Shown in pieces: positions 1-64,000 of a stretch of 64,000 bases of DNA. The first letter of the stretch is position 1, and each line of letters begins with the position of its first letter. A model generated the notes under the pieces. That model did not search any database. It was given only the letters and a program-made list of their open reading frames with translations, and was not told the DNA's origin. The stretch comes from Gordonia humi. GTDB lineage: Bacteria > Actinomycetota > Actinomycetes > Mycobacteriales > Mycobacteriaceae. Where the stretch lies: the NCBI RefSeq assembly GCF_014197435.1, contig NZ_JACIFP010000001.1, positions 868,001 through 932,000 on the forward strand. The letters run 5' to 3'. The position numbers were made by a program, and so were the translations under genes.

Positions 1-568
1 GGTGACGTCGACGGTGGAGCGGTTCGGTTCGATCGATGTTCTGGTGAACAACGCCGGTGGCAGTGATGGTTTCGCGTTGGTGCATGAGATGACCGATCAG
101 GCGTGGGAGAACGCGTTCACGTTCATTTTGGATTCGGCGTTCTGGGCTACGCGTGCGGCGTTGAAGCACATGGTGGCGCAGGGGTCGGGTCGGATCGTGA
201 ACATCTCGTCGGTCGAGGGGAAGATGGGCAACAAGGCGACGGTGTCGCATTACATCTCAGCCAAGCATGCGTTGAACGGTCTGACGAAGGCGGTGGCGTT
301 CGAGTACGGCCGTCAGGGGATCACGTGCAACGCGATCTGCCCGGGCGCCGTCGAGACCGATCTCATGCGTGAGGTCGGGCCGTCGTGGGCTGCTGAGAAC
401 GGCATGACCTACGAGGAGTACAAGAACGGGTACGCCAAGGAAGCGGCGACCGGACAGCTGAACACGGCGCAGGAAGTCGGTGCGACCGTGGTGCTGATGG
501 CCGGCCCTGCGGGTGCCGGGATCAACGGTGCGCTGTGGAACGTCGACGGCGGCACAGCTCCGTACTGA
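1..568 (+). repeat. Direct gene-sized repeat, second copy at 822-1389
   Basis: Nucleotides 1-360 equal 822-1181 and 481-571 equal 1302-1392, at a constant offset of 821. The block 361-480 versus 1182-1301 has the same length but is clearly diverged. The left limit is outside the window. The pattern fits a tandem duplication homogenised by gene conversion on both sides of a retained variable segment. Confidence 0.95.
2..568 (+). CDS. SDR-family oxidoreductase, 5' end outside the window
   Basis: C-terminal 188 residues of a classical short-chain dehydrogenase/reductase (NAD(P)-dependent alcohol/ketone oxidoreductase, cytosolic). The reading frame is open at the left edge, so the true start lies upstream; the first in-window codon corresponds to about residue 73 of the next gene. 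Visible: the NNAG structural motif, the catalytic Ser in NISS and Tyr/Lys in YISAK, and the PG turn before the substrate lid. It is a near-duplicate of the following gene: nucleotides 1-360 and 481-571 match it exactly, while the 120 nt between encode a different substrate lid. It ends 38 nt before the next start, so it is probably co-transcribed. Substrate unknown. Confidence 0.9.
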   Translation: MTSTVERFGSIDVLVNNAGGSDGFALVHEMTDQAWENAFTFILDSAFWATRAALKHMVAQGSGRIVNISSVEGKMGNKATVSHYISAKHALNGLTKAVAFEYGRQGITCNAICPGAVETDLMREVGPSWAAENGMTYEEYKNGYAKEAATGQLNTAQEVGATVVLMAGPAGAGINGALWNVDGGTAPY

Positions 569-606
569 TCGACCTGAGTCCGTACTCGATATGAAAGGCA
601 GTATCT

Positions 607-1389
607 GTGGGTTCATTGGATGGCGAGGTCGCACTGGTCACAGCCGGTTCCGGGGGAATCGGTCGCGGCGTTGTGAACGCGCTGCTCATGGAGGGCGCTT
701 CGGTAGCGCTCACCGGGCGTTCGACCGAACGCGGTGCGAGGGCTCTGGAGGAGATCGGTCTGCCGGATCGGACTGTGTTCTTCGCCGGCGATGCGCGTGA
801 TCGTGACGATGTCGCCGGGTGGGTGACGTCGACGGTGGAGCGGTTCGGTTCGATCGATGTTCTGGTGAACAACGCCGGTGGCAGTGATGGTTTCGCGTTG
901 GTGCATGAGATGACCGATCAGGCGTGGGAGAACGCGTTCACGTTCATTTTGGATTCGGCGTTCTGGGCTACGCGTGCGGCGTTGAAGCACATGGTGGCGC
1001 AGGGGTCGGGTCGGATCGTGAACATCTCGTCGGTCGAGGGGAAGATGGGCAACAAGGCGACGGTGTCGCATTACATCTCAGCCAAGCATGCGTTGAACGG
1101 TCTGACGAAGGCGGTGGCGTTCGAGTACGGCCGTCAGGGGATCACGTGCAACGCGATCTGCCCGGGCGCCGTCGAGACCGAACGGACCAAGGAGATCGGT
1201 CCGGAGTTCGCGGCTGAGAACGGCCTGACCTATGAGGAGTACATCGCCGACTACGCGAAGGACGCCGCGACGGGCCGATTGAACACACCGGAGCAGATCG
1301 GTGCGACCGTGGTGCTGATGGCCGGCCCTGCGGGTGCCGGGATCAACGGTGCGCTGTGGAACGTCGACGGCGGCACAGCTCCGTACTGA
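607..1389 (+). CDS. SDR-family oxidoreductase, tandem paralogue
   Basis: Complete 260-aa SDR. GTG start preceded by a GAAAGG ribosome-binding site (about 592-597). The Rossmann glycine motif is TAGSGGIG at residues 12-19, with Ala in place of the usual first Gly. NNAG lies at 88-91, Ser at about 141, and Tyr156/Lys160 in YISAK. From residue 73 to 191 and again over the last 30 residues it is identical to the preceding gene; only residues of about 192-232, the lid over the substrate pocket, differ. Both SDRs use more NNT and TTG codons than the CaiB genes downstream, which hints at a separate origin. Two SDRs beside a CoA-transferase pair recall BbsC/BbsD of anaerobic toluene degradation, but that is only an analogy. 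Confidence 0.93.
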   Translation: MGSLDGEVALVTAGSGGIGRGVVNALLMEGASVALTGRSTERGARALEEIGLPDRTVFFAGDARDRDDVAGWVTSTVERFGSIDVLVNNAGGSDGFALVHEMTDQAWENAFTFILDSAFWATRAALKHMVAQGSGRIVNISSVEGKMGNKATVSHYISAKHALNGLTKAVAFEYGRQGITCNAICPGAVETERTKEIGPEFAAENGLTYEEYIADYAKDAATGRLNTPEQIGATVVLMAGPAGAGINGALWNVDGGTAPY

Positions 1390-1508
1390 TCGCTCGACCC
1401 GGGGCCGCCGGGACCAGATCGTGGGCCGGATTGCATCGCGCAGTCCGGCCCATCGTCGTCTTTCGCAGACGCCGAATACGAAATCTCATAAGGAATAAGC
1501 GATTCTGC

Positions 1509-1537
1509 TTGACGATATTCATCAGGATATATATGTT
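1509..1537 (+). promoter_or_regulatory. Predicted promoter of CoA-transferase operon I
   Basis: TTGACG at 1509-1514 and TATGTT at 1532-1537 are separated by 17 nt, inside an AT-rich stretch (about 1475-1565) that contrasts with the GC-rich surroundings. The spacer contains TTCATCA, as does the promoter of the paralogous operon at 18420-18448. This lies in the 183-bp gap after the SDR pair. Confidence 0.6.
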
Positions 1538-1538
1538 G

Positions 1539-1560
1539 ATAGTGAGATCTGAATCACTAT
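1539..1560 (+). promoter_or_regulatory. Perfect inverted repeat, candidate operator
   Basis: ATAGTGA at 1539-1545 and TCACTAT at 1554-1560 form a perfect 7-bp inverted repeat with an 8-nt spacer. It sits just downstream of the predicted -10 box and just before the GAAAGG ribosome-binding site (1561-1566) of the CoA-transferase gene, where a repressor would block transcription. The regulator is unknown; the two GntR/FCD proteins of block II are candidates. Confidence 0.5.
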
Positions 1561-1572
1561 GAAAGGCTGAAT

Positions 1573-2898
1573 GTGCCTCAGGATGCGAATCGCGGATCAG
1601 TCGTGGGTGGAGAACAGATCGCCGAACGGGTGCCGGGCGTACGGCGAGGCCCGCTCTCCGGGGTGAAAGTCGCCGACTTCTGCTGGATGGGCGTCGGTGC
1701 CGTCGCGACGCGAATGCTCGCGGACTTCGGTGCCGAGGTGATCCGCATCGAGGATCGGGATCGGCCGGATCTACCGCGGCGCCTGCCGCTATACAAGGGA
1801 GAAGTGCGCGCTTACGGCGACATCGATCCGAATCCGGACCCGAACAAGGGCGGACTCTTCAACAACTACAACCGCAACAAGCTGGGCATCACGTTGAACA
1901 TGCGGACGGAGAAGGGCCGTGAGATCGCCGAGCGGCTCATCGCCGACAGCGGGATCGTCACAGAGAACTTCGCCCCGGGCGTCCTGGAGAAGTGGGGCTT
2001 GACGCGAGAACGCATCGAGGAACTGCGCCCCGGTTCGATCCTCGCGCGAATGGCGGGGTTCGGACACGATGGGCCGCACCATCGGTTCCGCAGCTATGGG
2101 CCGGTGATCCAGGCGGTGTGCGGATTGTCGTTCAACAGCGGCCTGCCCGGTCGAGAACCGTCCGCCTGGGGAATGTCGTACATGGACAATCAGGCCGCCT
2201 ACTACAACGCGATCGCGCTGATGACTGCGATCTACCACCGCAAGCGCACGGGCGAGGGGATGTACCTCGACGTCTCCGCGGTGGAAGCCGGGATCGGACT
2301 GCTCGGCCCCGACCTGCTCGATACTCTGGTGAACGGTCGTCCGAGTAGACGCCCGGACTTCCCGCGCGGCAATCGCCTTGAATTCCCCGACGCGGCACCG
2401 CACGGCGTGTATCCGGCGTCGGGTGAGGATCAGTGGATCGCCGTCGCTGTCTTCGACGAGAAGGACTGGTCAGCGCTCGTGGAGGTCATGGGTCGCCCCG
2501 AGTGGGCGATCGACGACCGGTTCGCCACAATGCAGGCCCGACTGGAGAATGTCGACGCGCTCGACGCTCTCCTCGGCGAGTGGACGGTCGCGTACGACAA
2601 GCACACCCTCATGCATCTGCTTCAGAAGGCTGGAGTGACGGCCGGCGCCGTGCAGAACTCGCGGGACCTCGTCGAGACGGACCCGCAGATCGCGGCGCGC
2701 GGCACGTTCTTCGAACTCGACCACCCGGTGATCGGCCCGGCACTCTTCGAAGGCATACCGATGCGATTGTCCGGGTCGGAGCAGCACAACTGGCGATCGG
2801 CGCCCCTGATGGGTGAGGACAACGACCACGTGTTGAGCCGTGTTCTCGGGATGGACGCCGACGAGATCGGCCGTCTGGCCGCCGAAGGGATCATCTGA
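1573..2898 (+). CDS. CaiB/BaiF class III CoA-transferase, subunit A (operon I)
   Basis: 441-aa class III CoA-transferase, expected to move CoA between an acyl-CoA donor and a carboxylic acid in the cytosol. GTG start 6 nt after GAAAGG. The N-terminal Rossmann-like CoA-binding segment (about residues 29-60) carries the family pattern GVKVADFCWMGVG followed by LADFGAEVIRIE. In the conserved VDVS-type motif the position of the catalytic Asp of formyl-CoA transferase appears to be Glu238 (VSAVEAG). The gene overlaps the next CoA-transferase by 1 nt (TGATG), which implies coupled translation and probably a heteromeric enzyme like BbsEF. Its paralogue lies at 18456-19793. Donor and acceptor are unknown. 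Confidence 0.9.
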   Translation: MPQDANRGSVVGGEQIAERVPGVRRGPLSGVKVADFCWMGVGAVATRMLADFGAEVIRIEDRDRPDLPRRLPLYKGEVRAYGDIDPNPDPNKGGLFNNYNRNKLGITLNMRTEKGREIAERLIADSGIVTENFAPGVLEKWGLTRERIEELRPGSILARMAGFGHDGPHHRFRSYGPVIQAVCGLSFNSGLPGREPSAWGMSYMDNQAAYYNAIALMTAIYHRKRTGEGMYLDVSAVEAGIGLLGPDLLDTLVNGRPSRRPDFPRGNRLEFPDAAPHGVYPASGEDQWIAVAVFDEKDWSALVEVMGRPEWAIDDRFATMQARLENVDALDALLGEWTVAYDKHTLMHLLQKAGVTAGAVQNSRDLVETDPQIAARGTFFELDHPVIGPALFEGIPMRLSGSEQHNWRSAPLMGEDNDHVLSRVLGMDADEIGRLAAEGII

Positions 2899-4085
2899 TG
2901 CACAAGAGAATCGAGAACTCTCCGTTCAGCGACCTGATCGTCGTCGAACTGGCCGACACCCCCGCGGGCGAGCAGGTCGGCAAGCTGCTCGCCGACGCCG
3001 GTGCCACCGTAGTCAAGGTGGAGCCGCGTGCGGGAGTGAGCAGCCGACACATCGGGCCGTGGCGCGATGGCGTCGTGGGCCCGAACGAGTCCCTCTCGTT
3101 CTGGGCGTACAACACCAGCAAGCAGAGTGTGGTGATCGACGAACCCGATGCGTACAGCGGTCCTCTGGCGGACCTGCTCGACCGGGCCGACGTGGTGGTA
3201 ACGACGGACGGGCCCGCGCGGCTGGCCGAACGCGGTATCTCACCGGATGCTCTGCGACGTGGTCGCGACTCGTTGATCGTGGTGTCGGTGTCGCCGTTCG
3301 GGCTGACCGGCCCGTGGGCGGACTATCGCACGAGCGACCTGGTCGGGCTGGCGGTCGGCGGACCGCTGCACAGCTGCGGCTACGACGACCACACCATTCC
3401 GCCGATCCTGCCCGGTGGCAACCAGGCATTCCAGAACGCGGCGAGCTTCGCCGTACAGGGCCTGCTGCTGGCGTTGATCGAGCGCTTCGACGGCGGCGGC
3501 GGACAGGTGGTCGACGTGTCGATGCACGAGTCGAACGCGGTGAGCTGCGAACTCGCGAATCCGTACTGGTTCTATCCGAAGGTACTCGTCAAGCGGCAGA
3601 CGGCGCGCCATGCGCAGCCGACGCGTACGTCGCCGGAACTGTTCGAATGTGTCGACGGCTACGTCTACTTCGCGCTGATCCTCGGCGATCTCCACCAGTG
3701 GAAGGCGGTCGTCACCTGGATGGACGAGCACGGTCTCGCCGAAGACCTGACCGACGAGGCGTATACCGATCTCGCCCATCGCCAGAAGCGCTTCTCGCAC
3801 GTCCAAGAGGTGTTCGAGGCATTCTTCGCCCGACTCGATGCCCAGACTCTGTACCTGGAAGGGCAGGAACGCGGTGTTCCGATCGGCCCGTTGCGCGCCT
3901 TCGAAGAGCTGTCGACCGATGAACACCTGCAGGCTCGCGGCTTCTTCGTCGACGTGCCGCTCGCCGACGGAACCGCCGTCATGTTCCCGGGCTCACCGCT
4001 GGTGTCGTCCGGGTTCGCGCCGCGGCCGAGTCGGCCGCCGCGATTGGACGAACACGGGGATCTCGGCGTGGGACGGTCGCGATGA
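2898..4085 (+). CDS. CaiB/BaiF class III CoA-transferase, subunit B (operon I)
   Basis: 395-aa class III CoA-transferase and second partner of the pair. ATG overlaps the upstream stop. Family landmarks are VVELADTPAGEQVGKLLADAGA near the N terminus, SPFGLTGPWADYRTSDL in the middle and VDVSMHES, where Glu211 occupies the usual catalytic-Asp position. It overlaps the thiolase-like gene by 4 nt (ATGA). The two subunits differ strongly from each other but each matches its counterpart in operon II, so the pair duplicated as a unit. Most likely forms a hetero-oligomer with the upstream product; substrate not inferable. Confidence 0.9.
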   Translation: MHKRIENSPFSDLIVVELADTPAGEQVGKLLADAGATVVKVEPRAGVSSRHIGPWRDGVVGPNESLSFWAYNTSKQSVVIDEPDAYSGPLADLLDRADVVVTTDGPARLAERGISPDALRRGRDSLIVVSVSPFGLTGPWADYRTSDLVGLAVGGPLHSCGYDDHTIPPILPGGNQAFQNAASFAVQGLLLALIERFDGGGGQVVDVSMHESNAVSCELANPYWFYPKVLVKRQTARHAQPTRTSPELFECVDGYVYFALILGDLHQWKAVVTWMDEHGLAEDLTDEAYTDLAHRQKRFSHVQEVFEAFFARLDAQTLYLEGQERGVPIGPLRAFEELSTDEHLQARGFFVDVPLADGTAVMFPGSPLVSSGFAPRPSRPPRLDEHGDLGVGRSR

Positions 4086-5263
4086 CCGACACGTGGAAGC
4101 CGGACACGACGGCGATCGTCGGCATCGGCGCGACGGACTTCTCCAGGGAGTCCGGTCGGAGCGCCCTGACCCTCGCGGCGGAGGCGACGCTCGCCGCTCT
4201 GGCCGACGCCGGCCTCGAACCGAGCCACGTCGACGGTATCGTCCGCTGCGATATGGACGAGGTTCCGCCGGTGGCCCTCGGCGATGCGATCGGTGTCGCG
4301 AACCTCGAGTACTGGGGTGACGTCGGGCCCGGCGGCTCGGCGCCGTGCGCCATGATCATCCAGGCGATGGCCGCGATCACCGCAGGCTTGGCGACGACGG
4401 TCGTCGCGTTCCGGTCCATCAATGGTCGCTCGGGGCAGCGCTACGGCGCCGGCTACGCGCGCGACGTCCGCGTCGGCGGCCGCTCGGCGTTCGAGGACTA
4501 CTTCCTACCGTTCGGCATGCAGACGCCGGGCCAGTACTTCGCTACCGTCGCGCAGCGTCACATGATCGAGTACGGCACCGACGAGCAGACGCTGGGGCGA
4601 ATCGCGTTGGCGTGTCGGCGTCACGCCAACGCGAATCCGGCGGCCCAGATGCACGGGCGCACCATGACCATGGACGACTACGAGCTGTCTCGCATGCTCA
4701 CGACTCCGCTGCGCTTGTTCGACTTCTGCTTGGAGACCGACGGTGCGTGCGCTGTGGTTGTGACCTCCATCGAGCGGGCCCGCGACCTGCGGCAGACGCC
4801 GGCGCTCATCCACTCGGCAGCTCAGGCCGGCGGACACGACGCACAGCCGGGCCAGATGTTCCCGGCCCTGTTGCGCGAGGACATCACCACCTGGTCGTCG
4901 ACGGACGTCGCGACGATCCTCTACCGCCGCGGCGGGGTGCGACCCGCCGACGTCGACGTCGCTCAGATCTACGACTGCTTCACGATCACCACCCTCATCC
5001 AGATCGAGGACTACGGGTTCTGTGCAAAGGGCGAGGCCAAGGACTTCATCGGCGACGGAACCCTCCAAGTCGGCGGTGCGCTCCCGATCAACACATCCGG
5101 TGGGCATCTCTCCGAGGGCTATGTCCACGGGATGAACCACGTCGTCGAGAGCGTGCGTCAGGTCCGTGGGACGTCCACCAACCAGGTCGCCGACGCCGAG
5201 CTCAGTCTCGTGACGTCGGCACCGACCACCGGTGGCAGCGCCTTGCTGCTGGTCGCCGGATGA
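4082..5263 (+). CDS. Thiolase-superfamily protein of SCP-x/Ltp2 type, canonical Cys absent
   Basis: 393-aa thiolase-fold protein of the lipid-transfer/SCP-x group, expected to make or break a C-C bond alpha to a CoA thioester carbonyl. Where thiolases carry the nucleophilic Cys in a C-x-S-G context, residues about 80-92 read GPGGSAPCAM, so the standard motif is missing although a Cys is nearby. C-terminal landmarks are YDCFTI (Tyr297), NTSGGHLSEGY (Tyr347) and RQVRGTSTNQV. Loss of the Cys with retained tyrosines is the pattern described for the steroid side-chain aldolase Ltp2, which works with a DUF35 protein, and a DUF35 gene follows here. Retro-aldol cleavage is therefore the favoured inference; a thiolase role as in BbsB is the alternative. 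Confidence 0.85.
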   Translation: MTDTWKPDTTAIVGIGATDFSRESGRSALTLAAEATLAALADAGLEPSHVDGIVRCDMDEVPPVALGDAIGVANLEYWGDVGPGGSAPCAMIIQAMAAITAGLATTVVAFRSINGRSGQRYGAGYARDVRVGGRSAFEDYFLPFGMQTPGQYFATVAQRHMIEYGTDEQTLGRIALACRRHANANPAAQMHGRTMTMDDYELSRMLTTPLRLFDFCLETDGACAVVVTSIERARDLRQTPALIHSAAQAGGHDAQPGQMFPALLREDITTWSSTDVATILYRRGGVRPADVDVAQIYDCFTITTLIQIEDYGFCAKGEAKDFIGDGTLQVGGALPINTSGGHLSEGYVHGMNHVVESVRQVRGTSTNQVADAELSLVTSAPTTGGSALLLVAG

Positions 5264-5280
5264 CGCGGGAGGTGTATCCG

Positions 5281-5697
5281 ATGAAGAACGAGAATCGGGT
5301 TCTGCCCGTGACGACCGATCCCGACACGGCGCCCTTCTGGGCCGCCGCCCGCGAGGAGAGACTCGTGATCAAGTACTGCGAGGAGTGCGACCGCCCGATC
5401 CACCTTCCGCGGGCGTATTGTCCGGTCTGTCGCCGACGCAGTGACGTCTGGCGGGATGCTTCGGGCAGCGGCCGCGTGTACAGCTGGACGATCGTCGAGC
5501 ACCAGGTGCATCCCGGGTATCCGACGCCGTACACGTCTGTGCTCGTGGAACTCGCCGACCATCGGTCGGTGCGCCTGCTGGGTTCGCTCCCCGGGCGGGT
5601 CCCGCTCGTCGGCGGCGAACCCGTCCAGGTCTGGTTCGAGCACCTCGAGAATGTGACGATCCCGCAGTGGCGTCTGGTCGAAGCGGGCGGCGCATGA
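5281..5697 (+). CDS. DUF35 Zn-ribbon/OB-fold protein, partner of the thiolase-like protein
   Basis: 138-aa OB-fold protein with an N-terminal zinc ribbon (Cys33, Cys36, Cys47, Cys50) followed by the nucleic-acid-like OB domain (SWTIVEHQVHPGYP and downstream strands). In characterised systems (ChsH2 with Ltp2, BbsA with BbsB) such proteins bind the thiolase-fold subunit and help hold the CoA substrate. Start chosen at ATG 5281 because GGGAGG at 5267-5272 stands 8 nt upstream; an earlier ATG at 5260 overlaps the upstream stop but lacks a ribosome site. Overlaps the next gene by 4 nt. Confidence 0.88.
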   Translation: MKNENRVLPVTTDPDTAPFWAAAREERLVIKYCEECDRPIHLPRAYCPVCRRRSDVWRDASGSGRVYSWTIVEHQVHPGYPTPYTSVLVELADHRSVRLLGSLPGRVPLVGGEPVQVWFEHLENVTIPQWRLVEAGGA

Positions 5698-6563
5698 CGC
5701 GGATCGGAATCTCCGCCTACGATCTCCCGGTCCGCGACTTCGTCGCCCTCGCGCAGGCGGCGGACGAGGCGGGAGTGCACAGTCTGTGGTTGGGGGAGCA
5801 TGTGTTCAACCCAGGGCAGTACGCGAGCGCGCACCCGGGGGCCAACACCGCGCAGCATCATATCGGCCCAGTCGTCCATCCGACGACGCATCTGCTCGAC
5901 CCGACGGCGACACTCGCGGCCGCTGCGATGGTGACGACCCGGATCCAGCTCGGAACCGCGGTGCTCGTCCTTCCGTTGCGGCATCCGCTCCTGGTCGGCC
6001 GTGCGCTCGCCACGCTCGACGAGCTGGCGCCCGGACGGATCGTGCTGGGTGTCGGCGCCGGATGGCTCCGGGAGGAGTTCACCGCCCTCGACGTCGACTT
6101 CGCCGACCGCGGTCGACGGCTGAGGGAGAGCGTGTCGATCCTCCGGTCGTGTCTGGGTGGTGGATTCGTCGAACATCACGGCACGGTCTTCGACTTCGAT
6201 GCGCTGCAGATGGTCGAGAAGCCGGTCCACGTGCCGTTGATCGTGGGCGGCAACGGGCCGGTGGCGCTGCGGCGTGCCGCAACTCTGGGTGACGGTTGGT
6301 TCTCCTCCGGATCGCTGGACCTCGACGAGTCGGTGGCGTTGCGGGACTCCCTCGTCGAACTTCTCGCCGAGCGCGGTCGCAGCGAGGACGACTTCGAGAT
6401 CGTCATCCGACCCAAACATGCGGACGTGGATGTAGTGCGGGCGCATGCGGAAGCCGGATTGAGGCATGTCGTCGTCTGGGCCGACCAGGTGTGGGATGCC
6501 GAGGACCCGCGCAGTGTGCAGATCGAGAAGCTGCGGGAGTTCCTGGCCGAAGTCGAAGACTAA
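5694..6563 (+). CDS. LLM-class (luciferase-like) F420-type oxidoreductase
   Basis: 289-aa TIM-barrel protein of the luciferase-like monooxygenase superfamily, in the actinobacterial subgroup that commonly uses coenzyme F420. N-terminal ISAYDLPVRDFVALAQAADEAG, then WLGEHVF and an ATMVTTRIQLGTAV-type strand, and the GR-LDELAPGRIVLGVGAGW segment that shapes the cofactor pocket. ATG start overlaps the DUF35 stop (ATGA). Last gene of operon I; AT-rich sequence follows. Probably a hydride-transfer or oxygenation step on the same substrate; F420 use is inferred from the family, not seen. Confidence 0.85.
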   Translation: MTRIGISAYDLPVRDFVALAQAADEAGVHSLWLGEHVFNPGQYASAHPGANTAQHHIGPVVHPTTHLLDPTATLAAAAMVTTRIQLGTAVLVLPLRHPLLVGRALATLDELAPGRIVLGVGAGWLREEFTALDVDFADRGRRLRESVSILRSCLGGGFVEHHGTVFDFDALQMVEKPVHVPLIVGGNGPVALRRAATLGDGWFSSGSLDLDESVALRDSLVELLAERGRSEDDFEIVIRPKHADVDVVRAHAEAGLRHVVVWADQVWDAEDPRSVQIEKLREFLAEVED

Positions 6564-6576
6564 GCCGGACTCGAGA

Positions 6577-6625
6577 CAAGTATTTCTCGTGACGAATATG
6601 TCAATTCATACAGAGAAATGACTTG
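6577..6625. promoter_or_regulatory. Inverted repeat in the gap between operon I and the ABC importer
   Basis: CAAGTATTTCTC (6577-6588) and GAGAAATGACTTG (6613-6625) are complementary over 12 bp with a single bulged base and a 24-nt loop. It lies between the last operon-I stop and the predicted importer promoter, whose -35 it touches. It may be an operator pair or a weak terminator. Confidence 0.4.
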
Positions 6626-6651
6626 TGTCACCTATATTGAATGGGTAACAT
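6623..6651 (+). promoter_or_regulatory. Predicted promoter of the block I ABC importer
   Basis: TTGTGT (6623-6628), 17 nt, TAACAT (6646-6651) in an AT-rich gap. Predicted transcript start near 6658, 60 nt ahead of the binding-protein ATG. The leader contains the direct repeat GTCACAT-GTCACAT (about 6666-6679). Confidence 0.45.
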
Positions 6652-6720
6652 CTCATATGCGGGGTGTCACATGTCACATCGCGGATCGGTGGTATGGACT
6701 CGGACAACGAGGAGTTGTTG

Positions 6721-7737
6721 ATGAAGATGAATCTCTCGAAGCGGCTGTCGCTGGCGGCCGTGGCCCTCGCCACGACGGTAGGCCTGGCGGCCTGTGGATC
6801 CGACGAGCCCGCGGGCGAACTCGCGACCGGTGGCTGGGACGAGGTGGTCGCGGCCGCCAAGAACGAGGGCACCGTCACGATCTATTCGAGCCAGGGAGCA
6901 ACCCAAGTCGACGACCTGGCCGCGGGCTTCCAAGACAAGTACGGCGTCAAGGTCGAGGTCGTCCGCGACATCGACGCGAACCTGCTGCCGAAGATCGATG
7001 CGGAGCTTCGCACCGGTAAGCCGGCCGCGGATGTGCTCGTGCAGTCGACCGAGTCGGCCGTCAAGAAGTACTCCGAGGACGGCGTCCTCGCAGAGCCTGT
7101 CGCTCCGTCCCTCAAGGACATCGACGTGATGCGCGACGACAACTACTTCGACGTCGACGCCACGGTGATCACCTTCGCGTGGAACACCGACCAGTTCCAC
7201 GGGAAGCTGAACAACTACCAGGACCTGTTGAACAAAGATCTCAAGGGCAAGATCGGCGTCCCCGAGCCGACCGTCGCAGCCTTCGTCGACTTCTATCTCT
7301 ACCTCGAAGATCTCTACGGCGACGACTTCTCGGCCAAGCTGGCCGCGCAGGACCCGAAGATCTACCCGGGTGCACTGCCTGCGGCGCAGGCGCTCTCGTC
7401 GGGTGAGATCGCCGCTGCCGCCTATGTCGAACCGCAGGCCGACGAGAAGAAGGCCGGTGCACCGGTCGACTGGGGCTTCGAGAAGGAGCAATGGTCGGCG
7501 ATGTTCTACGGGTCCATGCTCAAGGGCTCGGCACACCCGAACGCCGCACAGTTGCTCACCGACTACATGATGAGCGCTGAGGGGCAGCAGCGGATCGCCC
7601 GCAAGGCCGCATCGGCCCGTCCGGACATTCCCGGGACGGTCGCCACGCTCGACACGGTTCACCGCATGGACACCACGAAGATCACTCCCGAGGTGATCGC
7701 CGACTACCAGGCCAAGTGGAACAAGCTGTTTCGCTGA
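6721..7737 (+). CDS. ABC importer substrate-binding lipoprotein (Fe(III)/organic-anion type)
   Basis: 338-aa extracellular solute-binding protein. ATG 6721 is chosen because GAGGAG (6709-6714) precedes it by 6 nt; the longer frame lacks a ribosome site. Lipoprotein signal: Lys/Arg-rich start, hydrophobic core, lipobox LAAC at about residues 20-23, so it is lipid-anchored outside the membrane. The mature part resembles the AfuA/FbpA-like family (GTVTIYSSQG, then LRTGKPAADVLVQST). Followed 51 nt later by its ATPase and a fused permease. Family members bind ferric iron, but relatives bind phosphonates or organic acids, and the catabolic setting favours an organic ligand. Confidence 0.88.
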   Translation: MKMNLSKRLSLAAVALATTVGLAACGSDEPAGELATGGWDEVVAAAKNEGTVTIYSSQGATQVDDLAAGFQDKYGVKVEVVRDIDANLLPKIDAELRTGKPAADVLVQSTESAVKKYSEDGVLAEPVAPSLKDIDVMRDDNYFDVDATVITFAWNTDQFHGKLNNYQDLLNKDLKGKIGVPEPTVAAFVDFYLYLEDLYGDDFSAKLAAQDPKIYPGALPAAQALSSGEIAAAAYVEPQADEKKAGAPVDWGFEKEQWSAMFYGSMLKGSAHPNAAQLLTDYMMSAEGQQRIARKAASARPDIPGTVATLDTVHRMDTTKITPEVIADYQAKWNKLFR

Positions 7738-7788
7738 TCTGTCCGGTCTGACTGCGACGACCCCAACGACGAAGGGCAACTCCCACCT

Positions 7789-8904
7789 ATGTCTAGTGTC
7801 ACCATCACCTCGCTCACGAAGCGCTTCGGCGGCTCGAAGAGTGCGCCGGTGATAGACGATCTGAAACTGGAGATCGCCGAAGGCGAGTTCCTCGTTCTGC
7901 TCGGCGCGAGCGGATGCGGTAAGACGACCACGCTGCGCTGCCTCGCCGGATTGGAGTCGCCGTCGGCGGGCACGATCACCTTCGGTGATCAAGTGATGTT
8001 CGACGGCGACCGCAAGGTCGAGGTCGCCGCCGAGAAGCGCAGTGTCGGCATGGTGTTCCAGTCGTATGCGTTGTGGCCGCATCTGAAAGTGCGAGAGAAC
8101 ATCGCTTACCCGCTCAAAGCCCGCAAGATCAAACGTGGACTCGACGAGGGCTGGGTCCAAGGGGTCGCCGAGATGGTCGACTGCAGCCACCTGCTCGATC
8201 GATACCCCAGCCAGCTGAGCGGCGGTCAGCAGCAACGCGTGGCGCTGGCACGCGGCATCGTCGCGCGGCCCGAACTCGTCCTCTTCGACGAGCCGCTCAG
8301 CAATCTCGACGCCAAGCTGCGCCTGCAGGTCCGTGCCGATCTCCACGCCCTGCACGGCCGGATCGGTTTCACTGCTGTGTTCGTCACGCACGACCAGGAC
8401 GAGGCACTCGCTCTCGCCGATCGCATCGCGATCATGCGCAACGGTCGCATCGAGCAGTGCGCGACCCCGTCGGAGATCTTCGAGCGACCCGGAACGGACT
8501 ATGTCGCCGAGTTCATGGGCATGTCGAACCGAATCGAACTCAAGCGCAGCGGTGCAGGGTGGGCCGATCGAGCCGGATCGGCCGCGCGGATCCCGATCGT
8601 GGGACATAACGGGGACCTCATCGTGCGGGCTCGACCCGACCAAGTGTTTCTGCTCGGTGTCGGTGAGTCAGCGGCACTGAGCGTCTTCGCTACGGTGACG
8701 GGCACGGTGTACGGCGGCCGGCACGTGGACGTCACGCTCGACGCGGACGGAGCTCGACTGCAGGCACGCGTCGAGGCGCACGGTCTGAACGTCGCAGCGG
8801 GCGACCGCGTAGAGGTCGGTGTCGACGTCGACGCGGCGCGCTACTTCGACGCGCAGTCCGAACAGGCCGTCGCATCGGTCGGCGCCCGCGAGGTCGTCGC
8901 ATGA
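7789..8904 (+). CDS. ABC importer ATP-binding protein (block I)
   Basis: 371-aa ATPase of a polyamine/Fe(III)-type importer, acting on the cytoplasmic face. Walker A GASGCGKTT from about residue 39, Q-loop VFQSYALWP, signature LSGGQQQR near 144, Walker B LVLFDEP near 162-170 and the H-loop VTHDQDEAL. A C-terminal TOBE-like domain follows (about 240-371). ATG start with GAAGGG 12 nt upstream. Overlaps the permease gene by 4 nt. Energises uptake of the ligand of the preceding lipoprotein. Confidence 0.92.
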   Translation: MSSVTITSLTKRFGGSKSAPVIDDLKLEIAEGEFLVLLGASGCGKTTTLRCLAGLESPSAGTITFGDQVMFDGDRKVEVAAEKRSVGMVFQSYALWPHLKVRENIAYPLKARKIKRGLDEGWVQGVAEMVDCSHLLDRYPSQLSGGQQQRVALARGIVARPELVLFDEPLSNLDAKLRLQVRADLHALHGRIGFTAVFVTHDQDEALALADRIAIMRNGRIEQCATPSEIFERPGTDYVAEFMGMSNRIELKRSGAGWADRAGSAARIPIVGHNGDLIVRARPDQVFLLGVGESAALSVFATVTGTVYGGRHVDVTLDADGARLQARVEAHGLNVAAGDRVEVGVDVDAARYFDAQSEQAVASVGAREVVA

Positions 8905-10631
8905 CGGCGGCAACGCTCGAGCGACCGCCTCTGAGCGGGGACAAGGGCTCCGCGCCACGTGCGCAATCGATGCTGTGGACCGACGCCCGTCGTCGGTTCG
9001 GCGTCTGGGTTCTGCTTCTGATCGTGGCGTTCCTGGTCGGCATGCCCCTGATCAAGTTGCAGGGGCTTGCTTTCGAGGACGGCGCCGCCGGTTACGATCG
9101 TGCTTTCCACACACCGGAACTCGGCACGCTCATCCTGCGCACGGTCTACCTGGCCGTCGGATCGATGATCGTCGCGCTCGTCCTCGGCACCCTCCTGGCG
9201 TATGCCGCCAGTCGCCTACCTCGCCGCGCGGGCGTCCTGCGCGCGGTTCCGATCATTCCGATCGTCCTGCCTGCCATCGCGATGGTCGTGGGCTGGGCGT
9301 TCCTGCTGTCGCCCGGCCCGGGCTACCTCAATGCGGCACTGCGCACGTTGCCGTGGTGGGATCATCTCGAAGAGGGCCCGGTCGATGTCTACTCGCTGCC
9401 GTGGATCATCATCGTCACGGGATTCGGCCTCACGTCGTTCGTCTATCTGTTCGTCAGTGCGGGCATGGCGAGCATCAGCGCCGACCACCTCGAGGCCGCG
9501 CACGTCGCCGGATCGTCCGGGATCGGCGTCTTCTTCAAGGTGATCCTCCCACTGCTCCGTCCGTCGCTGATCTACGGTGCGGGTGTCGGTCTGTTGCTCG
9601 GCCTCGGTCAGTTCACCGCGCCCCTCCTGCTCGGTACGAACCAGGGCATCCGCGTGCTCACCACACAGATGTACTTCTCGACGTCGCAGGTTCCGGTCGA
9701 CTATGCCGCAGCGTCGGCTCTCGGCTCTCCGCTCCTGCTGTTCGGCGTCCTCGTCGTCATCGCTCAGAAGCTGGGCATCGGCGACCAGACCCGTTTCGTG
9801 ACGCATGGAGGCAAGGGCGTTGTGCGTAAGCAGCGCTCCTCCCCGTGGGCGGCGACCTTCATCGCGATATACGGCATCGTCGCCGTCGTTCTACCGATGG
9901 TCGGCCTGTTGATCGTGGCGTTGTCACCGTACTGGAACTCGACATTCGCGCCGAGCACGTTCACCCTGGACAACTTCAAGACGGCGCTGGAGTCCTCCGA
10001 CATCGTCGAAGCCATCGTGACGAGCCTGCTCGCGTCCATCGCCGCAGTCGTCATCGTCCTGCCGATCGGTTACGCGATCTCCGCGATCATGCTGCACCGC
10101 AGGGGGATGCGTGTGGCGCGTTCCCTTCTGGACTTCCTCGTCGCCCTTCCACTCGGTGTTCCCGCTGTGATCTTCGGAGCCGGTTTCCTGCTGACGTACT
10201 CCGAGAAGCCGTTCATCCTCTACGGCACGCCGTGGGTGATCATCCTCGTGTACGCCACGTTGATGCTGCCGTTCGCGACCCGGATGATGACCAACGGCAT
10301 GCTCGCTCTGGGCACCAGCTATCAGGAGGCGTCGTGGGTGAACGGAGGCGGCCGTCTGCGCACTCACCTGGTGATCATGCTGCCGTTGTTGCGCAGTAGC
10401 ATCGGCGGCGCCGTCGCACTGATCTTCGTCCTCCTGACCCATGAGTTCTCCGCTTCGATGCTGGTGCGATCACCCACCACCCAGGTGATGGGCACTGTGG
10501 TCTACGACTTCTGGAGCAACGGCGCCTATCCGACAGTGGCCGCAGTCTCCATTGTCATGACGCTCGTCACTGCGGCCGGCGTGCTCGTCGCCATGGGCAT
10601 CGGTGGGCGAGACGTCCTGAGCAGGCTCTGA
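8901..10631 (+). CDS. ABC importer permease, fused double domain (FbpB-like)
   Basis: 576-aa membrane protein with two BPD_transp_1 halves in one chain, about 12 transmembrane helices. Each half has an EAA loop contacting the ATPase: EAAHVAGSSGIGVFFKVILP in the first and EASWVNGGGRLRTHLVIMLP in the second. A basic loop (VRKQRSS) separates the halves. Two-in-one permeases are usual for Fe(III)-type importers. ATG overlaps the ATPase stop. Completes a binding protein-ATPase-permease operon. Confidence 0.92.
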   Translation: MTAATLERPPLSGDKGSAPRAQSMLWTDARRRFGVWVLLLIVAFLVGMPLIKLQGLAFEDGAAGYDRAFHTPELGTLILRTVYLAVGSMIVALVLGTLLAYAASRLPRRAGVLRAVPIIPIVLPAIAMVVGWAFLLSPGPGYLNAALRTLPWWDHLEEGPVDVYSLPWIIIVTGFGLTSFVYLFVSAGMASISADHLEAAHVAGSSGIGVFFKVILPLLRPSLIYGAGVGLLLGLGQFTAPLLLGTNQGIRVLTTQMYFSTSQVPVDYAAASALGSPLLLFGVLVVIAQKLGIGDQTRFVTHGGKGVVRKQRSSPWAATFIAIYGIVAVVLPMVGLLIVALSPYWNSTFAPSTFTLDNFKTALESSDIVEAIVTSLLASIAAVVIVLPIGYAISAIMLHRRGMRVARSLLDFLVALPLGVPAVIFGAGFLLTYSEKPFILYGTPWVIILVYATLMLPFATRMMTNGMLALGTSYQEASWVNGGGRLRTHLVIMLPLLRSSIGGAVALIFVLLTHEFSASMLVRSPTTQVMGTVVYDFWSNGAYPTVAAVSIVMTLVTAAGVLVAMGIGGRDVLSRL

Positions 10632-10693
10632 TCCCTCCACCCCCTGGGCGTGGCGAGCGTTCGGCGCGCCACCACCGTATGAGGAGTTCGACC

Positions 10694-11473
10694 ATGGAAT
10701 TCTCGTCCGAAGCAGTGGCCCGGGATCTTACCGGCCAGTGGTGCGTGGTGACCGGCGGCAGCGACGGCATCGGTTACGCGATAGCCGAGCGGTTCGTCGC
10801 CGCCGGGGCCCATGTGCTCATCGCCGCACGCGGCGCGGAGAAGCTCGACGCCGCACGGATTCGGTTGGATGCCCGCAGCGACGGATCTCAGAAGGTCCTC
10901 GCACACCGCACCGATGCGGGGGATCGGGAATCGATCGCGGGGCTGTTCGCGCGGATCGACGAGCTCGATGCTCTCAACGTGTTCGTGGCGAACGCCGGCA
11001 GCGGATCGATCGAGCCCTTCCTCGAACTCGATGTCGTCGTCTGGGACCGCACCATCGGACTGAACCTGACGGGTACGTTCACCTGTGTGCAGAGTGCAGC
11101 GCGGCGAATGGTCGCCGCCGGGGAGGGGAACCGTTCGATCATCGCGATCTCCTCGATCCGCGGTCTGGGCGCTCGACCCGGCACCGCTCACTATGCCGCG
11201 AGCAAGGCGGGCCTGAACCAGATGATGCGTGTCGCCGCCTACGAACTGGCCGAACACCGCGTGCGCGCGAATGTCCTGTCACCGGGCATCACGCAGACCT
11301 CCCTCTCGGACGGGAATCCCGAGGTGCGTACCCGGATGGTTGAGCACGTGCCCATGTCGAGGGCAGGGAGTACCGAAGACATGGCGGCCGGCGCGCACTA
11401 CTTAGCTTCCCCGTCTTCGGGTTTCGTCACTGGGACGAATGTCGTCATCGACGGCGGCGAATCGCTCTGGTGA
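10694..11473 (+). CDS. SDR-family oxidoreductase
   Basis: 259-aa SDR. ATG 10694 has GAGGAG (10681-10686) 7 nt upstream, preferred over an ATG 15 nt earlier. TGGSDGIG at residues 20-27, NAGS in place of NNAG, Ser in AISSIRG and Tyr/Lys in YAASK; C-terminal GTNVVIDGG. Complete and probably active. It follows the importer genes by 62 nt on the same strand and may share their transcript. Substrate unknown. Confidence 0.9.
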   Translation: MEFSSEAVARDLTGQWCVVTGGSDGIGYAIAERFVAAGAHVLIAARGAEKLDAARIRLDARSDGSQKVLAHRTDAGDRESIAGLFARIDELDALNVFVANAGSGSIEPFLELDVVVWDRTIGLNLTGTFTCVQSAARRMVAAGEGNRSIIAISSIRGLGARPGTAHYAASKAGLNQMMRVAAYELAEHRVRANVLSPGITQTSLSDGNPEVRTRMVEHVPMSRAGSTEDMAAGAHYLASPSSGFVTGTNVVIDGGESLW

Positions 11474-11520
11474 GTGACCGAGCACGACTGAACCACTCGA
11501 GTGAACTCGGAGGAGGAGAC

Positions 11521-11715
11521 ATGCCGCACCTTGAGGACCATCGCGTGATCGTCGACCTGGTCTGGCGTCACCGCCGTGCCGCCGATCGAGCCGACGAGGT
11601 CTATCGCCGTCTCGAGTGGCCGCGGCGAAAGGCTCTGCGACATGCAGTCTCCGACCGAGACGGTGGGAGTTCCGGTCCACGCGAGCAAGGGCGTCCCTCC
11701 CCTTACTTGAACTAG
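11521..11715 (+). CDS. Short ORF with a strong ribosome-binding site, possibly a gene remnant
   Basis: 64 codons. GGAGGAGGAG (about 11509-11518) directly precedes ATG 11521, an unusually strong site for so short a frame. The first about 30 residues (LEDHRVIVDLVWRHRRAADRAD) resemble the N terminus of SnoaL/NTF2-fold proteins, then the similarity ends. The TAG stop lies in the CTAG duplicated by the insertion sequence, and the uninterrupted sequence would have the same stop, so the IS did not truncate it. Either an old fragment of a SnoaL-like gene or a small protein. Confidence 0.4.
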   Translation: MPHLEDHRVIVDLVWRHRRAADRADEVYRRLEWPRRKALRHAVSDRDGGSSGPREQGRPSPYLN

Positions 11716-13397
11716 CCTCGGGCTTTCATCGTGGAATTCGCCTGGCCTGCTGGTTTCATGAAGAAGGGCGCTCTGACCTGCAATAATTGTTGCTACCACA
11801 CGACAATCACCCGCAGGACAAGGAGCACCCTTCTGGTGAAGAACTCTATCGTGTTCTACCCACAGATTCAGGCCACCGCCGACGGTGGCGGGATCATCAC
11901 CCACGGCGGCACCGTCCTGGTCACCCGCACCGCCGAAGTCTCCGGCCTCACCGCAGCACTACGGACTGCACTCGCCCCGTGGCGCAAACCCCTCGCGACC
12001 CACGATCCAGCGAAGATCCTTCTCGATTTGACCGCCAGCCTGATCGTCGGCGGTGACTGCCTGGCAGATATCAGTGTGGTCCGCGGTCGCACTGACGTGT
12101 TCGGTCCGGTGGCCTCCGACCCGACCATCTCACGCCTGATCGCCACCCTGACCGCCGAACCCGAGCAGGCTGTGAACGCGATTCGGTCCGCTCGCGCCAC
12201 CGCCCGAGAACAGGTGTGGTCCCTCGCCGGCGATCACGCTCCCGACCGTGCTCGGTCGGCGAAGAATCCGTTGATCGTCGACATCGATGCGACATTGGTG
12301 ACGGCCCATTCGGAGAAGGAGCAGGCCAAGCCGACCTATAAGCGGGGCTTCGGGTTTCATCCGTTGATGGCGTTCATCGACCACGGACCCGGCGGCACTG
12401 GTGAGGCCGCCGCGGCGGTCCTGCGGCCCGGCAACGCCGGCGCCAACACGGCCGCCGATCACATCGAGCTGACGAAGAAGGTCCTCGACCAGATTCCCGG
12501 GATCGGGTCTCGGCCGGGCCGTTCGATCTTGATCCGCACCGACTCGGCCGGCGGCACCCACGACTCGTCGACTTCCTGACCCGTCGCCGCCTGTCATACT
12601 CGGTCGGCTTCGGGCTGAACGAAGCCATCGGCCACCTCATCGACACCCTGCCGAAGAAGGCGTGGACCCCGCCTACGATCGGGACGGTGAACCCCGCACG
12701 AATGCTGACGTCGCCGAACTGACCGGCGTCCTAGACCTGACCGGGTGGCCGGCCGGGATGCGCGTGATCGTCCGTCGTGAGAAGCCACACCCCGGCGCTC
12801 AACTGCGGATCACCGACCGTAATGGATGGTGCCTGATCGCGTTCGCTACCAACACCGTCGGCGGCCAACTCGCCGATCTGGAACTCCGCCACCGACGGCG
12901 AGCCCGCTGCGAAGACCGTATCCGGATCGCGAAAGATACTGGCCTAACCAACTTTCCACTCAAAGGCTTCGCTCAGAATCAGATCTGGCTCGCCCTGGTG
13001 GAGCTGGCCTGTGATCTACTTGCATGGACTCAGATGCTGGCACTGGCCAGCACTGCAGCCCGCCTCTGGGAACCCAAGAAGCTGCGCACGCGACTGTTCG
13101 CCACGGCGGCCCGCCTGACTCGTCATGCCCGTCGGCTCCGGCTTCGGTACGACCATCACCATCCGTGGAGTGCACTGCTCGCCGCCAGCCTCGATCGCCT
13201 GACCGCCTACCCGGCACCCGACTGACCCGGCAGCCGAGCCCTGACCTCACGACATGAAAGAACCCGATCTTCCGGTGTGTGGAACCCGGACGCACCGACG
13301 CTCGGCAGCCTTGTCGTACCCGACAGGCATAATCAACCCTGCAGCCATCAATCCGAAACCGCACTGGCCAGGACATCACCCCAATGAAAGATCGAGG
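11716..13397 (+). mobile_element. IS1380-family insertion sequence
   Basis: 1,682-bp element. The left terminal repeat CCTCGGGCTTTCATCGTGG (11716-11734) matches the inverted right end (13379-13397) at 15 of 19 positions. Both ends are flanked by CTAG (11712-11715 and 13398-13401), a 4-bp target duplication. The single gene is an IS1380-type DDE transposase with two frameshifts. It sits between the end of block I and the convergent permease gene of block II, interrupting no complete gene. Confidence 0.88.
11836..13225 (+). pseudogene. IS1380-family transposase, two frameshifts
   Basis: Probable start GTG 11836 with AAGGAG at 11820-11825. The frame runs to about 12563, where a missing base brings a stop at 12577-12579. 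The protein continues one frame back (VDFLTRRRLSYSVGFGLNEA) to about 12670, where a second missing base moves it to the frame ending at 13225. DDE residues are still readable: Asp in IVDIDATLVT, Asp in LIRTDSAGG, Glu in RCEDRI. Both lesions look like one-base deletions in GC-rich runs, so either recent decay or base-calling errors. As read it cannot make active transposase. Confidence 0.85.
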
Positions 13398-13440
13398 CTA
13401 GAGAGGAACGCCCTTGGCTCGCGTGCGACGGCTCGAGCTG

Positions 13441-14547
13441 TCAGGACGGCGTGGCACCGTCCGACTTCGTCCCTGCGGCCGCGGCCGCAGCGGCGGCCTC
13501 GCGTTGGAGTTTGCGGCTTCGCTTGGTCTGTCCGACGACGCGACTCGCGAGGGCCACCGCGATGAGCAGGGCCGCGCCCTGGAACAGCGGCTGGATCCAG
13601 AAGGTGCCCGGACCGAAGGTCAACTGCAGGCCCTTGACGCCGAAGGCGAGTGCGAAGTACGCGATGAGTGTGCCCCAGACGTTCGGTCGGCGTGAGAACT
13701 GCGACGCGCCGAAGAACACCGCGGCCAGAGCCGGGAACAGGAGGCCAGGGCCGACACTCGAGTTGTACGTGCCGACCTTCATCGAGAACACGATGCCGGC
13801 GAAGCCGCCGATCATGCCCGAGATCATCAGCGAGCCGTAGGTGATCCGCTCGACGTTCAGACCGGCCAGACGGGCGGCCTCCGGGTTGCTGCCGGCTGCG
13901 AACAGACGACGACCCACCGGGGTGTGCTCGAGGACGAACCAGATCACTAGTCCGAGAACCAGCAGGTAGATGACGACGTTCGGGATGCCGAGCACCTCGC
14001 CGTTGCCGAGTTTGAGCCATGACTGGTCGAAGGCGCCGGTCATCTGACGGTTGTCGGAGATCAATAGTTGGATCGCGAGCAGGACCTGACTGACACCGAG
14101 TGTCGCGATCAGCGAGTCGACCTTGAATCGGACGATGATCACTGCGGAACAGAAGCCGATCGCGGCGCAGACCACCAGGACGATGAGGGCAACGAGCCAC
14201 AGCGACAGATCGGTGTTGATGCCGAACCAGTTCATCAGGACCAAGCCGGTGCCCATCGTCGCGCCGACCGACAGATCGAAGACGCCCGCAGCGAGCGGAA
14301 CCAGGAACGCGAGCGCCACGATGGCCGTGACCACCCCTTCGCTGAACGTCAGACGCCATGTGGTCGACGACAAGAAGGTGTCGGGGCGCAGGATGCCGAA
14401 CAGGACGGTGAAGCCGACCCACAGGATGATCGCGCTGAATCTGCCGAGAGTCACGCTCAGCGGCGTCGACGAGCCTCCGGAGAGGGCCTTGATGCCGGTC
14501 TTCGGCGCGGACTCGGAGCTCTCTGGGGGAGAGGTCTTGATGTTCAT
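13441..14547 (-). CDS. ABC importer permease, ribose (RbsC) type
   Basis: 368-aa membrane protein of the BPD_transp_2 family with about 8-10 hydrophobic helices. Landmarks are LVPLAAGVFDLSVGATMG, typical of sugar/autoinducer permeases, and GSNPEAARLAGLNVERIT, the cytoplasmic coupling loop. Ala-rich basic C-terminal tail. Third gene of an RbsB-RbsA-RbsC order read on the minus strand and overlapping the ATPase gene by 4 nt. In this position it should import the substrate of block II; family members carry sugars, polyols and other small hydroxylated compounds. Confidence 0.9.
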   Translation of the reverse strand: MNIKTSPPESSESAPKTGIKALSGGSSTPLSVTLGRFSAIILWVGFTVLFGILRPDTFLSSTTWRLTFSEGVVTAIVALAFLVPLAAGVFDLSVGATMGTGLVLMNWFGINTDLSLWLVALIVLVVCAAIGFCSAVIIVRFKVDSLIATLGVSQVLLAIQLLISDNRQMTGAFDQSWLKLGNGEVLGIPNVVIYLLVLGLVIWFVLEHTPVGRRLFAAGSNPEAARLAGLNVERITYGSLMISGMIGGFAGIVFSMKVGTYNSSVGPGLLFPALAAVFFGASQFSRRPNVWGTLIAYFALAFGVKGLQLTFGPGTFWIQPLFQGAALLIAVALASRVVGQTKRSRKLQREAAAAAAAAGTKSDGATPS

Positions 14548-16052
14548 ACGGATGCTCCTGCGACTTGCGCATGATCGATGGTGGCGGCGTCGAGGTCGAC
14601 GCCGCGCTGGAGTTCGGCAACGACGTAGCCGCGTGACATGACCAGGACGCGGTCACACAGGCGCGCGAGCTCGTCGCTGTCCGTCGAGGTGATGAGGACG
14701 GCCATCGACTCGTCGGTGTGCCCGGAGATGATGCGGTGCACCTGCTCGCGAGCGCCGATGTCGATGCCGGCGGTCGGGTCGTCGAGCACCAGGAACGTGG
14801 GCTTCAGCCGCAGCGCGCGGGCTACGAGCACCTTCTGCTGGTTGCCGCCGGACAGTGTCGTCATCCCGGCCTTCGGGCCGCTGGCGACAATGCCCAGGTC
14901 GTCGATCCAGCCGGCGACCTCCTTACGTTCCTTGGCGTGCAGCAGACGACCGAGAACGGTCAGTGGCCGAAGATCACTGACGGTGGTGTTCGAGGCGATG
15001 TTCATACTGGCGAACACCCCGTAGCGGGCACGTTCGCCGCAGATCCACGCCATCCCTGCCCGGAGCGCTTTGATCGGATCGGCCGTGGGGACGGAGGTTC
15101 CGTTGACGACGATCTCGCCGGTCACGCTCTCCTCGCGGCCGATGGTCAGGGCGGCGACCTCTTCGCGGCCCGAACCGGTGAGGCCGGCGACACCGACGAT
15201 CTCGCCGGGGCGGATCTGCGCGTTGAAGTCCAGGAGCGCGGTTCCCCGCAGTCCGGTTATCGTCACAGATGCGGGATTGTCGGTGCGGGTGGCGCGCGGC
15301 CGGTCGACGTTGCGGACGAGTTCTTTACCGATGATGAGGTTCGTCAGTGAGTCGTGGTCGACCTCCGCGGTCGCTACGGTGGCGACCTTGACGCCGTCGC
15401 GTAGCACCGTGACGGAGTCGGAGACACCGAGGATCTCGTCGAGGTGGTGCGAGACCAGGATGACGGAGTTGCCCGCCGCGGTGAGTCCGCGGATAGTGTC
15501 GAACAGGGCTTCGACATCGCGGGCGGGGAGGGCGGCCGTAGGTTCGTCGAGGACGATCAGGGCGGGATCGTCGTTGTCGGGCAGTGCGCGGGCGATCGCG
15601 ATGCGGGTGCGTTCGGCGATGCCGAACTCACCGACCTTGCGATTCACATCGATGGCCGGTCCGGTGCGCACGAGGCAGTCGTGTGCCACCTGGCGGGCGG
15701 CGCGCCAATTGATCTTCACGCCGCCGAGCGTCGGGTACGTGCGGCCGAGCATGATGTTCTCCGCGATGCTGAGGTCGTTGACCAGTCCCAGGTCCTGATG
15801 GACGAAGCGGACGTTGAGGCGGTCGGCTGCTGCGGCCGAGCCGAGTTCGAGCACGTTGTCCAGCACCGAGGCGCTTGCCCCGGGGTCTGGTGCGTGGTAC
15901 CCGGCGAGGACCTTGATGAGCGTCGACTTGCCTGATCCGTTCTGTCCGACGAGGGCGTGGACCTCACCCGCCTTGACGGTGAGGTCCACGCCGTCGAGAA
16001 CCACGTGACCGGAGAACGTCTTGGAGAGTCCTCTGATCTCAAGTGCGTTCAT
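14544..16052 (-). CDS. ABC importer ATPase, duplicated RbsA type
   Basis: 502-aa protein with two ATPase domains. Domain 1: Walker A GQNGSGKST near residue 37, LDEPTAALP Walker B and VSHHLDE H-loop. Domain 2: degenerate Walker A GLTGSGREE (Lys missing, usual for RbsA), signature LSGGNQQK and LVLDDPTAGID. ATG 16052 lies 2 nt after the stop of the binding-protein gene, so translation is probably coupled; a longer open frame upstream is not used. Energises the ribose-type importer. Confidence 0.92.
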   Translation of the reverse strand: MNALEIRGLSKTFSGHVVLDGVDLTVKAGEVHALVGQNGSGKSTLIKVLAGYHAPDPGASASVLDNVLELGSAAAADRLNVRFVHQDLGLVNDLSIAENIMLGRTYPTLGGVKINWRAARQVAHDCLVRTGPAIDVNRKVGEFGIAERTRIAIARALPDNDDPALIVLDEPTAALPARDVEALFDTIRGLTAAGNSVILVSHHLDEILGVSDSVTVLRDGVKVATVATAEVDHDSLTNLIIGKELVRNVDRPRATRTDNPASVTITGLRGTALLDFNAQIRPGEIVGVAGLTGSGREEVAALTIGREESVTGEIVVNGTSVPTADPIKALRAGMAWICGERARYGVFASMNIASNTTVSDLRPLTVLGRLLHAKERKEVAGWIDDLGIVASGPKAGMTTLSGGNQQKVLVARALRLKPTFLVLDDPTAGIDIGAREQVHRIISGHTDESMAVLITSTDSDELARLCDRVLVMSRGYVVAELQRGVDLDAATIDHAQVAGASV

Positions 16053-16054
16053 GA

Positions 16055-17197
16055 TCAGTTGACGCCCCAGAGCTTCTTGAACTGCTCCTTGAAGTCCTTG
16101 GGGCCGGGCCAGCCGTCCGTCAAGTCGGCGATGCTCTGAGCCTCCTCCTTCGAGTCGACGATGAAGAAGGCGGGGACCGCGGACGCGCGCTCGTTCTCGA
16201 CGCTCCACTCGCCGTTGGCGACGCGGGCCATCTGGTCCGTGAGCGTCCACATGTTGTTCTCCTGCGGAGCCGCGATCCACGCGGAGGTCTCACCGTTGAC
16301 GACCGACTGGATCTGCGGCTGCTGTGCCTGGACGCCGACGATCTTCACGTGCTCGAGGCCCGCGCTGTTGAGCGCCGACCGCAGACCCGGTTCGAAGTCA
16401 CCGAAAGCCAAGTACAGGTAGTTCACATCCGGGTTGGACTGCAGGTACGAGATGATCGTGTTGGTGGCACCGCCACTGCTCAGGACGTCGACCGAGATGT
16501 CGATCGGGGCGCTGGTGCAGGTGTCGCAGAGTTCGTCGAGCGTCTTCTTCACATCCGGCACGGCGTTCGACAGAGTGGGGAACTCGGGAACGTTGACGAC
16601 GCCGATGTTCGCGGACGCGCCGCTGTCCTCGATGACCCAGGAGGTGAGTGCGCGCGAGTACGTGTCGATCGCGGTGAGGTCGGCGCAGTCGGCGAATAGG
16701 TTGTTGGCTTCGCCTTCCGGGACATCACTGGCGTAGCAGCTGAAGTACGGGATCCCTGCGGCCTTGGCCGAGTCGAACGCGTTCTGGAACGTCGCGACGT
16801 CGCTGCCGGTCCCCGCGATGTAGTCGACCTTCAGGTCGACGGCCTGCTGGACTGCCGAACCGAAGTCGGTCGCCGGTGCGTTGATTCCGGTGTACTCCCA
16901 GCCGAGAGCCTCGACCGACTCCTTGACGAAGTCGCCGAGGATGGAGCAGGTCGGGTCGGCGCAGACGATGAACGCGACCTTCTTCTTCTCCGGCGTCTTG
17001 GTGAGGGGGGTGGTCTGGACGATCTCGGTGGGCTCTGTCGTGTACTGCGCGACGATGTCCTTGACCTCTTGTGAGACCTCGCCGCCGCCGGTGCTGGTCG
17101 TCCCGCTGTCGCCGGAACTGCACGAGGTCAGTGCGATGACTGCGGCGAACGTGCCGGCGGCGAGCATGCCGAGCCGCCGGTGCCGATTGAGTAGCAT
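16055..17197 (-). CDS. ABC importer substrate-binding lipoprotein (sugar-binding-like)
   Basis: 380-aa periplasmic-binding-protein-like lipoprotein. ATG preceded by GGAGGA. Signal with basic start and lipobox LTSC (about residues 23-26), then a Ser/Gly/Thr linker. The mature domain resembles the RbsB/LacI-type fold (KKVAFIVCADPTCSILGDF, GTGSDVATFQNAFDSAKAAGIPYF), with a Cys pair spaced like a disulfide. First gene of the importer operon. Large inverted repeats lie in its leader (17221-17257). Ligand unknown, presumably the block II growth substrate. Confidence 0.9.
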   Translation of the reverse strand: MLLNRHRRLGMLAAGTFAAVIALTSCSSGDSGTTSTGGGEVSQEVKDIVAQYTTEPTEIVQTTPLTKTPEKKKVAFIVCADPTCSILGDFVKESVEALGWEYTGINAPATDFGSAVQQAVDLKVDYIAGTGSDVATFQNAFDSAKAAGIPYFSCYASDVPEGEANNLFADCADLTAIDTYSRALTSWVIEDSGASANIGVVNVPEFPTLSNAVPDVKKTLDELCDTCTSAPIDISVDVLSSGGATNTIISYLQSNPDVNYLYLAFGDFEPGLRSALNSAGLEHVKIVGVQAQQPQIQSVVNGETSAWIAAPQENNMWTLTDQMARVANGEWSVENERASAVPAFFIVDSKEEAQSIADLTDGWPGPKDFKEQFKKLWGVN

Positions 17198-17220
17198 GTT
17201 TCCTCCATCTGGGGAGAGAG

Positions 17221-17257
17221 TCGGTCATCTCATGACCAGGTGTCATGTGATGACCGA
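17221..17257. promoter_or_regulatory. Nested palindromes in the importer leader, candidate operator
   Basis: TCGGTCATCTCATGA (17221-17235) and TCATGTGATGACCGA (17243-17257) pair at 14 of 15 positions around a 7-nt loop. The left arm region also contains the shorter palindrome GGTCAT-CTC-ATGACC (17223-17237). It lies 24-60 nt upstream of the importer start, so it can act as operator DNA or as an RNA hairpin. Confidence 0.55.
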
Positions 17258-17313
17258 CACTCGATGTTGTGCGAAACAGTTCACCGCATCGGAGGTGTGC
17301 AAGTCAAGAGAAC

Positions 17314-17330
17314 ATCATGAGCAATTATCA
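17314..17330 (+). promoter_or_regulatory. 17-bp motif shared with the operon II promoter
   Basis: CATCATGAGCAATTATC here matches CATCATGAGAAATAATC at 18431-18447 at 15 of 17 positions. Part of the AT-rich centre of the 219-bp gap between the GntR gene and the importer. A CATGATGATG stretch nearby (17336-17345) makes an inverted partner. Likely a regulator-binding site common to importer and catabolic operon. Confidence 0.5.
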
Positions 17331-17416
17331 AAAACATGATGATGAACCGAAGGTGGCGCAAGGATCGATGCAGTATACGGGGCGGCTGTGAGCCGAACAG
17401 ATGAACTTCGACGAAC

Positions 17417-18238
17417 TCAGAGACGCCAATCGATGCGCTGTGATCCGCCGTTCGGGTCCAATGTCAGGTAGGCGTCGCCGACGTCGACGATGTGCTGGGT
17501 CATGAGTTTGCGCGCTTTTGCGGGACGTCCGTCGAGAATCGCCTGGGCGATGTCGGCGTGCGAGTGCGAGAGCATCTCACGTTCGGCGACGGGGTCCAAG
17601 GACTGGAGGACCTGCTCGACCATGATGTGGTCGACGGCCTGCGTCACCAGGGTGAGGGTGCGGTTGCCCGACAGGGTGGCGATGACCGAGTGGAAGTCGT
17701 TGAAGTCGTCGAATAGTTCTACCTCGACATGTGACTCGGTGTCGTAGTGCAGGAACGGCGTGATCATCTCGCGCTTGTGTCGGCTCGTCGGCAGGCGGGC
17801 CGCGCGTTCGGCGAGCATCGGCTCCAGGGCCGCCCAGGTGTCGAGGAGTTCAGCGTAGGTGGCGCCGCTGAGGTGGAAGTACAGCGACGTCGTCCGGGCG
17901 AGGTATCCGGCGTTCAGTGGTGCGACGAACGGTCCGCCGCCTGGCCCGCGCTTGATGTCGACGATGCCCTGCATCTCCAGGAGTCGGAGTGCCTCGCGCA
18001 GTGATTCGCGGCTGACCTCGTACTGGTCGAGCATCTCCTGTTCGGTCGGCAGTTTGTCGCCGACGATCAGTCGTCGGCCGAGGATGTCATCGACGATGCG
18101 GGACGCGGTGAGCTCGGCGGCCTTCGGTGGTCGCCGGCGCGGATTCTGCTGGTCGGCGGCCGCGAACCCGCGTGGCGCATACACGACCGGCAGGCCGTGG
18201 CCCGCGTCGTCGTTGCTGGCTGGTGCGTGCGAGCTCAT
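17417..18238 (-). CDS. GntR-family regulator with FCD domain
   Basis: 273-aa transcription factor. ATG with AAGGA 6 nt upstream. Disordered start (1-38), winged helix-turn-helix at about 40-112 (LPTEQEMLDQYEVSRESLREALRLLEMQG), then an all-helical FCD ligand/metal domain with the His-containing segment DFNDFHSVIATLSGN. FadR-type proteins usually sense an acyl-CoA or organic acid. It is divergent from CoA-transferase operon II and upstream of the importer operon, so it likely controls both. It is clearly paralogous to the protein at 31900-32703 (shared RGPGGGPFV and YFHLSGATY). Confidence 0.92.
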   Translation of the reverse strand: MSSHAPASNDDAGHGLPVVYAPRGFAAADQQNPRRRPPKAAELTASRIVDDILGRRLIVGDKLPTEQEMLDQYEVSRESLREALRLLEMQGIVDIKRGPGGGPFVAPLNAGYLARTTSLYFHLSGATYAELLDTWAALEPMLAERAARLPTSRHKREMITPFLHYDTESHVEVELFDDFNDFHSVIATLSGNRTLTLVTQAVDHIMVEQVLQSLDPVAEREMLSHSHADIAQAILDGRPAKARKLMTQHIVDVGDAYLTLDPNGGSQRIDWRL

Positions 18239-18419
18239 GAGAGTCCTTCGATTCGGTGCGCGAGGGCGCGGGCAACGCGGGTGCGTCGGAGTTTCTACCT
18301 TCGCACCCCGGTTGTCGCGGAATCAACGGGTTCGCGGTATTCGGGTCGTTCGGTGTGTGGACTGAAGGGGTTCGCGACCGAGTGTGAAGTTCCTCGGGCA
18401 TCTCTCCTGTGCGATCTCC

Positions 18420-18448
18420 TTGACATATTTCATCATGAGAAATAATCT
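18420..18448 (+). promoter_or_regulatory. Predicted strong promoter of CoA-transferase operon II
   Basis: TTGACA (18420-18425), exactly 17 nt, TAATCT (18443-18448). The spacer holds CATCATGAG, part of the motif repeated at 17314-17330. Normal spacing puts the transcript start at about 18455-18456, on or next to the GTG start codon of the first gene. The rest of the gap 18239-18419 shows no gene. Confidence 0.65.
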
Positions 18449-18455
18449 TCTCCGC

Positions 18456-19793
18456 GTGACCCAGAACACGTATGCCAACAACACCGCCGAGTCGGTGATG
18501 AGCGGCGTCGGCGACGAATCCCGTCGTCCGCGGCCGCGCACCGGGCCGCTGGCAGGTGTCAAGATCGCCGACTTCTGCTGGATGGGCGTCGGAGCTGTGG
18601 CGACTCGCCTACTCGCGGATTTCGGTGCGGACGTCATCAAGATCGAGAACCGCAAGCGGCTCGACATGCCGCGCCGACTCCCCATCTACAAGGGCGACGT
18701 CCGTTCGTACGGCAACGAGGATCCGAATCCCGATCCGAACAAGGGCGGGCTTTTCAACAACTACTCGCGCAACAAGCTCGGCATCACCGTCGACATGGCG
18801 GACCCGCGTGGCCGTGAGCTCGTCGTCGAGCTCATCGAGCACTGCGGGATCGTCACCGAGAACTTCGCGCCAGGCGTGATGGAGAAGTGGAATCTCACTT
18901 ATCCGGATTTGCGGGAGATCCGCGACGATGTGATCTTCGCGCGGATGAGCGGCTTCGGTCACTCCGGTCCGCAGGCCCACTACCGGAGTTACGGCCCCGT
19001 GGTGCAAGCGGTCAGCGGGCTCTCGTTCAACAGCGGTCTGCCCGGGCGCGAGCCGTCGGGCTGGGGTCTGTCGTACATGGACAACCAGGCCGCGTACTAC
19101 AACTCCGCCGGCCTGCTCCTGGCGATCTACCAGCGGATGCTCACCGGGCAGGGCACCGAGGTGGACGTCTCGGCTGTCGAGGCCGGCATCGGTCTGCTCG
19201 GCTCGGATCTGCTCGACACCCTGGTCAACGACCGTCCGGGTCGGCGCGCCGACTACCCCCGCGGCAATCGTCTGGAGTACCCGGATGCTGCGCCTCACGG
19301 GGTCTACCCGGCGGCGGGCGACGATCAATGGGTCGCGATCGCCGTGTTCTCCGACGACGAGTGGCAGGCACTGCGCACCGCGATGGACGACCCCGCGTGG
19401 ACCGCCGAGGAGCGATTCGCCACGATCCCGGCGCGTATCGCGAACCAGGACGACCTGGACAAGCGCATCGGGGAATGGAGCCGCGGTCGAGACAAACACG
19501 ATGTCATGACCCTCCTGCAGAACGCAGGCGTCACCGCGGCCGCGGTCCAGAACGCCATGGACCTGGTCGAGCACGATCCGCAGATCGCGGAACGCGGCAC
19601 GTTCTTCGAACTCGATCACCCGGTGATCGGACCGGCTCTGTTCGAGGGCTTCCCCGGACGGTTCGGCACCTCGCGGCCGGACAACTGGCGCTCGGCGCCG
19701 CTGCTGGGCGAAGACAATGCGTACGTCTTCGGGGAACTGCTCGGTCGAGACGCCGACACGCTCGCGCAGCTGTCGGCAGAAGGAGTCATCTGA
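18456..19793 (+). CDS. CaiB/BaiF class III CoA-transferase, subunit A (operon II)
   Basis: 445-aa class III CoA-transferase and close paralogue of the product of 1573-2898 (same ADFCWMGVGAVATR, NPDPNKGGLFNNY and SYMDNQAAYYN segments). Glu242 sits at the usual catalytic-Asp position (VSAVEAG). Start chosen at GTG 18456: the frame is open further upstream, but the promoter -10 box lies at 18443-18448, so earlier starts would not be in the mRNA. The choice gives an N terminus about as long as the paralogue and implies a leaderless transcript. ATG 18498 is the alternative. Overlaps the next gene by 1 nt. Confidence 0.88.
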   Translation: MTQNTYANNTAESVMSGVGDESRRPRPRTGPLAGVKIADFCWMGVGAVATRLLADFGADVIKIENRKRLDMPRRLPIYKGDVRSYGNEDPNPDPNKGGLFNNYSRNKLGITVDMADPRGRELVVELIEHCGIVTENFAPGVMEKWNLTYPDLREIRDDVIFARMSGFGHSGPQAHYRSYGPVVQAVSGLSFNSGLPGREPSGWGLSYMDNQAAYYNSAGLLLAIYQRMLTGQGTEVDVSAVEAGIGLLGSDLLDTLVNDRPGRRADYPRGNRLEYPDAAPHGVYPAAGDDQWVAIAVFSDDEWQALRTAMDDPAWTAEERFATIPARIANQDDLDKRIGEWSRGRDKHDVMTLLQNAGVTAAAVQNAMDLVEHDPQIAERGTFFELDHPVIGPALFEGFPGRFGTSRPDNWRSAPLLGEDNAYVFGELLGRDADTLAQLSAEGVI

Positions 19794-20983
19794 TGTCGAA
19801 AGCGCGAGTCCAAGCTGGTGGCAGTCCTGTCGCCTCGATCACCGTCGTCGAACTCGCACAGAGTCCCGCCGGCGAGCAGACGGGCAAGTTCATCGGTGAC
19901 CTCGGCGCAGACGTGATCAAGGTGGAGCCCCCGGAGGGCGTCGCCAGTCGTCACGTCGGACCGTACGTGAAGGGCCACGAGGGCGACCCCGACCACAGTC
20001 TCGAGTTCTGGGCGTACAACTCGAGCAAGACGAGCCATGTCGTCGACGCCGCAACCGAATGCGGTCGACGAGAGTTCGCTGAGCTCCTGGCCCGCGCCGA
20101 AGTACTCATCGTCGAGGACGTGCGGTGGCTGGCCCGGCTCGGATACGAGCTGGACGCCTTGCAACAGGAGCGACCCGACCTGATCATCCTGTCAGTGACT
20201 CCCTTCGGCCTGACAGGGCCGTGGAAGGACTACCGGACGAGCGACCTCATCGCGCTCGCCGCGGGCGGAATGCTCAACAGCTGCGGCTACGACGATCACT
20301 CGATTCCGCCGATCCGCCCAGGCGGAAACCAGGGCTTCCAGCTCGGCGCGAGCTTCGCCTGGTGTGCGCTGCTCCTGGCGTTGATCGAGCGGAAGAACAC
20401 CGGTCGTGGCCAGCTCGTCGACGTCTCTCTGCACGAATCCAACGCGGTCAGCGGTGAACTGGCCAACCCGTACTACTTCTATCCGAAGGCCGTTGTGCAG
20501 AGGCAGACCAACCGCCACGCACAGCCCGAGCCGACGCAGCCGGCGACTTTCGAATGCGGCGACGGCAATTACGTCTACTTCGCGTTGATCCTGGCCGAGT
20601 CGAAGGCGTGGTCGACCCTGCTCACCTGGATGGACGATCTCGGGATGGCTGCGGATCTGCTCGACCCGGCCTACCAGGACATCGCCTACCGTCAGCGCCA
20701 GTTCGGTCACGTCCAGGAACTGCTCGAAGTCTTCTTCCTGATCCAAGACGCCGAGACGGTCTACCACGAGGGACAGCGTCGCGGTCTGCCGATCGGTCGG
20801 TTGAACGCTTTCGAGGATCTGCCGAACGACGAGCATCTGCAGGCCCGCGGCTTCTTCGTCGACATGCCGACGATCGACGGCGACTCCACCAAGTACCCCG
20901 GCCTGCCTTACCGATTCACCGCATTCGAGCCGGTTCCGGGACGGCCGCCGCGACTAGACGAGCGAGAGGCCGAGAATGCCTGA
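19793..20983 (+). CDS. CaiB/BaiF class III CoA-transferase, subunit B (operon II)
   Basis: 396-aa second CoA-transferase. ATG overlaps the upstream stop exactly as in operon I. Shares VVELAQSPAGEQTGKFIGDL, TPFGLTGPWKDYRTSDL and SCGYDDHSIPPI with the operon I partner; Glu215 occupies the catalytic-Asp position (VDVSLHES). It overlaps the thiolase-like gene by 8 nt. Predicted to form the same kind of heteromeric transferase as in operon I, acting on a related but different acid. Confidence 0.9.
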   Translation: MSKARVQAGGSPVASITVVELAQSPAGEQTGKFIGDLGADVIKVEPPEGVASRHVGPYVKGHEGDPDHSLEFWAYNSSKTSHVVDAATECGRREFAELLARAEVLIVEDVRWLARLGYELDALQQERPDLIILSVTPFGLTGPWKDYRTSDLIALAAGGMLNSCGYDDHSIPPIRPGGNQGFQLGASFAWCALLLALIERKNTGRGQLVDVSLHESNAVSGELANPYYFYPKAVVQRQTNRHAQPEPTQPATFECGDGNYVYFALILAESKAWSTLLTWMDDLGMAADLLDPAYQDIAYRQRQFGHVQELLEVFFLIQDAETVYHEGQRRGLPIGRLNAFEDLPNDEHLQARGFFVDMPTIDGDSTKYPGLPYRFTAFEPVPGRPPRLDEREAENA

Positions 20984-22169
20984 TCAGACGTGGACCCCTG
21001 GAGCCTGTTCGATCGTCGGTATCGGTGAGACCGACTTCTCCAAGGCGTCGGGACGGACACCGCTGACGCTCGCCGCGCAGGCCGCACGCGCCGCGCTCGC
21101 GGACGCCGGCATCGCCCCGCGTGCAGTGGACGGCGTCGTTCGCTGCGATATGGATCTGGTCTCCGCCCCGGCGCTGGCCGACTCGCTCGGCGCGGACGAT
21201 CTCACATACTGGGGTGAGGCCGGTCCCGGCGGCTCGGGTCCGGCGGCGATGGTCGGCCAGGCCGTCGCGGCGATCAACTCGGGGCTGGCAACGACCGTCG
21301 TCGTCTTCCGTTCGCTCAACGGTCGGTCGGGCAACCGCTACGGCCTGGTGGGCGAGCACGGCGCCGTCGGCGGCGACAACAACTACGAGGAGTTCTTCCT
21401 GCCGTTCGGCATGCAGACCCCCGGCCAGTTCTTCGCCGTCGTCGCCCGTCGATATGCGCACGAACACGGTCTGTCGATCGACGAGCTGAGCCACGGTCTC
21501 GGCTCCATCGCTATGGCGGGTCGGGCGCATGCCAACAACAACCCGGCCGCGCAGTTCCACCAGCGGACGATGAGTCGCGAAGACTACCTCGCGTCACGGA
21601 TGCTGTCTTCGCCGTTGCGACTGTTCGATTACTGCCTGGAGACCGACGGCGCCGCCGCGGTCGTCGTGACCAGCACGCAGCGGGCACGCGACCTCGCGGG
21701 CGTCCACGTCCCGGTTCTGTCGGTCGCGCAGGGAACCGGTCGCGGCGTTCAACCCGGTCAGATGTTCCCCGCCCTGCTGCGGAAGTCGATCACCACGTGG
21801 CCGTCCGCGGCCACCGCCCCGACCGTGTTCGGGCGGGCCGGCGTCACCGCGGGCGATGTGGACGTCGCGCAGATCTACGACTGCTTCACGATCACCGCAC
21901 TGATCCAGTTGGAGGACTACGGGTTCATGGCACCCGGCCGGGCGGCGTATGTGACGCCCGAGGACCTGTCGGTCGGAGGGCGACTCCCATTCAACACGAG
22001 CGGCGGCCATCTGTCGGAGGGCTACATCCACGGTATGAACCACGTGGTGGAAGGCGTCCGACAGGTCCGTGGCACCTCGACGAACCAGGTCGACGGCGCC
22101 GAGATCAGTTTTGTCAGCTCGGCGCCGCCACCTGGGGCGAGCGCCATGATCCTGGGAGTAGACCGATGA
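20976..22169 (+). CDS. Thiolase-superfamily protein, Cys-less (Ltp2-like), operon II
   Basis: 397-aa paralogue of the product of 4082-5263. At the nucleophile position it reads GPGGSGPAAM, with no Cys at all, which argues against ordinary thiolysis. YDCFTI (Tyr301) and EGYIHG (Tyr350) are retained, together with the RQVRGTSTNQV tail. It overlaps the first DUF35 gene by 4 nt. An aldolase role with the DUF35 partner, as in Ltp2-ChsH2, is the best reading. The different residues around the missing Cys compared with operon I suggest that neither copy depends on it. Confidence 0.86.
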   Translation: MPDQTWTPGACSIVGIGETDFSKASGRTPLTLAAQAARAALADAGIAPRAVDGVVRCDMDLVSAPALADSLGADDLTYWGEAGPGGSGPAAMVGQAVAAINSGLATTVVVFRSLNGRSGNRYGLVGEHGAVGGDNNYEEFFLPFGMQTPGQFFAVVARRYAHEHGLSIDELSHGLGSIAMAGRAHANNNPAAQFHQRTMSREDYLASRMLSSPLRLFDYCLETDGAAAVVVTSTQRARDLAGVHVPVLSVAQGTGRGVQPGQMFPALLRKSITTWPSAATAPTVFGRAGVTAGDVDVAQIYDCFTITALIQLEDYGFMAPGRAAYVTPEDLSVGGRLPFNTSGGHLSEGYIHGMNHVVEGVRQVRGTSTNQVDGAEISFVSSAPPPGASAMILGVDR

Positions 22170-22597
22170 CCGACGCGCAGCCCTCACCGGTACTGCCGGT
22201 GGTCGACGACGTCGACACGGGCGAGTTCTTCGCGGCCGCGGCGCGGGGCGAGATCGCCGTCCGCGTCTGCAGTGCGTGCCGTGCGGACGTGCACCTTCCC
22301 CGAGAGAACTGCCCGCAGTGCGGTGCGTTCTCCCGCGAGTGGCGGGTAGTGCCGCCGCTGGGCGCGCTCTACAGCTGGACCGTCGTCGAGCACCAGGTGC
22401 ATCCCGCGACACCCGTGCCATACACCGTGGTGCTCGTCGAAGTCGACGGCACCGACGGTGTCCGCCTCGTCGGTCGTATCGACGGCCGCGCCGAACTAGA
22501 GATCGGTCAGCGTATGGAGGCCTGGTTCGAGCAGGTCGACGACGTCACGCTTCCTCAGTGGCGGCCGATCAGGACAGACGAGGAGAGCACCGCATGA
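22166..22597 (+). CDS. DUF35 Zn-ribbon/OB-fold protein, first of two
   Basis: 143-aa protein with a zinc ribbon (Cys35, Cys38, Cys49, Cys52) and OB fold (SWTVVEHQVHP). Clear paralogue of the operon I DUF35 protein. Overlaps the Cys-less thiolase gene upstream and the second DUF35 gene downstream by 4 nt each. By position it partners the Cys-less thiolase-like protein at 20976-22169. Confidence 0.88.
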   Translation: MTDAQPSPVLPVVDDVDTGEFFAAAARGEIAVRVCSACRADVHLPRENCPQCGAFSREWRVVPPLGALYSWTVVEHQVHPATPVPYTVVLVEVDGTDGVRLVGRIDGRAELEIGQRMEAWFEQVDDVTLPQWRPIRTDEESTA

Positions 22598-23019
22598 TTC
22601 CCGCAACGAGATGGGTTGATCCGACACTCGTCGTCGATCCTTCGGATTCCGCACCGCAGCTGGCCGGCGCCCGATGCGTGGAATGCGCCACCACGACGTT
22701 CCCGTTTCAGGACGGATGCCCGAGGTGCGGCGGCTCGACGATGGAACGCGTCGCGCTGCCGACCGAGGGCACTCTCTGGTCGTACACCGTCCAGTACTTT
22801 CCGCCGAAGCCACCGTTCCGGACCGTCGAGCCGTTCGAGCCCTATGGCCTGGGGTACATCGACCTCGGCGACGTATGCGTCGAGTCCCGGCTCACCGTCA
22901 ACGATCCCGCTGCGCTGACCCTCGGCATGCCGATGAGGCTGGTGACCATCACGGCATTCCTCGACGGGGGAGTGCCGGTCCAGACCTTCGCCTTCGCACC
23001 CCAGGAGAACCTCGTATGA
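22594..23019 (+). CDS. DUF35 Zn-ribbon/OB-fold protein, second of two
   Basis: 141-aa DUF35 protein with Cys28, Cys31, Cys42 and Cys45 as the zinc ribbon and an OB domain with SYTVQYFPPKPPF. It is only distantly similar to the preceding DUF35 protein and has no equivalent in operon I. It overlaps the Cys-containing thiolase gene by 4 nt, so the natural reading is one DUF35 per thiolase-fold enzyme: this one for the true thiolase downstream. Confidence 0.86.
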   Translation: MIPATRWVDPTLVVDPSDSAPQLAGARCVECATTTFPFQDGCPRCGGSTMERVALPTEGTLWSYTVQYFPPKPPFRTVEPFEPYGLGYIDLGDVCVESRLTVNDPAALTLGMPMRLVTITAFLDGGVPVQTFAFAPQENLV

Positions 23020-24164
23020 GCAGCGACGTCGCCATCGTCGGCATCGGCATTCACAAGTTCGGTCGCACCGAGGGAGTCAGCGGACGGGCTCAGGGCGCCT
23101 ACGCCGCCCGCCGGGCACTCGCCGACGCCGGTGTGCAGTGGTCGGACATCCAATTCGCGTACGGCGGCAGTTACGCCGCGGGCGACGCCGACTCCCTCGT
23201 CTCCGACCTCGGCCTGACCGGTGCGCCGTTCATCAACGTCCATAACGGTTGCGGCACAGGCGGATCGGCTCTGATCTCGGCGCGTAGTGCCCTCCTGTCC
23301 GGGCAGTACGACTTGGGCATGGTCGTCGGATTCGACAAGCATCCGAAGGGCGCCTTCGCGACGAAGCCGTCGAGTCTGGGCATCGGGGAGTGGTATGGCG
23401 AGACCGGCATGATGGTGACCACTCAGTTCTTCGCGCAGAAGATCGTCCGCTACATGGACCAGTACGACATCAGCGAACAGTCGCTCGCCGCAGTCGCTGA
23501 GAAATCGTTCTCGCTCGGTGCGCAGAACCCGAACGCCTGGCGCCGCAAGCCGCTGTCGCGGCAGGAGATCCTCGACGCGCCGATGGTGAATCATCCGCTC
23601 ACCCAGTACATGTTCTGCTCGCCGGGCGAAGGCGGCATCGCATTGGTGCTGGCTCGCGGCGAGGTGGCGCACAAATACACTGCGAACCCGATCTACCTGC
23701 GGGCAGCCGAGTTCCGTTCGCGGCGGTTCGGCTCCTTCGAGGTGTTCTCGCCGTGGACGACTCCGGAGACGCTCTCCGGACCGACACGTGACGCTTCGGC
23801 GGCCGCATTCGCATCCGCCGGGATCGGGCCGGAGGACGTCGACGTCGCGCAGATTCAGGACACCGAGTCGGGTGCTGAGATCATGCACATGGCCGAGACC
23901 GGGCTGTGCGCCGACGGCGATCAGGAGAAGCTCGTCCTCGACGGTGAGACCCGCCCGGACGGCCGACTGCCGATCAACACCGACGGTGGTGTGATCGCCA
24001 ATGGCGAACCGATCGGCGCGACGGGGCTCCGTCAGGTTTACGAGATCGCCCTTCAGCTCCGCGGCGACGCCGGCGCGCGCCAGGTCCCGGGGAGGCCGAA
24101 GACCGGCTTCACACATGTATACGGCGCACCGGGCATCAGTGCGTGCACGGTGCTGAGCCGCTGA
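23016..24164 (+). CDS. Thiolase-superfamily protein with candidate nucleophilic Cys
   Basis: 382-aa SCP-x-like thiolase. Cys79 in NGCGTGGSAL is in the nucleophile position, unlike in the two other thiolase-fold proteins here. The C-terminal motif NTDGGVIANGEPIGATG has Glu where classical thiolases have the His of GHPxG, as is common in this subfamily. ATG overlaps the DUF35 stop. Likely performs thiolytic release of acetyl- or propionyl-CoA after the first C-C cleavage. Last of the strictly overlapping genes; a small hairpin (CAGAGC, 7-nt loop, GCTCTG, 24165-24183) follows. Confidence 0.86.
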   Translation: MSSDVAIVGIGIHKFGRTEGVSGRAQGAYAARRALADAGVQWSDIQFAYGGSYAAGDADSLVSDLGLTGAPFINVHNGCGTGGSALISARSALLSGQYDLGMVVGFDKHPKGAFATKPSSLGIGEWYGETGMMVTTQFFAQKIVRYMDQYDISEQSLAAVAEKSFSLGAQNPNAWRRKPLSRQEILDAPMVNHPLTQYMFCSPGEGGIALVLARGEVAHKYTANPIYLRAAEFRSRRFGSFEVFSPWTTPETLSGPTRDASAAAFASAGIGPEDVDVAQIQDTESGAEIMHMAETGLCADGDQEKLVLDGETRPDGRLPINTDGGVIANGEPIGATGLRQVYEIALQLRGDAGARQVPGRPKTGFTHVYGAPGISACTVLSR

Positions 24165-24227
24165 CAGAGCTTCGACCGCTCTGCTGACAAAAGGCATCTG
24201 ACCAGCTCTACAGCCAGGAGGCATCAA

Positions 24228-25535
24228 ATGACGTGGGGATTCGAAACCGATCCGGAGTACCAGAAGGATCTGGAATGGGCGAACGAGCTCGTGCGCAACG
24301 AGATCGAGCCGGTCGACCAGATCGTCGAACACGCATGGGACGTCAACGATCCCATTCGCAACGCGCTCATCCGCCCACTGCAGGAGAAGGTGCGCGAGCG
24401 TGAGCTGTGGGCCTGCCACCTCGGACCGGAGTTGGGCGGCCCGGGCTACGGCCAGCTCAAGCTCGCGCTGCTGAACGAAGTCCTCGGCCACACTCATTCC
24501 GGCCCGGTGGTCTTCGGTAACCAGGCACCGGACTCGGGCAATGCCGAGATCCTCGCGCACTACGGCACCGACGAACTCAAGGAGCGCTACCTCAAGCCCC
24601 TCATCGAGAACGAGATCGCGTCCTGCTACTCGATGACCGAACCGCAGGGCGGATCGGATCCGACCGCGTTCGTCACGCGCGCGGTCGAAGACGGTGACAG
24701 CTGGGTGATCTCCGGACAGAAATGGTTCTCCTCGCACGCCCGCTTCTCCGCATTCTTCATCGTCATGGCCGTCACTGACCCCGATGCCGAGCGTCATCGC
24801 CGGGCATCGATGTTCGTGGTTCCGGCCGACACCCCGGGCATCGAGATCGTCCGCAACGTCGCTGTCTACGGCCACGAAGAGGCCGAGGGCACGCACGCGT
24901 ACATCAAGTACAACGACGTTCGGATCCCGAAGGATCACATCCTCGGCAACCGCGGCGAGGGGTTCGCCGTCGCGCAGACCCGCCTCGGCGGCGGTCGTAT
25001 CCATCACGCGATGCGTACCGTCGGCCTGGTCCGTGAGTCGATCGACATGATGCTCGAGCGTGCGGTGTCCCGTACCAGCGGAAGCGGCACGCTCGCCGAC
25101 CGCCAGTTGGTGAAGACAATGATCGCGGACTCCTGGATCGAGTACCAGCAGTTCCGTCTTCTGGTGCTTCAGACCGCCTGGAAGATCGACAAGTACCAGG
25201 ACTACCGCAGGGTGATCGCCGACATCTCCGCAGTGAAGGCCGCGATGCCCAAGGTCCTCGCCGGCGTGACCGGCCGCGCGATCCAGTTGCACGGCTCGCT
25301 GGGCATCTCCACTGAGCTGCCGCTGGGCACCTGGTCGGCCGAGGTCCACCACATGGCCCTCGCCGACGGCGCCACCGAACTGCATCAGCTGCAGGTCGCC
25401 AAGCAACTCCTCAAGGATGCGACCCCGGCTCCGGGGCTGTTCCCGACCCGCCACAAGATCGCGTTGAAGGAGGCCGCCGAGGCCAAGTTCGCCGATCGCC
25501 TCGCATCCGTCGACGACATGGTCGGTGCGGAATGA
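24228..25535 (+). CDS. Acyl-CoA dehydrogenase-like flavoprotein (ACAD10/11-like)
   Basis: 435-aa acyl-CoA dehydrogenase-fold protein. ATG with perfect AGGAGG (24216-24221) 6 nt upstream. Landmarks are SMTEPQGGSDPTAF near the flavin, GQKWFSSHARFS, the beta-barrel domain and the C-terminal helical domain with ITLHGSLG-like VTGRAIQLHGSLGIS. It overlaps the kinase gene by 4 nt. In ACAD10/ACAD11 and in the levulinate pathway (LvaC) such proteins work on a phosphorylated hydroxyacyl-CoA made by an APH-type kinase; the adjacency here suggests the same. Plain alpha,beta-dehydrogenation is the alternative. Confidence 0.87.
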   Translation: MTWGFETDPEYQKDLEWANELVRNEIEPVDQIVEHAWDVNDPIRNALIRPLQEKVRERELWACHLGPELGGPGYGQLKLALLNEVLGHTHSGPVVFGNQAPDSGNAEILAHYGTDELKERYLKPLIENEIASCYSMTEPQGGSDPTAFVTRAVEDGDSWVISGQKWFSSHARFSAFFIVMAVTDPDAERHRRASMFVVPADTPGIEIVRNVAVYGHEEAEGTHAYIKYNDVRIPKDHILGNRGEGFAVAQTRLGGGRIHHAMRTVGLVRESIDMMLERAVSRTSGSGTLADRQLVKTMIADSWIEYQQFRLLVLQTAWKIDKYQDYRRVIADISAVKAAMPKVLAGVTGRAIQLHGSLGISTELPLGTWSAEVHHMALADGATELHQLQVAKQLLKDATPAPGLFPTRHKIALKEAAEAKFADRLASVDDMVGAE

Positions 25536-26617
25536 CGGACGAGCAGACGGTGGAGACCGCGCCGGTCCGCGAGGGCGAAGAACTCGACTGGGCCGCGCTC
25601 GACGCGTTCCTGCGGGCGAACATCGACGGGCTCGACGGTGAGTTCTCGGTGCTCCAGTTCCCCCGGGGCTCGGCGAATCTGACCTACCAGGTGACGATCG
25701 GCGGCACTCGCCTCGTGGTCCGCCGTCCTCCGATGGGCACGGTGGCACCGGGCGCGCACGACATGGTGCGCGAGTACAAGGTGCTCTCCCGACTCGGCAG
25801 GGTGTACGACCGTGCGCCCAAGGGACTCGCGCTCTGCGAGGACGTCGACGTGATCGGAGCACCGTTCCTCGTGTCGGAGTACCGGACCGGAGTGGTGATC
25901 TGGAACGAGATCCCCGAGACCATGAGGGGGCACACCGACGCCGGCCGCGCGGTCGGGTTCGCCACCGTCGAGGCGCTCGCGGATCTGCACCGAGTAGACG
26001 CCGTCGAGGCCGGCCTCGGCGATCTCGGTCGACCCGAGGGCTACCTTGAGCGTCAGGTCGGTGGTTGGCTCAAGCGCTGGTCAGCGGTAGCCGAGGACGG
26101 CAAAGAGCTCGTCGCGCAGACCGGTGAGCGTCTGCGCGCGCTGATGCCGGACAACGCGAGCGGCGCCGTCATCCACAACGACTTCAAGATCGACAACTGC
26201 CAGTTCGCACCCGAGGACCCGACTCGAGTCACCTCGGTGTTCGACTGGGACATGGCGACGCTGGGCGATCCACTCGCCGATCTCGGCACGCTGCTCAACT
26301 ACTGGCCCGACGACGGTGACGAGAGCGCCATCGCGATCCCCGGACTGGACAGGCTGGGACTGCCGAGCAAGGACGAGATCGTGGAGCAGTATGCGCGCCG
26401 TCGTGGACTGGACCTGACCCGCGAGGACCTGCTCTGGTACGAGGCACTCGGATGCTGGAAGACCGGCGTCATCATGCAGCAGCTGTACATGCGCTGGGTG
26501 CGCGGCGAATCGACCGACCCCCGGATGGGCGAGCGCGGCGGTCCCGTGGTCCCGCTCGCCGAGCGGGCAATGCAACTGCTGGACGGAGTCCGGCCATCGG
26601 AAAGGAACAAGAGATGA
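25532..26617 (+). CDS. APH-family kinase (hydroxyacyl-CoA kinase-like)
   Basis: 361-aa aminoglycoside-phosphotransferase-fold kinase. Nucleotide loop GSANLTYQV, Brenner-type motif HNDFKIDN (His215, Asp217, Asn222) and metal-binding FDWDMATLGDP (Asp238, Asp240). Not a drug-resistance gene by context: it overlaps the acyl-CoA dehydrogenase gene upstream and the small gene downstream. Homologous pairs (ACAD10/11 kinase domains, LvaA of Pseudomonas putida) phosphorylate a 4-hydroxyacyl-CoA so that phosphate can be eliminated. The substrate here is inferred only. Confidence 0.87.
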   Translation: MTDEQTVETAPVREGEELDWAALDAFLRANIDGLDGEFSVLQFPRGSANLTYQVTIGGTRLVVRRPPMGTVAPGAHDMVREYKVLSRLGRVYDRAPKGLALCEDVDVIGAPFLVSEYRTGVVIWNEIPETMRGHTDAGRAVGFATVEALADLHRVDAVEAGLGDLGRPEGYLERQVGGWLKRWSAVAEDGKELVAQTGERLRALMPDNASGAVIHNDFKIDNCQFAPEDPTRVTSVFDWDMATLGDPLADLGTLLNYWPDDGDESAIAIPGLDRLGLPSKDEIVEQYARRRGLDLTREDLLWYEALGCWKTGVIMQQLYMRWVRGESTDPRMGERGGPVVPLAERAMQLLDGVRPSERNKR

Positions 26618-26907
26618 AGGCAGGAAAGCGTCTCAAGAGCGCAGTCTGCACCACCAACGTCGTCGTCGTTCGCGCCGCGGACGTGACCCTCTCGTGCGGC
26701 GGCAGTCCGGTCGTCGAGGAGTTCGACGGCGCCGTCGCCGGCGACCTCCCCGAGGGCTTCGACGGAGGCACGCAGCTGGGCAAGCGCTACGTCCACGAGG
26801 CATCGGGGCTCGAGGTCCTGTGCGTCGCAGCCGGACAGGGAGCGCTGTCGGTGGACGGCGAGCTGTTGGAGATCAAGGCGGCCAAGTCGCTGCCGGCGTC
26901 GGACTGA
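26614..26907 (+). CDS. Small beta-rich protein, possible kinase partner
   Basis: 97-aa protein of unknown family. ATG overlaps the kinase stop, with AAAGGA at 26601-26606. Mostly alternating hydrophobic/polar strands with Gly turns (VVVVRAADVTLSCGGSPV, LEVLCVAAGQGALSV); two Cys; no signal peptide or membrane helix. Position and size recall LvaB, the small protein needed with LvaA in levulinate catabolism, but the resemblance is positional and no sequence match is claimed. Translational coupling argues for a complex with the kinase. Confidence 0.75.
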   Translation: MKAGKRLKSAVCTTNVVVVRAADVTLSCGGSPVVEEFDGAVAGDLPEGFDGGTQLGKRYVHEASGLEVLCVAAGQGALSVDGELLEIKAAKSLPASD

Positions 26908-26935
26908 TCTGAATGAACTCTATGGAGGTGGCGTC

Positions 26936-28444
26936 ATGAGCATCATGATGCTTTTGACGATGGCGGTGGAGTTCGATCCCGACCGCATCGCAGTGACTTC
27001 GGGTGATGAGAACATCACCTACGGCGAGCTGCTGGAACGTGCCGAGGCCGTCGGCGCGACGATCCGTGAGAGCGGCGTGGACAACATGGCCCTGCTCGAC
27101 GTGAACACGGCGGCGTTCCCGATCGCGCTGTTCGGCGCGGCGGCGGCGAACGTTCCACTCGCTCCCTTGAACTACCGGCTCGCCGACGACCGGTTGTCGG
27201 CGGCGGTCCGTCGGTTGACCCCGGTCGCACTGTTCCAAGGAGACGGCGTGGCGAGCTCTGTGGACCTGGCCGACGGCGCTCGGCCGATTTCGACGCGACA
27301 GCTCCTTGACGCCCGGCCTGCCGCGGATGCGGTTCCTTCGGACCTCGCTGACAGCGAGTCTCCCGCGATCCTGCTGTTCACCAGCGGCACGACGGGGACG
27401 CCGAAGATCGCGATCCTGCGCCACCGTCATCTGTTCTCTTATGTCACCTCGACCGTCGAGTTCGCAAGCGCGGCACCCGACGAGGCGATCATGGTGTCGG
27501 TACCGAACTATCACATCGCCGGCATCAGCTCGGTGCTCGGCTCGGTGTTCAGCGGTCGGCGGATCGTCCAGCTGCCCAGCTTCAGCCCCGAGGCCTGGGT
27601 TCAGACCGCGGCGAGGGAGGGGGTCACGCAGGCGATGGTGGTGCCGACGATGCTCGGCCGCATTCTGGACGTCCTCGACGAGAAGGGCGAGGACCTGCCG
27701 AACCTGCGGCACCTCTCCTACGGCGGCGGCCGAATGCCGGTGGAGATCGTCGAGCGCGCGGTGCGGCGGCTGCCGCACGTCGACTTCGTCAACGCGTACG
27801 GGCTCACCGAGACCAGTTCGACGGTCACGATTCTCGGACCGGACGACCATCGCGAAGCCCTGGCCAGCGATGATCCGGATGTGCGTGCGCGCCTCGGCTC
27901 GGTAGGCCGGGCCGTCCCCAGCATAGAGCTGGAGATCCGCGGCGACGACGGCTCCGTGCTCGGATCCGACGAGATCGGCGAGGTGTACGTCCGCGGCGAA
28001 CAGGTCTCCGGCGAGTACACGACGCACAAGGTGACCGATGACGACGGCTGGTACGCCACGCGAGACCAGGGGCGTCTGGACAAAGACGGGTTCCTGTTCC
28101 TGCGCGGCCGCGCAGACGACATCATCGTGCGCGGCGGCGAGAACATCTCGCCCGAAGAGGTCGAGGATGTCATCGCTGCGCATCCAGCGGTGGCGTCGGC
28201 CGCCGTCGTCGGCGTGCCAGACGTCGAATGGGGCGAACGCGTGGAGGCCGTCGTCGTGTTGACCGAAGAGATCGCCGACCTCGATGGCGAGTTGACGTCC
28301 TGGGTCCGGGATCGACTGCGTTCGACCCGTGTTCCGACGGCGTTCCACGTCCGCGACGAGCTCCCGTTCAATGAGACCGGCAAGCTGCTGCGCCGTGTGC
28401 TCCGCGTCGAACTCGCCGAGAACGCCAAGGCGGGTGCACAGTGA
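26936..28444 (+). CDS. AMP-forming acyl-CoA synthetase
   Basis: 502-aa ANL-superfamily ligase that activates a carboxylic acid with ATP and CoA. ATG with GGAGG (26923-26927) 8 nt upstream. P-loop TSGTTGTPK at about residues 150-158, YGLTETSS near 289, and the hinge/C-terminal motif RGRADDIIVRGGENISPEEVED with the catalytic Lys in NETGKLLRR. Overlaps the second acyl-CoA dehydrogenase gene by 4 nt (GTGA). Provides a second way of making CoA thioesters besides the CoA-transferase pair, perhaps for a cleavage product. Confidence 0.9.
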   Translation: MSIMMLLTMAVEFDPDRIAVTSGDENITYGELLERAEAVGATIRESGVDNMALLDVNTAAFPIALFGAAAANVPLAPLNYRLADDRLSAAVRRLTPVALFQGDGVASSVDLADGARPISTRQLLDARPAADAVPSDLADSESPAILLFTSGTTGTPKIAILRHRHLFSYVTSTVEFASAAPDEAIMVSVPNYHIAGISSVLGSVFSGRRIVQLPSFSPEAWVQTAAREGVTQAMVVPTMLGRILDVLDEKGEDLPNLRHLSYGGGRMPVEIVERAVRRLPHVDFVNAYGLTETSSTVTILGPDDHREALASDDPDVRARLGSVGRAVPSIELEIRGDDGSVLGSDEIGEVYVRGEQVSGEYTTHKVTDDDGWYATRDQGRLDKDGFLFLRGRADDIIVRGGENISPEEVEDVIAAHPAVASAAVVGVPDVEWGERVEAVVVLTEEIADLDGELTSWVRDRLRSTRVPTAFHVRDELPFNETGKLLRRVLRVELAENAKAGAQ

Positions 28445-29511
28445 TCGCGGTGGAGGCCGAGGAGATCGGCGACATCCGAGCGGTGGCCGCGGACTTCTTC
28501 GACCGGCACGCAGTCGCCCTCGATGACGACGACGCACCGCGTTACGACCGGGTGGTCTGGGCGCGCGCCTGCACCGAGCTCGGAGTGAGCGCGATCGGCG
28601 AACCCGAGAGCGACGGTGGTCTCGGCGGCGGTGCTGCGATGCTCGCCGCTGTGCTCGTCGAAGCAGGGCGCACGCTCAGTCCACTCCCGATTCTGGGGTC
28701 TGCGGTACGTGCGCAGACGGCGCTCCGGGCGATCGCGTGGCCAGAGGCCCGTGCCGGGCTGCTCGAGCCTCTGATGGGTGGAGACCAGGTGGCTACGCTG
28801 GCTCCGACCGATACGTCGCTGCGGGCCGTGACCGCGCGAGAGGGAGACCACGCCTGGCTCCTCGACGGCACCGTGGGACGTGTCCTGGACGGCGACACCG
28901 CCGATGTGGTGCTCCTCGTGGCCGCCGTCGGCGACGGCATCGGCCTGTTCGCGGTGCGCGACGGTGTGGAGTGTCGTCGGCAGACCTCGATCGACGTCAC
29001 CCGCAGCTTCGCAACGCTCGAGCTCGCCGGCGCCCCAGCGCAACTGCTCGGGACCGCGGAGCCGTCGGCGCTCGCCGAGATCGAGCAGTGGTCGACCCTC
29101 GCCGTCGTCGCCGATCAGGTCGGCGGCGCACAGGAATGTCTGAACACCACCGTCGAGTATCTGAAGACGCGGGTTCAGTACGGGCGGGTTCTCGGATCGT
29201 TCCAAGCGTTGAAGCACCAGTGCGCCGAGCTCGCTCTCCGCGTGGACGAGGCACGGTCGGCGCTGGCACACCTGGTGTGGGCGCTCGACGAGTCGCCGTC
29301 GGATGTGGCCGAGGCGGCTGCGATAGCCTCAGTCGTCGGAGCCACGACCTACGTCGCATGTGCGGACGAGGCCGTTCACCTGCACGGCGGCATCGGCTTC
29401 ACCTGGGAGCACGACGCGCACCGCCACGTGCGTCGCGCGTTGACCGATCGCAGCGTCTTCGGATCCGTCCAGACCGCACGCGAAGCCGTGCTCGCTGCGC
29501 GCGGGCTCTGA
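28441..29511 (+). CDS. Acyl-CoA dehydrogenase, small subunit type
   Basis: 356-aa acyl-CoA dehydrogenase-fold protein. GTG start overlaps the ligase stop. Shorter and less conserved than classical members, like the non-catalytic-looking partners of heteromeric actinobacterial enzymes (ChsE1/ChsE2 type): DSDGGLGGGAAMLAAVLVEAGRT-like N-terminal segment, weak beta domain, and C-terminal TRVQYGRVLGSFQALKHQCAEL and LHGGIGFTWEHD. May pair with the acyl-CoA dehydrogenase at 24228-25535 or form its own enzyme. Confidence 0.85.
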   Translation: MIAVEAEEIGDIRAVAADFFDRHAVALDDDDAPRYDRVVWARACTELGVSAIGEPESDGGLGGGAAMLAAVLVEAGRTLSPLPILGSAVRAQTALRAIAWPEARAGLLEPLMGGDQVATLAPTDTSLRAVTAREGDHAWLLDGTVGRVLDGDTADVVLLVAAVGDGIGLFAVRDGVECRRQTSIDVTRSFATLELAGAPAQLLGTAEPSALAEIEQWSTLAVVADQVGGAQECLNTTVEYLKTRVQYGRVLGSFQALKHQCAELALRVDEARSALAHLVWALDESPSDVAEAAAIASVVGATTYVACADEAVHLHGGIGFTWEHDAHRHVRRALTDRSVFGSVQTAREAVLAARGL

Positions 29512-29561
29512 TCACCCACCACTCTCAACGACAACCAGTTCGCCATTCGGGAGGAATTCTC

Positions 29562-31055
29562 ATGACCACCAACATTTCACCGAGCCTTTCTCATCTCGCA
29601 TCGACATCCGCGAAGTACCTCGACGGAAAGTTCTTCGGGCACGTCGTCGACGGCGTCGTCGTCGAGTCCCTCGACGGTGCGACTCTGCCAGTCCTGGATC
29701 CGTCGACCGGTATCGAGGTCGCCACGATGGCCAGCGGCAAGATCGCCGACGTCGATCGAGTGGTCGGGAGCGCACGTGCGGTGTACGAGAACGGGACATG
29801 GCGCAACATGGCCCCGCTCGAGAAGGAGGCGCGGCTACACGAGTTCGCGCGTCTGATCGACGAGCACCGGGAGATCTTCGGCGACCTCGACGCCCTGGAC
29901 TCGGGGCTGTTGCGCAGCTACACCAAGTTCCTCGAAGACTTCGGTGTCGACGCGACCGCCTACTTCGCCGGCTGGCCGTCGAAGCTGCACGGCAGTATTC
30001 CGCCGGTGCCGGCCGGTATGAACGTGCAGCAGCGTCGTGTCCCGCGCGGCGTCGTGGCGCTGATCGTTCCCTGGAACGGACCGACCGCGGTCGTCGCGTT
30101 CGCCGCGGCGATTCTGGCCACCGGCAACTCGGTGGTGCTGAAGGCCGCCGAGAACACACCGATGACGGCCGTGCTTATGGCGGAACTCGCGGTACAGGCC
30201 GGCATCCCGGCCGGCGCGTTCAACGTGCTGCAGGGCACCGGAGCGAACGTCGGAACGGCGCTCGTCGAGCACCCGGGCACCGATTACATCATGTTCACCG
30301 GTTCGGCGGCCACCGGCCGAGCGATCCAGACTGCGGCGGCCAAGACGCTGACCCCGGTCGCGCTGGAACTCGGCGGTAAGAGCCCGTTCATCGTCTTCGA
30401 CGACGTCGACATCGCCGAGACCGCGACTGCGGCGACTGCGACCGTCTGGGGCGGACAGGGCCAGGTGTGCAACGCGGGAACCCGCATCCTGGTGCAGCGA
30501 TCGATCCACGACGAGCTCGTCGCGGCGATGGTCGAATCCACCAAGGAGTCGATCAAGGTCGGCAATGTCTTCGATCCGGTGTCCACGATGGGGCCGCTGG
30601 TCTCTCAAGTTCAGCTCGATCGGGTCGCGGGCTACGTCGAACTCGGCAAGACCGAGGGCGCCGATGCGGCTCTCGACGGTGGAACCATCGGTGATGGCGG
30701 CTTCTTCCACGAGCCCGTCATCTTCACCGGTGTCCGTAACGAGATGCGGATCGCGCAGGAGGAGATCTTCGGCCCGGTGATGTCGGTGATCCCGTTCGAC
30801 GACGAGGCCGAGGCTCTGCGCATCGCCAACGATGTCGAGTACGGCCTAGCCGCTGGTCTCTTCACCAACGACCTCCGCCGCACCGGTCGGATGGTCGAGG
30901 GCCTAGAGGCAGGCACCGTATGGGTCAACACCTTCCAGTCCGGATACCCGAGCGTCTCCTACGGCGGCGTCAAGCAGTCGGGTTACGGCCGCACGATGGG
31001 CGAGGACATGATCCACGAACTGACGCAGGTCAAGAGCGTGTGGATCGCGTCCTGA
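29562..31055 (+). CDS. Aldehyde dehydrogenase (NAD(P)-dependent)
   Basis: 497-aa aldehyde dehydrogenase. ATG with GGGAGGA (29549-29555) upstream; the long open frame before it is antisense-like noise. Cofactor segment IVPWNGP, GSAATGRAIQ, general base Glu in LELGGKSP (about 269) and nucleophile Cys303 in GQVCNAGT. Betaine/aromatic-aldehyde-dehydrogenase-like overall. Oxidises an aldehyde intermediate to an acid, which the nearby ligase or CoA-transferases could activate. Preceded by a 50-nt gap, so it is part of the same transcription unit. Confidence 0.92.
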   Translation: MTTNISPSLSHLASTSAKYLDGKFFGHVVDGVVVESLDGATLPVLDPSTGIEVATMASGKIADVDRVVGSARAVYENGTWRNMAPLEKEARLHEFARLIDEHREIFGDLDALDSGLLRSYTKFLEDFGVDATAYFAGWPSKLHGSIPPVPAGMNVQQRRVPRGVVALIVPWNGPTAVVAFAAAILATGNSVVLKAAENTPMTAVLMAELAVQAGIPAGAFNVLQGTGANVGTALVEHPGTDYIMFTGSAATGRAIQTAAAKTLTPVALELGGKSPFIVFDDVDIAETATAATATVWGGQGQVCNAGTRILVQRSIHDELVAAMVESTKESIKVGNVFDPVSTMGPLVSQVQLDRVAGYVELGKTEGADAALDGGTIGDGGFFHEPVIFTGVRNEMRIAQEEIFGPVMSVIPFDDEAEALRIANDVEYGLAAGLFTNDLRRTGRMVEGLEAGTVWVNTFQSGYPSVSYGGVKQSGYGRTMGEDMIHELTQVKSVWIAS

Positions 31056-31087
31056 CGAGTCTCGACCAGCACAAGGAGCAGAACATC

Positions 31088-31843
31088 ATGTCGCAAGTCC
31101 TCGAGGGCAAGATCGCTCTCGTCACCGGAGGCACGCGCGGTCTCGGCCGCTCCATCGCGCACGGCCTCGCGGAGGCGGGTGCCACGGTGGTGGTGTCCAG
31201 CCGCAAAGCGGACGCCTGTGAAGCGGTCGCCGCCGAGATCGCGGAGGCCACCGGCGCGAAGACCCTGGCGTTGCCGATGCACGTCGGACACTGGGATTCA
31301 ATCGCGCCGACGCTGACGCGTGTCGAGGAGTCGGTCGGCCCGCTCGACGTCCTGGTCAACAACGCGGGCATCGCGCCGTTGTCGCCGTCGCTGCTGGAGC
31401 AGTCCGAAGGGCTGTACGACAAGACGATGGAGGTCAATCTCAAGGGGCCGTTCCGTCTCATGGCGGTGGCGGGCGACCAGATGGCACGGTCGGGCGGTGG
31501 TTCGATCATCAACATCTCCAGCATCGGTTCGCAGCGGCCGAGTGCCGCAGAGGCCACATACTCAGCGGCCAAGGCCGGCCTCAACGCCCTGACTCAGGCG
31601 TTCGCGCAGGAGTACGCGCCGCACGTGCGGGTGAACTGTGTGATGCCCGGTGCGTTCGCGACCGACATGGCCGCGGGGTGGAACGAGGAGTTCGTGGACA
31701 AGGTCGTCGGCGGGTTGCCCGCCGGACGTCTCGGCGATCCTGCCGAACTCGTCGGCATGATCGTGCACCTGGCGAGTGATGCCAGCTCGTACACGACCGG
31801 CGCGATCATTCCCATCGACGGTGGACGCCTCTCGGTCTACTGA
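31088..31843 (+). CDS. SDR-family oxidoreductase
   Basis: 251-aa SDR. ATG with AAGGAG (31073-31078) 9 nt upstream. TGGTRGLG nucleotide motif, NNAGIAP, Ser in INISSIGS, Tyr/Lys in YSAAK and C-terminal IPIDGG. FabG/3-hydroxyacyl-CoA-dehydrogenase-like, a fitting beta-oxidation step beside the acyl-CoA dehydrogenases. Last gene of the long plus-strand operon; a strong bidirectional terminator follows. Confidence 0.9.
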   Translation: MSQVLEGKIALVTGGTRGLGRSIAHGLAEAGATVVVSSRKADACEAVAAEIAEATGAKTLALPMHVGHWDSIAPTLTRVEESVGPLDVLVNNAGIAPLSPSLLEQSEGLYDKTMEVNLKGPFRLMAVAGDQMARSGGGSIINISSIGSQRPSAAEATYSAAKAGLNALTQAFAQEYAPHVRVNCVMPGAFATDMAAGWNEEFVDKVVGGLPAGRLGDPAELVGMIVHLASDASSYTTGAIIPIDGGRLSVY

Positions 31844-31847
31844 CCGC

Positions 31848-31896
31848 CCACTGAACGCCCTCGCGCCTCATGAGACGGGGCGAGGGCGTTCAGTGG
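31848..31896. terminator. Strong bidirectional terminator
   Basis: Perfect 17-bp stem: CCACTGAACGCCCTCGC (31848-31864) and its complement (31880-31896) with a 15-nt loop. It fills the gap between the convergent SDR and GntR genes; no T-run, as is common in actinobacteria. Confidence 0.85.
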
Positions 31897-31899
31897 ACG

Positions 31900-32703
31900 T
31901 CAGCGCCACTGGACCAGTTCGCTGGACCGGTCCGGGTACCGCGACCGGTAGTTCTCGACGACATCGGCGATGTGCTCCTGCATCAACGTCGAGGCCTTGC
32001 GCGGGCGGCCGGCGATGATGGCCTGTGCGATGTCGATGTGCTCGTCGTTGAGGTGACTCTGCTGCGTCACGGGCTCGTCGGCGTTCAGAACGTGCTCGAC
32101 GACGATGTGGGTGATCGCCTGGGTGATCAGCGTGAGCACGCGATTCCCGCTCAGCTCGGCGATTACCGCGTGGAAGTTGTTCAGGTCGCTGAACACCTCG
32201 GTTTCATCGTGTTCGTCGATCTGATAGCCGAGGAACCGCGCGAACGCGCGTTCTTTGAGGTGTTTATCGGAGATGCGGGCGACCTTGGCGGTCAACTGGG
32301 GCTCGATCGTCTCCCAGGTGTCGAAGACCTCGTCGTACGTCGCGCCGCTGAGGTGGAAGTAGAGGGTGGCCGTGCGTGCCAGGTACGACGCGTTGAGTGC
32401 GCTGACGAAGGGGCCCCCACCCGGACCTCGCTTGAGTGCGATCATGCCCTGGACTTCGAGGATGCGGAGCGCCTCACGAAGCGTCTCCCTGCTGACCGGG
32501 TACTGCGCGAGCATGTCGACCTCGGCGGGGAGCCGGTCGCCGACCTTCAGACCGAGGCGGACGATATCGGAGACGATCGACGCGGCGGTGACCTCGGAGG
32601 CCTTGGGCTGACGCTTCGCATCGGAGGTCTTGTCCGCGGTGTAGATCGGATTGTCCGGGTGATAGATGATCGGCAGTCCGCGCCCGCCTGTGTTCTGAGT
32701 CAT
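31900..32703 (-). CDS. GntR-family regulator with FCD domain, second copy
   Basis: 267-aa paralogue of the regulator at 17417-18238. Start taken at the ATG at 32703, which has GAAGGGGG upstream; the longer frame to 32763 has none. Winged helix (LPAEVDMLAQYPVSRETLREALRILEVQG) then FCD domain with FSDLNNFHAVIAELSGN. The shared motifs RGPGGGPFVSALNASYLARTA and YFHLSGATYDE show common descent. It closes the plus-strand operon of block II and runs toward it. May respond to a later pathway intermediate, or control block I, which lacks its own regulator in the window. Confidence 0.92.
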   Translation of the reverse strand: MTQNTGGRGLPIIYHPDNPIYTADKTSDAKRQPKASEVTAASIVSDIVRLGLKVGDRLPAEVDMLAQYPVSRETLREALRILEVQGMIALKRGPGGGPFVSALNASYLARTATLYFHLSGATYDEVFDTWETIEPQLTAKVARISDKHLKERAFARFLGYQIDEHDETEVFSDLNNFHAVIAELSGNRVLTLITQAITHIVVEHVLNADEPVTQQSHLNDEHIDIAQAIIAGRPRKASTLMQEHIADVVENYRSRYPDRSSELVQWR

Positions 32704-32799
32704 CGACGCCCCCTTCGTTGCTGTGGCCGTCATCCTAATGAACGGGCGATGTGTCCTGAGCACAAGGCCGTCGACGTTGGTCGGCGGCAGGTCGATGCG

Positions 32800-33597
32800 T
32801 CAGAACGGTGAGGAGCCGCCGTCGACGTTGAGGGTGGTGCCGGTGATCGCGCCGGCGCTCTCGGCGAGCAGGCTCATCGCCCCGTGCGCGACCTCGTCGA
32901 GAGTCGCGTGCCGCCCGGTGCGGGTGAGCAGCTTGTAGTTCGTCTGCGGATCGGCGTACCGCCCGCTGTTCGCCCGGCCGGCGGATGCGGACTGGCTGCG
33001 CACACGCGTGGGAATGTCGACGTACCCCGGGCACAGCGTGTTACAAGTGATACCGAACTCGCCGACGTCGAAGGCGATCGACTTCGCGAGCCCGATGAGC
33101 GCGTGCTTGGCCGTGACGTACGGTCCGACACCGGGTAGCGTCGGCAATTTGCCTTCGAGGGACGCGACCATCAGGATCCGTCCCCAGCCGCGTTCGATCA
33201 TCTGCGGAAGCACTGCGTGGGTCGCTTCCACCGAGGTCATGACGTTCAGTTCGAAGCCGCGGCGGTACGAGTCCGGGGAGATCGTGTCGATACGGCCGTA
33301 CTCGCCGGTGCCGCCGCCGACGTTGTTGACCAGGATCTCGATCGGGCCGAGTCGGTCGGCGACGAGCCTCGCGACGCGACCGGGCTCGCCGTCGGCGAGT
33401 GCGTCGGACTCGATGAAGTGGAGCCGATCTCCGACGTCGAGCGCGGCGAGCATCCGCGCGCCCTTCTCGGCGCGTCGGCCGGTCACGGCGACGTGAGCTC
33501 CGTCGTCGAGGAGTGCCGTCGCGATCGCGCGACCGATGCCCTCGGTGCCGCCGGTCACCAGCGCGACGCGTCCTTCTCGTGCTCGGTCGTCGGCCAT
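32800..33597 (-). CDS. SDR-family oxidoreductase
   Basis: 265-aa SDR on the minus strand. TGGTEGIG at about residues 16-23, NNVGGG in place of NNAG, Ser in MVASLEGK, Tyr/Lys in YVTAK and C-terminal LNVDGGSSPF. The segments AKHALIGLAKSIAFDVGEFGI and the C-terminal DGG recall the tandem SDRs at the left end, to which it seems related. Divergent from the dikinase gene, with the 219-bp regulatory gap between. Substrate unknown. Confidence 0.9.
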   Translation of the reverse strand: MADDRAREGRVALVTGGTEGIGRAIATALLDDGAHVAVTGRRAEKGARMLAALDVGDRLHFIESDALADGEPGRVARLVADRLGPIEILVNNVGGGTGEYGRIDTISPDSYRRGFELNVMTSVEATHAVLPQMIERGWGRILMVASLEGKLPTLPGVGPYVTAKHALIGLAKSIAFDVGEFGITCNTLCPGYVDIPTRVRSQSASAGRANSGRYADPQTNYKLLTRTGRHATLDEVAHGAMSLLAESAGAITGTTLNVDGGSSPF

Positions 33598-33816
33598 GTC
33601 GGCTCCTCGTCGTCGATGAGGTCAGGTGAGTCCTGTTCCTATTCGGACCATAGACCATCGACCCTGTTTCTACCGATGAATTAAGGATCGCGAGACAAAT
33701 TTATCCTGAGGAACTATTGACGAACGCTGATGTGATGTGTTGAATGCAGGTTACTGCACAGTGAAGTTCATCACTGTCAATGCGCGGTCTGAGCGCTGAG
33801 GTCAAGGAGCAGTCCA
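33598..33816. other. Divergent regulatory gap between SDR and dikinase genes
   Basis: 219 bp, markedly AT-rich in 33660-33780. Holds a possible -35 TTGACG at 33717-33722 with a weak -10-like TTGAAT 17 nt on, and the palindrome at 33758-33777. AAGGAGC (33804-33810) is the ribosome site of the GTG start at 33817. No gene seen. Confidence 0.5.
33758..33777. promoter_or_regulatory. CRP/FNR-like palindrome
   Basis: ACAGTGA (33758-33764), 6 nt, TCACTGT (33771-33777): a perfect palindrome with the GTGA-N6-TCAC core of CRP-family sites. It lies 40 nt upstream of the dikinase start. The half-site AGTGA also occurs in the operator-like repeat 1539-1560, but there with an 8-nt spacer. Confidence 0.55.
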
Positions 33817-36540
33817 GTGGATTATGTGATCGCATTCGAAGAACGGGACCGGTGTGTCAACGAGACCGTCGGCGGCAAGGGGAAGAACCTCGCCGAACTC
33901 GTGGCAGACGGCTTCGATGTTCCGGGAGGATTCATCGTCTCCACGGAGGCGTACGGGCTCGCACTCCAGGAGGCTGGTTTCGCCTCTCACGTCCTGGCCG
34001 ACGTGCGCACGATCGATTACGACGACCTCGCCGCGCTCGACTCGGTGAGCGGACGCATCCGCAGCATGATCGAGGCCGTCGCGATACCGGCCGCCCTCCG
34101 TGACGAGGTGGCGAAGGCCTACGCGTCGCTCGGCGACGACATGCGCGTCGCCGTGCGCTCGTCAGGCACCGCCGAGGACACCGCGGCCGCGAGCTTCGCC
34201 GGCCTGCACGACACATTCCTGGAGATCTGCGGCGTCGACGACGTGCTCGACGCGATCCGCCGGTGCTGGGCCTCCATGTGGACCGCGCGCGCGGTCTCGT
34301 ACCGCAACTCCAACGGATTCGACCACGGCGAGGCGAGCATCGCGATCGTCGTGCAGGCGATGGTGCACTCAGCGATCAGCGGTGTCATGTTCACCGCCAA
34401 CCCGTTGAACGCCCGCACCGATGAGATGGTGATCAACGCGAGTTACGGACTCGGCGAGGCGATCGTCTCGGGCCAGGTGACTCCCGACGAGTATGTCGTG
34501 GGCGGCGACGATCTCGCGATCAAGCGCGCGCATATCGGCGACAAGGCACTGACCATCACGCGTGCGGAGTCTGGCAGCGGAACGGTCACGGCCGATACGG
34601 CGGGGGTCGATCGAACCCGTCCGGCGTTGACCGACGAGCAGATCGTCGAGCTGGCTGGGATCGGCCGCGAGGTCCAGCGCCACTACGGAGGGCTGCCGCA
34701 GGACATCGAGTGGGGGTACGTCGACGGTCGCTTCCACTTGCTGCAGGCGCGCCCGATCACCGGCGTGGACTTCACCTGGGACGAGGGCGTCGACGACTGG
34801 CAGACTCTGCCGGACGACGAAGACGCGCTGTGGACCTTCAAGTACTCGGAGCAGTACTGGACCGGCGGCATCACCCCGCTCTTCTACTCGATCCGGGCCC
34901 GGGAGTCGCACCGGGGAATCATGGACATGAGTGCACTCGCCGGCTTCCGGGACCTCCTCGAACTCCGCACGTACAAATACCGTTTCGGCACCGCCTACTA
35001 CAGCGTCGACTGGGATGAGCCGTTCCAGCGTTACGCACTGCCCCGGCTCTTCCGGCCGAGTGGTTCGTTCAACGTGCCGGAGGACATGCAGGCGGCGACG
35101 CATGCCGAGCCGTTGGACGTCAAGCGATGGCTGCGCATGATGGCGTCGATCAATTCGTCGCCCACATCGTCGTTCTACGGCTGGAAGAAGAATGCGCGGA
35201 AGTTCATCTTCACACCCGAGGAGGTGGCGAAGGCCAACGGACTGTCGGAGACCGACATGCGCAAGCTGTCGGATTCAGCGCTGTACCGCTATGAGCGCGA
35301 CCTCCAGGAACAGGCGATCAAGTTCATGGAGTCGCTATGGGTCGGCACTCATGTGCAGAATCTCATGATCATGGGCGGGTTCGCGCAGATGGTCGCCCGT
35401 TACTACAAGGGTGAGAACGCACTCATCGGCCAGGAACTGATGAGCGGTCTGCCGACCAACCTGCAGAGCCAGGAGAGTCAGGAGTTCTTCCGCCTGTCGG
35501 AGCTGATCCGACACTCGCCGGTGCTGCGGCAGACCTTCGACGGGAATCAGGGGGCGGCGTTCTTCACCGCACTCGAAGACTCGGAGGAGGGACGCGCGTT
35601 CCTTGAGCGCTACACGGTGTTCCTGACCGAACACGGTCACCGCGGACATGCCGACCGCGACATCTACTTCAGCCGCCGGGCCGACGATCCGAGCATCGAC
35701 TACGAGGCCTTCCGCATGTATCTGCAGGCGGAGAACCCGACCCCGCCGTGGGAACTCGAACGCACCGTCATCGCCAAGCGTGAGGCAGCATTCGACGAGG
35801 TCATGGCGCATATCGGCAAGGTGCGCTTCGGCAAGGTTCTGCAGCAGCTGTTCACCTTCCTCTACGACGAGGTCGTCGACTTCCTCGTCCTGCGCGAGGA
35901 CTGGCGTCACTACATCGACCGGATCACCTTCGCCAAGCGCAAGGCGTTCCTGGAGGTCGGGCGTCGTGCCGTCGAACGGGGATTCCTCGACGAGCTCGAC
36001 GACTGCTTCTTTCTGAGTGAGAACGAGCTGTTCTCCCTGATCGACGGTGGGCAGTCGGATGTTCTGGTGAAGGCGAAGATCGCCGGACGGCGCAAGCAGT
36101 TCGACCGGATGAACACGCGGATGGTGACCCCGCCGATGCTGCTGCGCGGCAACGATCCGATCGACGACGCCGACGAAGTGATCGAAGGCGCCACCCAGAT
36201 GGCCGGCATCGGCACCTCGGGTGGTGTGATCGAGGGGATAGCGCGCGTGATGCCGAGCATGTCGATGATCGGCGACCTGAACCCGGGCGAGATCCTGGTG
36301 TGCAACGCGACCGATCCGGGGTGGGCTCCAGTGTTCTCGATCATCGGCGGACTCGTCATCGAGACCGGTGGCATGCTCGCCCACGGCTCATGCCTGTCAC
36401 GCGAGCACGGTATCCCGGCGGTGCAGCTGGTCAACGGAATGCGGATGATTCCCGAGGGCGCCCACATCCGAATCAACGGGACCAGCGGCTCGGTCGAGAT
36501 CCTCGACGAGGCACTGGCGGCCGCCGGTTCGGCCAAGTGA
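33817..36540 (+). CDS. PEP-synthase/rifampin-phosphotransferase-like dikinase
   Basis: 907-aa three-part phosphotransferase. Residues 1-320: ATP-grasp/PPDK_N domain (GGKGKNLAELVADG, VRSSGTAEDTAAASFAG, ASYGLGEAIVSGQV). About 330-800: a long middle domain beginning with YWTGGITPLFYS, as in rifampin phosphotransferases rather than PEP synthase. About 820-905: the swivelling PEP-utilising domain with phospho-carrier His856 in GGMLAHGSCLSREHGIPA. Such enzymes split ATP, pass the beta-phosphate through the His and phosphorylate a substrate held by the other domain. Followed by a lipocalin-like gene and a phosphatase gene, each overlapping, so the acceptor is more likely a metabolite of this locus than an antibiotic. 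Confidence 0.85.
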   Translation: MDYVIAFEERDRCVNETVGGKGKNLAELVADGFDVPGGFIVSTEAYGLALQEAGFASHVLADVRTIDYDDLAALDSVSGRIRSMIEAVAIPAALRDEVAKAYASLGDDMRVAVRSSGTAEDTAAASFAGLHDTFLEICGVDDVLDAIRRCWASMWTARAVSYRNSNGFDHGEASIAIVVQAMVHSAISGVMFTANPLNARTDEMVINASYGLGEAIVSGQVTPDEYVVGGDDLAIKRAHIGDKALTITRAESGSGTVTADTAGVDRTRPALTDEQIVELAGIGREVQRHYGGLPQDIEWGYVDGRFHLLQARPITGVDFTWDEGVDDWQTLPDDEDALWTFKYSEQYWTGGITPLFYSIRARESHRGIMDMSALAGFRDLLELRTYKYRFGTAYYSVDWDEPFQRYALPRLFRPSGSFNVPEDMQAATHAEPLDVKRWLRMMASINSSPTSSFYGWKKNARKFIFTPEEVAKANGLSETDMRKLSDSALYRYERDLQEQAIKFMESLWVGTHVQNLMIMGGFAQMVARYYKGENALIGQELMSGLPTNLQSQESQEFFRLSELIRHSPVLRQTFDGNQGAAFFTALEDSEEGRAFLERYTVFLTEHGHRGHADRDIYFSRRADDPSIDYEAFRMYLQAENPTPPWELERTVIAKREAAFDEVMAHIGKVRFGKVLQQLFTFLYDEVVDFLVLREDWRHYIDRITFAKRKAFLEVGRRAVERGFLDELDDCFFLSENELFSLIDGGQSDVLVKAKIAGRRKQFDRMNTRMVTPPMLLRGNDPIDDADEVIEGATQMAGIGTSGGVIEGIARVMPSMSMIGDLNPGEILVCNATDPGWAPVFSIIGGLVIETGGMLAHGSCLSREHGIPAVQLVNGMRMIPEGAHIRINGTSGSVEILDEALAAAGSAK

Positions 36541-37493
36541 GCCGCGGCATGGCGACGGCGACGCTGCTGACGGCACCGGGCGACGAGATCCACGATCGCT
36601 CGCACGAGCCGACATCGGACGAGAGCTGGCAGGAGAGCTGGTACCTCACGTTCTACGACCCGATCACCGGTGCGGGTGGCTCTTACCACCTCGGTCTGCA
36701 GACGCCGCGCGGTCGAGCCGACGTCTGGAACTGGACCGTAGCCGACCGGCGCGTCATCGGACACTTCGAGTCGCTCACCCTGCCGATGCCTGAGGATGAT
36801 CTGTCCGATCTGGATCTGGGTGGACTCGACATCCGCACCGAGCGTCCGTTGCGCGACTACACGGTCACTGCGACCTACCCGGGCTCCCCGGTGGTGTCCG
36901 ACATCCGGTACGAGGCGTTCACCGAGCCGTTCGCGTTCGGCCTCGACGGTGACGGCGTGCAGATCGGTTCCAGCCACTACGAGACCTTCGGTCGGGTGAC
37001 GGGCGCCGTGCACGATGCCGACGGTCGGCGCACGGAGTTCTCGACGTGGGCGTTCCAGGATCACTCGTGGGGACCGCGCGACTGGACGAGCCTGAAGTCG
37101 CACCGATGGATCTGCGCGACATTCGGTGAAGACCTGTTCATGTCGGTTTCCGGGTTCGTCACCGCTGCGGGGATCAGGGTGTCGGGTTACGTCTTCGACG
37201 GCGAGTTCCGCGCCGTCGAGCATGTGTCGTTCGGGGCGTCGGTCGCCGATGACGGCTATTCGCCGCTCGGTTGCGACGCACAGATCTGGACGATCTGCGG
37301 ACGCGGATACCACGTGGTCGGTCGGTGCGAGGTCACCGATCTCAACAGCCACGACAACGGGTGGTTCGCGGCGGACGGGCTGACCGTCTTCGAGACGGGA
37401 GGGCGACTCGGCACGGGGATGTTCGAAGTCGCCGAATGCAAGACGCTGACGCCGGCGATGCTCGCCGCGCTGGGACGAGGAGGACGGTCATGA
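36537..37493 (+). CDS. Lipocalin-like protein (DUF7064/AttH-CrtC-type), role unknown
   Basis: About 318 aa; GTG 36537 overlaps the dikinase stop (GTGA), and ATG 36549 is an equally possible start. No signal peptide. Beta-rich with the characteristic WAFQDHSWGPRDW motif near residue 180, seen in soluble lipocalin-type proteins related to carotenoid hydratase/AttH-like families that bind hydrophobic ligands. Overlaps the phosphatase gene by 4 nt. Probably handles a hydrophobic intermediate of block II, perhaps the dikinase substrate; no reaction can be assigned. Confidence 0.7.
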   Translation: MSRGMATATLLTAPGDEIHDRSHEPTSDESWQESWYLTFYDPITGAGGSYHLGLQTPRGRADVWNWTVADRRVIGHFESLTLPMPEDDLSDLDLGGLDIRTERPLRDYTVTATYPGSPVVSDIRYEAFTEPFAFGLDGDGVQIGSSHYETFGRVTGAVHDADGRRTEFSTWAFQDHSWGPRDWTSLKSHRWICATFGEDLFMSVSGFVTAAGIRVSGYVFDGEFRAVEHVSFGASVADDGYSPLGCDAQIWTICGRGYHVVGRCEVTDLNSHDNGWFAADGLTVFETGGRLGTGMFEVAECKTLTPAMLAALGRGGRS

Positions 37494-38278
37494 CCATTGC
37501 GGACCCGGTCGTCGACGGAGTGCCGAACTTCCGTTCGCTCGCCGGCCTGACGACACCCGACGGGCGCCGGATCCGCGAGGGCGTGCTGTACCGGACGGAG
37601 TCCCTGGCGGGCGCGACCCCGACGGGTCGACGACAACTCGCCGACCTGCACATCGCCAGCATGTGCGATCTGCGCAGCGCCGGCGAGGCGGCGCGTGCGC
37701 CCATCGACTGGGGCGGTCCCGAGCCCCAGGCGATCCGGGTCGAGACCCTGCCGGACGCGCGGGTCGCCGGGGAGAATCTGATCCATTCGATCATGGCCGA
37801 TCCGACCGGGAGGACCGCGTACGAAGTACTTCTCGGCAACGCCCGCTCCATGCCGACATCGTTCGGCACGAGCATGGCCGCCGTCTTCGACGCGCTGCTC
37901 GACGAAGACCGAGTTCCACTTGCCATCGGCTGTGTCGCAGGCAAGGATCGGACGGGCTTCGTCACGGCGGTCATCCTTTCGGCGCTCGGGATCGAATGGA
38001 GTCAGATCGCCGCCGACTACCTGCGCAGCCGCGAGTACTTCACGGCGGACCGACTCTACGGCTCGATGGTCGCGTGGCTCGACGAGCGTCCCGATCCGAT
38101 GATCACTGCGGACGATCTTCACGCGGCGTCGAACGACATCGCGTTCCTCGCCGCGTCGTTCGAGGCCATCGACACGGAGTTCGGCGGCTTCGACGAATAC
38201 CTCCGGAACCGGTGCGGTCTCGACGACCAGCGCCGTGCTCGACTGCAGCAGGCGTTGTTGGAGTCGGCCGGGACGTGA
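37490..38278 (+). CDS. PtpB-like tyrosine/small-molecule phosphatase
   Basis: 262-aa protein-tyrosine-phosphatase-fold enzyme of the mycobacterial PtpB (Y_phosphatase3) group. N-terminal NFRSLAGLTTPDG and YRTESL; P-loop with Cys148 in GCVAGKDRTG. The His that normally precedes the Cys is Gly. GAGGAGGA precedes the ATG, which overlaps the upstream stop. As third gene after a dikinase, it may remove the phosphate added to a pathway metabolite; PtpB itself also accepts phosphoinositides. A signalling role is the alternative. Confidence 0.85.
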   Translation: MTIADPVVDGVPNFRSLAGLTTPDGRRIREGVLYRTESLAGATPTGRRQLADLHIASMCDLRSAGEAARAPIDWGGPEPQAIRVETLPDARVAGENLIHSIMADPTGRTAYEVLLGNARSMPTSFGTSMAAVFDALLDEDRVPLAIGCVAGKDRTGFVTAVILSALGIEWSQIAADYLRSREYFTADRLYGSMVAWLDERPDPMITADDLHAASNDIAFLAASFEAIDTEFGGFDEYLRNRCGLDDQRRARLQQALLESAGT

Positions 38279-38352
38279 CGGACGGGACACGGCCGGTCGC
38301 CCGACGAGATTCACGACGGCCCGAGCCGGGCCGCATGAGAAAGGAAAGTGCA

Positions 38353-39189
38353 ATGGGAGAGCTCAGCGGAAAGGTAGCGCTGGTCACGGGGGCCGCTCGA
38401 GGACAGGGACGCGCACATGCGGTCACATTGGCCGAAGCGGGTGCGAAGATCATTGCGCTCGACATCGTCGAGAACATCGACCGGGTCTTCTATGATCTCG
38501 CCACGCCGGAGGACCTCGACGAGACGGCTCGGTTGATCGAGGCCGCCGGCGGCGAGGTGCTGGCGCTACGCGCGGACACCCGCTCGCAGGATCAGGTGGA
38601 CGCGGCGGTGCAGGAGGGTTTCGAGAGATTCGGTCGCCTGGACATCGTCGCGGCGAATGCGGGCATCGGCACCACCTTCGCCAAGACGTGGGAGCTGACC
38701 GATGACGACTGGTTCAACGCCCTCGACGTGAACCTGACCGGAGTCTGGCGAACGGTCAAGGCTGCCGCACCGATCATGATCGAGGCCGGCAACGGCGGCT
38801 CGATGATCCTGACGAGTTCGCTCGCCGGCCTCAAGGGCTATCAACACCTCGCGCCGTACGTCTCGTCCAAACACGGTGTGAACGGGCTGATGAAGGTCCT
38901 CGCGAATGAGCTGGGGCCCCACGACATCCGAGTCAACTCGATCTGTCCCGGACTGATCAACACCGACATGATGATGAATCAGCCGACCTATGACATCTGG
39001 CGTCCGGACCTCGAACGCCCGACCAAGGCAGATGCCATGGAACTGTTCGACACGTTCCAGGTGCTGCCACTGAAGTACCTGGAACCCGAAGACGTCAGCA
39101 AGACGGTCCTCTGGCTCGCATCAGACGCGTCCAGCGTCATCACCGGCGTCGCATTGCGGGTCGACGGTGGTCAGTACGGACGTGGCTGA
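38353..39189 (+). CDS. Mycofactocin-type SDR
   Basis: 278-aa SDR. ATG 38353 with AAGGAAAG upstream (an ATG 17 nt earlier has no site). TGAARGQGRAHAVTLAE opening, an insert after the second strand (DIVENIDRVFYDLATPEDLDET), NAGIGT, Ser in LTSSLAG, Tyr/Lys in YVSSK and a long C-terminal region. The RGQGR variant and the insert are hallmarks of SDRs that keep NAD bound and hand electrons to mycofactocin, a redox cofactor of these bacteria. Probably an alcohol dehydrogenase of block II. Convergent with the next gene. Confidence 0.88.
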   Translation: MGELSGKVALVTGAARGQGRAHAVTLAEAGAKIIALDIVENIDRVFYDLATPEDLDETARLIEAAGGEVLALRADTRSQDQVDAAVQEGFERFGRLDIVAANAGIGTTFAKTWELTDDDWFNALDVNLTGVWRTVKAAAPIMIEAGNGGSMILTSSLAGLKGYQHLAPYVSSKHGVNGLMKVLANELGPHDIRVNSICPGLINTDMMMNQPTYDIWRPDLERPTKADAMELFDTFQVLPLKYLEPEDVSKTVLWLASDASSVITGVALRVDGGQYGRG

Positions 39190-39223
39190 CCACCGCGCAA
39201 GATCCCCGGTCCTCGCATACGGA

Positions 39224-39263
39224 CGGACCGGCCGACGTGATTCAGCGCGCGTCGACCGGTCCG
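39224..39263. terminator. Terminator between convergent genes
   Basis: CGGACCGGCCGACG (39224-39237) pairs with CGTCGACCGGTCCG (39250-39263) at 13 of 14 positions around a 12-nt loop. Confidence 0.7.
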
Positions 39264-39298
39264 CTGCGTCCACCGTCTCGCAGCGTCAGACCTTCTGC

Positions 39299-39796
39299 TC
39301 AGCAGAGGATGTCCACGGCATCGACATACTTCCGGACCTGCGCGTCGCTCGGTGCCTTGCCTGCTTCGGCCTGCAGAACCGGCTTCGCGTACTCGCGAGC
39401 CGTCTGGTCGCCGTTCGAGGCCTTGATCTCGCACAGTGACGATCCGAGTGAGACGGCGAGATCGTCCGACACGGTGACGCCCTCACGTTTCAGTTCGGCG
39501 AGGAACTTCGAGCGCTTGTCGTTGCGCGGCGATTCGATGTTCTCCGTCGTGCCCTGGGACGGGTAGGTGGGAGGCGCGGCTACCGACGACGTGGCCGACG
39601 GTTTCGGCGGCTTCGACGTCGGAACCGAGCTCGACGACGACGAACTCGAGGTCGACGGCGAAGACGTGACCGAGGTCGACGGCGTCGCCGAGGAACTCGG
39701 AGCCGGATCGGAGCCGCCCCCGCAGGCGGTCAGCACGACGAGTCCGGCGGCGCCGGCGCCGAGGGCGGCGATTCGCCGCAGATGAGACTCACGCAC
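39299..39796 (-). CDS. DUF732 lipoprotein
   Basis: 165-aa exported lipoprotein. GTG 39796 is chosen (AGGGG 8 nt upstream); an ATG at 39820 would overlap the neighbour by 32 nt. Signal RRIAALGAGAAGLVVLTAC with lipobox LTAC, then about 50 residues rich in Ser/Thr/Pro, a cell-wall-spanning linker. The C-terminal part (KFLAELKREGVTVSD, LGSSLCEIKASNGD, final Cys) matches the DUF732 family of mycolic-acid bacteria. Function unknown. Overlaps the esterase gene by 8 nt. Confidence 0.85.
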   Translation of the reverse strand: MRESHLRRIAALGAGAAGLVVLTACGGGSDPAPSSSATPSTSVTSSPSTSSSSSSSSVPTSKPPKPSATSSVAAPPTYPSQGTTENIESPRNDKRSKFLAELKREGVTVSDDLAVSLGSSLCEIKASNGDQTAREYAKPVLQAEAGKAPSDAQVRKYVDAVDILC

Positions 39797-40793
39797 GGAA
39801 GAACCCCTGTCGGTAGGCATTCCACACCGCGTCGTTCCAGTACGGCCAGTCGTGCAGACCCTGGACCGGGAAGAAGGTCTGGTGCGGAACGCGATTGAAC
39901 ATAGCTTGCAGGTCGAAGGCGTGCGTCATCGCCGACGACCCCAGCTCCAGCGGTGCGCCCTGCAGGATGAGCATCGGATTCGCGATGATCGCGTCGAGCG
40001 TCGCCGTGTATCCGGGGATACCGCTGCCGGTGCTGATGAACAGCTTCTTCAGACCGCGCATCTTGTTGATCTGCACGAACGGATCGTTGTCGAGCCACCG
40101 GGTGCTCCACGGCGGCCCCCACATCGCGTCGACGTTCATCGCCGGAGTCCCGCCGTCGAGCGCGGGCACGATCATCGCGGCGCGTATCGCCTCGCGCATA
40201 CCCGGCGCGGTCAGGTTCAGATATCCCGACAGGGACGCGGCCGAGTCGAAGTCGTTCTTGTTGTTCCCCGCGATGATCAGCGCGGAACTGCCGCTCATCG
40301 ACAGCCCCATGATCGCGTACTTGCCCGACGGCCCGCGCAGCTTCTTACGGTCCATCGCGCCGACCAGACTCTTGCTGATCACGCAGTTCCACTTGTAGGT
40401 GTAGCCCTGGCGGCTGAAGTTGTCCGGGGTGTTCCAGTCGCTGTAGAAGCTCATGTAGCCGCCGACCGGCTGGATGACGTTGACGCCCTTGGCCGCCAGG
40501 TCCGGGCCGACACGTGTGTTGTGCTCCCATCCGCTGACGTCGTTCGTCGCCCGCAGTCCGTCAAGCATCACGACCGTCTTCCGGTTGCCCGGCTTGGTCC
40601 ACGCACGCACCTTGACCGAATGCGCGGGCCCTCCCTTGCTCTGCGTCGGCATGCCGCACGAGTCGATCCACCACGTCTGCGCGGCAGGCGCGGCGTCAGC
40701 GGTACCGACGGTGATCACCGACGTCGCCGTGATCACGGAGACGACGACCGCGAGAGACATCCTGAACAGACGTCTGAGTCGGGATGGGCGCAT
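39789..40793 (-). CDS. Antigen-85/mycolyltransferase-like secreted esterase
   Basis: 334-aa exported alpha/beta hydrolase. Signal peptide: RLRRLFRMSLAVVVSVITA ending near ADA (about residue 34). Nucleophile elbow GLSMSGSSAL, a WW motif after cleavage and C-terminal GLHDWPYWNDA with the catalytic His. The fold and length match the antigen 85/FbpABC group, which transfers mycolic acids onto trehalose and arabinogalactan outside the membrane. Activity as mycolyltransferase rather than simple esterase is inferred from the family. Confidence 0.88.
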   Translation of the reverse strand: MRPSRLRRLFRMSLAVVVSVITATSVITVGTADAAPAAQTWWIDSCGMPTQSKGGPAHSVKVRAWTKPGNRKTVVMLDGLRATNDVSGWEHNTRVGPDLAAKGVNVIQPVGGYMSFYSDWNTPDNFSRQGYTYKWNCVISKSLVGAMDRKKLRGPSGKYAIMGLSMSGSSALIIAGNNKNDFDSAASLSGYLNLTAPGMREAIRAAMIVPALDGGTPAMNVDAMWGPPWSTRWLDNDPFVQINKMRGLKKLFISTGSGIPGYTATLDAIIANPMLILQGAPLELGSSAMTHAFDLQAMFNRVPHQTFFPVQGLHDWPYWNDAVWNAYRQGFFRA

Positions 40794-41213
40794 TGTTTCT
40801 CCGTTCGATTCGCTGCTGATTCATTTGCCGATTCCGGCGCATGCACCCGTTCTCGGCAAGGGCATCGAGAGGCTATTCGTCAGCTGATTTCGAAGCGTTA
40901 CACAGAAGTTCTCGGCGCCACACTTCATGGCTTGTGTGCCGGGTGTATCACCTCATTATCTCCAAATTCTCAGTATTCTCATGGAATCGTCTAAGGCGGC
41001 GGGGGAATGGCTTCTCTTCGTTGAAACGAAGGATGCTCGTGTCAATACGCACGGCTCGCCGAGTCGGGAGTTCACGACGCGAGGACGTCGTGACGGCCGG
41101 TTGGATCGGGGAGGACTGCTACGGGTGGGACTCCTCGTCGGAAACGATTGGCATCCAGCGAGTATGCCTCGACTCTGTCGACGCGACGGGGATGTGTTGG
41201 TAGGTTGCATTCC
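40794..41213. other. 420-bp gap without a supported gene
   Basis: Between divergent esterase and GtrA genes. Base composition is lower in GC than the flanks at 40930-41010. Only short overlapping frames without ribosome sites; a small hairpin CACGACG-6-CGTCGTG lies near 41070-41090. No promoter could be fixed with confidence. Confidence 0.5.
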
Positions 41214-41735
41214 ATGGCGCCTTCGGAATGGCTCGTCTCTCGAATACCGGAATCGATTCTTCCGAGGATTATCGCCTATGCCGGATTCGTAAGATTCGCT
41301 CTCGTCGGGCTCTTCACGTTCATTCTCACCACTGTTCTCTTCTTCGGGATGAAGACCACTGTGCTCGACGAGAAGCCGATCACCGCCTTCTCCATCGCGA
41401 CGTTGATCGCGACCGTCGTCTCCTATGTGTTGAACAGGGAATGGTCATTCGCCGAGCGCGGCGGTCGGTCGAAGCGGCACGAGGCGTCCTTGTTCTTCCT
41501 CGTCAGTGCGATCGCGCTGGGAATCACGCAGATCCCGTTGGCGCTCTCGCGGTATGTGTTCGACTTGCAGGCGCCGAACCTGTCACTGGTCGGCGAGCAC
41601 GTCGCCGATTTCATCAGCGGATCCGTTCTCGGAACGCTGCTGGCGATGGCGTTCCGCTGGTGGGCGTTCCGGAAGTGGGTGTTCCCGACCGAACTGGCCG
41701 ACGCCGAACCGGAGCAGTCGGAGGTCGATCGCTGA
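41214..41735 (+). CDS. GtrA-family membrane protein
   Basis: 173 aa with four hydrophobic helices, as in GtrA/DPMS-type proteins that help move polyprenyl-phosphate sugars across the membrane in cell-wall glycan synthesis. Start taken at ATG 41214 (MAPSEWLVSRIPESILPRI), where family homology begins; the open frame extends 66 nt further without a ribosome site. Conserved FVRFALVGLFTFILTTVLFF and VLNREWSF. Ends 3 nt from the stop of the convergent TetR gene. Confidence 0.85.
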   Translation: MAPSEWLVSRIPESILPRIIAYAGFVRFALVGLFTFILTTVLFFGMKTTVLDEKPITAFSIATLIATVVSYVLNREWSFAERGGRSKRHEASLFFLVSAIALGITQIPLALSRYVFDLQAPNLSLVGEHVADFISGSVLGTLLAMAFRWWAFRKWVFPTELADAEPEQSEVDR

Positions 41736-41738
41736 AGC

Positions 41739-42326
41739 TCAGGCCTGTGCGCGCAACAGGATCCCGGCGGCTCGACGGGCCTCGGGAAGGGCGGCCGGGA
41801 GTTCGGAGATGGATCGAAGCACGGTGGCGCCCTCGATCAGCGCGAGCAACTGGATCGACAGACTGTCCGGATCGGGATGCCCCGCCGCACGCGTCAGTTC
41901 GGCGAAGAGGTCCTTGATCCACAGCTTTCCCGCTCGGACGACCGCGTGTGCGGGATGGTCGGCGTCGCCGAGAAGCTCGCTGTGCGCGTGGACGAAGCCG
42001 CAGCCGAGCGGGCTGTTCTCGTCCATCCACGACTGCAGCGCGTCGAACACGGCCAGTACTTTGGCGTCCCCGTCGTCGTCGACTGCACGCAATGTGTCGG
42101 CCACGTGGTCTCGGTACCGTTCGTCGCGTTCGGTCAGATAGGCGACGACGAGGTTCGCCTTCGATCCGAACTGGTCGTACAGCGTCTTCTTGGTGACTCC
42201 GGCCTCCGCGGAGACGGTGTCGACGCCGATGGAGTTGATGCCCTGCTCGTAGAACAAGCGGGATGCCGCGTCGAGGATCGCGCGTGCCGCCGGAGTCAAC
42301 GCCTTCTCTTGCCTTCCGGTATCCAT
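41739..42326 (-). CDS. TetR-family repressor
   Basis: 195-aa regulator. N-terminal helix-turn-helix at about residues 15-60 (AILDAASRLFYEQGINSIGVDTVSAEAGVTKKTLYDQFGSK), then a helical ligand domain. Start at ATG 42326, since the upstream frame runs into the operator. A palindrome 19 nt upstream (42345-42364) fits autoregulation and control of the divergent 54-aa gene. Ligand unknown. Confidence 0.9.
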   Translation of the reverse strand: MDTGRQEKALTPAARAILDAASRLFYEQGINSIGVDTVSAEAGVTKKTLYDQFGSKANLVVAYLTERDERYRDHVADTLRAVDDDGDAKVLAVFDALQSWMDENSPLGCGFVHAHSELLGDADHPAHAVVRAGKLWIKDLFAELTRAAGHPDPDSLSIQLLALIEGATVLRSISELPAALPEARRAAGILLRAQA

Positions 42327-42344
42327 ACAGGGCAGTATAGTTTT

Positions 42345-42364
42345 CGTATACAGATCGGTATACG
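42345..42364. promoter_or_regulatory. TetR operator palindrome
   Basis: CGTATAC (42345-42351), 6 nt, GTATACG (42358-42364), a perfect inverted repeat between the TetR gene and the divergent small gene. TATACT on the minus strand (42334-42339) may be the TetR -10 box. Confidence 0.75.
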
Positions 42365-42437
42365 AGGCAGGGTGCGTTCGCACCTGACAACTGGTCGACT
42401 CATTGATCCGGGCGCAGATCCGGGAGGGAGAACGGGC

Positions 42438-42602
42438 ATGCTGAAGTCATTGGGACGTGCGGTACGAACTTTCCTGCGGGCACTCGACACGGCCAACGCG
42501 ATCCGCCACGGTATGACGCCGAAGCACTACGACGACGTCGTCGAGCCGGTCGTCACGCTTCCGGTGGACGGCCGGGACGTTTCGCGGCCCATCGCCGCGT
42601 GA
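42438..42602 (+). CDS. 54-aa hypothetical protein under TetR control
   Basis: Small gene with GGGAGGGAG about 8 nt before the ATG. Basic first half (KSLGRAVRTFLRALDTANAIRHG), possibly an amphipathic helix, then a short acidic/valine-rich tail (VVEPVVTLPVDGRD). No family recognised. It is divergent from the TetR gene across the palindromic operator and is followed by its own terminator, so it is a separate regulated unit. Confidence 0.65.
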   Translation: MLKSLGRAVRTFLRALDTANAIRHGMTPKHYDDVVEPVVTLPVDGRDVSRPIAA

Positions 42603-42641
42603 TTCGGACGCGCACGAACCTTCACCGCCAGAACTTTTTCC

Positions 42642-42680
42642 GGGAGGAGCCGGGGACGCCCAGCGTCTCCGGCTCTTCCC
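42642..42680 (+). terminator. Terminator after the 54-aa gene
   Basis: GGGAGGAGCCGGGGACGC (42642-42659) pairs with the 18 nt at 42663-42680 with two mismatches and a 3-nt loop. Between it and the pyruvate carboxylase start at 42900 no other gene is supported. Confidence 0.75.
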
Positions 42681-42899
42681 GTCCTACGACGGCCCCTGCG
42701 AACTGGAGCAATAGCGCAAACCGATGGGACTCATCTTGAGAACTCATCGAGCAGTTCTCGCAGAGGTATGTTCGTGCAACCTCTCGTTGACTACCGTTTG
42801 ACGAACGGCCTGCCCGACACGGGTGCGCCCGCAAACGCGACCGCTCTCCTCGATCCGGCGAGTGGTCGCCCGACGATGATCAAAGGAACTACCGATCCG

Positions 42900-45800
42900 A
42901 TGACCAGCACGAATTTCGAGAAAGTCCTTGTCGCCAACCGGGGTGAGATCGCCATTCGCGGTTTCCGCGCGGCCTACGAGCTGGGGATCGGCACCGTCGC
43001 CGTCTTTCCGCATGAGGACCGCAACTCCGCTCACCGCACCAAGGCGGACGAGTCGTACGAGATCGGTGAGCCCGGTCATCCCGTGCGGAACTACCTCGAC
43101 ATCGACCTGATCATCGACGCCGCGAAGAAGGCGGGTGCGGACGCGATCTATCCGGGATACGGCTTCCTGTCGGAGAATCCGGAGCTCGCCGGTGCGTGTG
43201 AGGCGAACGGGATCACGTTCGTCGGACCGCCCCGTCACGTGCTGGAGATGACCGGCAACAAGGCGACGGCGGTCGCCGCGGCGAAGAAGGCAGGCCTGCC
43301 GGTCCTGCCGTCGTCGAAGCCGTCGAACGACATCGACGAACTGATGGCCGCTGCCGAGTCGATGACGTTCCCCGTGTTCGTGAAGGCGGTTGCGGGCGGC
43401 GGCGGCCGCGGCATGCGCCGAGTGGAGGAGATCGGCGGCCTGCGCGAGGCGATCGAGGCGGCCTCACGGGAGGCGGAGTCGGCGTTCGGCGATGCGACGG
43501 TGTTCCTGGAGCAGGCCGTCGTCAACCCGCGCCACATCGAGGTCCAGATCCTGGCGGACAAGTACGGCAACGTGATCCACCTGTTCGAGCGTGACTGCTC
43601 GGTGCAGCGTCGCCACCAGAAGGTCGTCGAACTCGCTCCGGCGCCGAATCTCGATCCGGCGCTGCGCGAGAAGATCTGCGCGGATGCGGTCGCATTCGCT
43701 CGACAGATCGACTACTCGTGCGCGGGCACCGTCGAGTTCCTCGTCGACGAGCGCGGCCAGCACATGTTCATCGAGATGAACCCCCGCATCCAGGTGGAGC
43801 ACACGGTGACCGAGGAGATCACCGACGTCGACCTGGTGCAGTCGCAGCTGCGGGTGGCCGCCGGCGCGACCCTCGACGAGCTCGGGCTCAGTCAGGAGTC
43901 GATCACGATCCGCGGTGCGGCCCTGCAGTGCCGCATCACCACCGAGGATCCGGCCAACGGCTTCCAGCCGGACACCGGACGCATCACCGGTTACCGCACG
44001 CCGGGCGGTGGCGGCGTGCGCCTGGACGGCGGTACGGCGCTCGGCGCCGAGGTCGGCGCCTACTTCGACTCGATGCTGGTCAAGCTGACCTGCCGCGGTC
44101 GCGACTTCGAATCGGCCGTCGCACACGCCCGTCGAGCGGTGACCGAGTTCCGCATCCGCGGCGTCGCGACGAACATCCCGTTCCTGCAGGCGCTGCTCGA
44201 CGACCCCGACTTCCGCGCCGGACGCGTCACCACGTCGTTCATCGAAGACCATCCGCACCTGCTGACGCTGAACTCGTCGCCCGACCGCGCGTCGAAGATC
44301 CTCTCGTATCTGGCCGATGTGACGGTGAACCACCCGAACGGGGTGCGTCCGGTGCACGTGAAGCTCGAGGACAAGCTGCCCGCCGTCGACCTGACGACGA
44401 CGCCCCGGGCCGGATCGCGCCAGCGCTTGCGCGAGCTCGGCCCGGAGGGCTTCGCGAAGAGCCTGCGCGAGCAGACCGCTCTCGCGGTGACCGACACGAC
44501 CTTCCGAGACGCCCACCAGTCGCTGCTGGCCACGCGCGTGCGGACCTCGAGTCTGACCGCCGTCGCGCCGTACGTCGCGCGTCTGACCCCGGAACTGCTG
44601 TCGATCGAGGCGTGGGGCGGAGCGACATACGACGTCGCGTTGCGGTTCCTCAAAGAGGATCCGTGGGACCGGCTCGCGCAGCTGCGCGAGGCCGTCCCCA
44701 ACATCTGCCTGCAGATGCTGCTGCGCGGACGCAACACCGTCGGCTACACGCCGTACCCGGAATCGGTGACGCGGGCGTTCGTCCGCGAGGCCGCCGACAC
44801 GGGCATCGACATCTTCCGGATCTTCGACGCGCTGAACAACGTCGACCAGATGCGACCGGCGATCGACGCCGTCCGCGAGACCGGTACGACGATCGCCGAG
44901 GTCGCCATGAGCTACACCGGCGATCTGAGCGACCCGAACGAGAAGCTGTACACCCTCGACTACTACCTGCGTCTGGCCGAGCAGATCGTGGACGCCGGCG
45001 CTCACGTCCTCGCGATCAAGGACATGGCCGGTCTGCTGCGCGCCCCGGCCGCCACCACGCTGATCACGGCATTGCGCTCGGAGTTCGACCTGCCGATCCA
45101 CGTGCACACCCACGACACCCCGGGCGGTCAGCTCGCGACCTACCTCGCGGCGTGGCACGCCGGCGCGGACGCCGTCGACGGCGCCAGCGCCCCCATGTCG
45201 GGGACGACGAGCCAGCCGTCGTTGTCGGCCATCGTCGCCGCGGCCGCGCACAGCGACCGCGACACCGGCATCAGCCTGGACGCGGTGTGCGAGCTGGAAC
45301 CGTACTGGGAGACGCTGCGCAAGGTGTACGCGCCGTTCGAGTCGGGCGTCCCCGCACCGACCGGTCGCGTCTACACCCACGAGATCCCCGGCGGTCAGCT
45401 CTCGAATCTGCGGGCGCAGGCCACCGCGCTCGGCCTGGCCGACCGATTCGAGGAGGTGGAGGCGAAATACGCTGCGGCGGATCGTCTCCTGGGACGTCTG
45501 GTGAAGGTGACGCCGTCGTCGAAGGTCGTCGGCGACCTCGCATTGGCCCTGGTGGGTTCGGGGGTCTCGGTGGAGGACTTCGCCGAGGATCCGGCCCGCT
45601 ACGACATTCCCGACTCGGTTATCGGCTTCCTACGGGGTGAACTCGGCACGCCGGTGGGCGGCTGGCCCGAACCGTTCCGGACCCGCGCGCTCGCCGGCCG
45701 CGACGAAGGTGCACCGACTGTCGAAGAGCTCTCTGCCGACGACGAAGCCGCTCTGGCCGGGGACTCGGCGACGCGACGCGCGACGCTCAACCGGCTCCTG

Positions 45801-46304
45801 TTCCCCGGCCCGACACGCGAGTACCTCGAGCACGTCGAGGCCTACGGCGACACCTCTCGGCTGTCGGCCACGCAGTTCCTCTACGGTCTGCGTTCGGGCA
45901 TGGAGCACCGCGTGGAACTGTCGAAGGGAGTGAATCTCCTGATCGGTCTGGAGGCGATCTCCGAGCCCGACGAGCACGGCATGCGCACGGTGATGTGCAT
46001 TCTCAACGGTCACCTGCGGCCGGTACCGGCTCGGGATCGGTCGATCACCGCCGACGTCGAGACGGCCGAGAAGGCCGACAAGAACGACTCGGGCCACATC
46101 GCGGCACCGTTCGCCGGTGTGGTGACCCTGTCGGTGGCCGAGGGCGATCACATCGAGGCGGGCGGTCAGATCGGCACCATCGAAGCGATGAAGATGGAGG
46201 CCCCGATCACCACGCCGCACTCGGGCGTCGTGACGCGCGCCGCGATCGGCGGAGTCGCCCAGGTCGAGGCGGGCGACCTGCTGGTGGTGCTCCGCGAGGA
46301 GTAG
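42900..46304 (+). CDS. pyc: Pyruvate carboxylase
   Basis: 1,134-aa single-chain biotin enzyme making oxaloacetate from pyruvate and bicarbonate, which refills the citric-acid cycle. Start at ATG 42900 (TNFEKVLVANRGEIAIR), with AAAGGA upstream; the frame is open for 132 nt more but without homology. Biotin carboxylase domain about 1-460 (GYGFLSENPE, KAVAGGGGRGMR, EMNPRIQVEHTVTEE), carboxyltransferase about 480-800 (TDTTFRDAHQSLLATRVR), and biotinyl domain with Lys1098 in EAMKMEA. Length and order are normal. Stands alone between terminators. Confidence 0.97.
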   Translation: MTSTNFEKVLVANRGEIAIRGFRAAYELGIGTVAVFPHEDRNSAHRTKADESYEIGEPGHPVRNYLDIDLIIDAAKKAGADAIYPGYGFLSENPELAGACEANGITFVGPPRHVLEMTGNKATAVAAAKKAGLPVLPSSKPSNDIDELMAAAESMTFPVFVKAVAGGGGRGMRRVEEIGGLREAIEAASREAESAFGDATVFLEQAVVNPRHIEVQILADKYGNVIHLFERDCSVQRRHQKVVELAPAPNLDPALREKICADAVAFARQIDYSCAGTVEFLVDERGQHMFIEMNPRIQVEHTVTEEITDVDLVQSQLRVAAGATLDELGLSQESITIRGAALQCRITTEDPANGFQPDTGRITGYRTPGGGGVRLDGGTALGAEVGAYFDSMLVKLTCRGRDFESAVAHARRAVTEFRIRGVATNIPFLQALLDDPDFRAGRVTTSFIEDHPHLLTLNSSPDRASKILSYLADVTVNHPNGVRPVHVKLEDKLPAVDLTTTPRAGSRQRLRELGPEGFAKSLREQTALAVTDTTFRDAHQSLLATRVRTSSLTAVAPYVARLTPELLSIEAWGGATYDVALRFLKEDPWDRLAQLREAVPNICLQMLLRGRNTVGYTPYPESVTRAFVREAADTGIDIFRIFDALNNVDQMRPAIDAVRETGTTIAEVAMSYTGDLSDPNEKLYTLDYYLRLAEQIVDAGAHVLAIKDMAGLLRAPAATTLITALRSEFDLPIHVHTHDTPGGQLATYLAAWHAGADAVDGASAPMSGTTSQPSLSAIVAAAAHSDRDTGISLDAVCELEPYWETLRKVYAPFESGVPAPTGRVYTHEIPGGQLSNLRAQATALGLADRFEEVEAKYAAADRLLGRLVKVTPSSKVVGDLALALVGSGVSVEDFAEDPARYDIPDSVIGFLRGELGTPVGGWPEPFRTRALAGRDEGAPTVEELSADDEAALAGDSATRRATLNRLLFPGPTREYLEHVEAYGDTSRLSATQFLYGLRSGMEHRVELSKGVNLLIGLEAISEPDEHGMRTVMCILNGHLRPVPARDRSITADVETAEKADKNDSGHIAAPFAGVVTLSVAEGDHIEAGGQIGTIEAMKMEAPITTPHSGVVTRAAIGGVAQVEAGDLLVVLREE

Positions 46305-46322
46305 CGAGCGCGCCAGAACTCG

Positions 46323-46367
46323 ACGTCGCACCCCCGCCCGGGGACTCTCCGGGCGGGGGTGCGACGT
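46323..46367 (+). terminator. Strong terminator after pyc
   Basis: 19-bp perfect stem (46323-46341 with 46349-46367), 7-nt loop, followed by TTCTTCTTCCC. Confidence 0.9.
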
Positions 46368-46492
46368 TCTTCTTCCCCTGAATTCCTCTCTCGCGCAGTA
46401 GATTTCTCGAACTCTGAGTCACGTCTATCGTGGTGAGCTAGCGTGCATCCCGAACATGATGTAGTTCGATCGATCGATTACGGGGTGTACTG

Positions 46493-47362
46493 ATGCGATT
46501 CACGACAATGGCGAAGGCGGCGGGAGCGCTTGCCGCGGTGGCGGCACTCGGGGCGGGGCTGACGCCCGGAGCGGCCGAGGCCGCGCCGACACCGGTGAGA
46601 TATGTGAACCTGGGCGACAGCTACTCGGCCGGTTCCGGAGTGCTGCCGCTGGCGATGGACGCGCCCATCGGCTGTGCCCAGTCGGCGCGGAACTATGCGA
46701 AGATCGTCGCGCGCGCCAACGGGATGCATCTCACCGACGTCAGCTGCGGCGGAGCGGCGACCGACGACTTCTTCACCTCGCAGCAGTCCGGGGTGCGCCC
46801 GCAACTCGATGCGCTCGACGACGACGTCGACCTGGTGACCTTCTCGATCGGCGGCAACGACGAGAGCCTGTTCTCCGGAACGGTGATGGACTGCGTGATC
46901 GCAGGCGTCGGCTCGGGGATGCGCGGTTCGCCCTGCGCGGACAAGGACGCGGCGAAGGCGTCGAAGACCATCCGCGAGATCACCTATCCGAATCTGGTGA
47001 AGGCGATGAAGGCGGTGCGAGCCAAGGCGCCGAACGCTCGCGTCGCGGCGCTGAACTACCCGTGGATCGCCCCGGACCGGGATGCCCCGTGCAACGGGAT
47101 GCCGATCGCCGCGGGTGACGGGAAGTTCACGCACAAGGTCCAGGCCGGACTCAACGACGTGATCGCACGCGCAGCGAAGGAGACCGGCGTGACCATCGTC
47201 GACGTCGCCGCGGCCTCCGTCGGACACGACGCGTGCAAGGCGCAGGGTGTCCGCTGGGTGGAGCCGCTGCTCTCGACCGTCCAGTTCGTGCCGGTCCACC
47301 CGAACGCCCTGGGCGAGAGGGAGATGGCGAAGACGACCGCGAAGGCGCTGGGGCTGAAGTAG
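46493..47362 (+). CDS. Secreted SGNH/GDSL hydrolase
   Basis: 289-aa exported lipase/esterase. Signal peptide MRFTTMAKAAGALAAVAALGAG, cleaved near AEA (about residue 31). Block I GDSYSAGSG with Ser43, block III GGND, block V VHPNALG with the catalytic His. Six Cys in the mature part, probably three disulfides, as in actinobacterial extracellular lipases of this group. Lies between two strong terminators, a single-gene unit. Confidence 0.9.
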   Translation: MRFTTMAKAAGALAAVAALGAGLTPGAAEAAPTPVRYVNLGDSYSAGSGVLPLAMDAPIGCAQSARNYAKIVARANGMHLTDVSCGGAATDDFFTSQQSGVRPQLDALDDDVDLVTFSIGGNDESLFSGTVMDCVIAGVGSGMRGSPCADKDAAKASKTIREITYPNLVKAMKAVRAKAPNARVAALNYPWIAPDRDAPCNGMPIAAGDGKFTHKVQAGLNDVIARAAKETGVTIVDVAAASVGHDACKAQGVRWVEPLLSTVQFVPVHPNALGEREMAKTTAKALGLK

Positions 47363-47440
47363 CGACTCATCGGTCGACCCGCCGCCCGAAACGACGAGCC
47401 GGCGGCGGTCGAGCTCCGGGACGGAGACGACAGCTCGTCG

Positions 47441-47479
47441 AGCGCCATCGGTGACGATCACATCGTCACCGATGGCGCT
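47441..47479 (+). terminator. Terminator after the SGNH hydrolase gene
   Basis: Perfect 18-bp stem (47441-47458 with 47462-47479) and a 3-nt loop. Confidence 0.85.
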
Positions 47480-47615
47480 TCTCGCTGCGGTACGCGTGGG
47501 TGAGGAATCCGAAGTGGGGCGACGGCCGAGGCCCTCGCCTCCGGTATGAGAATGTCATCTGAACAGGTGATGTGTCTTGGTGTGCAATCAGGGGTAGCGT
47601 GTGAGCCAGAGAACA

Positions 47616-47629
47616 GTTAAGGTCTAAAC
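47616..47629 (+). promoter_or_regulatory. MarR-box 1 upstream of the MFS gene
   Basis: GTTAAGGTCTAAAC, member of a four-site family (consensus GTTWAGNNCTAAAC). It overlaps a -10-like TAAACA at 47625-47630. The MFS start is 60 nt downstream. The rest of the 327-bp gap 47363-47689 holds only the terminator. Confidence 0.65.
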
Positions 47630-47689
47630 AATCGAGTCATCAAAGACTTGACACCCTCCCCGAGTCCCGACAGCCCAAGGAACACTCAC

Positions 47690-49063
47690 ATGGAGACAAC
47701 TACGCAGAGCCCCGGCCGCGCGGCCGACGCGATCAGCGCGCGGATGGAACGCCTGCCGATGAGTCGGTGGCACATCAAGGCGCGCGTCATCGTCGGCGCG
47801 GTCACGTTCTTCGACGGCTTCGACCAGTTGATGATCGCCTACTCGATCCCCGACTTGCCGACCGCTTGGAACCTCTCGTCGACGATGATCGCCTGGATCA
47901 TCGCGGTCGGCGGCATCGGCATGCTCGTCGGTGCGCTCGGTGGCGGCTGGCTCGCCGACCGGGTCGGCCGCCTCAACACGATCCAGATCGCCCTCGTCGT
48001 CTACGCGATCACCAGCCTGGGCATGGCGTTCACCCATTCCCTCGCGCTGTTCATGATTCTGCGCTTCGTGCAGGGCGTCGGGCTCGGCGCCGAGGTCCCG
48101 GTCGCCGCCGCCTACATCGGCGAGATCTCCAAGGCGCACAAGCGCGGACGATTCGTCCTGCTGTACGAGACGATCTTCCCGGTCGGACTCGTGATGTCGG
48201 CGATCGTCTCGTCGTGGATCGTCCCGCGGTGGGGCTACGAGGTGCTGTTCGCGCTCGGCGCCATCCCGATCCTGCTGGTGCCGATGCTCCGTCGTGTTCC
48301 GGAGTCGCCGCGGTGGCTGGCCGCCCACGGGCGACTCGACAAGGCCGAGGAGTCCATGGCGCGCATCGAGTCCGAAGTGGCGGGCTACGGACTGGAACTG
48401 CCCGAGCCGCGGCCGACGACCGACGACCTCGTGGTCCTCGCCTCGCCGCGCGTGGTCGAACTGTTCCGGGGCGTCTACCTGAAGCGAACCCTGATGCTCG
48501 CGGGGATCTGGCTGTCGGCGTACTTCGTCAACTACGGCATCGCATCGTGGCTGCCGACTCTGTACAAGAAGCAGTTCGGCGTCAGCACCGCCACCGCCCT
48601 GCACTACAGCATCTTCACCACCGTCGCGGGTCTGGTCGGATGCCTTCTCATCGCGCTCCTCATCGACAACCTCGGACGCAAGATCTGCATCTCGGTGGCC
48701 ATGGCGATGTGCACCGTGGTTCTGGCCCTGCTCGCCGCGATCGGTACGAACACCGAACTGGCCGTCCTCGGATGGTCGGCGGCCGCGGCCCTGCTGGTGT
48801 TCGCGGTCAACATGGCGCTGTACGTCTACACCGCCGAGTTGTACCCGACCCGCATGCGCGCCATGGGCTCCGCCGTGGGCGGCGCGGCCGGCCGCCTGGG
48901 CATCGTCGTCGGTCCGCTGGTCGTCGGCTTCACTCTCGATCACACGGGCTCGCTGAGCTGGGTGTTCGCCATCTTCGCCGTCGTCGCCGGGCTGGGCGCG
49001 ATCATCGTCGCGCTCTTCGCCACCGAGACCAAGGAAATGACTCTCGAGGAGATCTCCCGATGA
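47690..49063 (+). CDS. MFS transporter, aromatic acid:H+ symporter type
   Basis: 457-aa permease with 12 predicted helices. ATG with AAGGA 8 nt upstream. TM1 FFDGFDQLM carries the DGFD signature of the aromatic-acid symporter subfamily; GWLADRVGRL is the TM2-3 loop; LYPTRMRAMGSA and PESPRWLA are the sugar-porter-like signatures. Should bring the aromatic growth substrate of block III into the cell. Overlaps the aldehyde dehydrogenase gene by 4 nt. Confidence 0.92.
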   Translation: METTTQSPGRAADAISARMERLPMSRWHIKARVIVGAVTFFDGFDQLMIAYSIPDLPTAWNLSSTMIAWIIAVGGIGMLVGALGGGWLADRVGRLNTIQIALVVYAITSLGMAFTHSLALFMILRFVQGVGLGAEVPVAAAYIGEISKAHKRGRFVLLYETIFPVGLVMSAIVSSWIVPRWGYEVLFALGAIPILLVPMLRRVPESPRWLAAHGRLDKAEESMARIESEVAGYGLELPEPRPTTDDLVVLASPRVVELFRGVYLKRTLMLAGIWLSAYFVNYGIASWLPTLYKKQFGVSTATALHYSIFTTVAGLVGCLLIALLIDNLGRKICISVAMAMCTVVLALLAAIGTNTELAVLGWSAAAALLVFAVNMALYVYTAELYPTRMRAMGSAVGGAAGRLGIVVGPLVVGFTLDHTGSLSWVFAIFAVVAGLGAIIVALFATETKEMTLEEISR

Positions 49064-50553
49064 CCACCGTTCCCGAATTCGCTCCGCTGCCCGACGAGGC
49101 CTATGTCGGCGGCGCCTGGCGCCAGTCCGCCGGGCCGGCGTCGACGATCGTCGATCCGGCGACCGGCCGGGTGCTGCAGACCGTCTCGCAGAGCACACAG
49201 GCCGACGTCGACGACGCCGTCGCCGCGGGGGTCAAGGCTTCGGCCGATCCCGCGTGGCGCGGACTTCTCGCCCACCAGCGCGCCCGCTACCTGCATCGGA
49301 TCGCCGACCTCATCGACCGCGACGCCGAGAGGCTCGCCACCCTCCAGACCTTCAACACCGGCAAGACGCTCACCGAGACGCGAGGTCTCGTCGCGAGTGC
49401 CGCGGGTACCTTCCGTTACTACGCCGCGGTCCTGGAGACCGCCGACGAGGCGATGACCACCGTGCGCGGGGACTACCGGACCTGGGTTCAGCACGAGCCG
49501 ATCGGCGTCGTCGGCGCCATCGCGCCGTGGAACTCGCCGGTGGCCAGCGACGCGCAGAAGATCGCCCCGGCCCTCGCCGCGGGCAATGCGGTCATCCTCA
49601 AACCCGCCGAGTGGACACCGCTGGTCTCCCTGGCGATGGCGCGCCTCATCGACGAGTCCGACCTGCCGTCCGGCCTGGTCTCGGTGTTGCCCGGACGCGG
49701 ATCGGTGGTCGGCGAGGCGATCGTCAGACACCCCGGCGTCGGCAAGGTGACCTTCACCGGCGGCACCGCCACCGGTCGCGGACTGGCCCACGCGGCCGCC
49801 GAGAAGCTGATGCCGGTGTCTCTCGAACTCGGGGGCAAATCGCCGACGATAGTGCTCGACGACGCCGACATCGAGCAGGCCGTCGCGGGTGTCATGTACG
49901 GAATCTTCTCCTCGTCGGGGCAGAGCTGCATCGCCGGCTCGCGGCTGTTCGTCCACTCCTCGATCTACGACGAGACGATGGCCCGTCTGGTGGAGCGCAC
50001 CGAGGCGCTGCGCGTCGGCAACGGCTTCGACCCGGCCACCCGAGTCGGACCGCTCGTGCACACCCGGCACCGCGAATCGGTGGCCTCGTACGTGGAACTC
50101 GCGCGCAGCGAGGGCGGACGGATCCTGACCGGTGGCGCCGTCCCGGACGATCCGGCCCTGGCCGACGGGTCGTATTATCTGCCGACGATCATCGACGGGC
50201 TGGAGAACTCCGCTCGGACCTGCCAGGAGGAGATCTTCGGTCCGGTTCTGGTGGCGCTGCCCTTCGACGACGAGGAAGACCTCGTCCGGCGGGCCAATGA
50301 CAGCGTCTTCGGCCTCGCCGCGGGCATCTGGACGCGCGACTACCGGCGGGCTCTGCGCCTGGCGGACCGTATCCAGGCGGGCAACGTGTGGATCAACACC
50401 TACAAGGCGTTCTCGGTCTCGACACCGTTCGGCGGGATCAAACAGAGCGGGTTGGGCACCGAGAAGGGACGCGAAGGCATCGCGGCCTATTCGCGGGTGA
50501 AGAGCGTCTACCTGGGCATGTCGGCCGAGCCGAACCCCTGGGCCGACAGCTGA
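49060..50553 (+). CDS. Aldehyde dehydrogenase
   Basis: 497-aa NAD(P)-dependent aldehyde dehydrogenase. ATG overlaps the MFS stop. APWNSPVASDAQKIAPALAAGN cofactor region, FTGGTATGRGLAH, Glu in LELGGKSPT and nucleophile Cys290 in GQSCIAGSR. In an operon with a ThDP decarboxylase it is well placed to oxidise the aldehyde released by decarboxylation of a 2-oxo acid. Confidence 0.92.
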   Translation: MTTVPEFAPLPDEAYVGGAWRQSAGPASTIVDPATGRVLQTVSQSTQADVDDAVAAGVKASADPAWRGLLAHQRARYLHRIADLIDRDAERLATLQTFNTGKTLTETRGLVASAAGTFRYYAAVLETADEAMTTVRGDYRTWVQHEPIGVVGAIAPWNSPVASDAQKIAPALAAGNAVILKPAEWTPLVSLAMARLIDESDLPSGLVSVLPGRGSVVGEAIVRHPGVGKVTFTGGTATGRGLAHAAAEKLMPVSLELGGKSPTIVLDDADIEQAVAGVMYGIFSSSGQSCIAGSRLFVHSSIYDETMARLVERTEALRVGNGFDPATRVGPLVHTRHRESVASYVELARSEGGRILTGGAVPDDPALADGSYYLPTIIDGLENSARTCQEEIFGPVLVALPFDDEEDLVRRANDSVFGLAAGIWTRDYRRALRLADRIQAGNVWINTYKAFSVSTPFGGIKQSGLGTEKGREGIAAYSRVKSVYLGMSAEPNPWADS

Positions 50554-50606
50554 TCGACGCCTGAGGCGGTCTGCCCGATCACGATGAGACCTGTGTTGTG
50601 CGACCC

Positions 50607-50635
50607 TTCACAAAAAACTAGTTAAGCGCTAAACT
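50607..50635 (+). promoter_or_regulatory. Promoter with MarR-box 2
   Basis: TTCACA (50607-50612), 17 nt, TAAACT (50630-50635). The palindrome GTTAAGCGCTAAAC (50621-50634) covers the -10 box, as expected for repression. Drives the dioxygenase operon starting at 50664. Confidence 0.7.
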
Positions 50636-50663
50636 ATCGACATCAAAGATTATGGAGGATGTC

Positions 50664-51602
50664 ATGAACCAGCCGATCGCGAATCTGCGCAAGGTGCGGT
50701 CCGTCGAGTTGCGCACCACGGCGGCCGCCGACTCCGCCGACTTCTACGAGAACGTGTGGGGCCTGTCGACCGTGGAGCGCGGCGAGGAGGGGGCCTGGCT
50801 GCGCGGCACCGGCGAGGAACACCACGTCCTGCAGCTGACCGCCGCCGACCAGAACGGGCTCGGACGCATCACCTTCGCCGTGTCCACTCCCGCCGACGTC
50901 GACGAGGCCGCGCGTCGCCTGGCCGAACGGGACATTCCGATCGTCGCGGGGCCGGGTCCGACCGGCGAGATCGCCGCGGGCTACGGTGTCAGCTTCGTCG
51001 ACCTCGAAGGCCGTGTCGTGCAACTGCTGGCCGACGCCTACGCGGTCGCCGCCATGCACCGGGCCGACGCGGTACCGGTCGGCGTGACCCACATCGTCCT
51101 CAACACCGTCGACATCGACGCCGCCGTCGCGTTCTACACCGATGTCCTCGGCATGCGAGTGTCCGACTGGTCCGAGCACCAGATGGCGTTCCTCCGCTGC
51201 AACTCCGATCACCACAGCATCGCCTTCAACCAGGCCGGGTGGACCGCGATCAACCACGTCGCCTACGAGATGCCGTCGGTGGACCACTTCATGCGAGGCA
51301 TCGGTCGCCTCCGCCATCACGGCGTCCTGCCCATGTGGGGACCGGGACGGCACGGGCCCGGTGACAACACCTTCTCGTACTTCGCCGATCCGGGCGGACT
51401 CGTCTGCGAGTACACCTCCGGGATCGCGCAGGTCGAGGAGGACCGCTGGCTGTGCCGGGTGTGGCGCCGGGTCCCCGAACTGTCCGACACCTGGGGTACA
51501 GCGGGTCCGCCGTCGGCCGAAGTCCGTTCGCACATGGCGGGCGTCCCCGACGACGGCGCCTTCGCTCACCGGCCCGACCTGCGCGAACTCGCGCATCGCT
51601 GA
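50664..51602 (+). CDS. Two-domain VOC extradiol-type dioxygenase
   Basis: 312-aa vicinal-oxygen-chelate protein with two modules (about 1-135 and 136-300), as in type I extradiol dioxygenases such as BphC. Metal ligands fit: His143 (VTHIVLN), His198 (INHVAYE), Glu249 (CEYTSG), spaced as in the family. Start at ATG 50664 with GGAGG 5 nt upstream; an ATG 12 nt earlier lies at the Shine-Dalgarno sequence itself. Likely opens a catechol-type ring next to one hydroxyl; the product would go to the hydrolase encoded downstream. Confidence 0.87.
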   Translation: MNQPIANLRKVRSVELRTTAAADSADFYENVWGLSTVERGEEGAWLRGTGEEHHVLQLTAADQNGLGRITFAVSTPADVDEAARRLAERDIPIVAGPGPTGEIAAGYGVSFVDLEGRVVQLLADAYAVAAMHRADAVPVGVTHIVLNTVDIDAAVAFYTDVLGMRVSDWSEHQMAFLRCNSDHHSIAFNQAGWTAINHVAYEMPSVDHFMRGIGRLRHHGVLPMWGPGRHGPGDNTFSYFADPGGLVCEYTSGIAQVEEDRWLCRVWRRVPELSDTWGTAGPPSAEVRSHMAGVPDDGAFAHRPDLRELAHR

Positions 51603-51614
51603 ACGGAGGCGGAT

Positions 51615-52400
51615 ATGACCGACATCCACGTGCTCGACGAGGGTTCCGGCCCGGCGATCGTGCTGCTCCACGGAATCGGCGGGAGCTCCCGCTCGTTCGC
51701 CCCGCAGTTCGCCGAACTCGCCGAGACTCATCGCGTGATCGCCTGGGACGCACCCGGATACGGTGAATCGGCCGCGGTCGACGAGCCGTTGACCATGGAT
51801 CAGTACGCCGACCGTCTGGCGGCAGTGATCGACGAGAGATGCGGACGAGGCGGTGCGCACGTCCTGGGCATGTCGTGGGGCGGTGTCATCGCGACGCGGC
51901 TCGCGTTGCGTCGCCCGGACCTGATCCGCAGCCTCATCCTCGGCAGCTCGACCGTCGGCTCCGGCGCCGACCCGGACGCGGCCGCCGCGATGCTGGCGCG
52001 CGCCGACGACGTCGACGGCGACGTGGAGGCGTTCACCGCAGCCCGCGCGCGTCGACTGCTCGGCGACCTGGCCGACGACGACGCCGTCGCGACGGTCGCC
52101 GCCGACATGGCCGCCGCCATCACCCCGGCCGGCTATCGCAGCGCGGCCGCTTCGATGGCCGCCACCGACCACACCGCCGAGCTGGCCGCGATCGACATCC
52201 CGACCCTGGTGATCTCCGGCGACCTCGACGAGGTGACCGGACACGAGGCGTCGCAGGTTCTCGCCGGCGGCATCGGCGGAGCCGTCTACGTGACGCTGCG
52301 CGGGGCGTCGCACCTGGCCAACCGCGACAGACCGGCCGCCTTCAACGCCTGGACCGAGTCGTTCGTACAGATCACCGAGCGACTCCGGCTGCAGCAGTAG
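51615..52400 (+). CDS. Alpha/beta hydrolase (meta-cleavage-product hydrolase-like)
   Basis: 261-aa alpha/beta hydrolase. Oxyanion motif LHGIGGSSRSF, nucleophile elbow GMSWGG, acid Asp in ISGDLDEVTG and His in GASHLANRDRP. The size and pairing with an extradiol dioxygenase suggest a C-C hydrolase of MhpC/BphD type, but 3-oxoadipate enol-lactonase-like esterases share these features. 12 nt after the dioxygenase gene. Confidence 0.87.
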   Translation: MTDIHVLDEGSGPAIVLLHGIGGSSRSFAPQFAELAETHRVIAWDAPGYGESAAVDEPLTMDQYADRLAAVIDERCGRGGAHVLGMSWGGVIATRLALRRPDLIRSLILGSSTVGSGADPDAAAAMLARADDVDGDVEAFTAARARRLLGDLADDDAVATVAADMAAAITPAGYRSAAASMAATDHTAELAAIDIPTLVISGDLDEVTGHEASQVLAGGIGGAVYVTLRGASHLANRDRPAAFNAWTESFVQITERLRLQQ

Positions 52401-52465
52401 GGCCGGACCGACAGTAAGACGCTCCGCTCGACCGGCGGAGAACAACCACCACAAAGGAGAAGAAC

Positions 52466-52975
52466 ATGGACTACGACACCGCAGACCTCGCCGAGTACAC
52501 CGACTCGCTCATCCTCACCAAGGACAGTCGTCACGAGGACTGGGACACCCTGGCGTTCCAGACCAAGGCAGGCGACCAGTTCGCCCGCGCGCAGATCCGC
52601 TACGTCGGCTCGGGTGCCACCGGCAACCACGGCGACGACCAGCGGATCATCCCGTCGCAGGGCTTCACGTTCTCGAACATGCTGCTGCCCCCGGGCGGTG
52701 AGGGTCCCGAGCACACCCACCACGACGTCGAAGAGGCGTTCTTCGTCCTCGAAGGCGAGATCGAGGTCGGCGTGCACCGCGACGGCAAGGTGGAGAAGCG
52801 GACCATGGGCTACCGCGACATGATCGTCGTCCCGGCGGGCGTTCCGCGCAGCCTGAAGAACAACACCGATGAGAACGCGCTGTTCGCCGTCATCATCGGC
52901 ACTCAGAAGCCGCAGGTCCCGAGCTACCCGGAGACCTCGGTGATGCACGGGATCACGCGGGAGAAGATCGCATGA
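52466..52975 (+). CDS. Cupin-domain protein
   Basis: 169-aa single-domain cupin. ATG with AAAGGAG upstream. Cupin motif 1 PEHTHHDVEEAFFVLEGEIEV (His, His, Glu ligands) and motif 2 near VVPAGVPRSLKN, where the His is replaced by Arg/Ser. Could be a metal-dependent isomerase, decarboxylase or dioxygenase acting on a ring-cleavage product. Overlaps the next SDR gene by 4 nt. Confidence 0.85.
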   Translation: MDYDTADLAEYTDSLILTKDSRHEDWDTLAFQTKAGDQFARAQIRYVGSGATGNHGDDQRIIPSQGFTFSNMLLPPGGEGPEHTHHDVEEAFFVLEGEIEVGVHRDGKVEKRTMGYRDMIVVPAGVPRSLKNNTDENALFAVIIGTQKPQVPSYPETSVMHGITREKIA

Positions 52976-53724
52976 CCTCACTGCAGAACCGGACGGTGCT
53001 CGTCACCGGCGGCGGCCGCGGACTCGGACTGGCGATCGCCGAACACATCGGCCTCGCCGGCGCGACGGTCTGGATCGCCGACACCCGGGAGGACTGGGGC
53101 GCCGCCGCCGTCGCACGACTCGCCGACGCGGGCGTGACGGCGCGGTTCTGCCCGGTCGACATCCGCTCCGCCGACTCCGTCGACGCGATGACGGCCGCGG
53201 TGACCGCCGACGGACCGATCTACGGACTCGTCAACAGCGCGGCCCTGGCCGACGGTGTCGGCGGCACGGCAGTACACCGACTGGCCGTCGACGAGTGGGA
53301 TCGCGTACTCGACGTGAACCTGCGCGGCACCTTCCTCGTCAGCCGGGCGATCGCCCGCCACCTCGTCGAGGGCGGGGAGGGGCGGATCGTCAACATCGGG
53401 TCCGACGCCGCCCTGTACGGTTCGCAGAACCTCTGCCACTACATCGCGTCGAAGGGCGGGGTGTCGGCGTTGACCCGAGCCATGGCCCGCGACCTCGGTC
53501 AGTACTCGATCACCGTCAACACGGTGTCGCCGGGACTCACCGAATCCGAGTCGGCGGCCAAGGTTCCCGAACACCGGCACGATCTGTATGCGCGCAATCG
53601 GCCGCTCAGCCGGACGCAGCAGCCCGCCGACCTCGTGGGCGCGGTCGCATTTCTGCTGAGCGACGCCGCGTCGTACATCACCGGACAGGAACTCGTCGTC
53701 GACGGCGGGTTCGTCTTCCACTAG
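52972..53724 (+). CDS. SDR-family oxidoreductase
   Basis: 250-aa SDR. TGGGRGLG nucleotide motif, VNSAALADG in place of NNAG, Ser in NIGSDAAL, Tyr/Lys in YIASK, C-terminal LVVDGGFVFH. Catalytically complete, in contrast to the following SDR. Might act as cis-diol dehydrogenase for a Rieske product or reduce an oxo intermediate. Starts inside the end of the cupin gene. Confidence 0.9.
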   Translation: MTSLQNRTVLVTGGGRGLGLAIAEHIGLAGATVWIADTREDWGAAAVARLADAGVTARFCPVDIRSADSVDAMTAAVTADGPIYGLVNSAALADGVGGTAVHRLAVDEWDRVLDVNLRGTFLVSRAIARHLVEGGEGRIVNIGSDAALYGSQNLCHYIASKGGVSALTRAMARDLGQYSITVNTVSPGLTESESAAKVPEHRHDLYARNRPLSRTQQPADLVGAVAFLLSDAASYITGQELVVDGGFVFH

Positions 53725-53732
53725 GAGTTCTC

Positions 53733-54518
53733 ATGGATCTGCAGATGCGCGACCGTGTCTACCTCGTGACCGGCGGCAGCTCCGGCGTCGGACTGGCGAC
53801 GGTGCGGCAGCTGATCGGTGAGGGAGCGAAGGTCCTCACGTGCGCCCGCGACGCCGACCGACTGTCGCAGGTGCTGGCGCACGAGGTGCCCGATGCGTCC
53901 GACCGCATCGTCGCGGTCGGCGCCGACGTGCGGGACCGGCCTCAGATCGACGCCGTCGTCGACGCGGGTCTGGACCGGTTCGGTCGCTTGGACGGCGTCG
54001 TCAACAACGCGGGCGGCTCGCGCATGGCGCCGCTGTGGGAGACGAGCCTGGACGCATGGCGCGATGAGTTCGACCTCAAGTTCTCGAGCGTCCTCAACAC
54101 CGTCGACGCGGCCCGAGAACACTTGCGGGCGTCCGACGCCGCGTCGATCGTGAACGTGAACGCGGTCCTGTCGCGGCAGCCGGAGACCAAGCTGCCCGCG
54201 ACCAGCGCCGCCCGCGCCGGGCTGCTCAATCTGAGCAAGACCCTGTCGGTCGATCTGGCCCCGGACATCCGGGTGAACTCGGTGCTTCTCGGCCTGATCG
54301 ACACCGGCCAGTGGCGCCGCCGGTACGAGGACTCCGGCGACCAGCGGCCGTTCGCCGCCTGGGAGGCAGACATCGTCGACGACCGCGGCGTGGCCCTGCA
54401 CCGATTCGGGCGTGCCGACGAGGTCGCAGCCATGATCCTCACCCTCCTCTCGCCGATCGCGTCGTACGTGACCGGCTCCACCCTCGATGTGGCCGGCGGC
54501 GTCGCCCGCTACGTCTGA
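53733..54518 (+). CDS. SDR-fold protein without catalytic Tyr/Lys/Ser
   Basis: 261 aa. ATG with TAGGAG 5 nt upstream. Cofactor-binding half intact: TGGSSGVG (about residues 14-21) and NNAGGS. The catalytic half is altered: where SDRs have Ser in an ISS strand this reads VNVNAVLS, and the YxxxK box is TSAAR, with Thr for Tyr and Arg for Lys. No frameshift or stop, so it is a maintained protein, not a decayed gene. May be a non-catalytic partner of the preceding SDR (as in heteromeric SDR pairs) or use a different chemistry. Confidence 0.86.
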   Translation: MDLQMRDRVYLVTGGSSGVGLATVRQLIGEGAKVLTCARDADRLSQVLAHEVPDASDRIVAVGADVRDRPQIDAVVDAGLDRFGRLDGVVNNAGGSRMAPLWETSLDAWRDEFDLKFSSVLNTVDAAREHLRASDAASIVNVNAVLSRQPETKLPATSAARAGLLNLSKTLSVDLAPDIRVNSVLLGLIDTGQWRRRYEDSGDQRPFAAWEADIVDDRGVALHRFGRADEVAAMILTLLSPIASYVTGSTLDVAGGVARYV

Positions 54519-54549
54519 TGACCCCTGACCCTGTACCCCGGGAGAAACC

Positions 54550-56241
54550 ATGACCGACAACAGTTCCGGCCCGTCGAGCTCCGCCTGCCGGTCGAGCGGA
54601 GTCGAGACCGCCCCCACCGCCAACGGCGGCGACCTCCTCGTGCAGGTGCTGCGCGAGGCCGGAGTCGACACCGTCTTCGGCATCGTCAGCGTCCACAACC
54701 TTCCGCTCGTCGAAGCCGTCGCGGCCCAGCTGCGGTTCGTCCCGGTGCGTCACGAGGCGAGCGCGGTGAGTGCCGCCGACGGATACGCTCGCGCCACCGG
54801 CGGACTCGGCTGTGCGTTGACCAGCACCGGCACCGGGGCGGGCAATGCCGCGGGATCGCTCATCGAATCGCTGGCCGCGGGCACGTCGGTGCTGCATGTG
54901 ACCGGACAGGTTCAGATCCAGTACCTGGGTTCGGGCCGCGGATTCATCCACGAGACCAAGGATCAGCTGGGCATGCTCGAGGCGGTGTCGTCGTACGCGG
55001 CCACCATCACCGATGCGGGCGATGCGGGGAAGGTGTTGCGCGACGGTGTGCGCCGCGCGCTGGCCTCACCCGGCGGCCCGGTCTCGATCGAGTGGCCGAT
55101 CGATCTGCAGTACGCGGCGCAGGACGTCGTCGCCGGTCCGGCGTACGCCGCCGACGAGCCGGTCGTGCCGCCGGCCGACGATCAGCTGGCGGCGCTGCGG
55201 ACGGCCGTCGAATCGGCGAGACGCCCGGTGATCTGGGCGGGCGGCGGCGTCCGCGACGCCGGACCGCAGCTGACCGCACTCATCGAGGCGTGGGGTGTTC
55301 CGTTGCTGACCAGCAACTCCGGCCGCGGCGCCGTCGACGAGGCGCACGGACTGTGCATCGGCAACTACGGGTCGTCGCCGCTGGGTCGTGAGCTGCTCGC
55401 CGACGCCGATCTGCTGGTCTCGCTCGGCACGCACTTCCGCAGCAATGAGACCGGCGACTACTCGATCCCGGTGCCGGACAAGCATGTTCAGGTAGACCTC
55501 GACTCCGCCGCGCCGGGCCGAGTGTTCCCGGCGACCGCCGTCGTCGGCGACATCGCGACCGTGCTCGACGACCTGTTGGCCACTGTCGCGTTCTCCGGGC
55601 TCGTCGAACCCGAGTGGACCGACCGTGCGCGGACGACGAGGACCGCGGTGCGCGAGAAGCAACGCGCGGGGCTCGGCGACCACGCGCTGCTGTGCGACGC
55701 GGTCCGCGACGCACTGCCCGCCGACGCGGTGATCGCGCGTGATGTCACCATCGCCTCCAGCTCGTGGGGCAACCGACTCCTGGAGATGGCGTCCCCGCAC
55801 GTCAACGTCTTCCCGCGCGGCGGCGGCATCGGCCAGGGACTCGGCATGGCGATCGGCGCCGCGCTCGCCGACGAGACCCGACCCACCCTCGCGATCGTCG
55901 GCGACGGTGGTCTGGCCGTCCACCTCGGTGAGATCCTCACCGTCGCACAGGAGAAGCCGTGGCTGGTCCTGCTGGTGTTCAACGATGCCGGATACGGGGT
56001 GCTCCGCAACATGCAGGCCGCGACGGGACCGACGTACGCCGTCGACCTCGCAACCCCCGACTTCGCCGCTCTCGCCGCGTCCGTCGGCCTCGACCACCGC
56101 CGGATCGGCTCGGCCGACGATGCGAAGTCTGTTCTGCCCGAGGCGGTCTCGCTGCGCCGACCGGTGGTGGTCGAGGTGGATCTCGCCGAGTTCGGCGACA
56201 TGCCCGCCCCGTTCACCCCGCCGGTGTCCGTGCCCGTGTAG
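54550..56241 (+). CDS. ThDP-dependent decarboxylase/lyase (benzoylformate-decarboxylase-like)
   Basis: 563-aa thiamine-diphosphate enzyme with the three usual domains. Activating Glu69 in HEASAVSAADGYARA; central domain about 195-330; ThDP motif GDGG (451-454) followed by FNDAGYG about 25 residues later. Resembles benzoylformate decarboxylase and acetolactate-synthase-like proteins. The aldehyde dehydrogenase and oxygenases of the operon suggest decarboxylation of an aromatic 2-oxo acid to an aldehyde, but a carboligase or C-C lyase role is possible. Confidence 0.9.
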   Translation: MTDNSSGPSSSACRSSGVETAPTANGGDLLVQVLREAGVDTVFGIVSVHNLPLVEAVAAQLRFVPVRHEASAVSAADGYARATGGLGCALTSTGTGAGNAAGSLIESLAAGTSVLHVTGQVQIQYLGSGRGFIHETKDQLGMLEAVSSYAATITDAGDAGKVLRDGVRRALASPGGPVSIEWPIDLQYAAQDVVAGPAYAADEPVVPPADDQLAALRTAVESARRPVIWAGGGVRDAGPQLTALIEAWGVPLLTSNSGRGAVDEAHGLCIGNYGSSPLGRELLADADLLVSLGTHFRSNETGDYSIPVPDKHVQVDLDSAAPGRVFPATAVVGDIATVLDDLLATVAFSGLVEPEWTDRARTTRTAVREKQRAGLGDHALLCDAVRDALPADAVIARDVTIASSSWGNRLLEMASPHVNVFPRGGGIGQGLGMAIGAALADETRPTLAIVGDGGLAVHLGEILTVAQEKPWLVLLVFNDAGYGVLRNMQAATGPTYAVDLATPDFAALAASVGLDHRRIGSADDAKSVLPEAVSLRRPVVVEVDLAEFGDMPAPFTPPVSVPV

Positions 56242-56309
56242 AAGGCTCGCCGCACCTGACGCTCGATCGGTCGCCCGCGGGCGGAGCGGGCTCATACCTC
56301 GAAAAGTAT

Positions 56310-56339
56310 GTGACACCAATAACAATTGAGTGCTAAACT
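56310..56339 (+). promoter_or_regulatory. Promoter with MarR-box 3
   Basis: GTGACA (56310-56315), 18 nt, TAAACT (56334-56339). The box ATTGAGTGCTAAAC (56325-56338) covers the -10. Start of the Rieske operon unit (56395 onward). Confidence 0.65.
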
Positions 56340-56394
56340 ACTAAGGACTTAAGAAGTGATCCGCCCGACGGGCGACCGGAAGAAGGACCGATCA

Positions 56395-57357
56395 ATGAAC
56401 CTGGACACGGGAACGTTCGACGTCGTCGTCCGCGCAATGGCGTGGGAGGCCGACGGAGTCATGTCGGTGCGGCTCGAGGATCCGGCCGGTGCATCGCTGC
56501 CGGAATGGTCGCCCGGCTCGCACATCGACATCCACCTCGGCAAGGGGATCGTTCGCCAGTACTCGTTGTGCGGCGACCCGGCGGACAAGACGACGTATCG
56601 GATCGGCGTGCTGCGCGATCCGGCGACGCGCGGCGGATCGTCGTATGTCCACGACTCGCTCCGACCCGGGCACGTCGTGTCGGTGAGCCTGCCGCGCAAC
56701 AACTTCGAGCTCCTCGGTGCGTCGAACTATGTGTTCGTGGCCGGCGGCATCGGAATCACGCCGATGCTGCCGATGATCGCCGAGGCGGATCGTTCCGGTG
56801 CCGACTGGGAACTGCACTACGGAGGCCGCAGTCGGGAGAGCATGGCCTTCGTCGACGAACTCCACGCGTACGGGGACCGTGTCCGCATCGTCAGCGAGGA
56901 CCGCGAGGGCGTCCTCGACCTCGACGCGCTGCTCGGCACTCCGCGCGCGGACACTCTGGTGTACACCTGCGGGCCGGAAGGTCTCCTCGCCGCCGTCGAA
57001 CAACGCGGGACGGCGTGGGCCGACGAGACGATCCGCCTCGAACGCTTCAAGCCCAAGGCGCGCGCCGAAGACGACGAACCGGGCGCCGACTCGTCGTTCA
57101 CCGTCCGCTGCGACGCCTCCGACGTGACGGTCGAGGTCGGTGCCGAGGTGCCGATACTCGACGCGCTCGAAGCGGCGGGCGTCGACGTGCCCAACTCGTG
57201 CCGGGAGGGGATGTGCGGGAGCTGTGAGACCCGCGTCCTGGCCGGTACCCCCGACCACCGTGACTTCGTGCTCTCCAGCTCCGAGCAGGAGAGCGGGAAG
57301 ACCATGATGATCTGCGTCTCGCGCGCACAGTCCGAAGAATTGGTACTCGATCTCTAG
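56395..57357 (+). CDS. Rieske oxygenase reductase component (VanB/PDR-like)
   Basis: 320-aa NAD(P)H:ferredoxin oxidoreductase of the phthalate-dioxygenase-reductase family. Flavin-binding RQYSLCGDPAD (about 62-72), NAD segment GGIGITPMLPM and CGPEGLL, and C-terminal plant-type 2Fe-2S domain with CREGMCGSCETRV plus a later Cys. ATG 56395 with AGAAGGA upstream. Passes electrons to the Rieske oxygenase encoded 243 nt downstream. Confidence 0.92.
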   Translation: MNLDTGTFDVVVRAMAWEADGVMSVRLEDPAGASLPEWSPGSHIDIHLGKGIVRQYSLCGDPADKTTYRIGVLRDPATRGGSSYVHDSLRPGHVVSVSLPRNNFELLGASNYVFVAGGIGITPMLPMIAEADRSGADWELHYGGRSRESMAFVDELHAYGDRVRIVSEDREGVLDLDALLGTPRADTLVYTCGPEGLLAAVEQRGTAWADETIRLERFKPKARAEDDEPGADSSFTVRCDASDVTVEVGAEVPILDALEAAGVDVPNSCREGMCGSCETRVLAGTPDHRDFVLSSSEQESGKTMMICVSRAQSEELVLDL

Positions 57358-57367
57358 GAGGAGTTCG

Positions 57368-57601
57368 ATGAGTCTCTACCTGGTGCAGAATCAGTCGCGC
57401 ACCGCCGATCCGACGCCTTACGAGTCCAAACTCGCCAAGGCGATCGAGCAGGTCTTCGGCGACGGGGGGCACTCCCTCGAAGCCCTCGTCGACGGCCTCA
57501 ACGAGATCGGCATCCACAGTCCTGACGGATCCCCGTGGTCGCAGGACTCCCTCACCGCCGAGATGGCTCGGCTCGAACAGTCAGTGAACGGAGGTCGATG
57601 A
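57368..57601 (+). CDS. 77-aa recombinase-like HTH protein between reductase and oxygenase
   Basis: Small cytosolic protein. GGAGGAG immediately upstream of ATG 57368, 10 nt after the reductase stop; its own stop overlaps the oxygenase start. The helical middle (YESKLAKAIEQVFGDGGHSLEALVDGLNEIG) and IHSPDGSPWSQDSL resemble the C-terminal helix-turn-helix of serine recombinases, a small family met in aromatic Rieske operons. No catalytic recombinase domain. Role unknown: assembly factor or subunit is more likely than DNA recombination. Confidence 0.75.
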   Translation: MSLYLVQNQSRTADPTPYESKLAKAIEQVFGDGGHSLEALVDGLNEIGIHSPDGSPWSQDSLTAEMARLEQSVNGGR

Positions 57602-58632
57602 TGGCACGCGTCTACAGCCCGGGCGCCCTCTCGGCAGAACAGATCTTCGCCACCGGCATGCGCGATCAGTGGCATGCGGTGTGCCCGTCCGACTGGGTGG
57701 AGCGCGGCGCCATCCGGAAACTCGAACGACTCGGTGAGCAGTGGGTGCTCTACCGGCAGTCCGACGGCCGGGTTCGGATGCTCGCCGATCGCTGCCCGCA
57801 CCGCGGCGCACCACTGTCGCAGGGCATGCACCTCGGTGACCGGATCGCCTGCCAGTACCACGGTGTGCAGGTCGGCAGCGACGGCACGGTGCTGTCGGTC
57901 CCCGGCATGCCCGGCTGCAACCTCGAAGGAAAGAAGCTGGTCCGTAGCCTGCCGGTCCAGGAAGTGGGCGGCGCGATCCTCGCGTGGTTCGGTACCGACC
58001 CCGACGTCGAACCGGCGCCCCTGCAGATCCCCGACCCGCTCGCCGCCGACGACGTGTCGGCGTTCCTCTGCTACGTCGAGTGGGACGCCCCGTGGCGCTT
58101 CGGCCTGGAGAACCTGCTCGACCCGATGCACGGTGCGTTCCTGCACCACGAGTCGCACTCGATGTTCGGCGGAGCTCAGTCGGCGCGGTTCCGGATCCGG
58201 GAGACCGACCGCGGCTTCTTCTTCGAGAAGACCGACCAGCGCGGCGTGAACTTCGACTGGGTGGAGTTCAACCGCACCGGCGTCGACTGGGTCGACCTGG
58301 AGATCCCGTACCCGTCGACGGCGGGTCCCGGCGGACCGTTCGGCATCGTCGGCATGGTGACGCCGATCGACGCCGATCGCAGCGCCGTCTTCTTCTGGCG
58401 GTACCGCCGTGTGACGGGGTGGGAGCGTGACGTGTGGCGGTTCCTCTATCGGACGACGCTCGAGGACCGGCACTGGGCCGTCCTCGAACAGGACCGGGTG
58501 ATGCTCGAGCACATGGCGCACGACGCCGATCAGGCCGAGAACCTGTACCAGCACGACCTCGGGGTGATCCGACTCCGTCGCATGTACAAGAACCAGGCCG
58601 AGGAGCAGGCCAAGGCGCTGACCGACGCCTGA
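57601..58632 (+). CDS. Rieske non-heme iron oxygenase, alpha subunit (VanA-like)
   Basis: 343-aa aromatic-ring or O-demethylating monooxygenase. Rieske cluster ligands Cys65, His67, Cys84, His87 (CPHRG and CQYHG). Mononuclear iron motif NLLDPMHGAFLHH with His177 and His182. Start at ATG 57601 because GGAGG (57590-57594) is 6 nt away; ATG 57598 is too close. No beta subunit present, as in vanillate-demethylase and phthalate-oxygenase types. Acts with the reductase upstream. Confidence 0.93.
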   Translation: MARVYSPGALSAEQIFATGMRDQWHAVCPSDWVERGAIRKLERLGEQWVLYRQSDGRVRMLADRCPHRGAPLSQGMHLGDRIACQYHGVQVGSDGTVLSVPGMPGCNLEGKKLVRSLPVQEVGGAILAWFGTDPDVEPAPLQIPDPLAADDVSAFLCYVEWDAPWRFGLENLLDPMHGAFLHHESHSMFGGAQSARFRIRETDRGFFFEKTDQRGVNFDWVEFNRTGVDWVDLEIPYPSTAGPGGPFGIVGMVTPIDADRSAVFFWRYRRVTGWERDVWRFLYRTTLEDRHWAVLEQDRVMLEHMAHDADQAENLYQHDLGVIRLRRMYKNQAEEQAKALTDA

Positions 58633-58639
58633 GGCGTCG

Positions 58640-58672
58640 GCTCGCGCTCCCCGTCCGACGAGGAGCGCGAGC
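58640..58672. terminator. Hairpin after the oxygenase gene
   Basis: GCTCGCGCTCC (58640-58650) and its complement (58662-58672), 11-nt loop. Confidence 0.65.
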
Positions 58673-58717
58673 TCACGCCCGCGGCGTGAAGCCGCGTCGC
58701 ACGATCATCAGGGACGA

Positions 58718-58743
58718 GCCCGTCCGCCACGCGGCGGACGGGC
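58718..58743. terminator. Second hairpin in the convergent gap
   Basis: GCCCGTCCGCC (58718-58728) and its complement (58733-58743), 4-nt loop; serves the converging oxygenase and MarR transcripts. Confidence 0.75.
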
Positions 58744-58762
58744 CCTCGCGCTGTGTCTGCGC

Positions 58763-59302
58763 CTATGCGGAGGCGGGTTCCTCGTCGTCGGTCTCGGCTT
58801 CGGTGATCGACGCCTCCAGCGCGCGGAGCAGCGTCGCCAGCTCTGCGCGCTGCTCCACGTCGAGCCCGCCGAGCAGACGCAGCTCGTTCTGGAAGTGATC
58901 GGTGGTCGCCTCGTCGATCAGGCTCAGCCCCGCCGTCGTGAGGCAGACGTACACGACACGCCGGTCGTCGGGGTCGCGTTTGCGCTCCACGAGGCCCGAC
59001 TTCTCGAGCCGATCCACACGAAGCGTGACGCCGCCGGTGGTGACCAGCATCGTCTTGGCCAGCTGACTGGAGGTCATGCGGAACGGCGATCCCGATCGAC
59101 GCAGTGCGGCGAGCACGTCGAACGACGCGTTGTTCAGGTCGTACCGTGCGAACAGCGTCGACATCGACGACTGGTACTGCAGGTAGGCCCGGTGAAGTCG
59201 GCCGAATACCGCCAAGGCGGATACGTCGAGGGTCGGCCGTTCGGCGGCCCACTGGGCGATGATGCCGTCGACGGCGTCCGGGGTGGGCGTCTGTTCGTTC
59301 AC
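58763..59302 (-). CDS. MarR-family regulator of block III
   Basis: 179-aa winged-helix repressor. Recognition helix region SSQLAKTMLVTTGGVTLRVDRLEKSGLV and wing RDPDDRRVV, C-terminal dimer helices and acidic tail. Second gene after RidA on the minus strand with a 55-nt gap, so probably transcribed from the promoter at MarR-box 4. Four near-identical palindromes at the block III promoters are its likely binding sites, with an aromatic compound as inducer. Confidence 0.9.
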   Translation of the reverse strand: MNEQTPTPDAVDGIIAQWAAERPTLDVSALAVFGRLHRAYLQYQSSMSTLFARYDLNNASFDVLAALRRSGSPFRMTSSQLAKTMLVTTGGVTLRVDRLEKSGLVERKRDPDDRRVVYVCLTTAGLSLIDEATTDHFQNELRLLGGLDVEQRAELATLLRALEASITEAETDDEEPASA

Positions 59303-59357
59303 TCCTGGCCTCCCTTCAAGGCTCGTCTGCTCGGCGACTTCGGTCGCCGAGATCGAT

Positions 59358-59723
59358 CTAACCGCGGTCGCCGACGTAGGCGACCGCGTCGATCTCCACC
59401 GTCGCCCCGTACGGGAGCGCGCTCACCTCAAGGAAGGTCCGAGCCGGGCGAGGAGCGGCGAAGATGCGCTCGAGCTGCCGGTTCGCTTCTTCTCGAAGGG
59501 AGAGGTCGGTCACGTAATAGGTCAGTTTTACCACGTCGTCGAGGGCCGCCCCGGCGGTCGCGAGCCGTTCGGTCATCCGCTCGACCGCGGCGTCGAGCGC
59601 GTCGTCGCGCCCGGCGACGGGCTGATAGTCGACGTCGACGCCGAGGGCTCCCGAGACGTAGACGGTGTCGCCGGCTTTGAAGGCGGGCGTGTAGGGGTGG
59701 TTGGCGTTCACGGCGACGGTCAT
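59358..59723 (-). CDS. RidA-family protein
   Basis: 121-aa YjgF/YER057c/UK114 protein, usually a trimer that hydrolyses reactive enamines/imines to oxo acids plus ammonia. Key Arg in the PARTFLEVSALPYGATVEIDA segment, with Tyr in YVSGA near the N terminus. Its place at the head of the MarR operon suggests that it handles a pathway enamine or a related tautomer, possibly meaning a nitrogen-containing aromatic substrate. Confidence 0.9.
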   Translation of the reverse strand: MTVAVNANHPYTPAFKAGDTVYVSGALGVDVDYQPVAGRDDALDAAVERMTERLATAGAALDDVVKLTYYVTDLSLREEANRQLERIFAAPRPARTFLEVSALPYGATVEIDAVAYVGDRG

Positions 59724-59766
59724 GGGGCGGCCCTTCGGTCGAGGATGTCTGCGGGTACGCCTATAA

Positions 59767-59780
59767 GTTTAGTGCTAAAT
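59767..59780 (-). promoter_or_regulatory. MarR-box 4 upstream of ridA-marR
   Basis: GTTTAGTGCTAAAT, with the perfect inverted core TTTAG-TG-CTAAA. On the minus strand it covers TAAACT, with TTGCAT 16 nt upstream as possible -35. The rest of the gap 59724-59842 is AT-rich and shows no gene. Confidence 0.7.
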
Positions 59781-59842
59781 AATTACTATGCAAAGCTTTT
59801 GGGTGTGACGATCGACGAGCGGGCCGCGTCGACGCGTGTCTC

Positions 59843-60793
59843 CTACGGGCGACGGAACTGCTCGGTACGACCCAGTCTGCGCAGACGCATCCATTCCCGG
59901 AAACCTGCGACGTCGCGCCGCTGGACCAGGAAGAACCAGCCGAACCTCGCGTACTCCTGAGGGAGCAGCTTGCGCATGCCCGGCTGACTCATCAGATACC
60001 CGCGATTGCGGTAGGTGAAGAACCGCTTGACCTCGTTGTCCGGATACTGCGTGTGCATCCGGCCGCCGAGAATCGGCCGGAACTCGTCGCTGCCGTCCGG
60101 ATGCAGATACGCCGTGGCCAGGCAGGTGCCGAATGCGATGCCCGACCGTCCCAGGCGACGGTGCATCTCGACCTCGTCGCCGCGGAAGAACAGTCGCAGA
60201 TCGGGGACGCCGATCTTCTCCAGCGTGTCCGCGGAGAACAGCGCGCCGTTCATCAACGACGCGATGCCCGGCAGCAGATCATCGGTATGTGATCCGCCCG
60301 CCCCTGGCGCGGTATCTGATCCGCCCGCCCCCGGCGCGGTCTCTCCGGGGCCGAACAGCTCCGATCGCTTGCGCCGCCAGACGAGTCCGCGACGCAGCGG
60401 GAACGCGAGGGAGTCAGGTTCGGCGATGTTCACCACGACCGGCGACACCTGGCCGAGATCGTGGCGATCGGCGCAGTCGAGCAGCGTCGACAGGACGTCG
60501 GGACCTTCGGGACGGCCGTCGTCGTCGGCGCACCACACCCAGTCGGCGCCGAGTGCCAGCGCATGCAGCATGCCGAGCGCGAATCCGCCCGCACCGCCGA
60601 GATTGCGCTTCGACGGGATGTAGGTGGTGGCGACCGGCTGGCCGGTCACCAGCTCGCCGACCGACGGGTCGGCGTCGTTGTCGACGACGATCAAGTGATC
60701 CACCGGCCGGCTCTGCCCGGCGACGACCTTCAACGATTCGGCGAGCAGTTCGCGGCGCCGATGCGTCACGACCACCGCGACGACGACGCTCAC
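59843..60793 (-). CDS. glfT1: Galactofuranosyltransferase GlfT1
   Basis: 316-aa GT-A glycosyltransferase that starts the galactan chain of arabinogalactan on the lipid-linked linker (cytoplasmic side of the membrane). N-terminal VVAVVVTHRR, LIVVDNDA and the metal-binding DDD motif at residues 90-92 (CADDDG). GTG 60793 overlaps the stop of the ATPase gene. Identification rests on the sequence and on the wzm-wzt-bpa neighbourhood matching Rv3780-Rv3783. Unusual: two 9-residue repeats (TAPGAGGSD, TAPGAGGSH) at about 152-169. Confidence 0.9.
   Translation of the reverse strand: MSVVVAVVVTHRRRELLAESLKVVAGQSRPVDHLIVVDNDADPSVGELVTGQPVATTYIPSKRNLGGAGGFALGMLHALALGADWVWCADDDGRPEGPDVLSTLLDCADRHDLGQVSPVVVNIAEPDSLAFPLRRGLVWRRKRSELFGPGETAPGAGGSDTAPGAGGSHTDDLLPGIASLMNGALFSADTLEKIGVPDLRLFFRGDEVEMHRRLGRSGIAFGTCLATAYLHPDGSDEFRPILGGRMHTQYPDNEVKRFFTYRNRGYLMSQPGMRKLLPQEYARFGWFFLVQRRDVAGFREWMRLRRLGRTEQFRRP
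60291..60344. repeat. Two tandem 27-bp units inside glfT1
   Basis: 60291-60317 and 60318-60344 differ at 2 of 27 positions and keep the reading frame. They encode the Gly/Ala-rich loop between the glycosyltransferase core strands. Confidence 0.85.
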
Positions 60794-61599
60794 TCGCCGG
60801 CCTCCTCGTTCTCGGCGAGGACGGCGCGGACCTGTTCGGCGGCGTCGGGCCCCTGGTAGGCGCCGACGACCTCCTCGATTCCGCCGTCCATCCGGATCTG
60901 ACCGTGATCGATCCACAGCGCCCGATCGCACAGCTGGGCGAGGAACTCGTTCGAGTGGCTGGCGAACACCAGGATTCCGGAGCGTTCGACGAGAGCCTGC
61001 AGACGGGTCCGCGCCTTCTTCATGAACTCGGCGTCGACGGCGCCGATGCCCTCGTCGAGAATCAGGATCTCCGGATCGATGCTGGTGACGACACCGAGCG
61101 CCAGACGCACACGCATACCGGTGGAATACGTGCGCAGCGGCATCTCCAAGTAGTCGCCGAGCTCGGAGAACTCGGCGATCTCATCGGTCTTCTTCAGCAT
61201 CTCGCGGCGGCTCATACCGAGGAACATGCCGCGGATCAGGATGTTCTCGTACCCCGAGATCTCCGGGTCCATGCCGACACCGAGATCGAAGACCGGGGCC
61301 ACCCGCCCCTTGACTTTGCACGCCCCGCGGGTCGGCTCGTAGATCCCCGACAGCAGCCGCAGCAGCGTCGACTTGCCCGCGCCGTTGTGCCCGACGAGGC
61401 CGACGCGGTCGCCGTGTTCGAGGTGCAGGTCGATGTCCCGGAGGGCTTCGACGACGACGGTCTTGGATCCGTTCGACCCGATGATGCCGCCGGCCGCGCC
61501 GACCACGGCCTTCTTGAGTGAGCGCGTCTTGGCGTCGAAGATCGGGAAGTCGACGCACGCATCCCATGTGTCGACCCGGATGTCGGTGTTGTCTGCCAC
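60790..61599 (-). CDS. wzt: ABC exporter ATPase for lipid-linked galactan (Wzt/RfbE)
   Basis: 269-aa ATPase. Walker A GHNGAGKST near residue 70, signature-like TYSTGMRVRLALG, Walker B ILILDEGIGAVD and H-loop FASHSNE. The long N-terminal segment before the ATPase core and the poly-saccharide-export type Gate motif are typical. With the permease it flips the lipid-linked glycan made by GlfT1 and others. Overlaps glfT1 by 4 nt. Confidence 0.9.
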   Translation of the reverse strand: MADNTDIRVDTWDACVDFPIFDAKTRSLKKAVVGAAGGIIGSNGSKTVVVEALRDIDLHLEHGDRVGLVGHNGAGKSTLLRLLSGIYEPTRGACKVKGRVAPVFDLGVGMDPEISGYENILIRGMFLGMSRREMLKKTDEIAEFSELGDYLEMPLRTYSTGMRVRLALGVVTSIDPEILILDEGIGAVDAEFMKKARTRLQALVERSGILVFASHSNEFLAQLCDRALWIDHGQIRMDGGIEEVVGAYQGPDAAEQVRAVLAENEEAGE

Positions 61600-61612
61600 G
61601 AGGGTGTGTCTC

Positions 61613-62491
61613 CTATACCCAGTACGCCACGCGGGCGCGGAAGTTGCGCATCACCAGCAGGGCGGCGATCCAGCCGAGCGCGGTGCAGCCGAGCACGATG
61701 CCCCAGTGATAGAACTCGACGTGCTGACCGAGCAGCGGCCCGCGGGAGATCTCCAGATAGTGGAACATCGGATTGATCTCGACGAACTTCAGCTTGCTCG
61801 AGCCGCCGTCGCCCGCGGCGTCGAGGGTGCCCGCCGACCAGATGATCGGTGTCATGAAGAAGACGAGCCGGACCGCGGTGGTCAGCAACTGGCCGATGTC
61901 GCGGAACCGCGTCGACAGGATGCCGAACACTATCGTCACCCAGGTCGCGTTGAGTACGAACAGCGCGAGAGCGGGGAACACCAGGAACGCCGTCCACCCG
62001 ATCGGCGGCCGGAAGATCGCGAACACGATCACATAGATGACGATGTTGTGCGCGAAGATGATCAGGCTGCGCCACACCACGCGGTACACGTGCACGCTGA
62101 TCGGCGCCGGGAGCTGTTTGATCAATCCCTCGTTGGTGGAGAAGACCACGGAGCCGTCGAGGATCGAGGTCTCGATGAAGCCCCAGAAGATGAAGCCCAG
62201 CAGCACGTACGGCAGGAACGTCTTGATGTCCTGGTGGAACAGCTCGCCATACAGAATGCCCATGGCGACGGCGGTGACGCCCGTCGCGATGGTGATCCAC
62301 AGTGGTCCGAGGACCGAGCGCTTGTAGCGCTGCTTGATGTCCGTCCACCCGAGGTGCAACCAGAGCTCGGAGGTTCGGAAACCGTCGACGAGATCCTGGA
62401 AGCCCCGAGCGAACGTTCGCGAATCCGAGGTGGGCGGGGCCGGCGGGACTGTTCTGCCGGGGGCTCCGCCGTCATTGGCTACGGCTGACAC
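61613..62491 (-). CDS. wzm: ABC exporter permease for lipid-linked galactan (Wzm/RfbD)
   Basis: About 292-aa ABC-2 permease with six hydrophobic helices (GPLWITIATGVTAVAMGILYGELF, VLLGFIFWGFIETSILDG and onward). GTG 62491 chosen because the longer frame to 62554 would overlap bpa by 41 nt; neither has a good ribosome site. 13 nt before the ATPase gene. Forms the membrane pore of the Wzm/Wzt exporter. Confidence 0.85.
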   Translation of the reverse strand: MSAVANDGGAPGRTVPPAPPTSDSRTFARGFQDLVDGFRTSELWLHLGWTDIKQRYKRSVLGPLWITIATGVTAVAMGILYGELFHQDIKTFLPYVLLGFIFWGFIETSILDGSVVFSTNEGLIKQLPAPISVHVYRVVWRSLIIFAHNIVIYVIVFAIFRPPIGWTAFLVFPALALFVLNATWVTIVFGILSTRFRDIGQLLTTAVRLVFFMTPIIWSAGTLDAAGDGGSSKLKFVEINPMFHYLEISRGPLLGQHVEFYHWGIVLGCTALGWIAALLVMRNFRARVAYWV

Positions 62492-62513
62492 AACGTCACA
62501 GCATACCGCCGGG

Positions 62514-63065
62514 TCACAGATACTGACCGGTGCTGTGGCTGTCGGACGCGTCACCGGGGCCGACGGGGAGCACGCCCTGGCGCATCTGCTCCAGCTGGCT
62601 GCGGGCAGCCATCTGCTGGGCGAACAGTGCGGTCTGGATGCCGTGGAAGACGCCTTCGAGCCAGCCCACGAGCTGCGCCTGCGCGATCCGCAGCTCCGCG
62701 TCGGTCGGGGTCTGCTCGTCGGAGAACGGCAGGGCCAGGCGGTCGAGTTCTTCGCGGAGCTCGGGTGCGAGGCCGTCCTGGAGTTCGGCGATCGAGGTGC
62801 GATGGATGTCGGCCAGTCGGGTGCGGCTCGCCTCGTCGAGAGGCGCGGCGCGGACCTCCTCCAGAAGCTGCTTGATCATGGTGCCGATCCGCATCACCTT
62901 GGCGGGCTGCTCGACCATCGCCGACATCGGGTTGGCCGACGATCCGTCGCCGTGCGCTGCTGCGGCGAATTCGACGACCGGTTCGTCCGGGGTCGAGGAC
63001 GGGTCGGATGACAGCGGATTCGAGGGGCCTGAGGCGCCGAACATCTCGGGAAGCATGGTGTCCAT
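62514..63065 (-). CDS. bpa: Bacterial proteasome activator Bpa (DUF2587)
   Basis: 183-aa protein forming a dodecameric, ATP-independent ring that opens the 20S proteasome for unfolded proteins. Disordered acidic start (1-50), four-helix core (about 52-150: KVMRIGTMIKQLLEEVRAAPLDE, QAQLVGWLEGVFHGIQTALF), and C-terminal GQYL, the HbYX-like motif that docks in the proteasome. Implies that this organism has a 20S proteasome. First gene of the minus-strand envelope operon. Confidence 0.93.
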   Translation of the reverse strand: MDTMLPEMFGASGPSNPLSSDPSSTPDEPVVEFAAAAHGDGSSANPMSAMVEQPAKVMRIGTMIKQLLEEVRAAPLDEASRTRLADIHRTSIAELQDGLAPELREELDRLALPFSDEQTPTDAELRIAQAQLVGWLEGVFHGIQTALFAQQMAARSQLEQMRQGVLPVGPGDASDSHSTGQYL

Positions 63066-63139
63066 TGTGCCCGTCGGTCGGCAGTCCGCGGAGTCGTCCC
63101 GGCGTGATCGATCGGTATCGGGTGTCTATCGTGGTGGCC

Positions 63140-64000
63140 ATGCCGTTCGACATCGCCTCCGTGCGGGGACTGTTCCCCTCGCTCGGTGACGGCTGGATTC
63201 ACCTGGACGCCCAGCGCGGCATGCAGATTCCCGACGCGGTCGCATCGGCCGTCGCACGCGGAGTCCGCGCCTTCCCGGTGCGGGGCGGCGGACTCTCTCA
63301 GCAGTCGATCCAGGCGGACGAGACGACGACTCGGGCGCGTCGCAGCATCGCCGACCTGCTTGAGGCCGATCCCGACTGCGTGGTGTTCGGCCCGTCGCGT
63401 GCCTCTCTCGTCTCGGCGCTGGTCGACGCGCTGCCGGTGACCGCGTGGATCGGAGACGGCGTGGTCCTGTCGCGACTGGACGATGAGGAGAACATCGTGC
63501 CCTGGCTGCGCGGTGCGTCCCGACACGGGGCGCAGACGCGGTGGGCGCAGGTCGATGTGGAGGACGGGACGCTGCCGCCCTGGCAGTACTCGGATCTCGT
63601 CACCGATCGGACCGGGGTGGTGGCCGTCGCGTTGGCGTCGTCGACGACGGGTGCGATCACCGACATCGGTCAGATCGCCGGGCATGCGCGGGCGGCGGGC
63701 GCGCTGACCGTCGTCGACGCCACGAACGCGGCGCCGTTCGTTCCGCTGTCGATGGCCGAGACCGGTGCCGATATCGTGATCGTCAGCGCCGAGCGCTGGG
63801 GCGGTCCGCGCGTGGCCGCGATGGTGTTCGCGGACCGTCGCACCATGGACTCGATGACCAACGTCTCCCTGGATCCGCGCGCGGTGGGACCCGCCCGGTT
63901 GGAACTCTCGCCGGTGCCGCCTGCCTGGTTGAGCGGCCTCATCGCATCGGTCGAGGTGTTGGCGGGTCTGGACTCGGCTGCCGCCGGGAAGCGGCGGCAC
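63140..64000 (+). CDS. Class V aminotransferase-fold protein, 3' end outside the window
   Basis: 287 residues visible, frame open to the right edge. ATG 63140 starts MPFDIASVRGLFPSLGDGWIHLDA, as in cysteine-desulfurase/isopenicillin-epimerase-like proteins; the M. tuberculosis neighbour at this place is Rv3778c. Cofactor Asp193 is present (VDATNAAPF), but where the PLP-binding Lys belongs in S-G-H-K-x-x-G-P the sequence is SAERWGGP, with Arg219. It may not bind PLP covalently. Divergent from bpa across 74 bp. Confidence 0.85.
   Translation, partial: MPFDIASVRGLFPSLGDGWIHLDAQRGMQIPDAVASAVARGVRAFPVRGGGLSQQSIQADETTTRARRSIADLLEADPDCVVFGPSRASLVSALVDALPVTAWIGDGVVLSRLDDEENIVPWLRGASRHGAQTRWAQVDVEDGTLPPWQYSDLVTDRTGVVAVALASSTTGAITDIGQIAGHARAAGALTVVDATNAAPFVPLSMAETGADIVIVSAERWGGPRVAAMVFADRRTMDSMTNVSLDPRAVGPARLELSPVPPAWLSGLIASVEVLAGLDSAAAGKRRH

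Follow-up and report, generated by a model that had tools for sequence, protein, structure and literature searches.

What could two copies of a gene block be doing in one genome of Gordonia humi, when each copy joins paired CaiB-type CoA-transferase genes to a thiolase-like gene and a DUF35 gene? We addressed this question for 64,000 nucleotides of contig NZ_JACIFP010000001.1 (positions 868,001 to 932,000, here called the window). A first-pass annotation had proposed two cassettes with one gene order, duplicated as a unit and each with its own importer, and this description holds. Cassette A (1573-5697) and cassette B (18456-22597) both lie on the + strand in the order CaiB1-CaiB2-thiolase-DUF35, and importers are encoded nearby at about 6694-10631 (A) and 13441-17197 (B). 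The genes of the island are as follows.

607..1389, +, SDR oxidoreductase SDR0 (Pfam adh_short), a close tandem copy of the gene that runs across the window's left edge
1573..2898, +, cassette A CaiB1, class III CoA-transferase subunit that resembles BbsEF chain B and carries aspartate D205 (PF02515, 332.5 bits; 9fn0_B, 254.5 bits)
2898..4085, +, cassette A CaiB2, class III CoA-transferase subunit that resembles BbsEF chain A and lacks the aspartate (PF02515, 195 bits; 9fn0_A, 145.4 bits)
4082..5263, +, cassette A thiolase-fold putative retro-aldolase with Y297-D-C299-F, Y347 and no nucleophilic Cys (6ok1 TcLtp2, 352 bits; Foldseek; residues)
5260..5697, +, cassette A DUF35 partner, zinc ribbon plus OB fold, stand-alone (PF12172, PF01796; CxxC...CxxC in 36/36 rows)
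5694..6563, +, F420-type luciferase-like oxidoreductase (TIGR03619, 211 bits against a cut-off of 166.9)
6694..7737, +, cassette A importer, ABC substrate-binding protein (PF13531/PF01547/PF13343; start uncertain, scanned from 6724)
7789..8904, +, cassette A importer, ABC ATPase (UgpC/PhnT2-type models, below their cut-offs)
8901..10631, +, cassette A importer, ABC permease of fused type (position and sequence; 75% identical relative in locus L014)
10679..11473, +, SDR oxidoreductase SDR2
13441..17197, -, ribose-type ABC importer RbsC-RbsA-RbsB adjoining cassette B (PF13407 for RbsB; RbsC and RbsA by position and sequence; RbsA relatives in 7/43 loci)
17417..18238, -, GntR-type regulator (GntR relative in 31/43 loci)
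18456..19793 (or start 18498), +, cassette B CaiB1 (68% to A; PF02515)
19793..20983, +, cassette B CaiB2 (60% to A; PF02515)
20976..22169, +, cassette B thiolase-fold putative retro-aldolase (63% to A; same YDCF/Tyr signature)
22166..22597, +, cassette B DUF35 partner (48% to A; PF01796)
22594..23019, +, second DUF35, member of the C pair, with a remote BbsA-type match (PF01796; NF053627, 42.5 bits against a cut-off of 250)
23016..24164, +, second thiolase (C pair), nucleophile-site Cys79 (QDTE and GEPIG replace HDCF and GHPxG)
24228..25535, +, acyl-CoA dehydrogenase, ACAD11-domain-like, LvaC-like half (4hr3, 238.7 bits; ACAD11, 235.1 bits)
25532..26617, +, APH-fold kinase, ACAD11 kinase-domain-like, LvaA-like half (9o56, 259 bits; ACAD11 8v3v, 149.6 bits)
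26614..26907, +, 97-aa protein preceding the acyl-CoA synthetase gene (unmatched in Pfam at 0.01 and in NCBIfam at 1e-10)
26936..28444, +, acyl-CoA synthetase
28441..29511, +, acyl-CoA dehydrogenase, IpdE2/PimD-type subunit (NF050027, 151 bits, below the cut-off of 450)
29562..31055, +, aldehyde dehydrogenase (PF00171)
31040..31843, +, SDR oxidoreductase
31900..32703, -, second GntR/FCD regulator

The island continues to the left of the window with SnoaL-like, P450, double-bond reductase and acyl-CoA dehydrogenase genes (contig positions 863787-867760), and the top matches of its P450 are P450cam/CYP101 entries. SDR0 shares 90.7% DNA identity across 785 bp with its copy at contig positions 867787-868571.

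We propose, with a probability of roughly 0.6, that each cassette encodes a two-enzyme module consisting of a CoA-transferase and a retro-aldolase. CaiB1 and CaiB2 would form a heteromeric class III CoA-transferase that takes CoA from a donor acyl-CoA and passes it to a carboxylic acid; CaiB1 would be the catalytic subunit, and CaiB2, lacking the aspartate, a structural or substrate-binding partner. The thiolase-fold, DUF35-dependent enzyme would split a beta-hydroxyacyl-CoA, either directly or once desaturation and hydration have taken place. Its products would be a ketone or aldehyde and a shorter acyl-CoA, which could be the CoA donor in the next turnover. With an importer near each of them, the two cassettes probably serve two acids that are either successive or related; the most likely are alicyclic or beta-branched (terpenoid-like) acids, impassable for ordinary beta-oxidation. 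The homologies, the missing and retained residues and the synteny are read directly from the sequence, and from them we infer the reaction, its order and the substrate class.

The cassettes are old paralogues within one catabolic island. Protein identity between A and B is 288/423 (68%) for CaiB1, 229/381 (60%) for CaiB2, 247/391 (63%) for the thiolase-like protein and 60/125 (48%) for DUF35, and the DNA is 69.7% identical across a 3.68-kb alignment. As CaiB1 and CaiB2 of cassette A are only 23% identical to each other, the pairing is between equivalent subunits of the two cassettes. The start sites of CaiB1 are uncertain (1573 or later in A; 18456 or 18498 in B). The stop/start overlaps, previously described as the same, match exactly at three of the four junctions, CaiB1/CaiB2 (TGATG), thiolase/DUF35 (ATGA) and DUF35/next gene (ATGA), but not at CaiB2/thiolase, where 4 nt overlap in A and 8 nt in B. 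In the trees, A and B fall inside one five-row Nocardioidaceae set for CaiB1 (97/91) and one six-row set for the thiolase (100/99); the CaiB2 tree, with cassette A on a long branch within a 14-row set, does not decide the A/B grouping. One cassette might be a redundant or decaying copy in a system that needs only one. Most other loci do show a single cassette within the fetched stretch, and the CaiB1 and CaiB2 trees put cassette A on long branches (0.73 each), but we consider this unlikely: all eight reading frames are intact, the conserved residues checked are kept, and Nocardioides sp. Root190 likewise has an A-type thiolase, DUF35 and importer together (54-75% identity).

The thiolase-like protein of cassette A has TcLtp2 (6ok1) as its best solved relative by sequence (352 bits, 46% identity), and BbsB reaches only 88.5 bits. 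The NCBIfam model PRK07855 scores 456 bits for A and 387 for B, both under its cut-off of 469, and the BbsB model 103 and 76.5 bits against a cut-off of 750. When a model of the A copy was searched with Foldseek, the Ltp2-ChsH2(DUF35) aldolase took ranks 1-2 (TM 0.91/0.94) and the Sal-Shy aldolase rank 4; by query length, the TM-score was 0.91 for Ltp2-ChsH2 versus 0.81-0.83 for BbsAB. Both cassette enzymes lack the nucleophilic Cys, read YDCF at the YDxF motif and so keep its Tyr, and also keep the second Tyr of Ltp2. Among the 42 non-gap rows of an alignment that includes six rows from other thiolases of the same genome, the YDxF Tyr is present in 42, Cys299 in 36 and Tyr347 in 38, and the nucleophile-loop columns 82-86 contain Cys in no row, with one Cys at column 81. 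According to the available part of PMC12329534, the corresponding residues are Tyr294/Tyr344 in TcLtp2 and Tyr302/Cys304 in CtSal, CtSal has Gly at the thiolase nucleophile site, and both have DUF35 partners. The cassette "thiolase" thus looks, by sequence and model, like an Ltp2/Sal-type retro-aldolase, with Y297 as the probable base and C299 or Y347 as the candidate proton donor. This suggests that many "acetyl-CoA acetyltransferase" names in its clade are wrong.

This resemblance raises the possibility of a steroid side-chain module, in which additional Ltp2-type aldolases act on a steroid acid and the CoA-transferase replaces a CoA ligase. The cassette A enzyme is 45% identical to the genome's own Ltp2-like protein. 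The gene for that protein is preceded by ChsH2-like and weakly MaoC-like (ChsH1-like) genes, which makes sterol side-chain genes probable in this organism, and acyl-CoA dehydrogenases give IpdE2/PimC-type matches below cut-off. A steroid role for the cassettes is nevertheless improbable, as the scanned cassette neighbours include no MaoC hydratase, the cassette DUF35 proteins stand alone (145 aa in A, 143 aa in B), YDCF replaces YDHF, and the 4-kb stretch around the genome's own Ltp2-like gene contains no CaiB gene.

In the CoA-transferase half, for which the A copies were searched against the structure database, CaiB1 matches BbsEF chain B (9fn0_B) at 254.5 bits and chain A at 70, and CaiB2 matches chain A at 145.4 bits and chain B at 66.5. 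D205, corresponding to the aspartate that one subunit of a BbsEF-type CoA-transferase carries, is present in 45/45 CaiB1 rows, including 16 that deviate from the search motif in which it lies. The aligned CaiB2 column holds Y/F/S/A/Q, with Asp in 0/42 rows. Combined with the Ltp2/Sal-like "thiolase", the BbsEF-like pair implies that both formation of an acyl-CoA and cleavage of a beta-hydroxyacyl-CoA are probable functions of each cassette.

The earlier suggestion that the cassettes parallel both benzylsuccinate breakdown and Ltp2-ChsH2 is borne out by halves: the two resemblances are not alternatives, each concerning one half of the cassette. What does not carry over is BbsAB-like thiolysis, and because the thiolase/DUF35 half is Ltp2/Sal-like rather than BbsAB-like, a Bbs-type thiolytic step by a cassette enzyme is unlikely. 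We therefore doubt a complete benzylsuccinate-type beta-oxidation, in which the CaiB pair activates an aryl- or alkyl-succinate, SDRs and acyl-CoA dehydrogenases oxidise it, and the cassette thiolase/DUF35 thiolyses the 3-oxoacyl-CoA and thereby sets free succinyl-CoA as the donor. The gene types do resemble bbs, as far as the available part of PMC10818641 describes it, but PF02901 (PFL-like glycyl radical enzyme) has 0 matches in the whole genome, compared with matches in 3/14 control genomes. The separate C pair (22594-24164) gives weak BbsA/BbsB matches, and its thiolase has a nucleophile-site Cys, so thiolysis may also occur in the pathway; Cys79, Q281 and E331 are each found in 17/17 rows, but Gln and Glu occupy the positions where SCP2 thiolases have His.

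That the CaiB proteins, instead of transferring CoA to external acids, are acyl-CoA epimerases or shuttles between CoA esters, with the aldolase acting on esters from the acyl-CoA synthetase, is hardly probable: the class III fold includes racemases (1x74, 59 bits), a synthetase lies within the cluster and no donor is known, but cassette A CaiB1 is far closer to transferases (BbsEF chain B; YfdW, 167.8 bits), and formyl-CoA transferase is the best NCBIfam model for both CaiB1 proteins (219 and 190 bits, below cut-off). With a synthetase in the cluster, activation may start with a step other than that of the proposed CoA-transferase.

The cassette is rare, occurring in 2/395 other sampled genomes of the phylum, and recurs in Actinomycetota, Alphaproteobacteria and Rhodococcus plasmids within breakdown gene clusters. 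CaiB1 is followed by CaiB2 in 40/43 loci, the four genes are contiguous in 22/43, and thiolase and DUF35 occur somewhere in 31/43. Downstream of 18/40 CaiB pairs, thiolase and DUF35 were not detected directly, one of these (L044) missing only the DUF35 rule; in L014, L016, L026, L029 and L050, a kinase follows instead. Transferase and aldolase therefore do not necessarily act one after the other in every case. P450 or Rieske oxygenase relatives were found in 21/43 loci and none within the fetched stretch of the other 22/43, so an oxygenase start is not universal. On two Rhodococcus plasmids, both typed as mobilizable, the cluster is accompanied by P450, ferredoxin and a mycofactocin-coupled SDR.

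A split ACAD11-like module, here at 24228-26617 with adjacent kinase and dehydrogenase halves, often accompanies cassette loci. The kinase motif letters HND, K, DN and DWDM are kept in 21/21 rows. The gene for the 97-aa protein is followed by the synthetase gene in 17/18 called cases and follows the kinase in 8.

Alicyclic or terpenoid acids, or abscisic acid, fit the proposed chemistry as unproven candidates. If the cassettes degraded abscisic acid, their number would correspond to two cleavages, and, in more general terms, a gene would be supplied for the (1-hydroxycyclohexan-1-yl)acetyl-CoA lyase type of reaction, an enzyme that to our knowledge has no gene. Two metabolites that bear on this reading are in print, with mechanism and enzymes stated to be open in the available parts of PMC9599779 and PMC7996341. 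A limited test spoke against it: on the two plasmids of the degrader Novosphingobium sp. P6W the cassette was absent (E 2.7e-46 for the best CaiB match and 5.2e-15 for the best thiolase match, compared with 1e-200 or better for two Rhodococcus plasmids), and strict search motifs placed neither this strain nor Rhodococcus sp. P1Y among 42 loci. Abscisic acid is a long shot.

The view that this catabolic system lacks a name stands, as the family models and the literature found give none. Our literature search found no published description of the cassette and no paper assigning its substrate, and the searches made returned no close homologues that already belong to a known pathway. The cassette unites a Bbs-type paired CoA-transferase and an Ltp2/Sal-type DUF35 aldolase in one conserved block outside the steroid and toluene clusters from which such parts are familiar. 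If our reading is right, it would be a portable route, also present on the mobilizable-typed plasmids, past beta-branched or ring-attached side chains that block beta-oxidation. For bacterial degradation steps of which the metabolites, but not the enzymes, are known, the cassette supplies candidate genes.

Among known systems, the Ltp2-ChsH2(DUF35) steroid aldolase shares a thiolase fold that lacks the nucleophile Cys, both Tyr residues (that of YDxF and the second one) and an adjacently encoded DUF35. By a strict definition of Ltp2 (YDHF, fused MaoC-DUF35 partner), the cassette enzymes fall outside it, with YDCF, a DUF35 without the MaoC half and a CoA-transferase pair upstream. The Sal-Shy(DUF35) bile-acid aldolase (9myr) shares the YDC motif and the DUF35 partner; a strict definition of Sal from the available part of PMC12329534 (YDCY, Gln at the second Tyr site) excludes the cassette enzymes, which have YDCF and keep Tyr347, and the same part of that source gives Shy a fused DUF35 with a Cys3His1 zinc site, unlike the four-Cys cassette DUF35. 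ACAD11 and LvaA-LvaC, which act in 4-hydroxyacyl-CoA dehydroxylation, resemble the APH-type kinase and dehydrogenase encoded side by side; the genes are split here, as in lva, and the 97-aa neighbour is associated with the synthetase gene. BbsEF (PDB 9fn0) likewise has two distinct class III subunits side by side that pair one-to-one with CaiB1 (chain B) and CaiB2 (chain A), but the similarity is modest (254 and 145 bits) and the cassette genes adjoin an Ltp2-type, not a BbsB-type, thiolase-fold protein. SmtAB succinyl-CoA:malate CoA-transferase operates with malyl-CoA lyase, which belongs to a lyase family unrelated to the cassette aldolase; there, as proposed for the cassettes, paired CaiB subunits are followed by retro-aldol cleavage of a CoA ester.

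The G. humi genome (5.09 Mb, three contigs) carries, in the window (C1:868001-932000), two four-gene cassettes encoding two class III CoA-transferase subunits (CaiB1 and CaiB2), a thiolase-fold protein and a DUF35 protein:

1573-5697, + strand, cassette A, gene order CaiB1-CaiB2-thiolase-fold-DUF35
11731-13225, DDE_Tnp_1_4 transposase whose frame is broken, located between A and B
18456-22597, + strand, cassette B, gene order CaiB1-CaiB2-thiolase-fold-DUF35

The cassettes are a real, conserved, duplicated module. The shared gene order and the subunit-by-subunit similarity described in the first-pass annotation both hold, each A subunit pairing with its B counterpart: protein identities are 68% for CaiB1 (423 residues), 60% for CaiB2 (381 residues), 63% for the thiolase-fold protein (391 residues) and 48% for DUF35 (125 residues); CaiB1 and CaiB2 within cassette A share only 23%. 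At the DNA level, A and B are 69.7% identical in a 3.68-kb alignment. Their stop/start overlaps, described as identical, are alike at three of four junctions (TGATG, ATGA, ATGA), but where CaiB2 meets the thiolase gene the overlap measures 4 nt in A against 8 nt in B. Among the tree rows listed, A and B fall together within a Nocardioidaceae group for CaiB1 (support 97/91) and the thiolase-fold protein (100/99); the CaiB2 grouping is not decisive. The trees and the identities of the counterparts fit a block duplication that would have occurred in or before the Nocardioidaceae, with long divergence afterwards. The best matches come from Aeromicrobium and Nocardioides, and by this measure the genome would probably belong to a Nocardioidaceae member. 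Far closer to each other than A is to B are two tandem SDR copies, one at 607-1389 and one across the left edge (C1 867787-868571), with 90.7% identity over 785 bp.

D205 of CaiB1, which we take to be the aspartate that class III enzymes use for catalysis, is Asp in 45/45 CaiB1 rows; it lies inside one of two locus-search motifs, and 16 of these rows were not picked by that motif because they deviate from it at position 207. The aligned CaiB2 column holds Tyr, Phe, Ser, Ala or Gln in all 42 rows, with no conserved Asp nearby in those rows. Outside the window, the genome encodes three fused CaiB-CaiB proteins in which a rough alignment, with halves set by hand and unrelated frames included, shows the Asp in one half only. 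We infer that CaiB1-CaiB2 may be an active-inactive heteromer. The fused proteins (781-823 aa) lie at C1 4290001-4300000 and 412001-430000; the one at 4.29 Mb has DUF35-thiolase pairs on its flanks and can be seen as the cassette's fused cousin. On a plasmid of Rhodococcus DMU1, a similar frame of 857 aa adjoins a thiolase.

For the thiolase-fold protein, a 43-row alignment (one gap per site) retains the Tyr of YDxF in 42 rows, the Cys in 36 and a second Tyr in 38, the variants coming partly from other thiolases of the same genome because six such rows (two identical) were included; no Cys occurs at columns 82-86 of the nucleophile loop in these 43 rows. In a separate 30-row alignment, Tyr297, Asp298, Phe300 and Tyr347 do not vary, and at least 90% of the rows have Cys299. 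The DUF35 proteins contain CxxC...CxxC in 36/36 rows. These features, with the TcLtp2 match described below, suggest that the cassette enzyme would perform retro-aldol cleavage rather than thiolysis.

Downstream of cassette B lie a second DUF35-thiolase pair (the C pair, 22594-24164), an acyl-CoA dehydrogenase (ACAD), an APH-fold kinase and a 97-aa protein, followed by an acyl-CoA synthetase, an IpdE2/PimD-type ACAD, an aldehyde dehydrogenase and SDRs. The C pair thiolase (23016-24164) has Cys79 at the nucleophile site, and Gln281 and Glu331 at the His sites of the aligned SCP2 thiolase, each in 17/17 rows; this enzyme and its 16 relatives carry QDTE and GEPIG at the two usual His sites. The ACAD (24228-25535) and the kinase (25532-26617) both match ACAD11 and are a predicted split ACAD11. 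ACAD10/11 are reported to convert 4-hydroxyacyl-CoAs to 2-enoyl-CoAs via a phosphorylated intermediate (PMC12440821), and LvaA, LvaB and LvaC are described as taking a comparable route from 4-hydroxyvaleryl-CoA (PMC6692424). Since such a module is present, the island can probably remove a gamma-hydroxyl besides breaking a beta-hydroxyacyl bond.

Each cassette has its own importer, as had been proposed: downstream of A, an F420-type luciferase-like oxidoreductase precedes an ABC importer and an SDR, and upstream of B, in divergent orientation, lie genes for a ribose-type importer and for a regulator of the GntR type. To the left of the window are a SnoaL-like protein, a P450 (P450cam/CYP101 entries at the top of the best 60 of 117 matches), a double-bond reductase, an ACAD labeled PimC-type by a model match below cut-off, and then, at the left edge, the SDR that is present in tandem copies. 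Elsewhere in the window, a PPDK_N/PEP-utilizer kinase, a DUF7065-DUF7064 protein and a Y_phosphatase3 stand in a row (33817-38278), and a separate cluster (50652-58632) holds a glyoxalase-fold protein, a hydrolase, a cupin, SDRs, a TPP enzyme, a ferredoxin-type reductase and a VanA-type Rieske oxygenase.

A scan of species genomes found at least 42 loci with cassette relatives, a minimum because the motifs were strict; they come from Actinomycetota, Alphaproteobacteria and MAGs labeled Acidobacteriota, Planctomycetota, Hydrogenophilaceae and Dehalococcoidia (the last with only 40% identity). With L028 removed and two plasmid loci added, 43 loci were counted; the counts depend on the chosen identity thresholds, and several loci are cut by contig ends. 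The neighborhood search that the first-pass annotation called for found the four genes contiguous in 22/43 loci, CaiB1 in 42, CaiB1 then CaiB2 in 40, and thiolase and DUF35 anywhere in 31. GntR occurs in 31, the 97-aa protein in 22, P450 or Rieske relatives in 21, the kinase and the synthetase in 20 each, the C pair thiolase and the ACAD11-type ACAD in 16 each, RbsA relatives in 7 and the A-type importer in 2. Nocardioides caeni and Rhodococcus sp. DMU1 are among the carriers in culture. At E<=1e-150, CaiB1 was found in 0/200 other genomes of the family and 2/395 of the phylum (evenly drawn samples). It is also present on four Rhodococcus plasmids (66-67% identity). The two plasmids examined, both typed mobilizable, carry the cluster with a P450, a ferredoxin, an 'ester cyclase' and a mycofactocin-coupled SDR, a label model-checked in one of them. 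An SDR at 38356-39183 (C1:906356-907183) shares 49% identity with the mycofactocin-coupled SDR of an R. opacus plasmid cluster. Because it is rare, patchy and partly plasmid-borne, the locus appears to be an accessory, probably transferred, catabolic island.

From gene families, residues and gene order, the most likely scheme, moderately supported overall, would begin with uptake of an acid or glycoside, hydroxylation by the P450 or Rieske oxygenase and oxidation by an SDR. CoA would be loaded by CaiB1-CaiB2 or the synthetase; desaturation, hydration and retro-aldol cleavage by the thiolase-like/DUF35 enzyme would follow, then kinase/ACAD dehydroxylation and ordinary beta-oxidation. Substrates requiring the retro-aldol step would have a tertiary or beta-branched beta-carbon. 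Among candidates, dehydrovomifoliol and rhodococcal acid, reported intermediates of bacterial abscisic-acid breakdown, match this structural requirement closely, on chemical grounds only. The authors of that work point out that the C3 branch may hinder beta-oxidation and that beta-methylcinnamic acid loses a C2 unit by cleavage in other actinobacteria; in their account, rhodococcal acid may arise via a Baeyer-Villiger step (PMC9599779, PMC7996341, PMC12349427, PMC12509608). The passages cited leave the mechanisms and enzymes of these steps open (PMC9599779, PMC7996341). Against the abscisic-acid reading, the two plasmids of the degrader Novosphingobium sp. P6W lack the cassette.

The parallel drawn with both the Bbs and Ltp2-ChsH2 systems stands in divided form. 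The CaiB pair is BbsEF-like: in a PDB search with the cassette A copies, CaiB1 corresponds to chain B (254.5 bits; chain A, 70.4) and CaiB2 to chain A (145.4 bits; chain B, 66.5), and D205 aligns with an Asp of chain B. The thiolase-fold protein of cassette A is Ltp2-like (352 bits to TcLtp2, 6ok1) and not BbsB-like (88.5 bits); the PRK07855 lipid-transfer-protein model scores 456 for A and 387 for B (cut-off, 469). Its predicted structure (mean pLDDT 84.3, pTM 0.88; residues 117-136 poor) matches the Ltp2-ChsH2 aldolase first (TM 0.91/0.94) and the Sal-Shy aldolase fourth (0.84/0.84). An Ltp2-like protein of the same genome (motif YDHF) is 46% identical to the cassette enzyme; it lies in a row with ChsH2-like and weakly MaoC-like genes (C1 about 1.875-1.878 Mb), probably sterol side-chain genes. 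TcLtp2 is reported to employ Tyr294 (of YDHF) and Tyr344, and CtSal Tyr302 and Cys304 (of YDCY), with Gly at the thiolase nucleophile site (PMC12329534). With YDCF and the second Tyr retained, the cassette enzymes blend features of TcLtp2 (second Tyr) and CtSal (Cys in YDC), and the module can best be regarded as two known kinds of enzyme newly combined.
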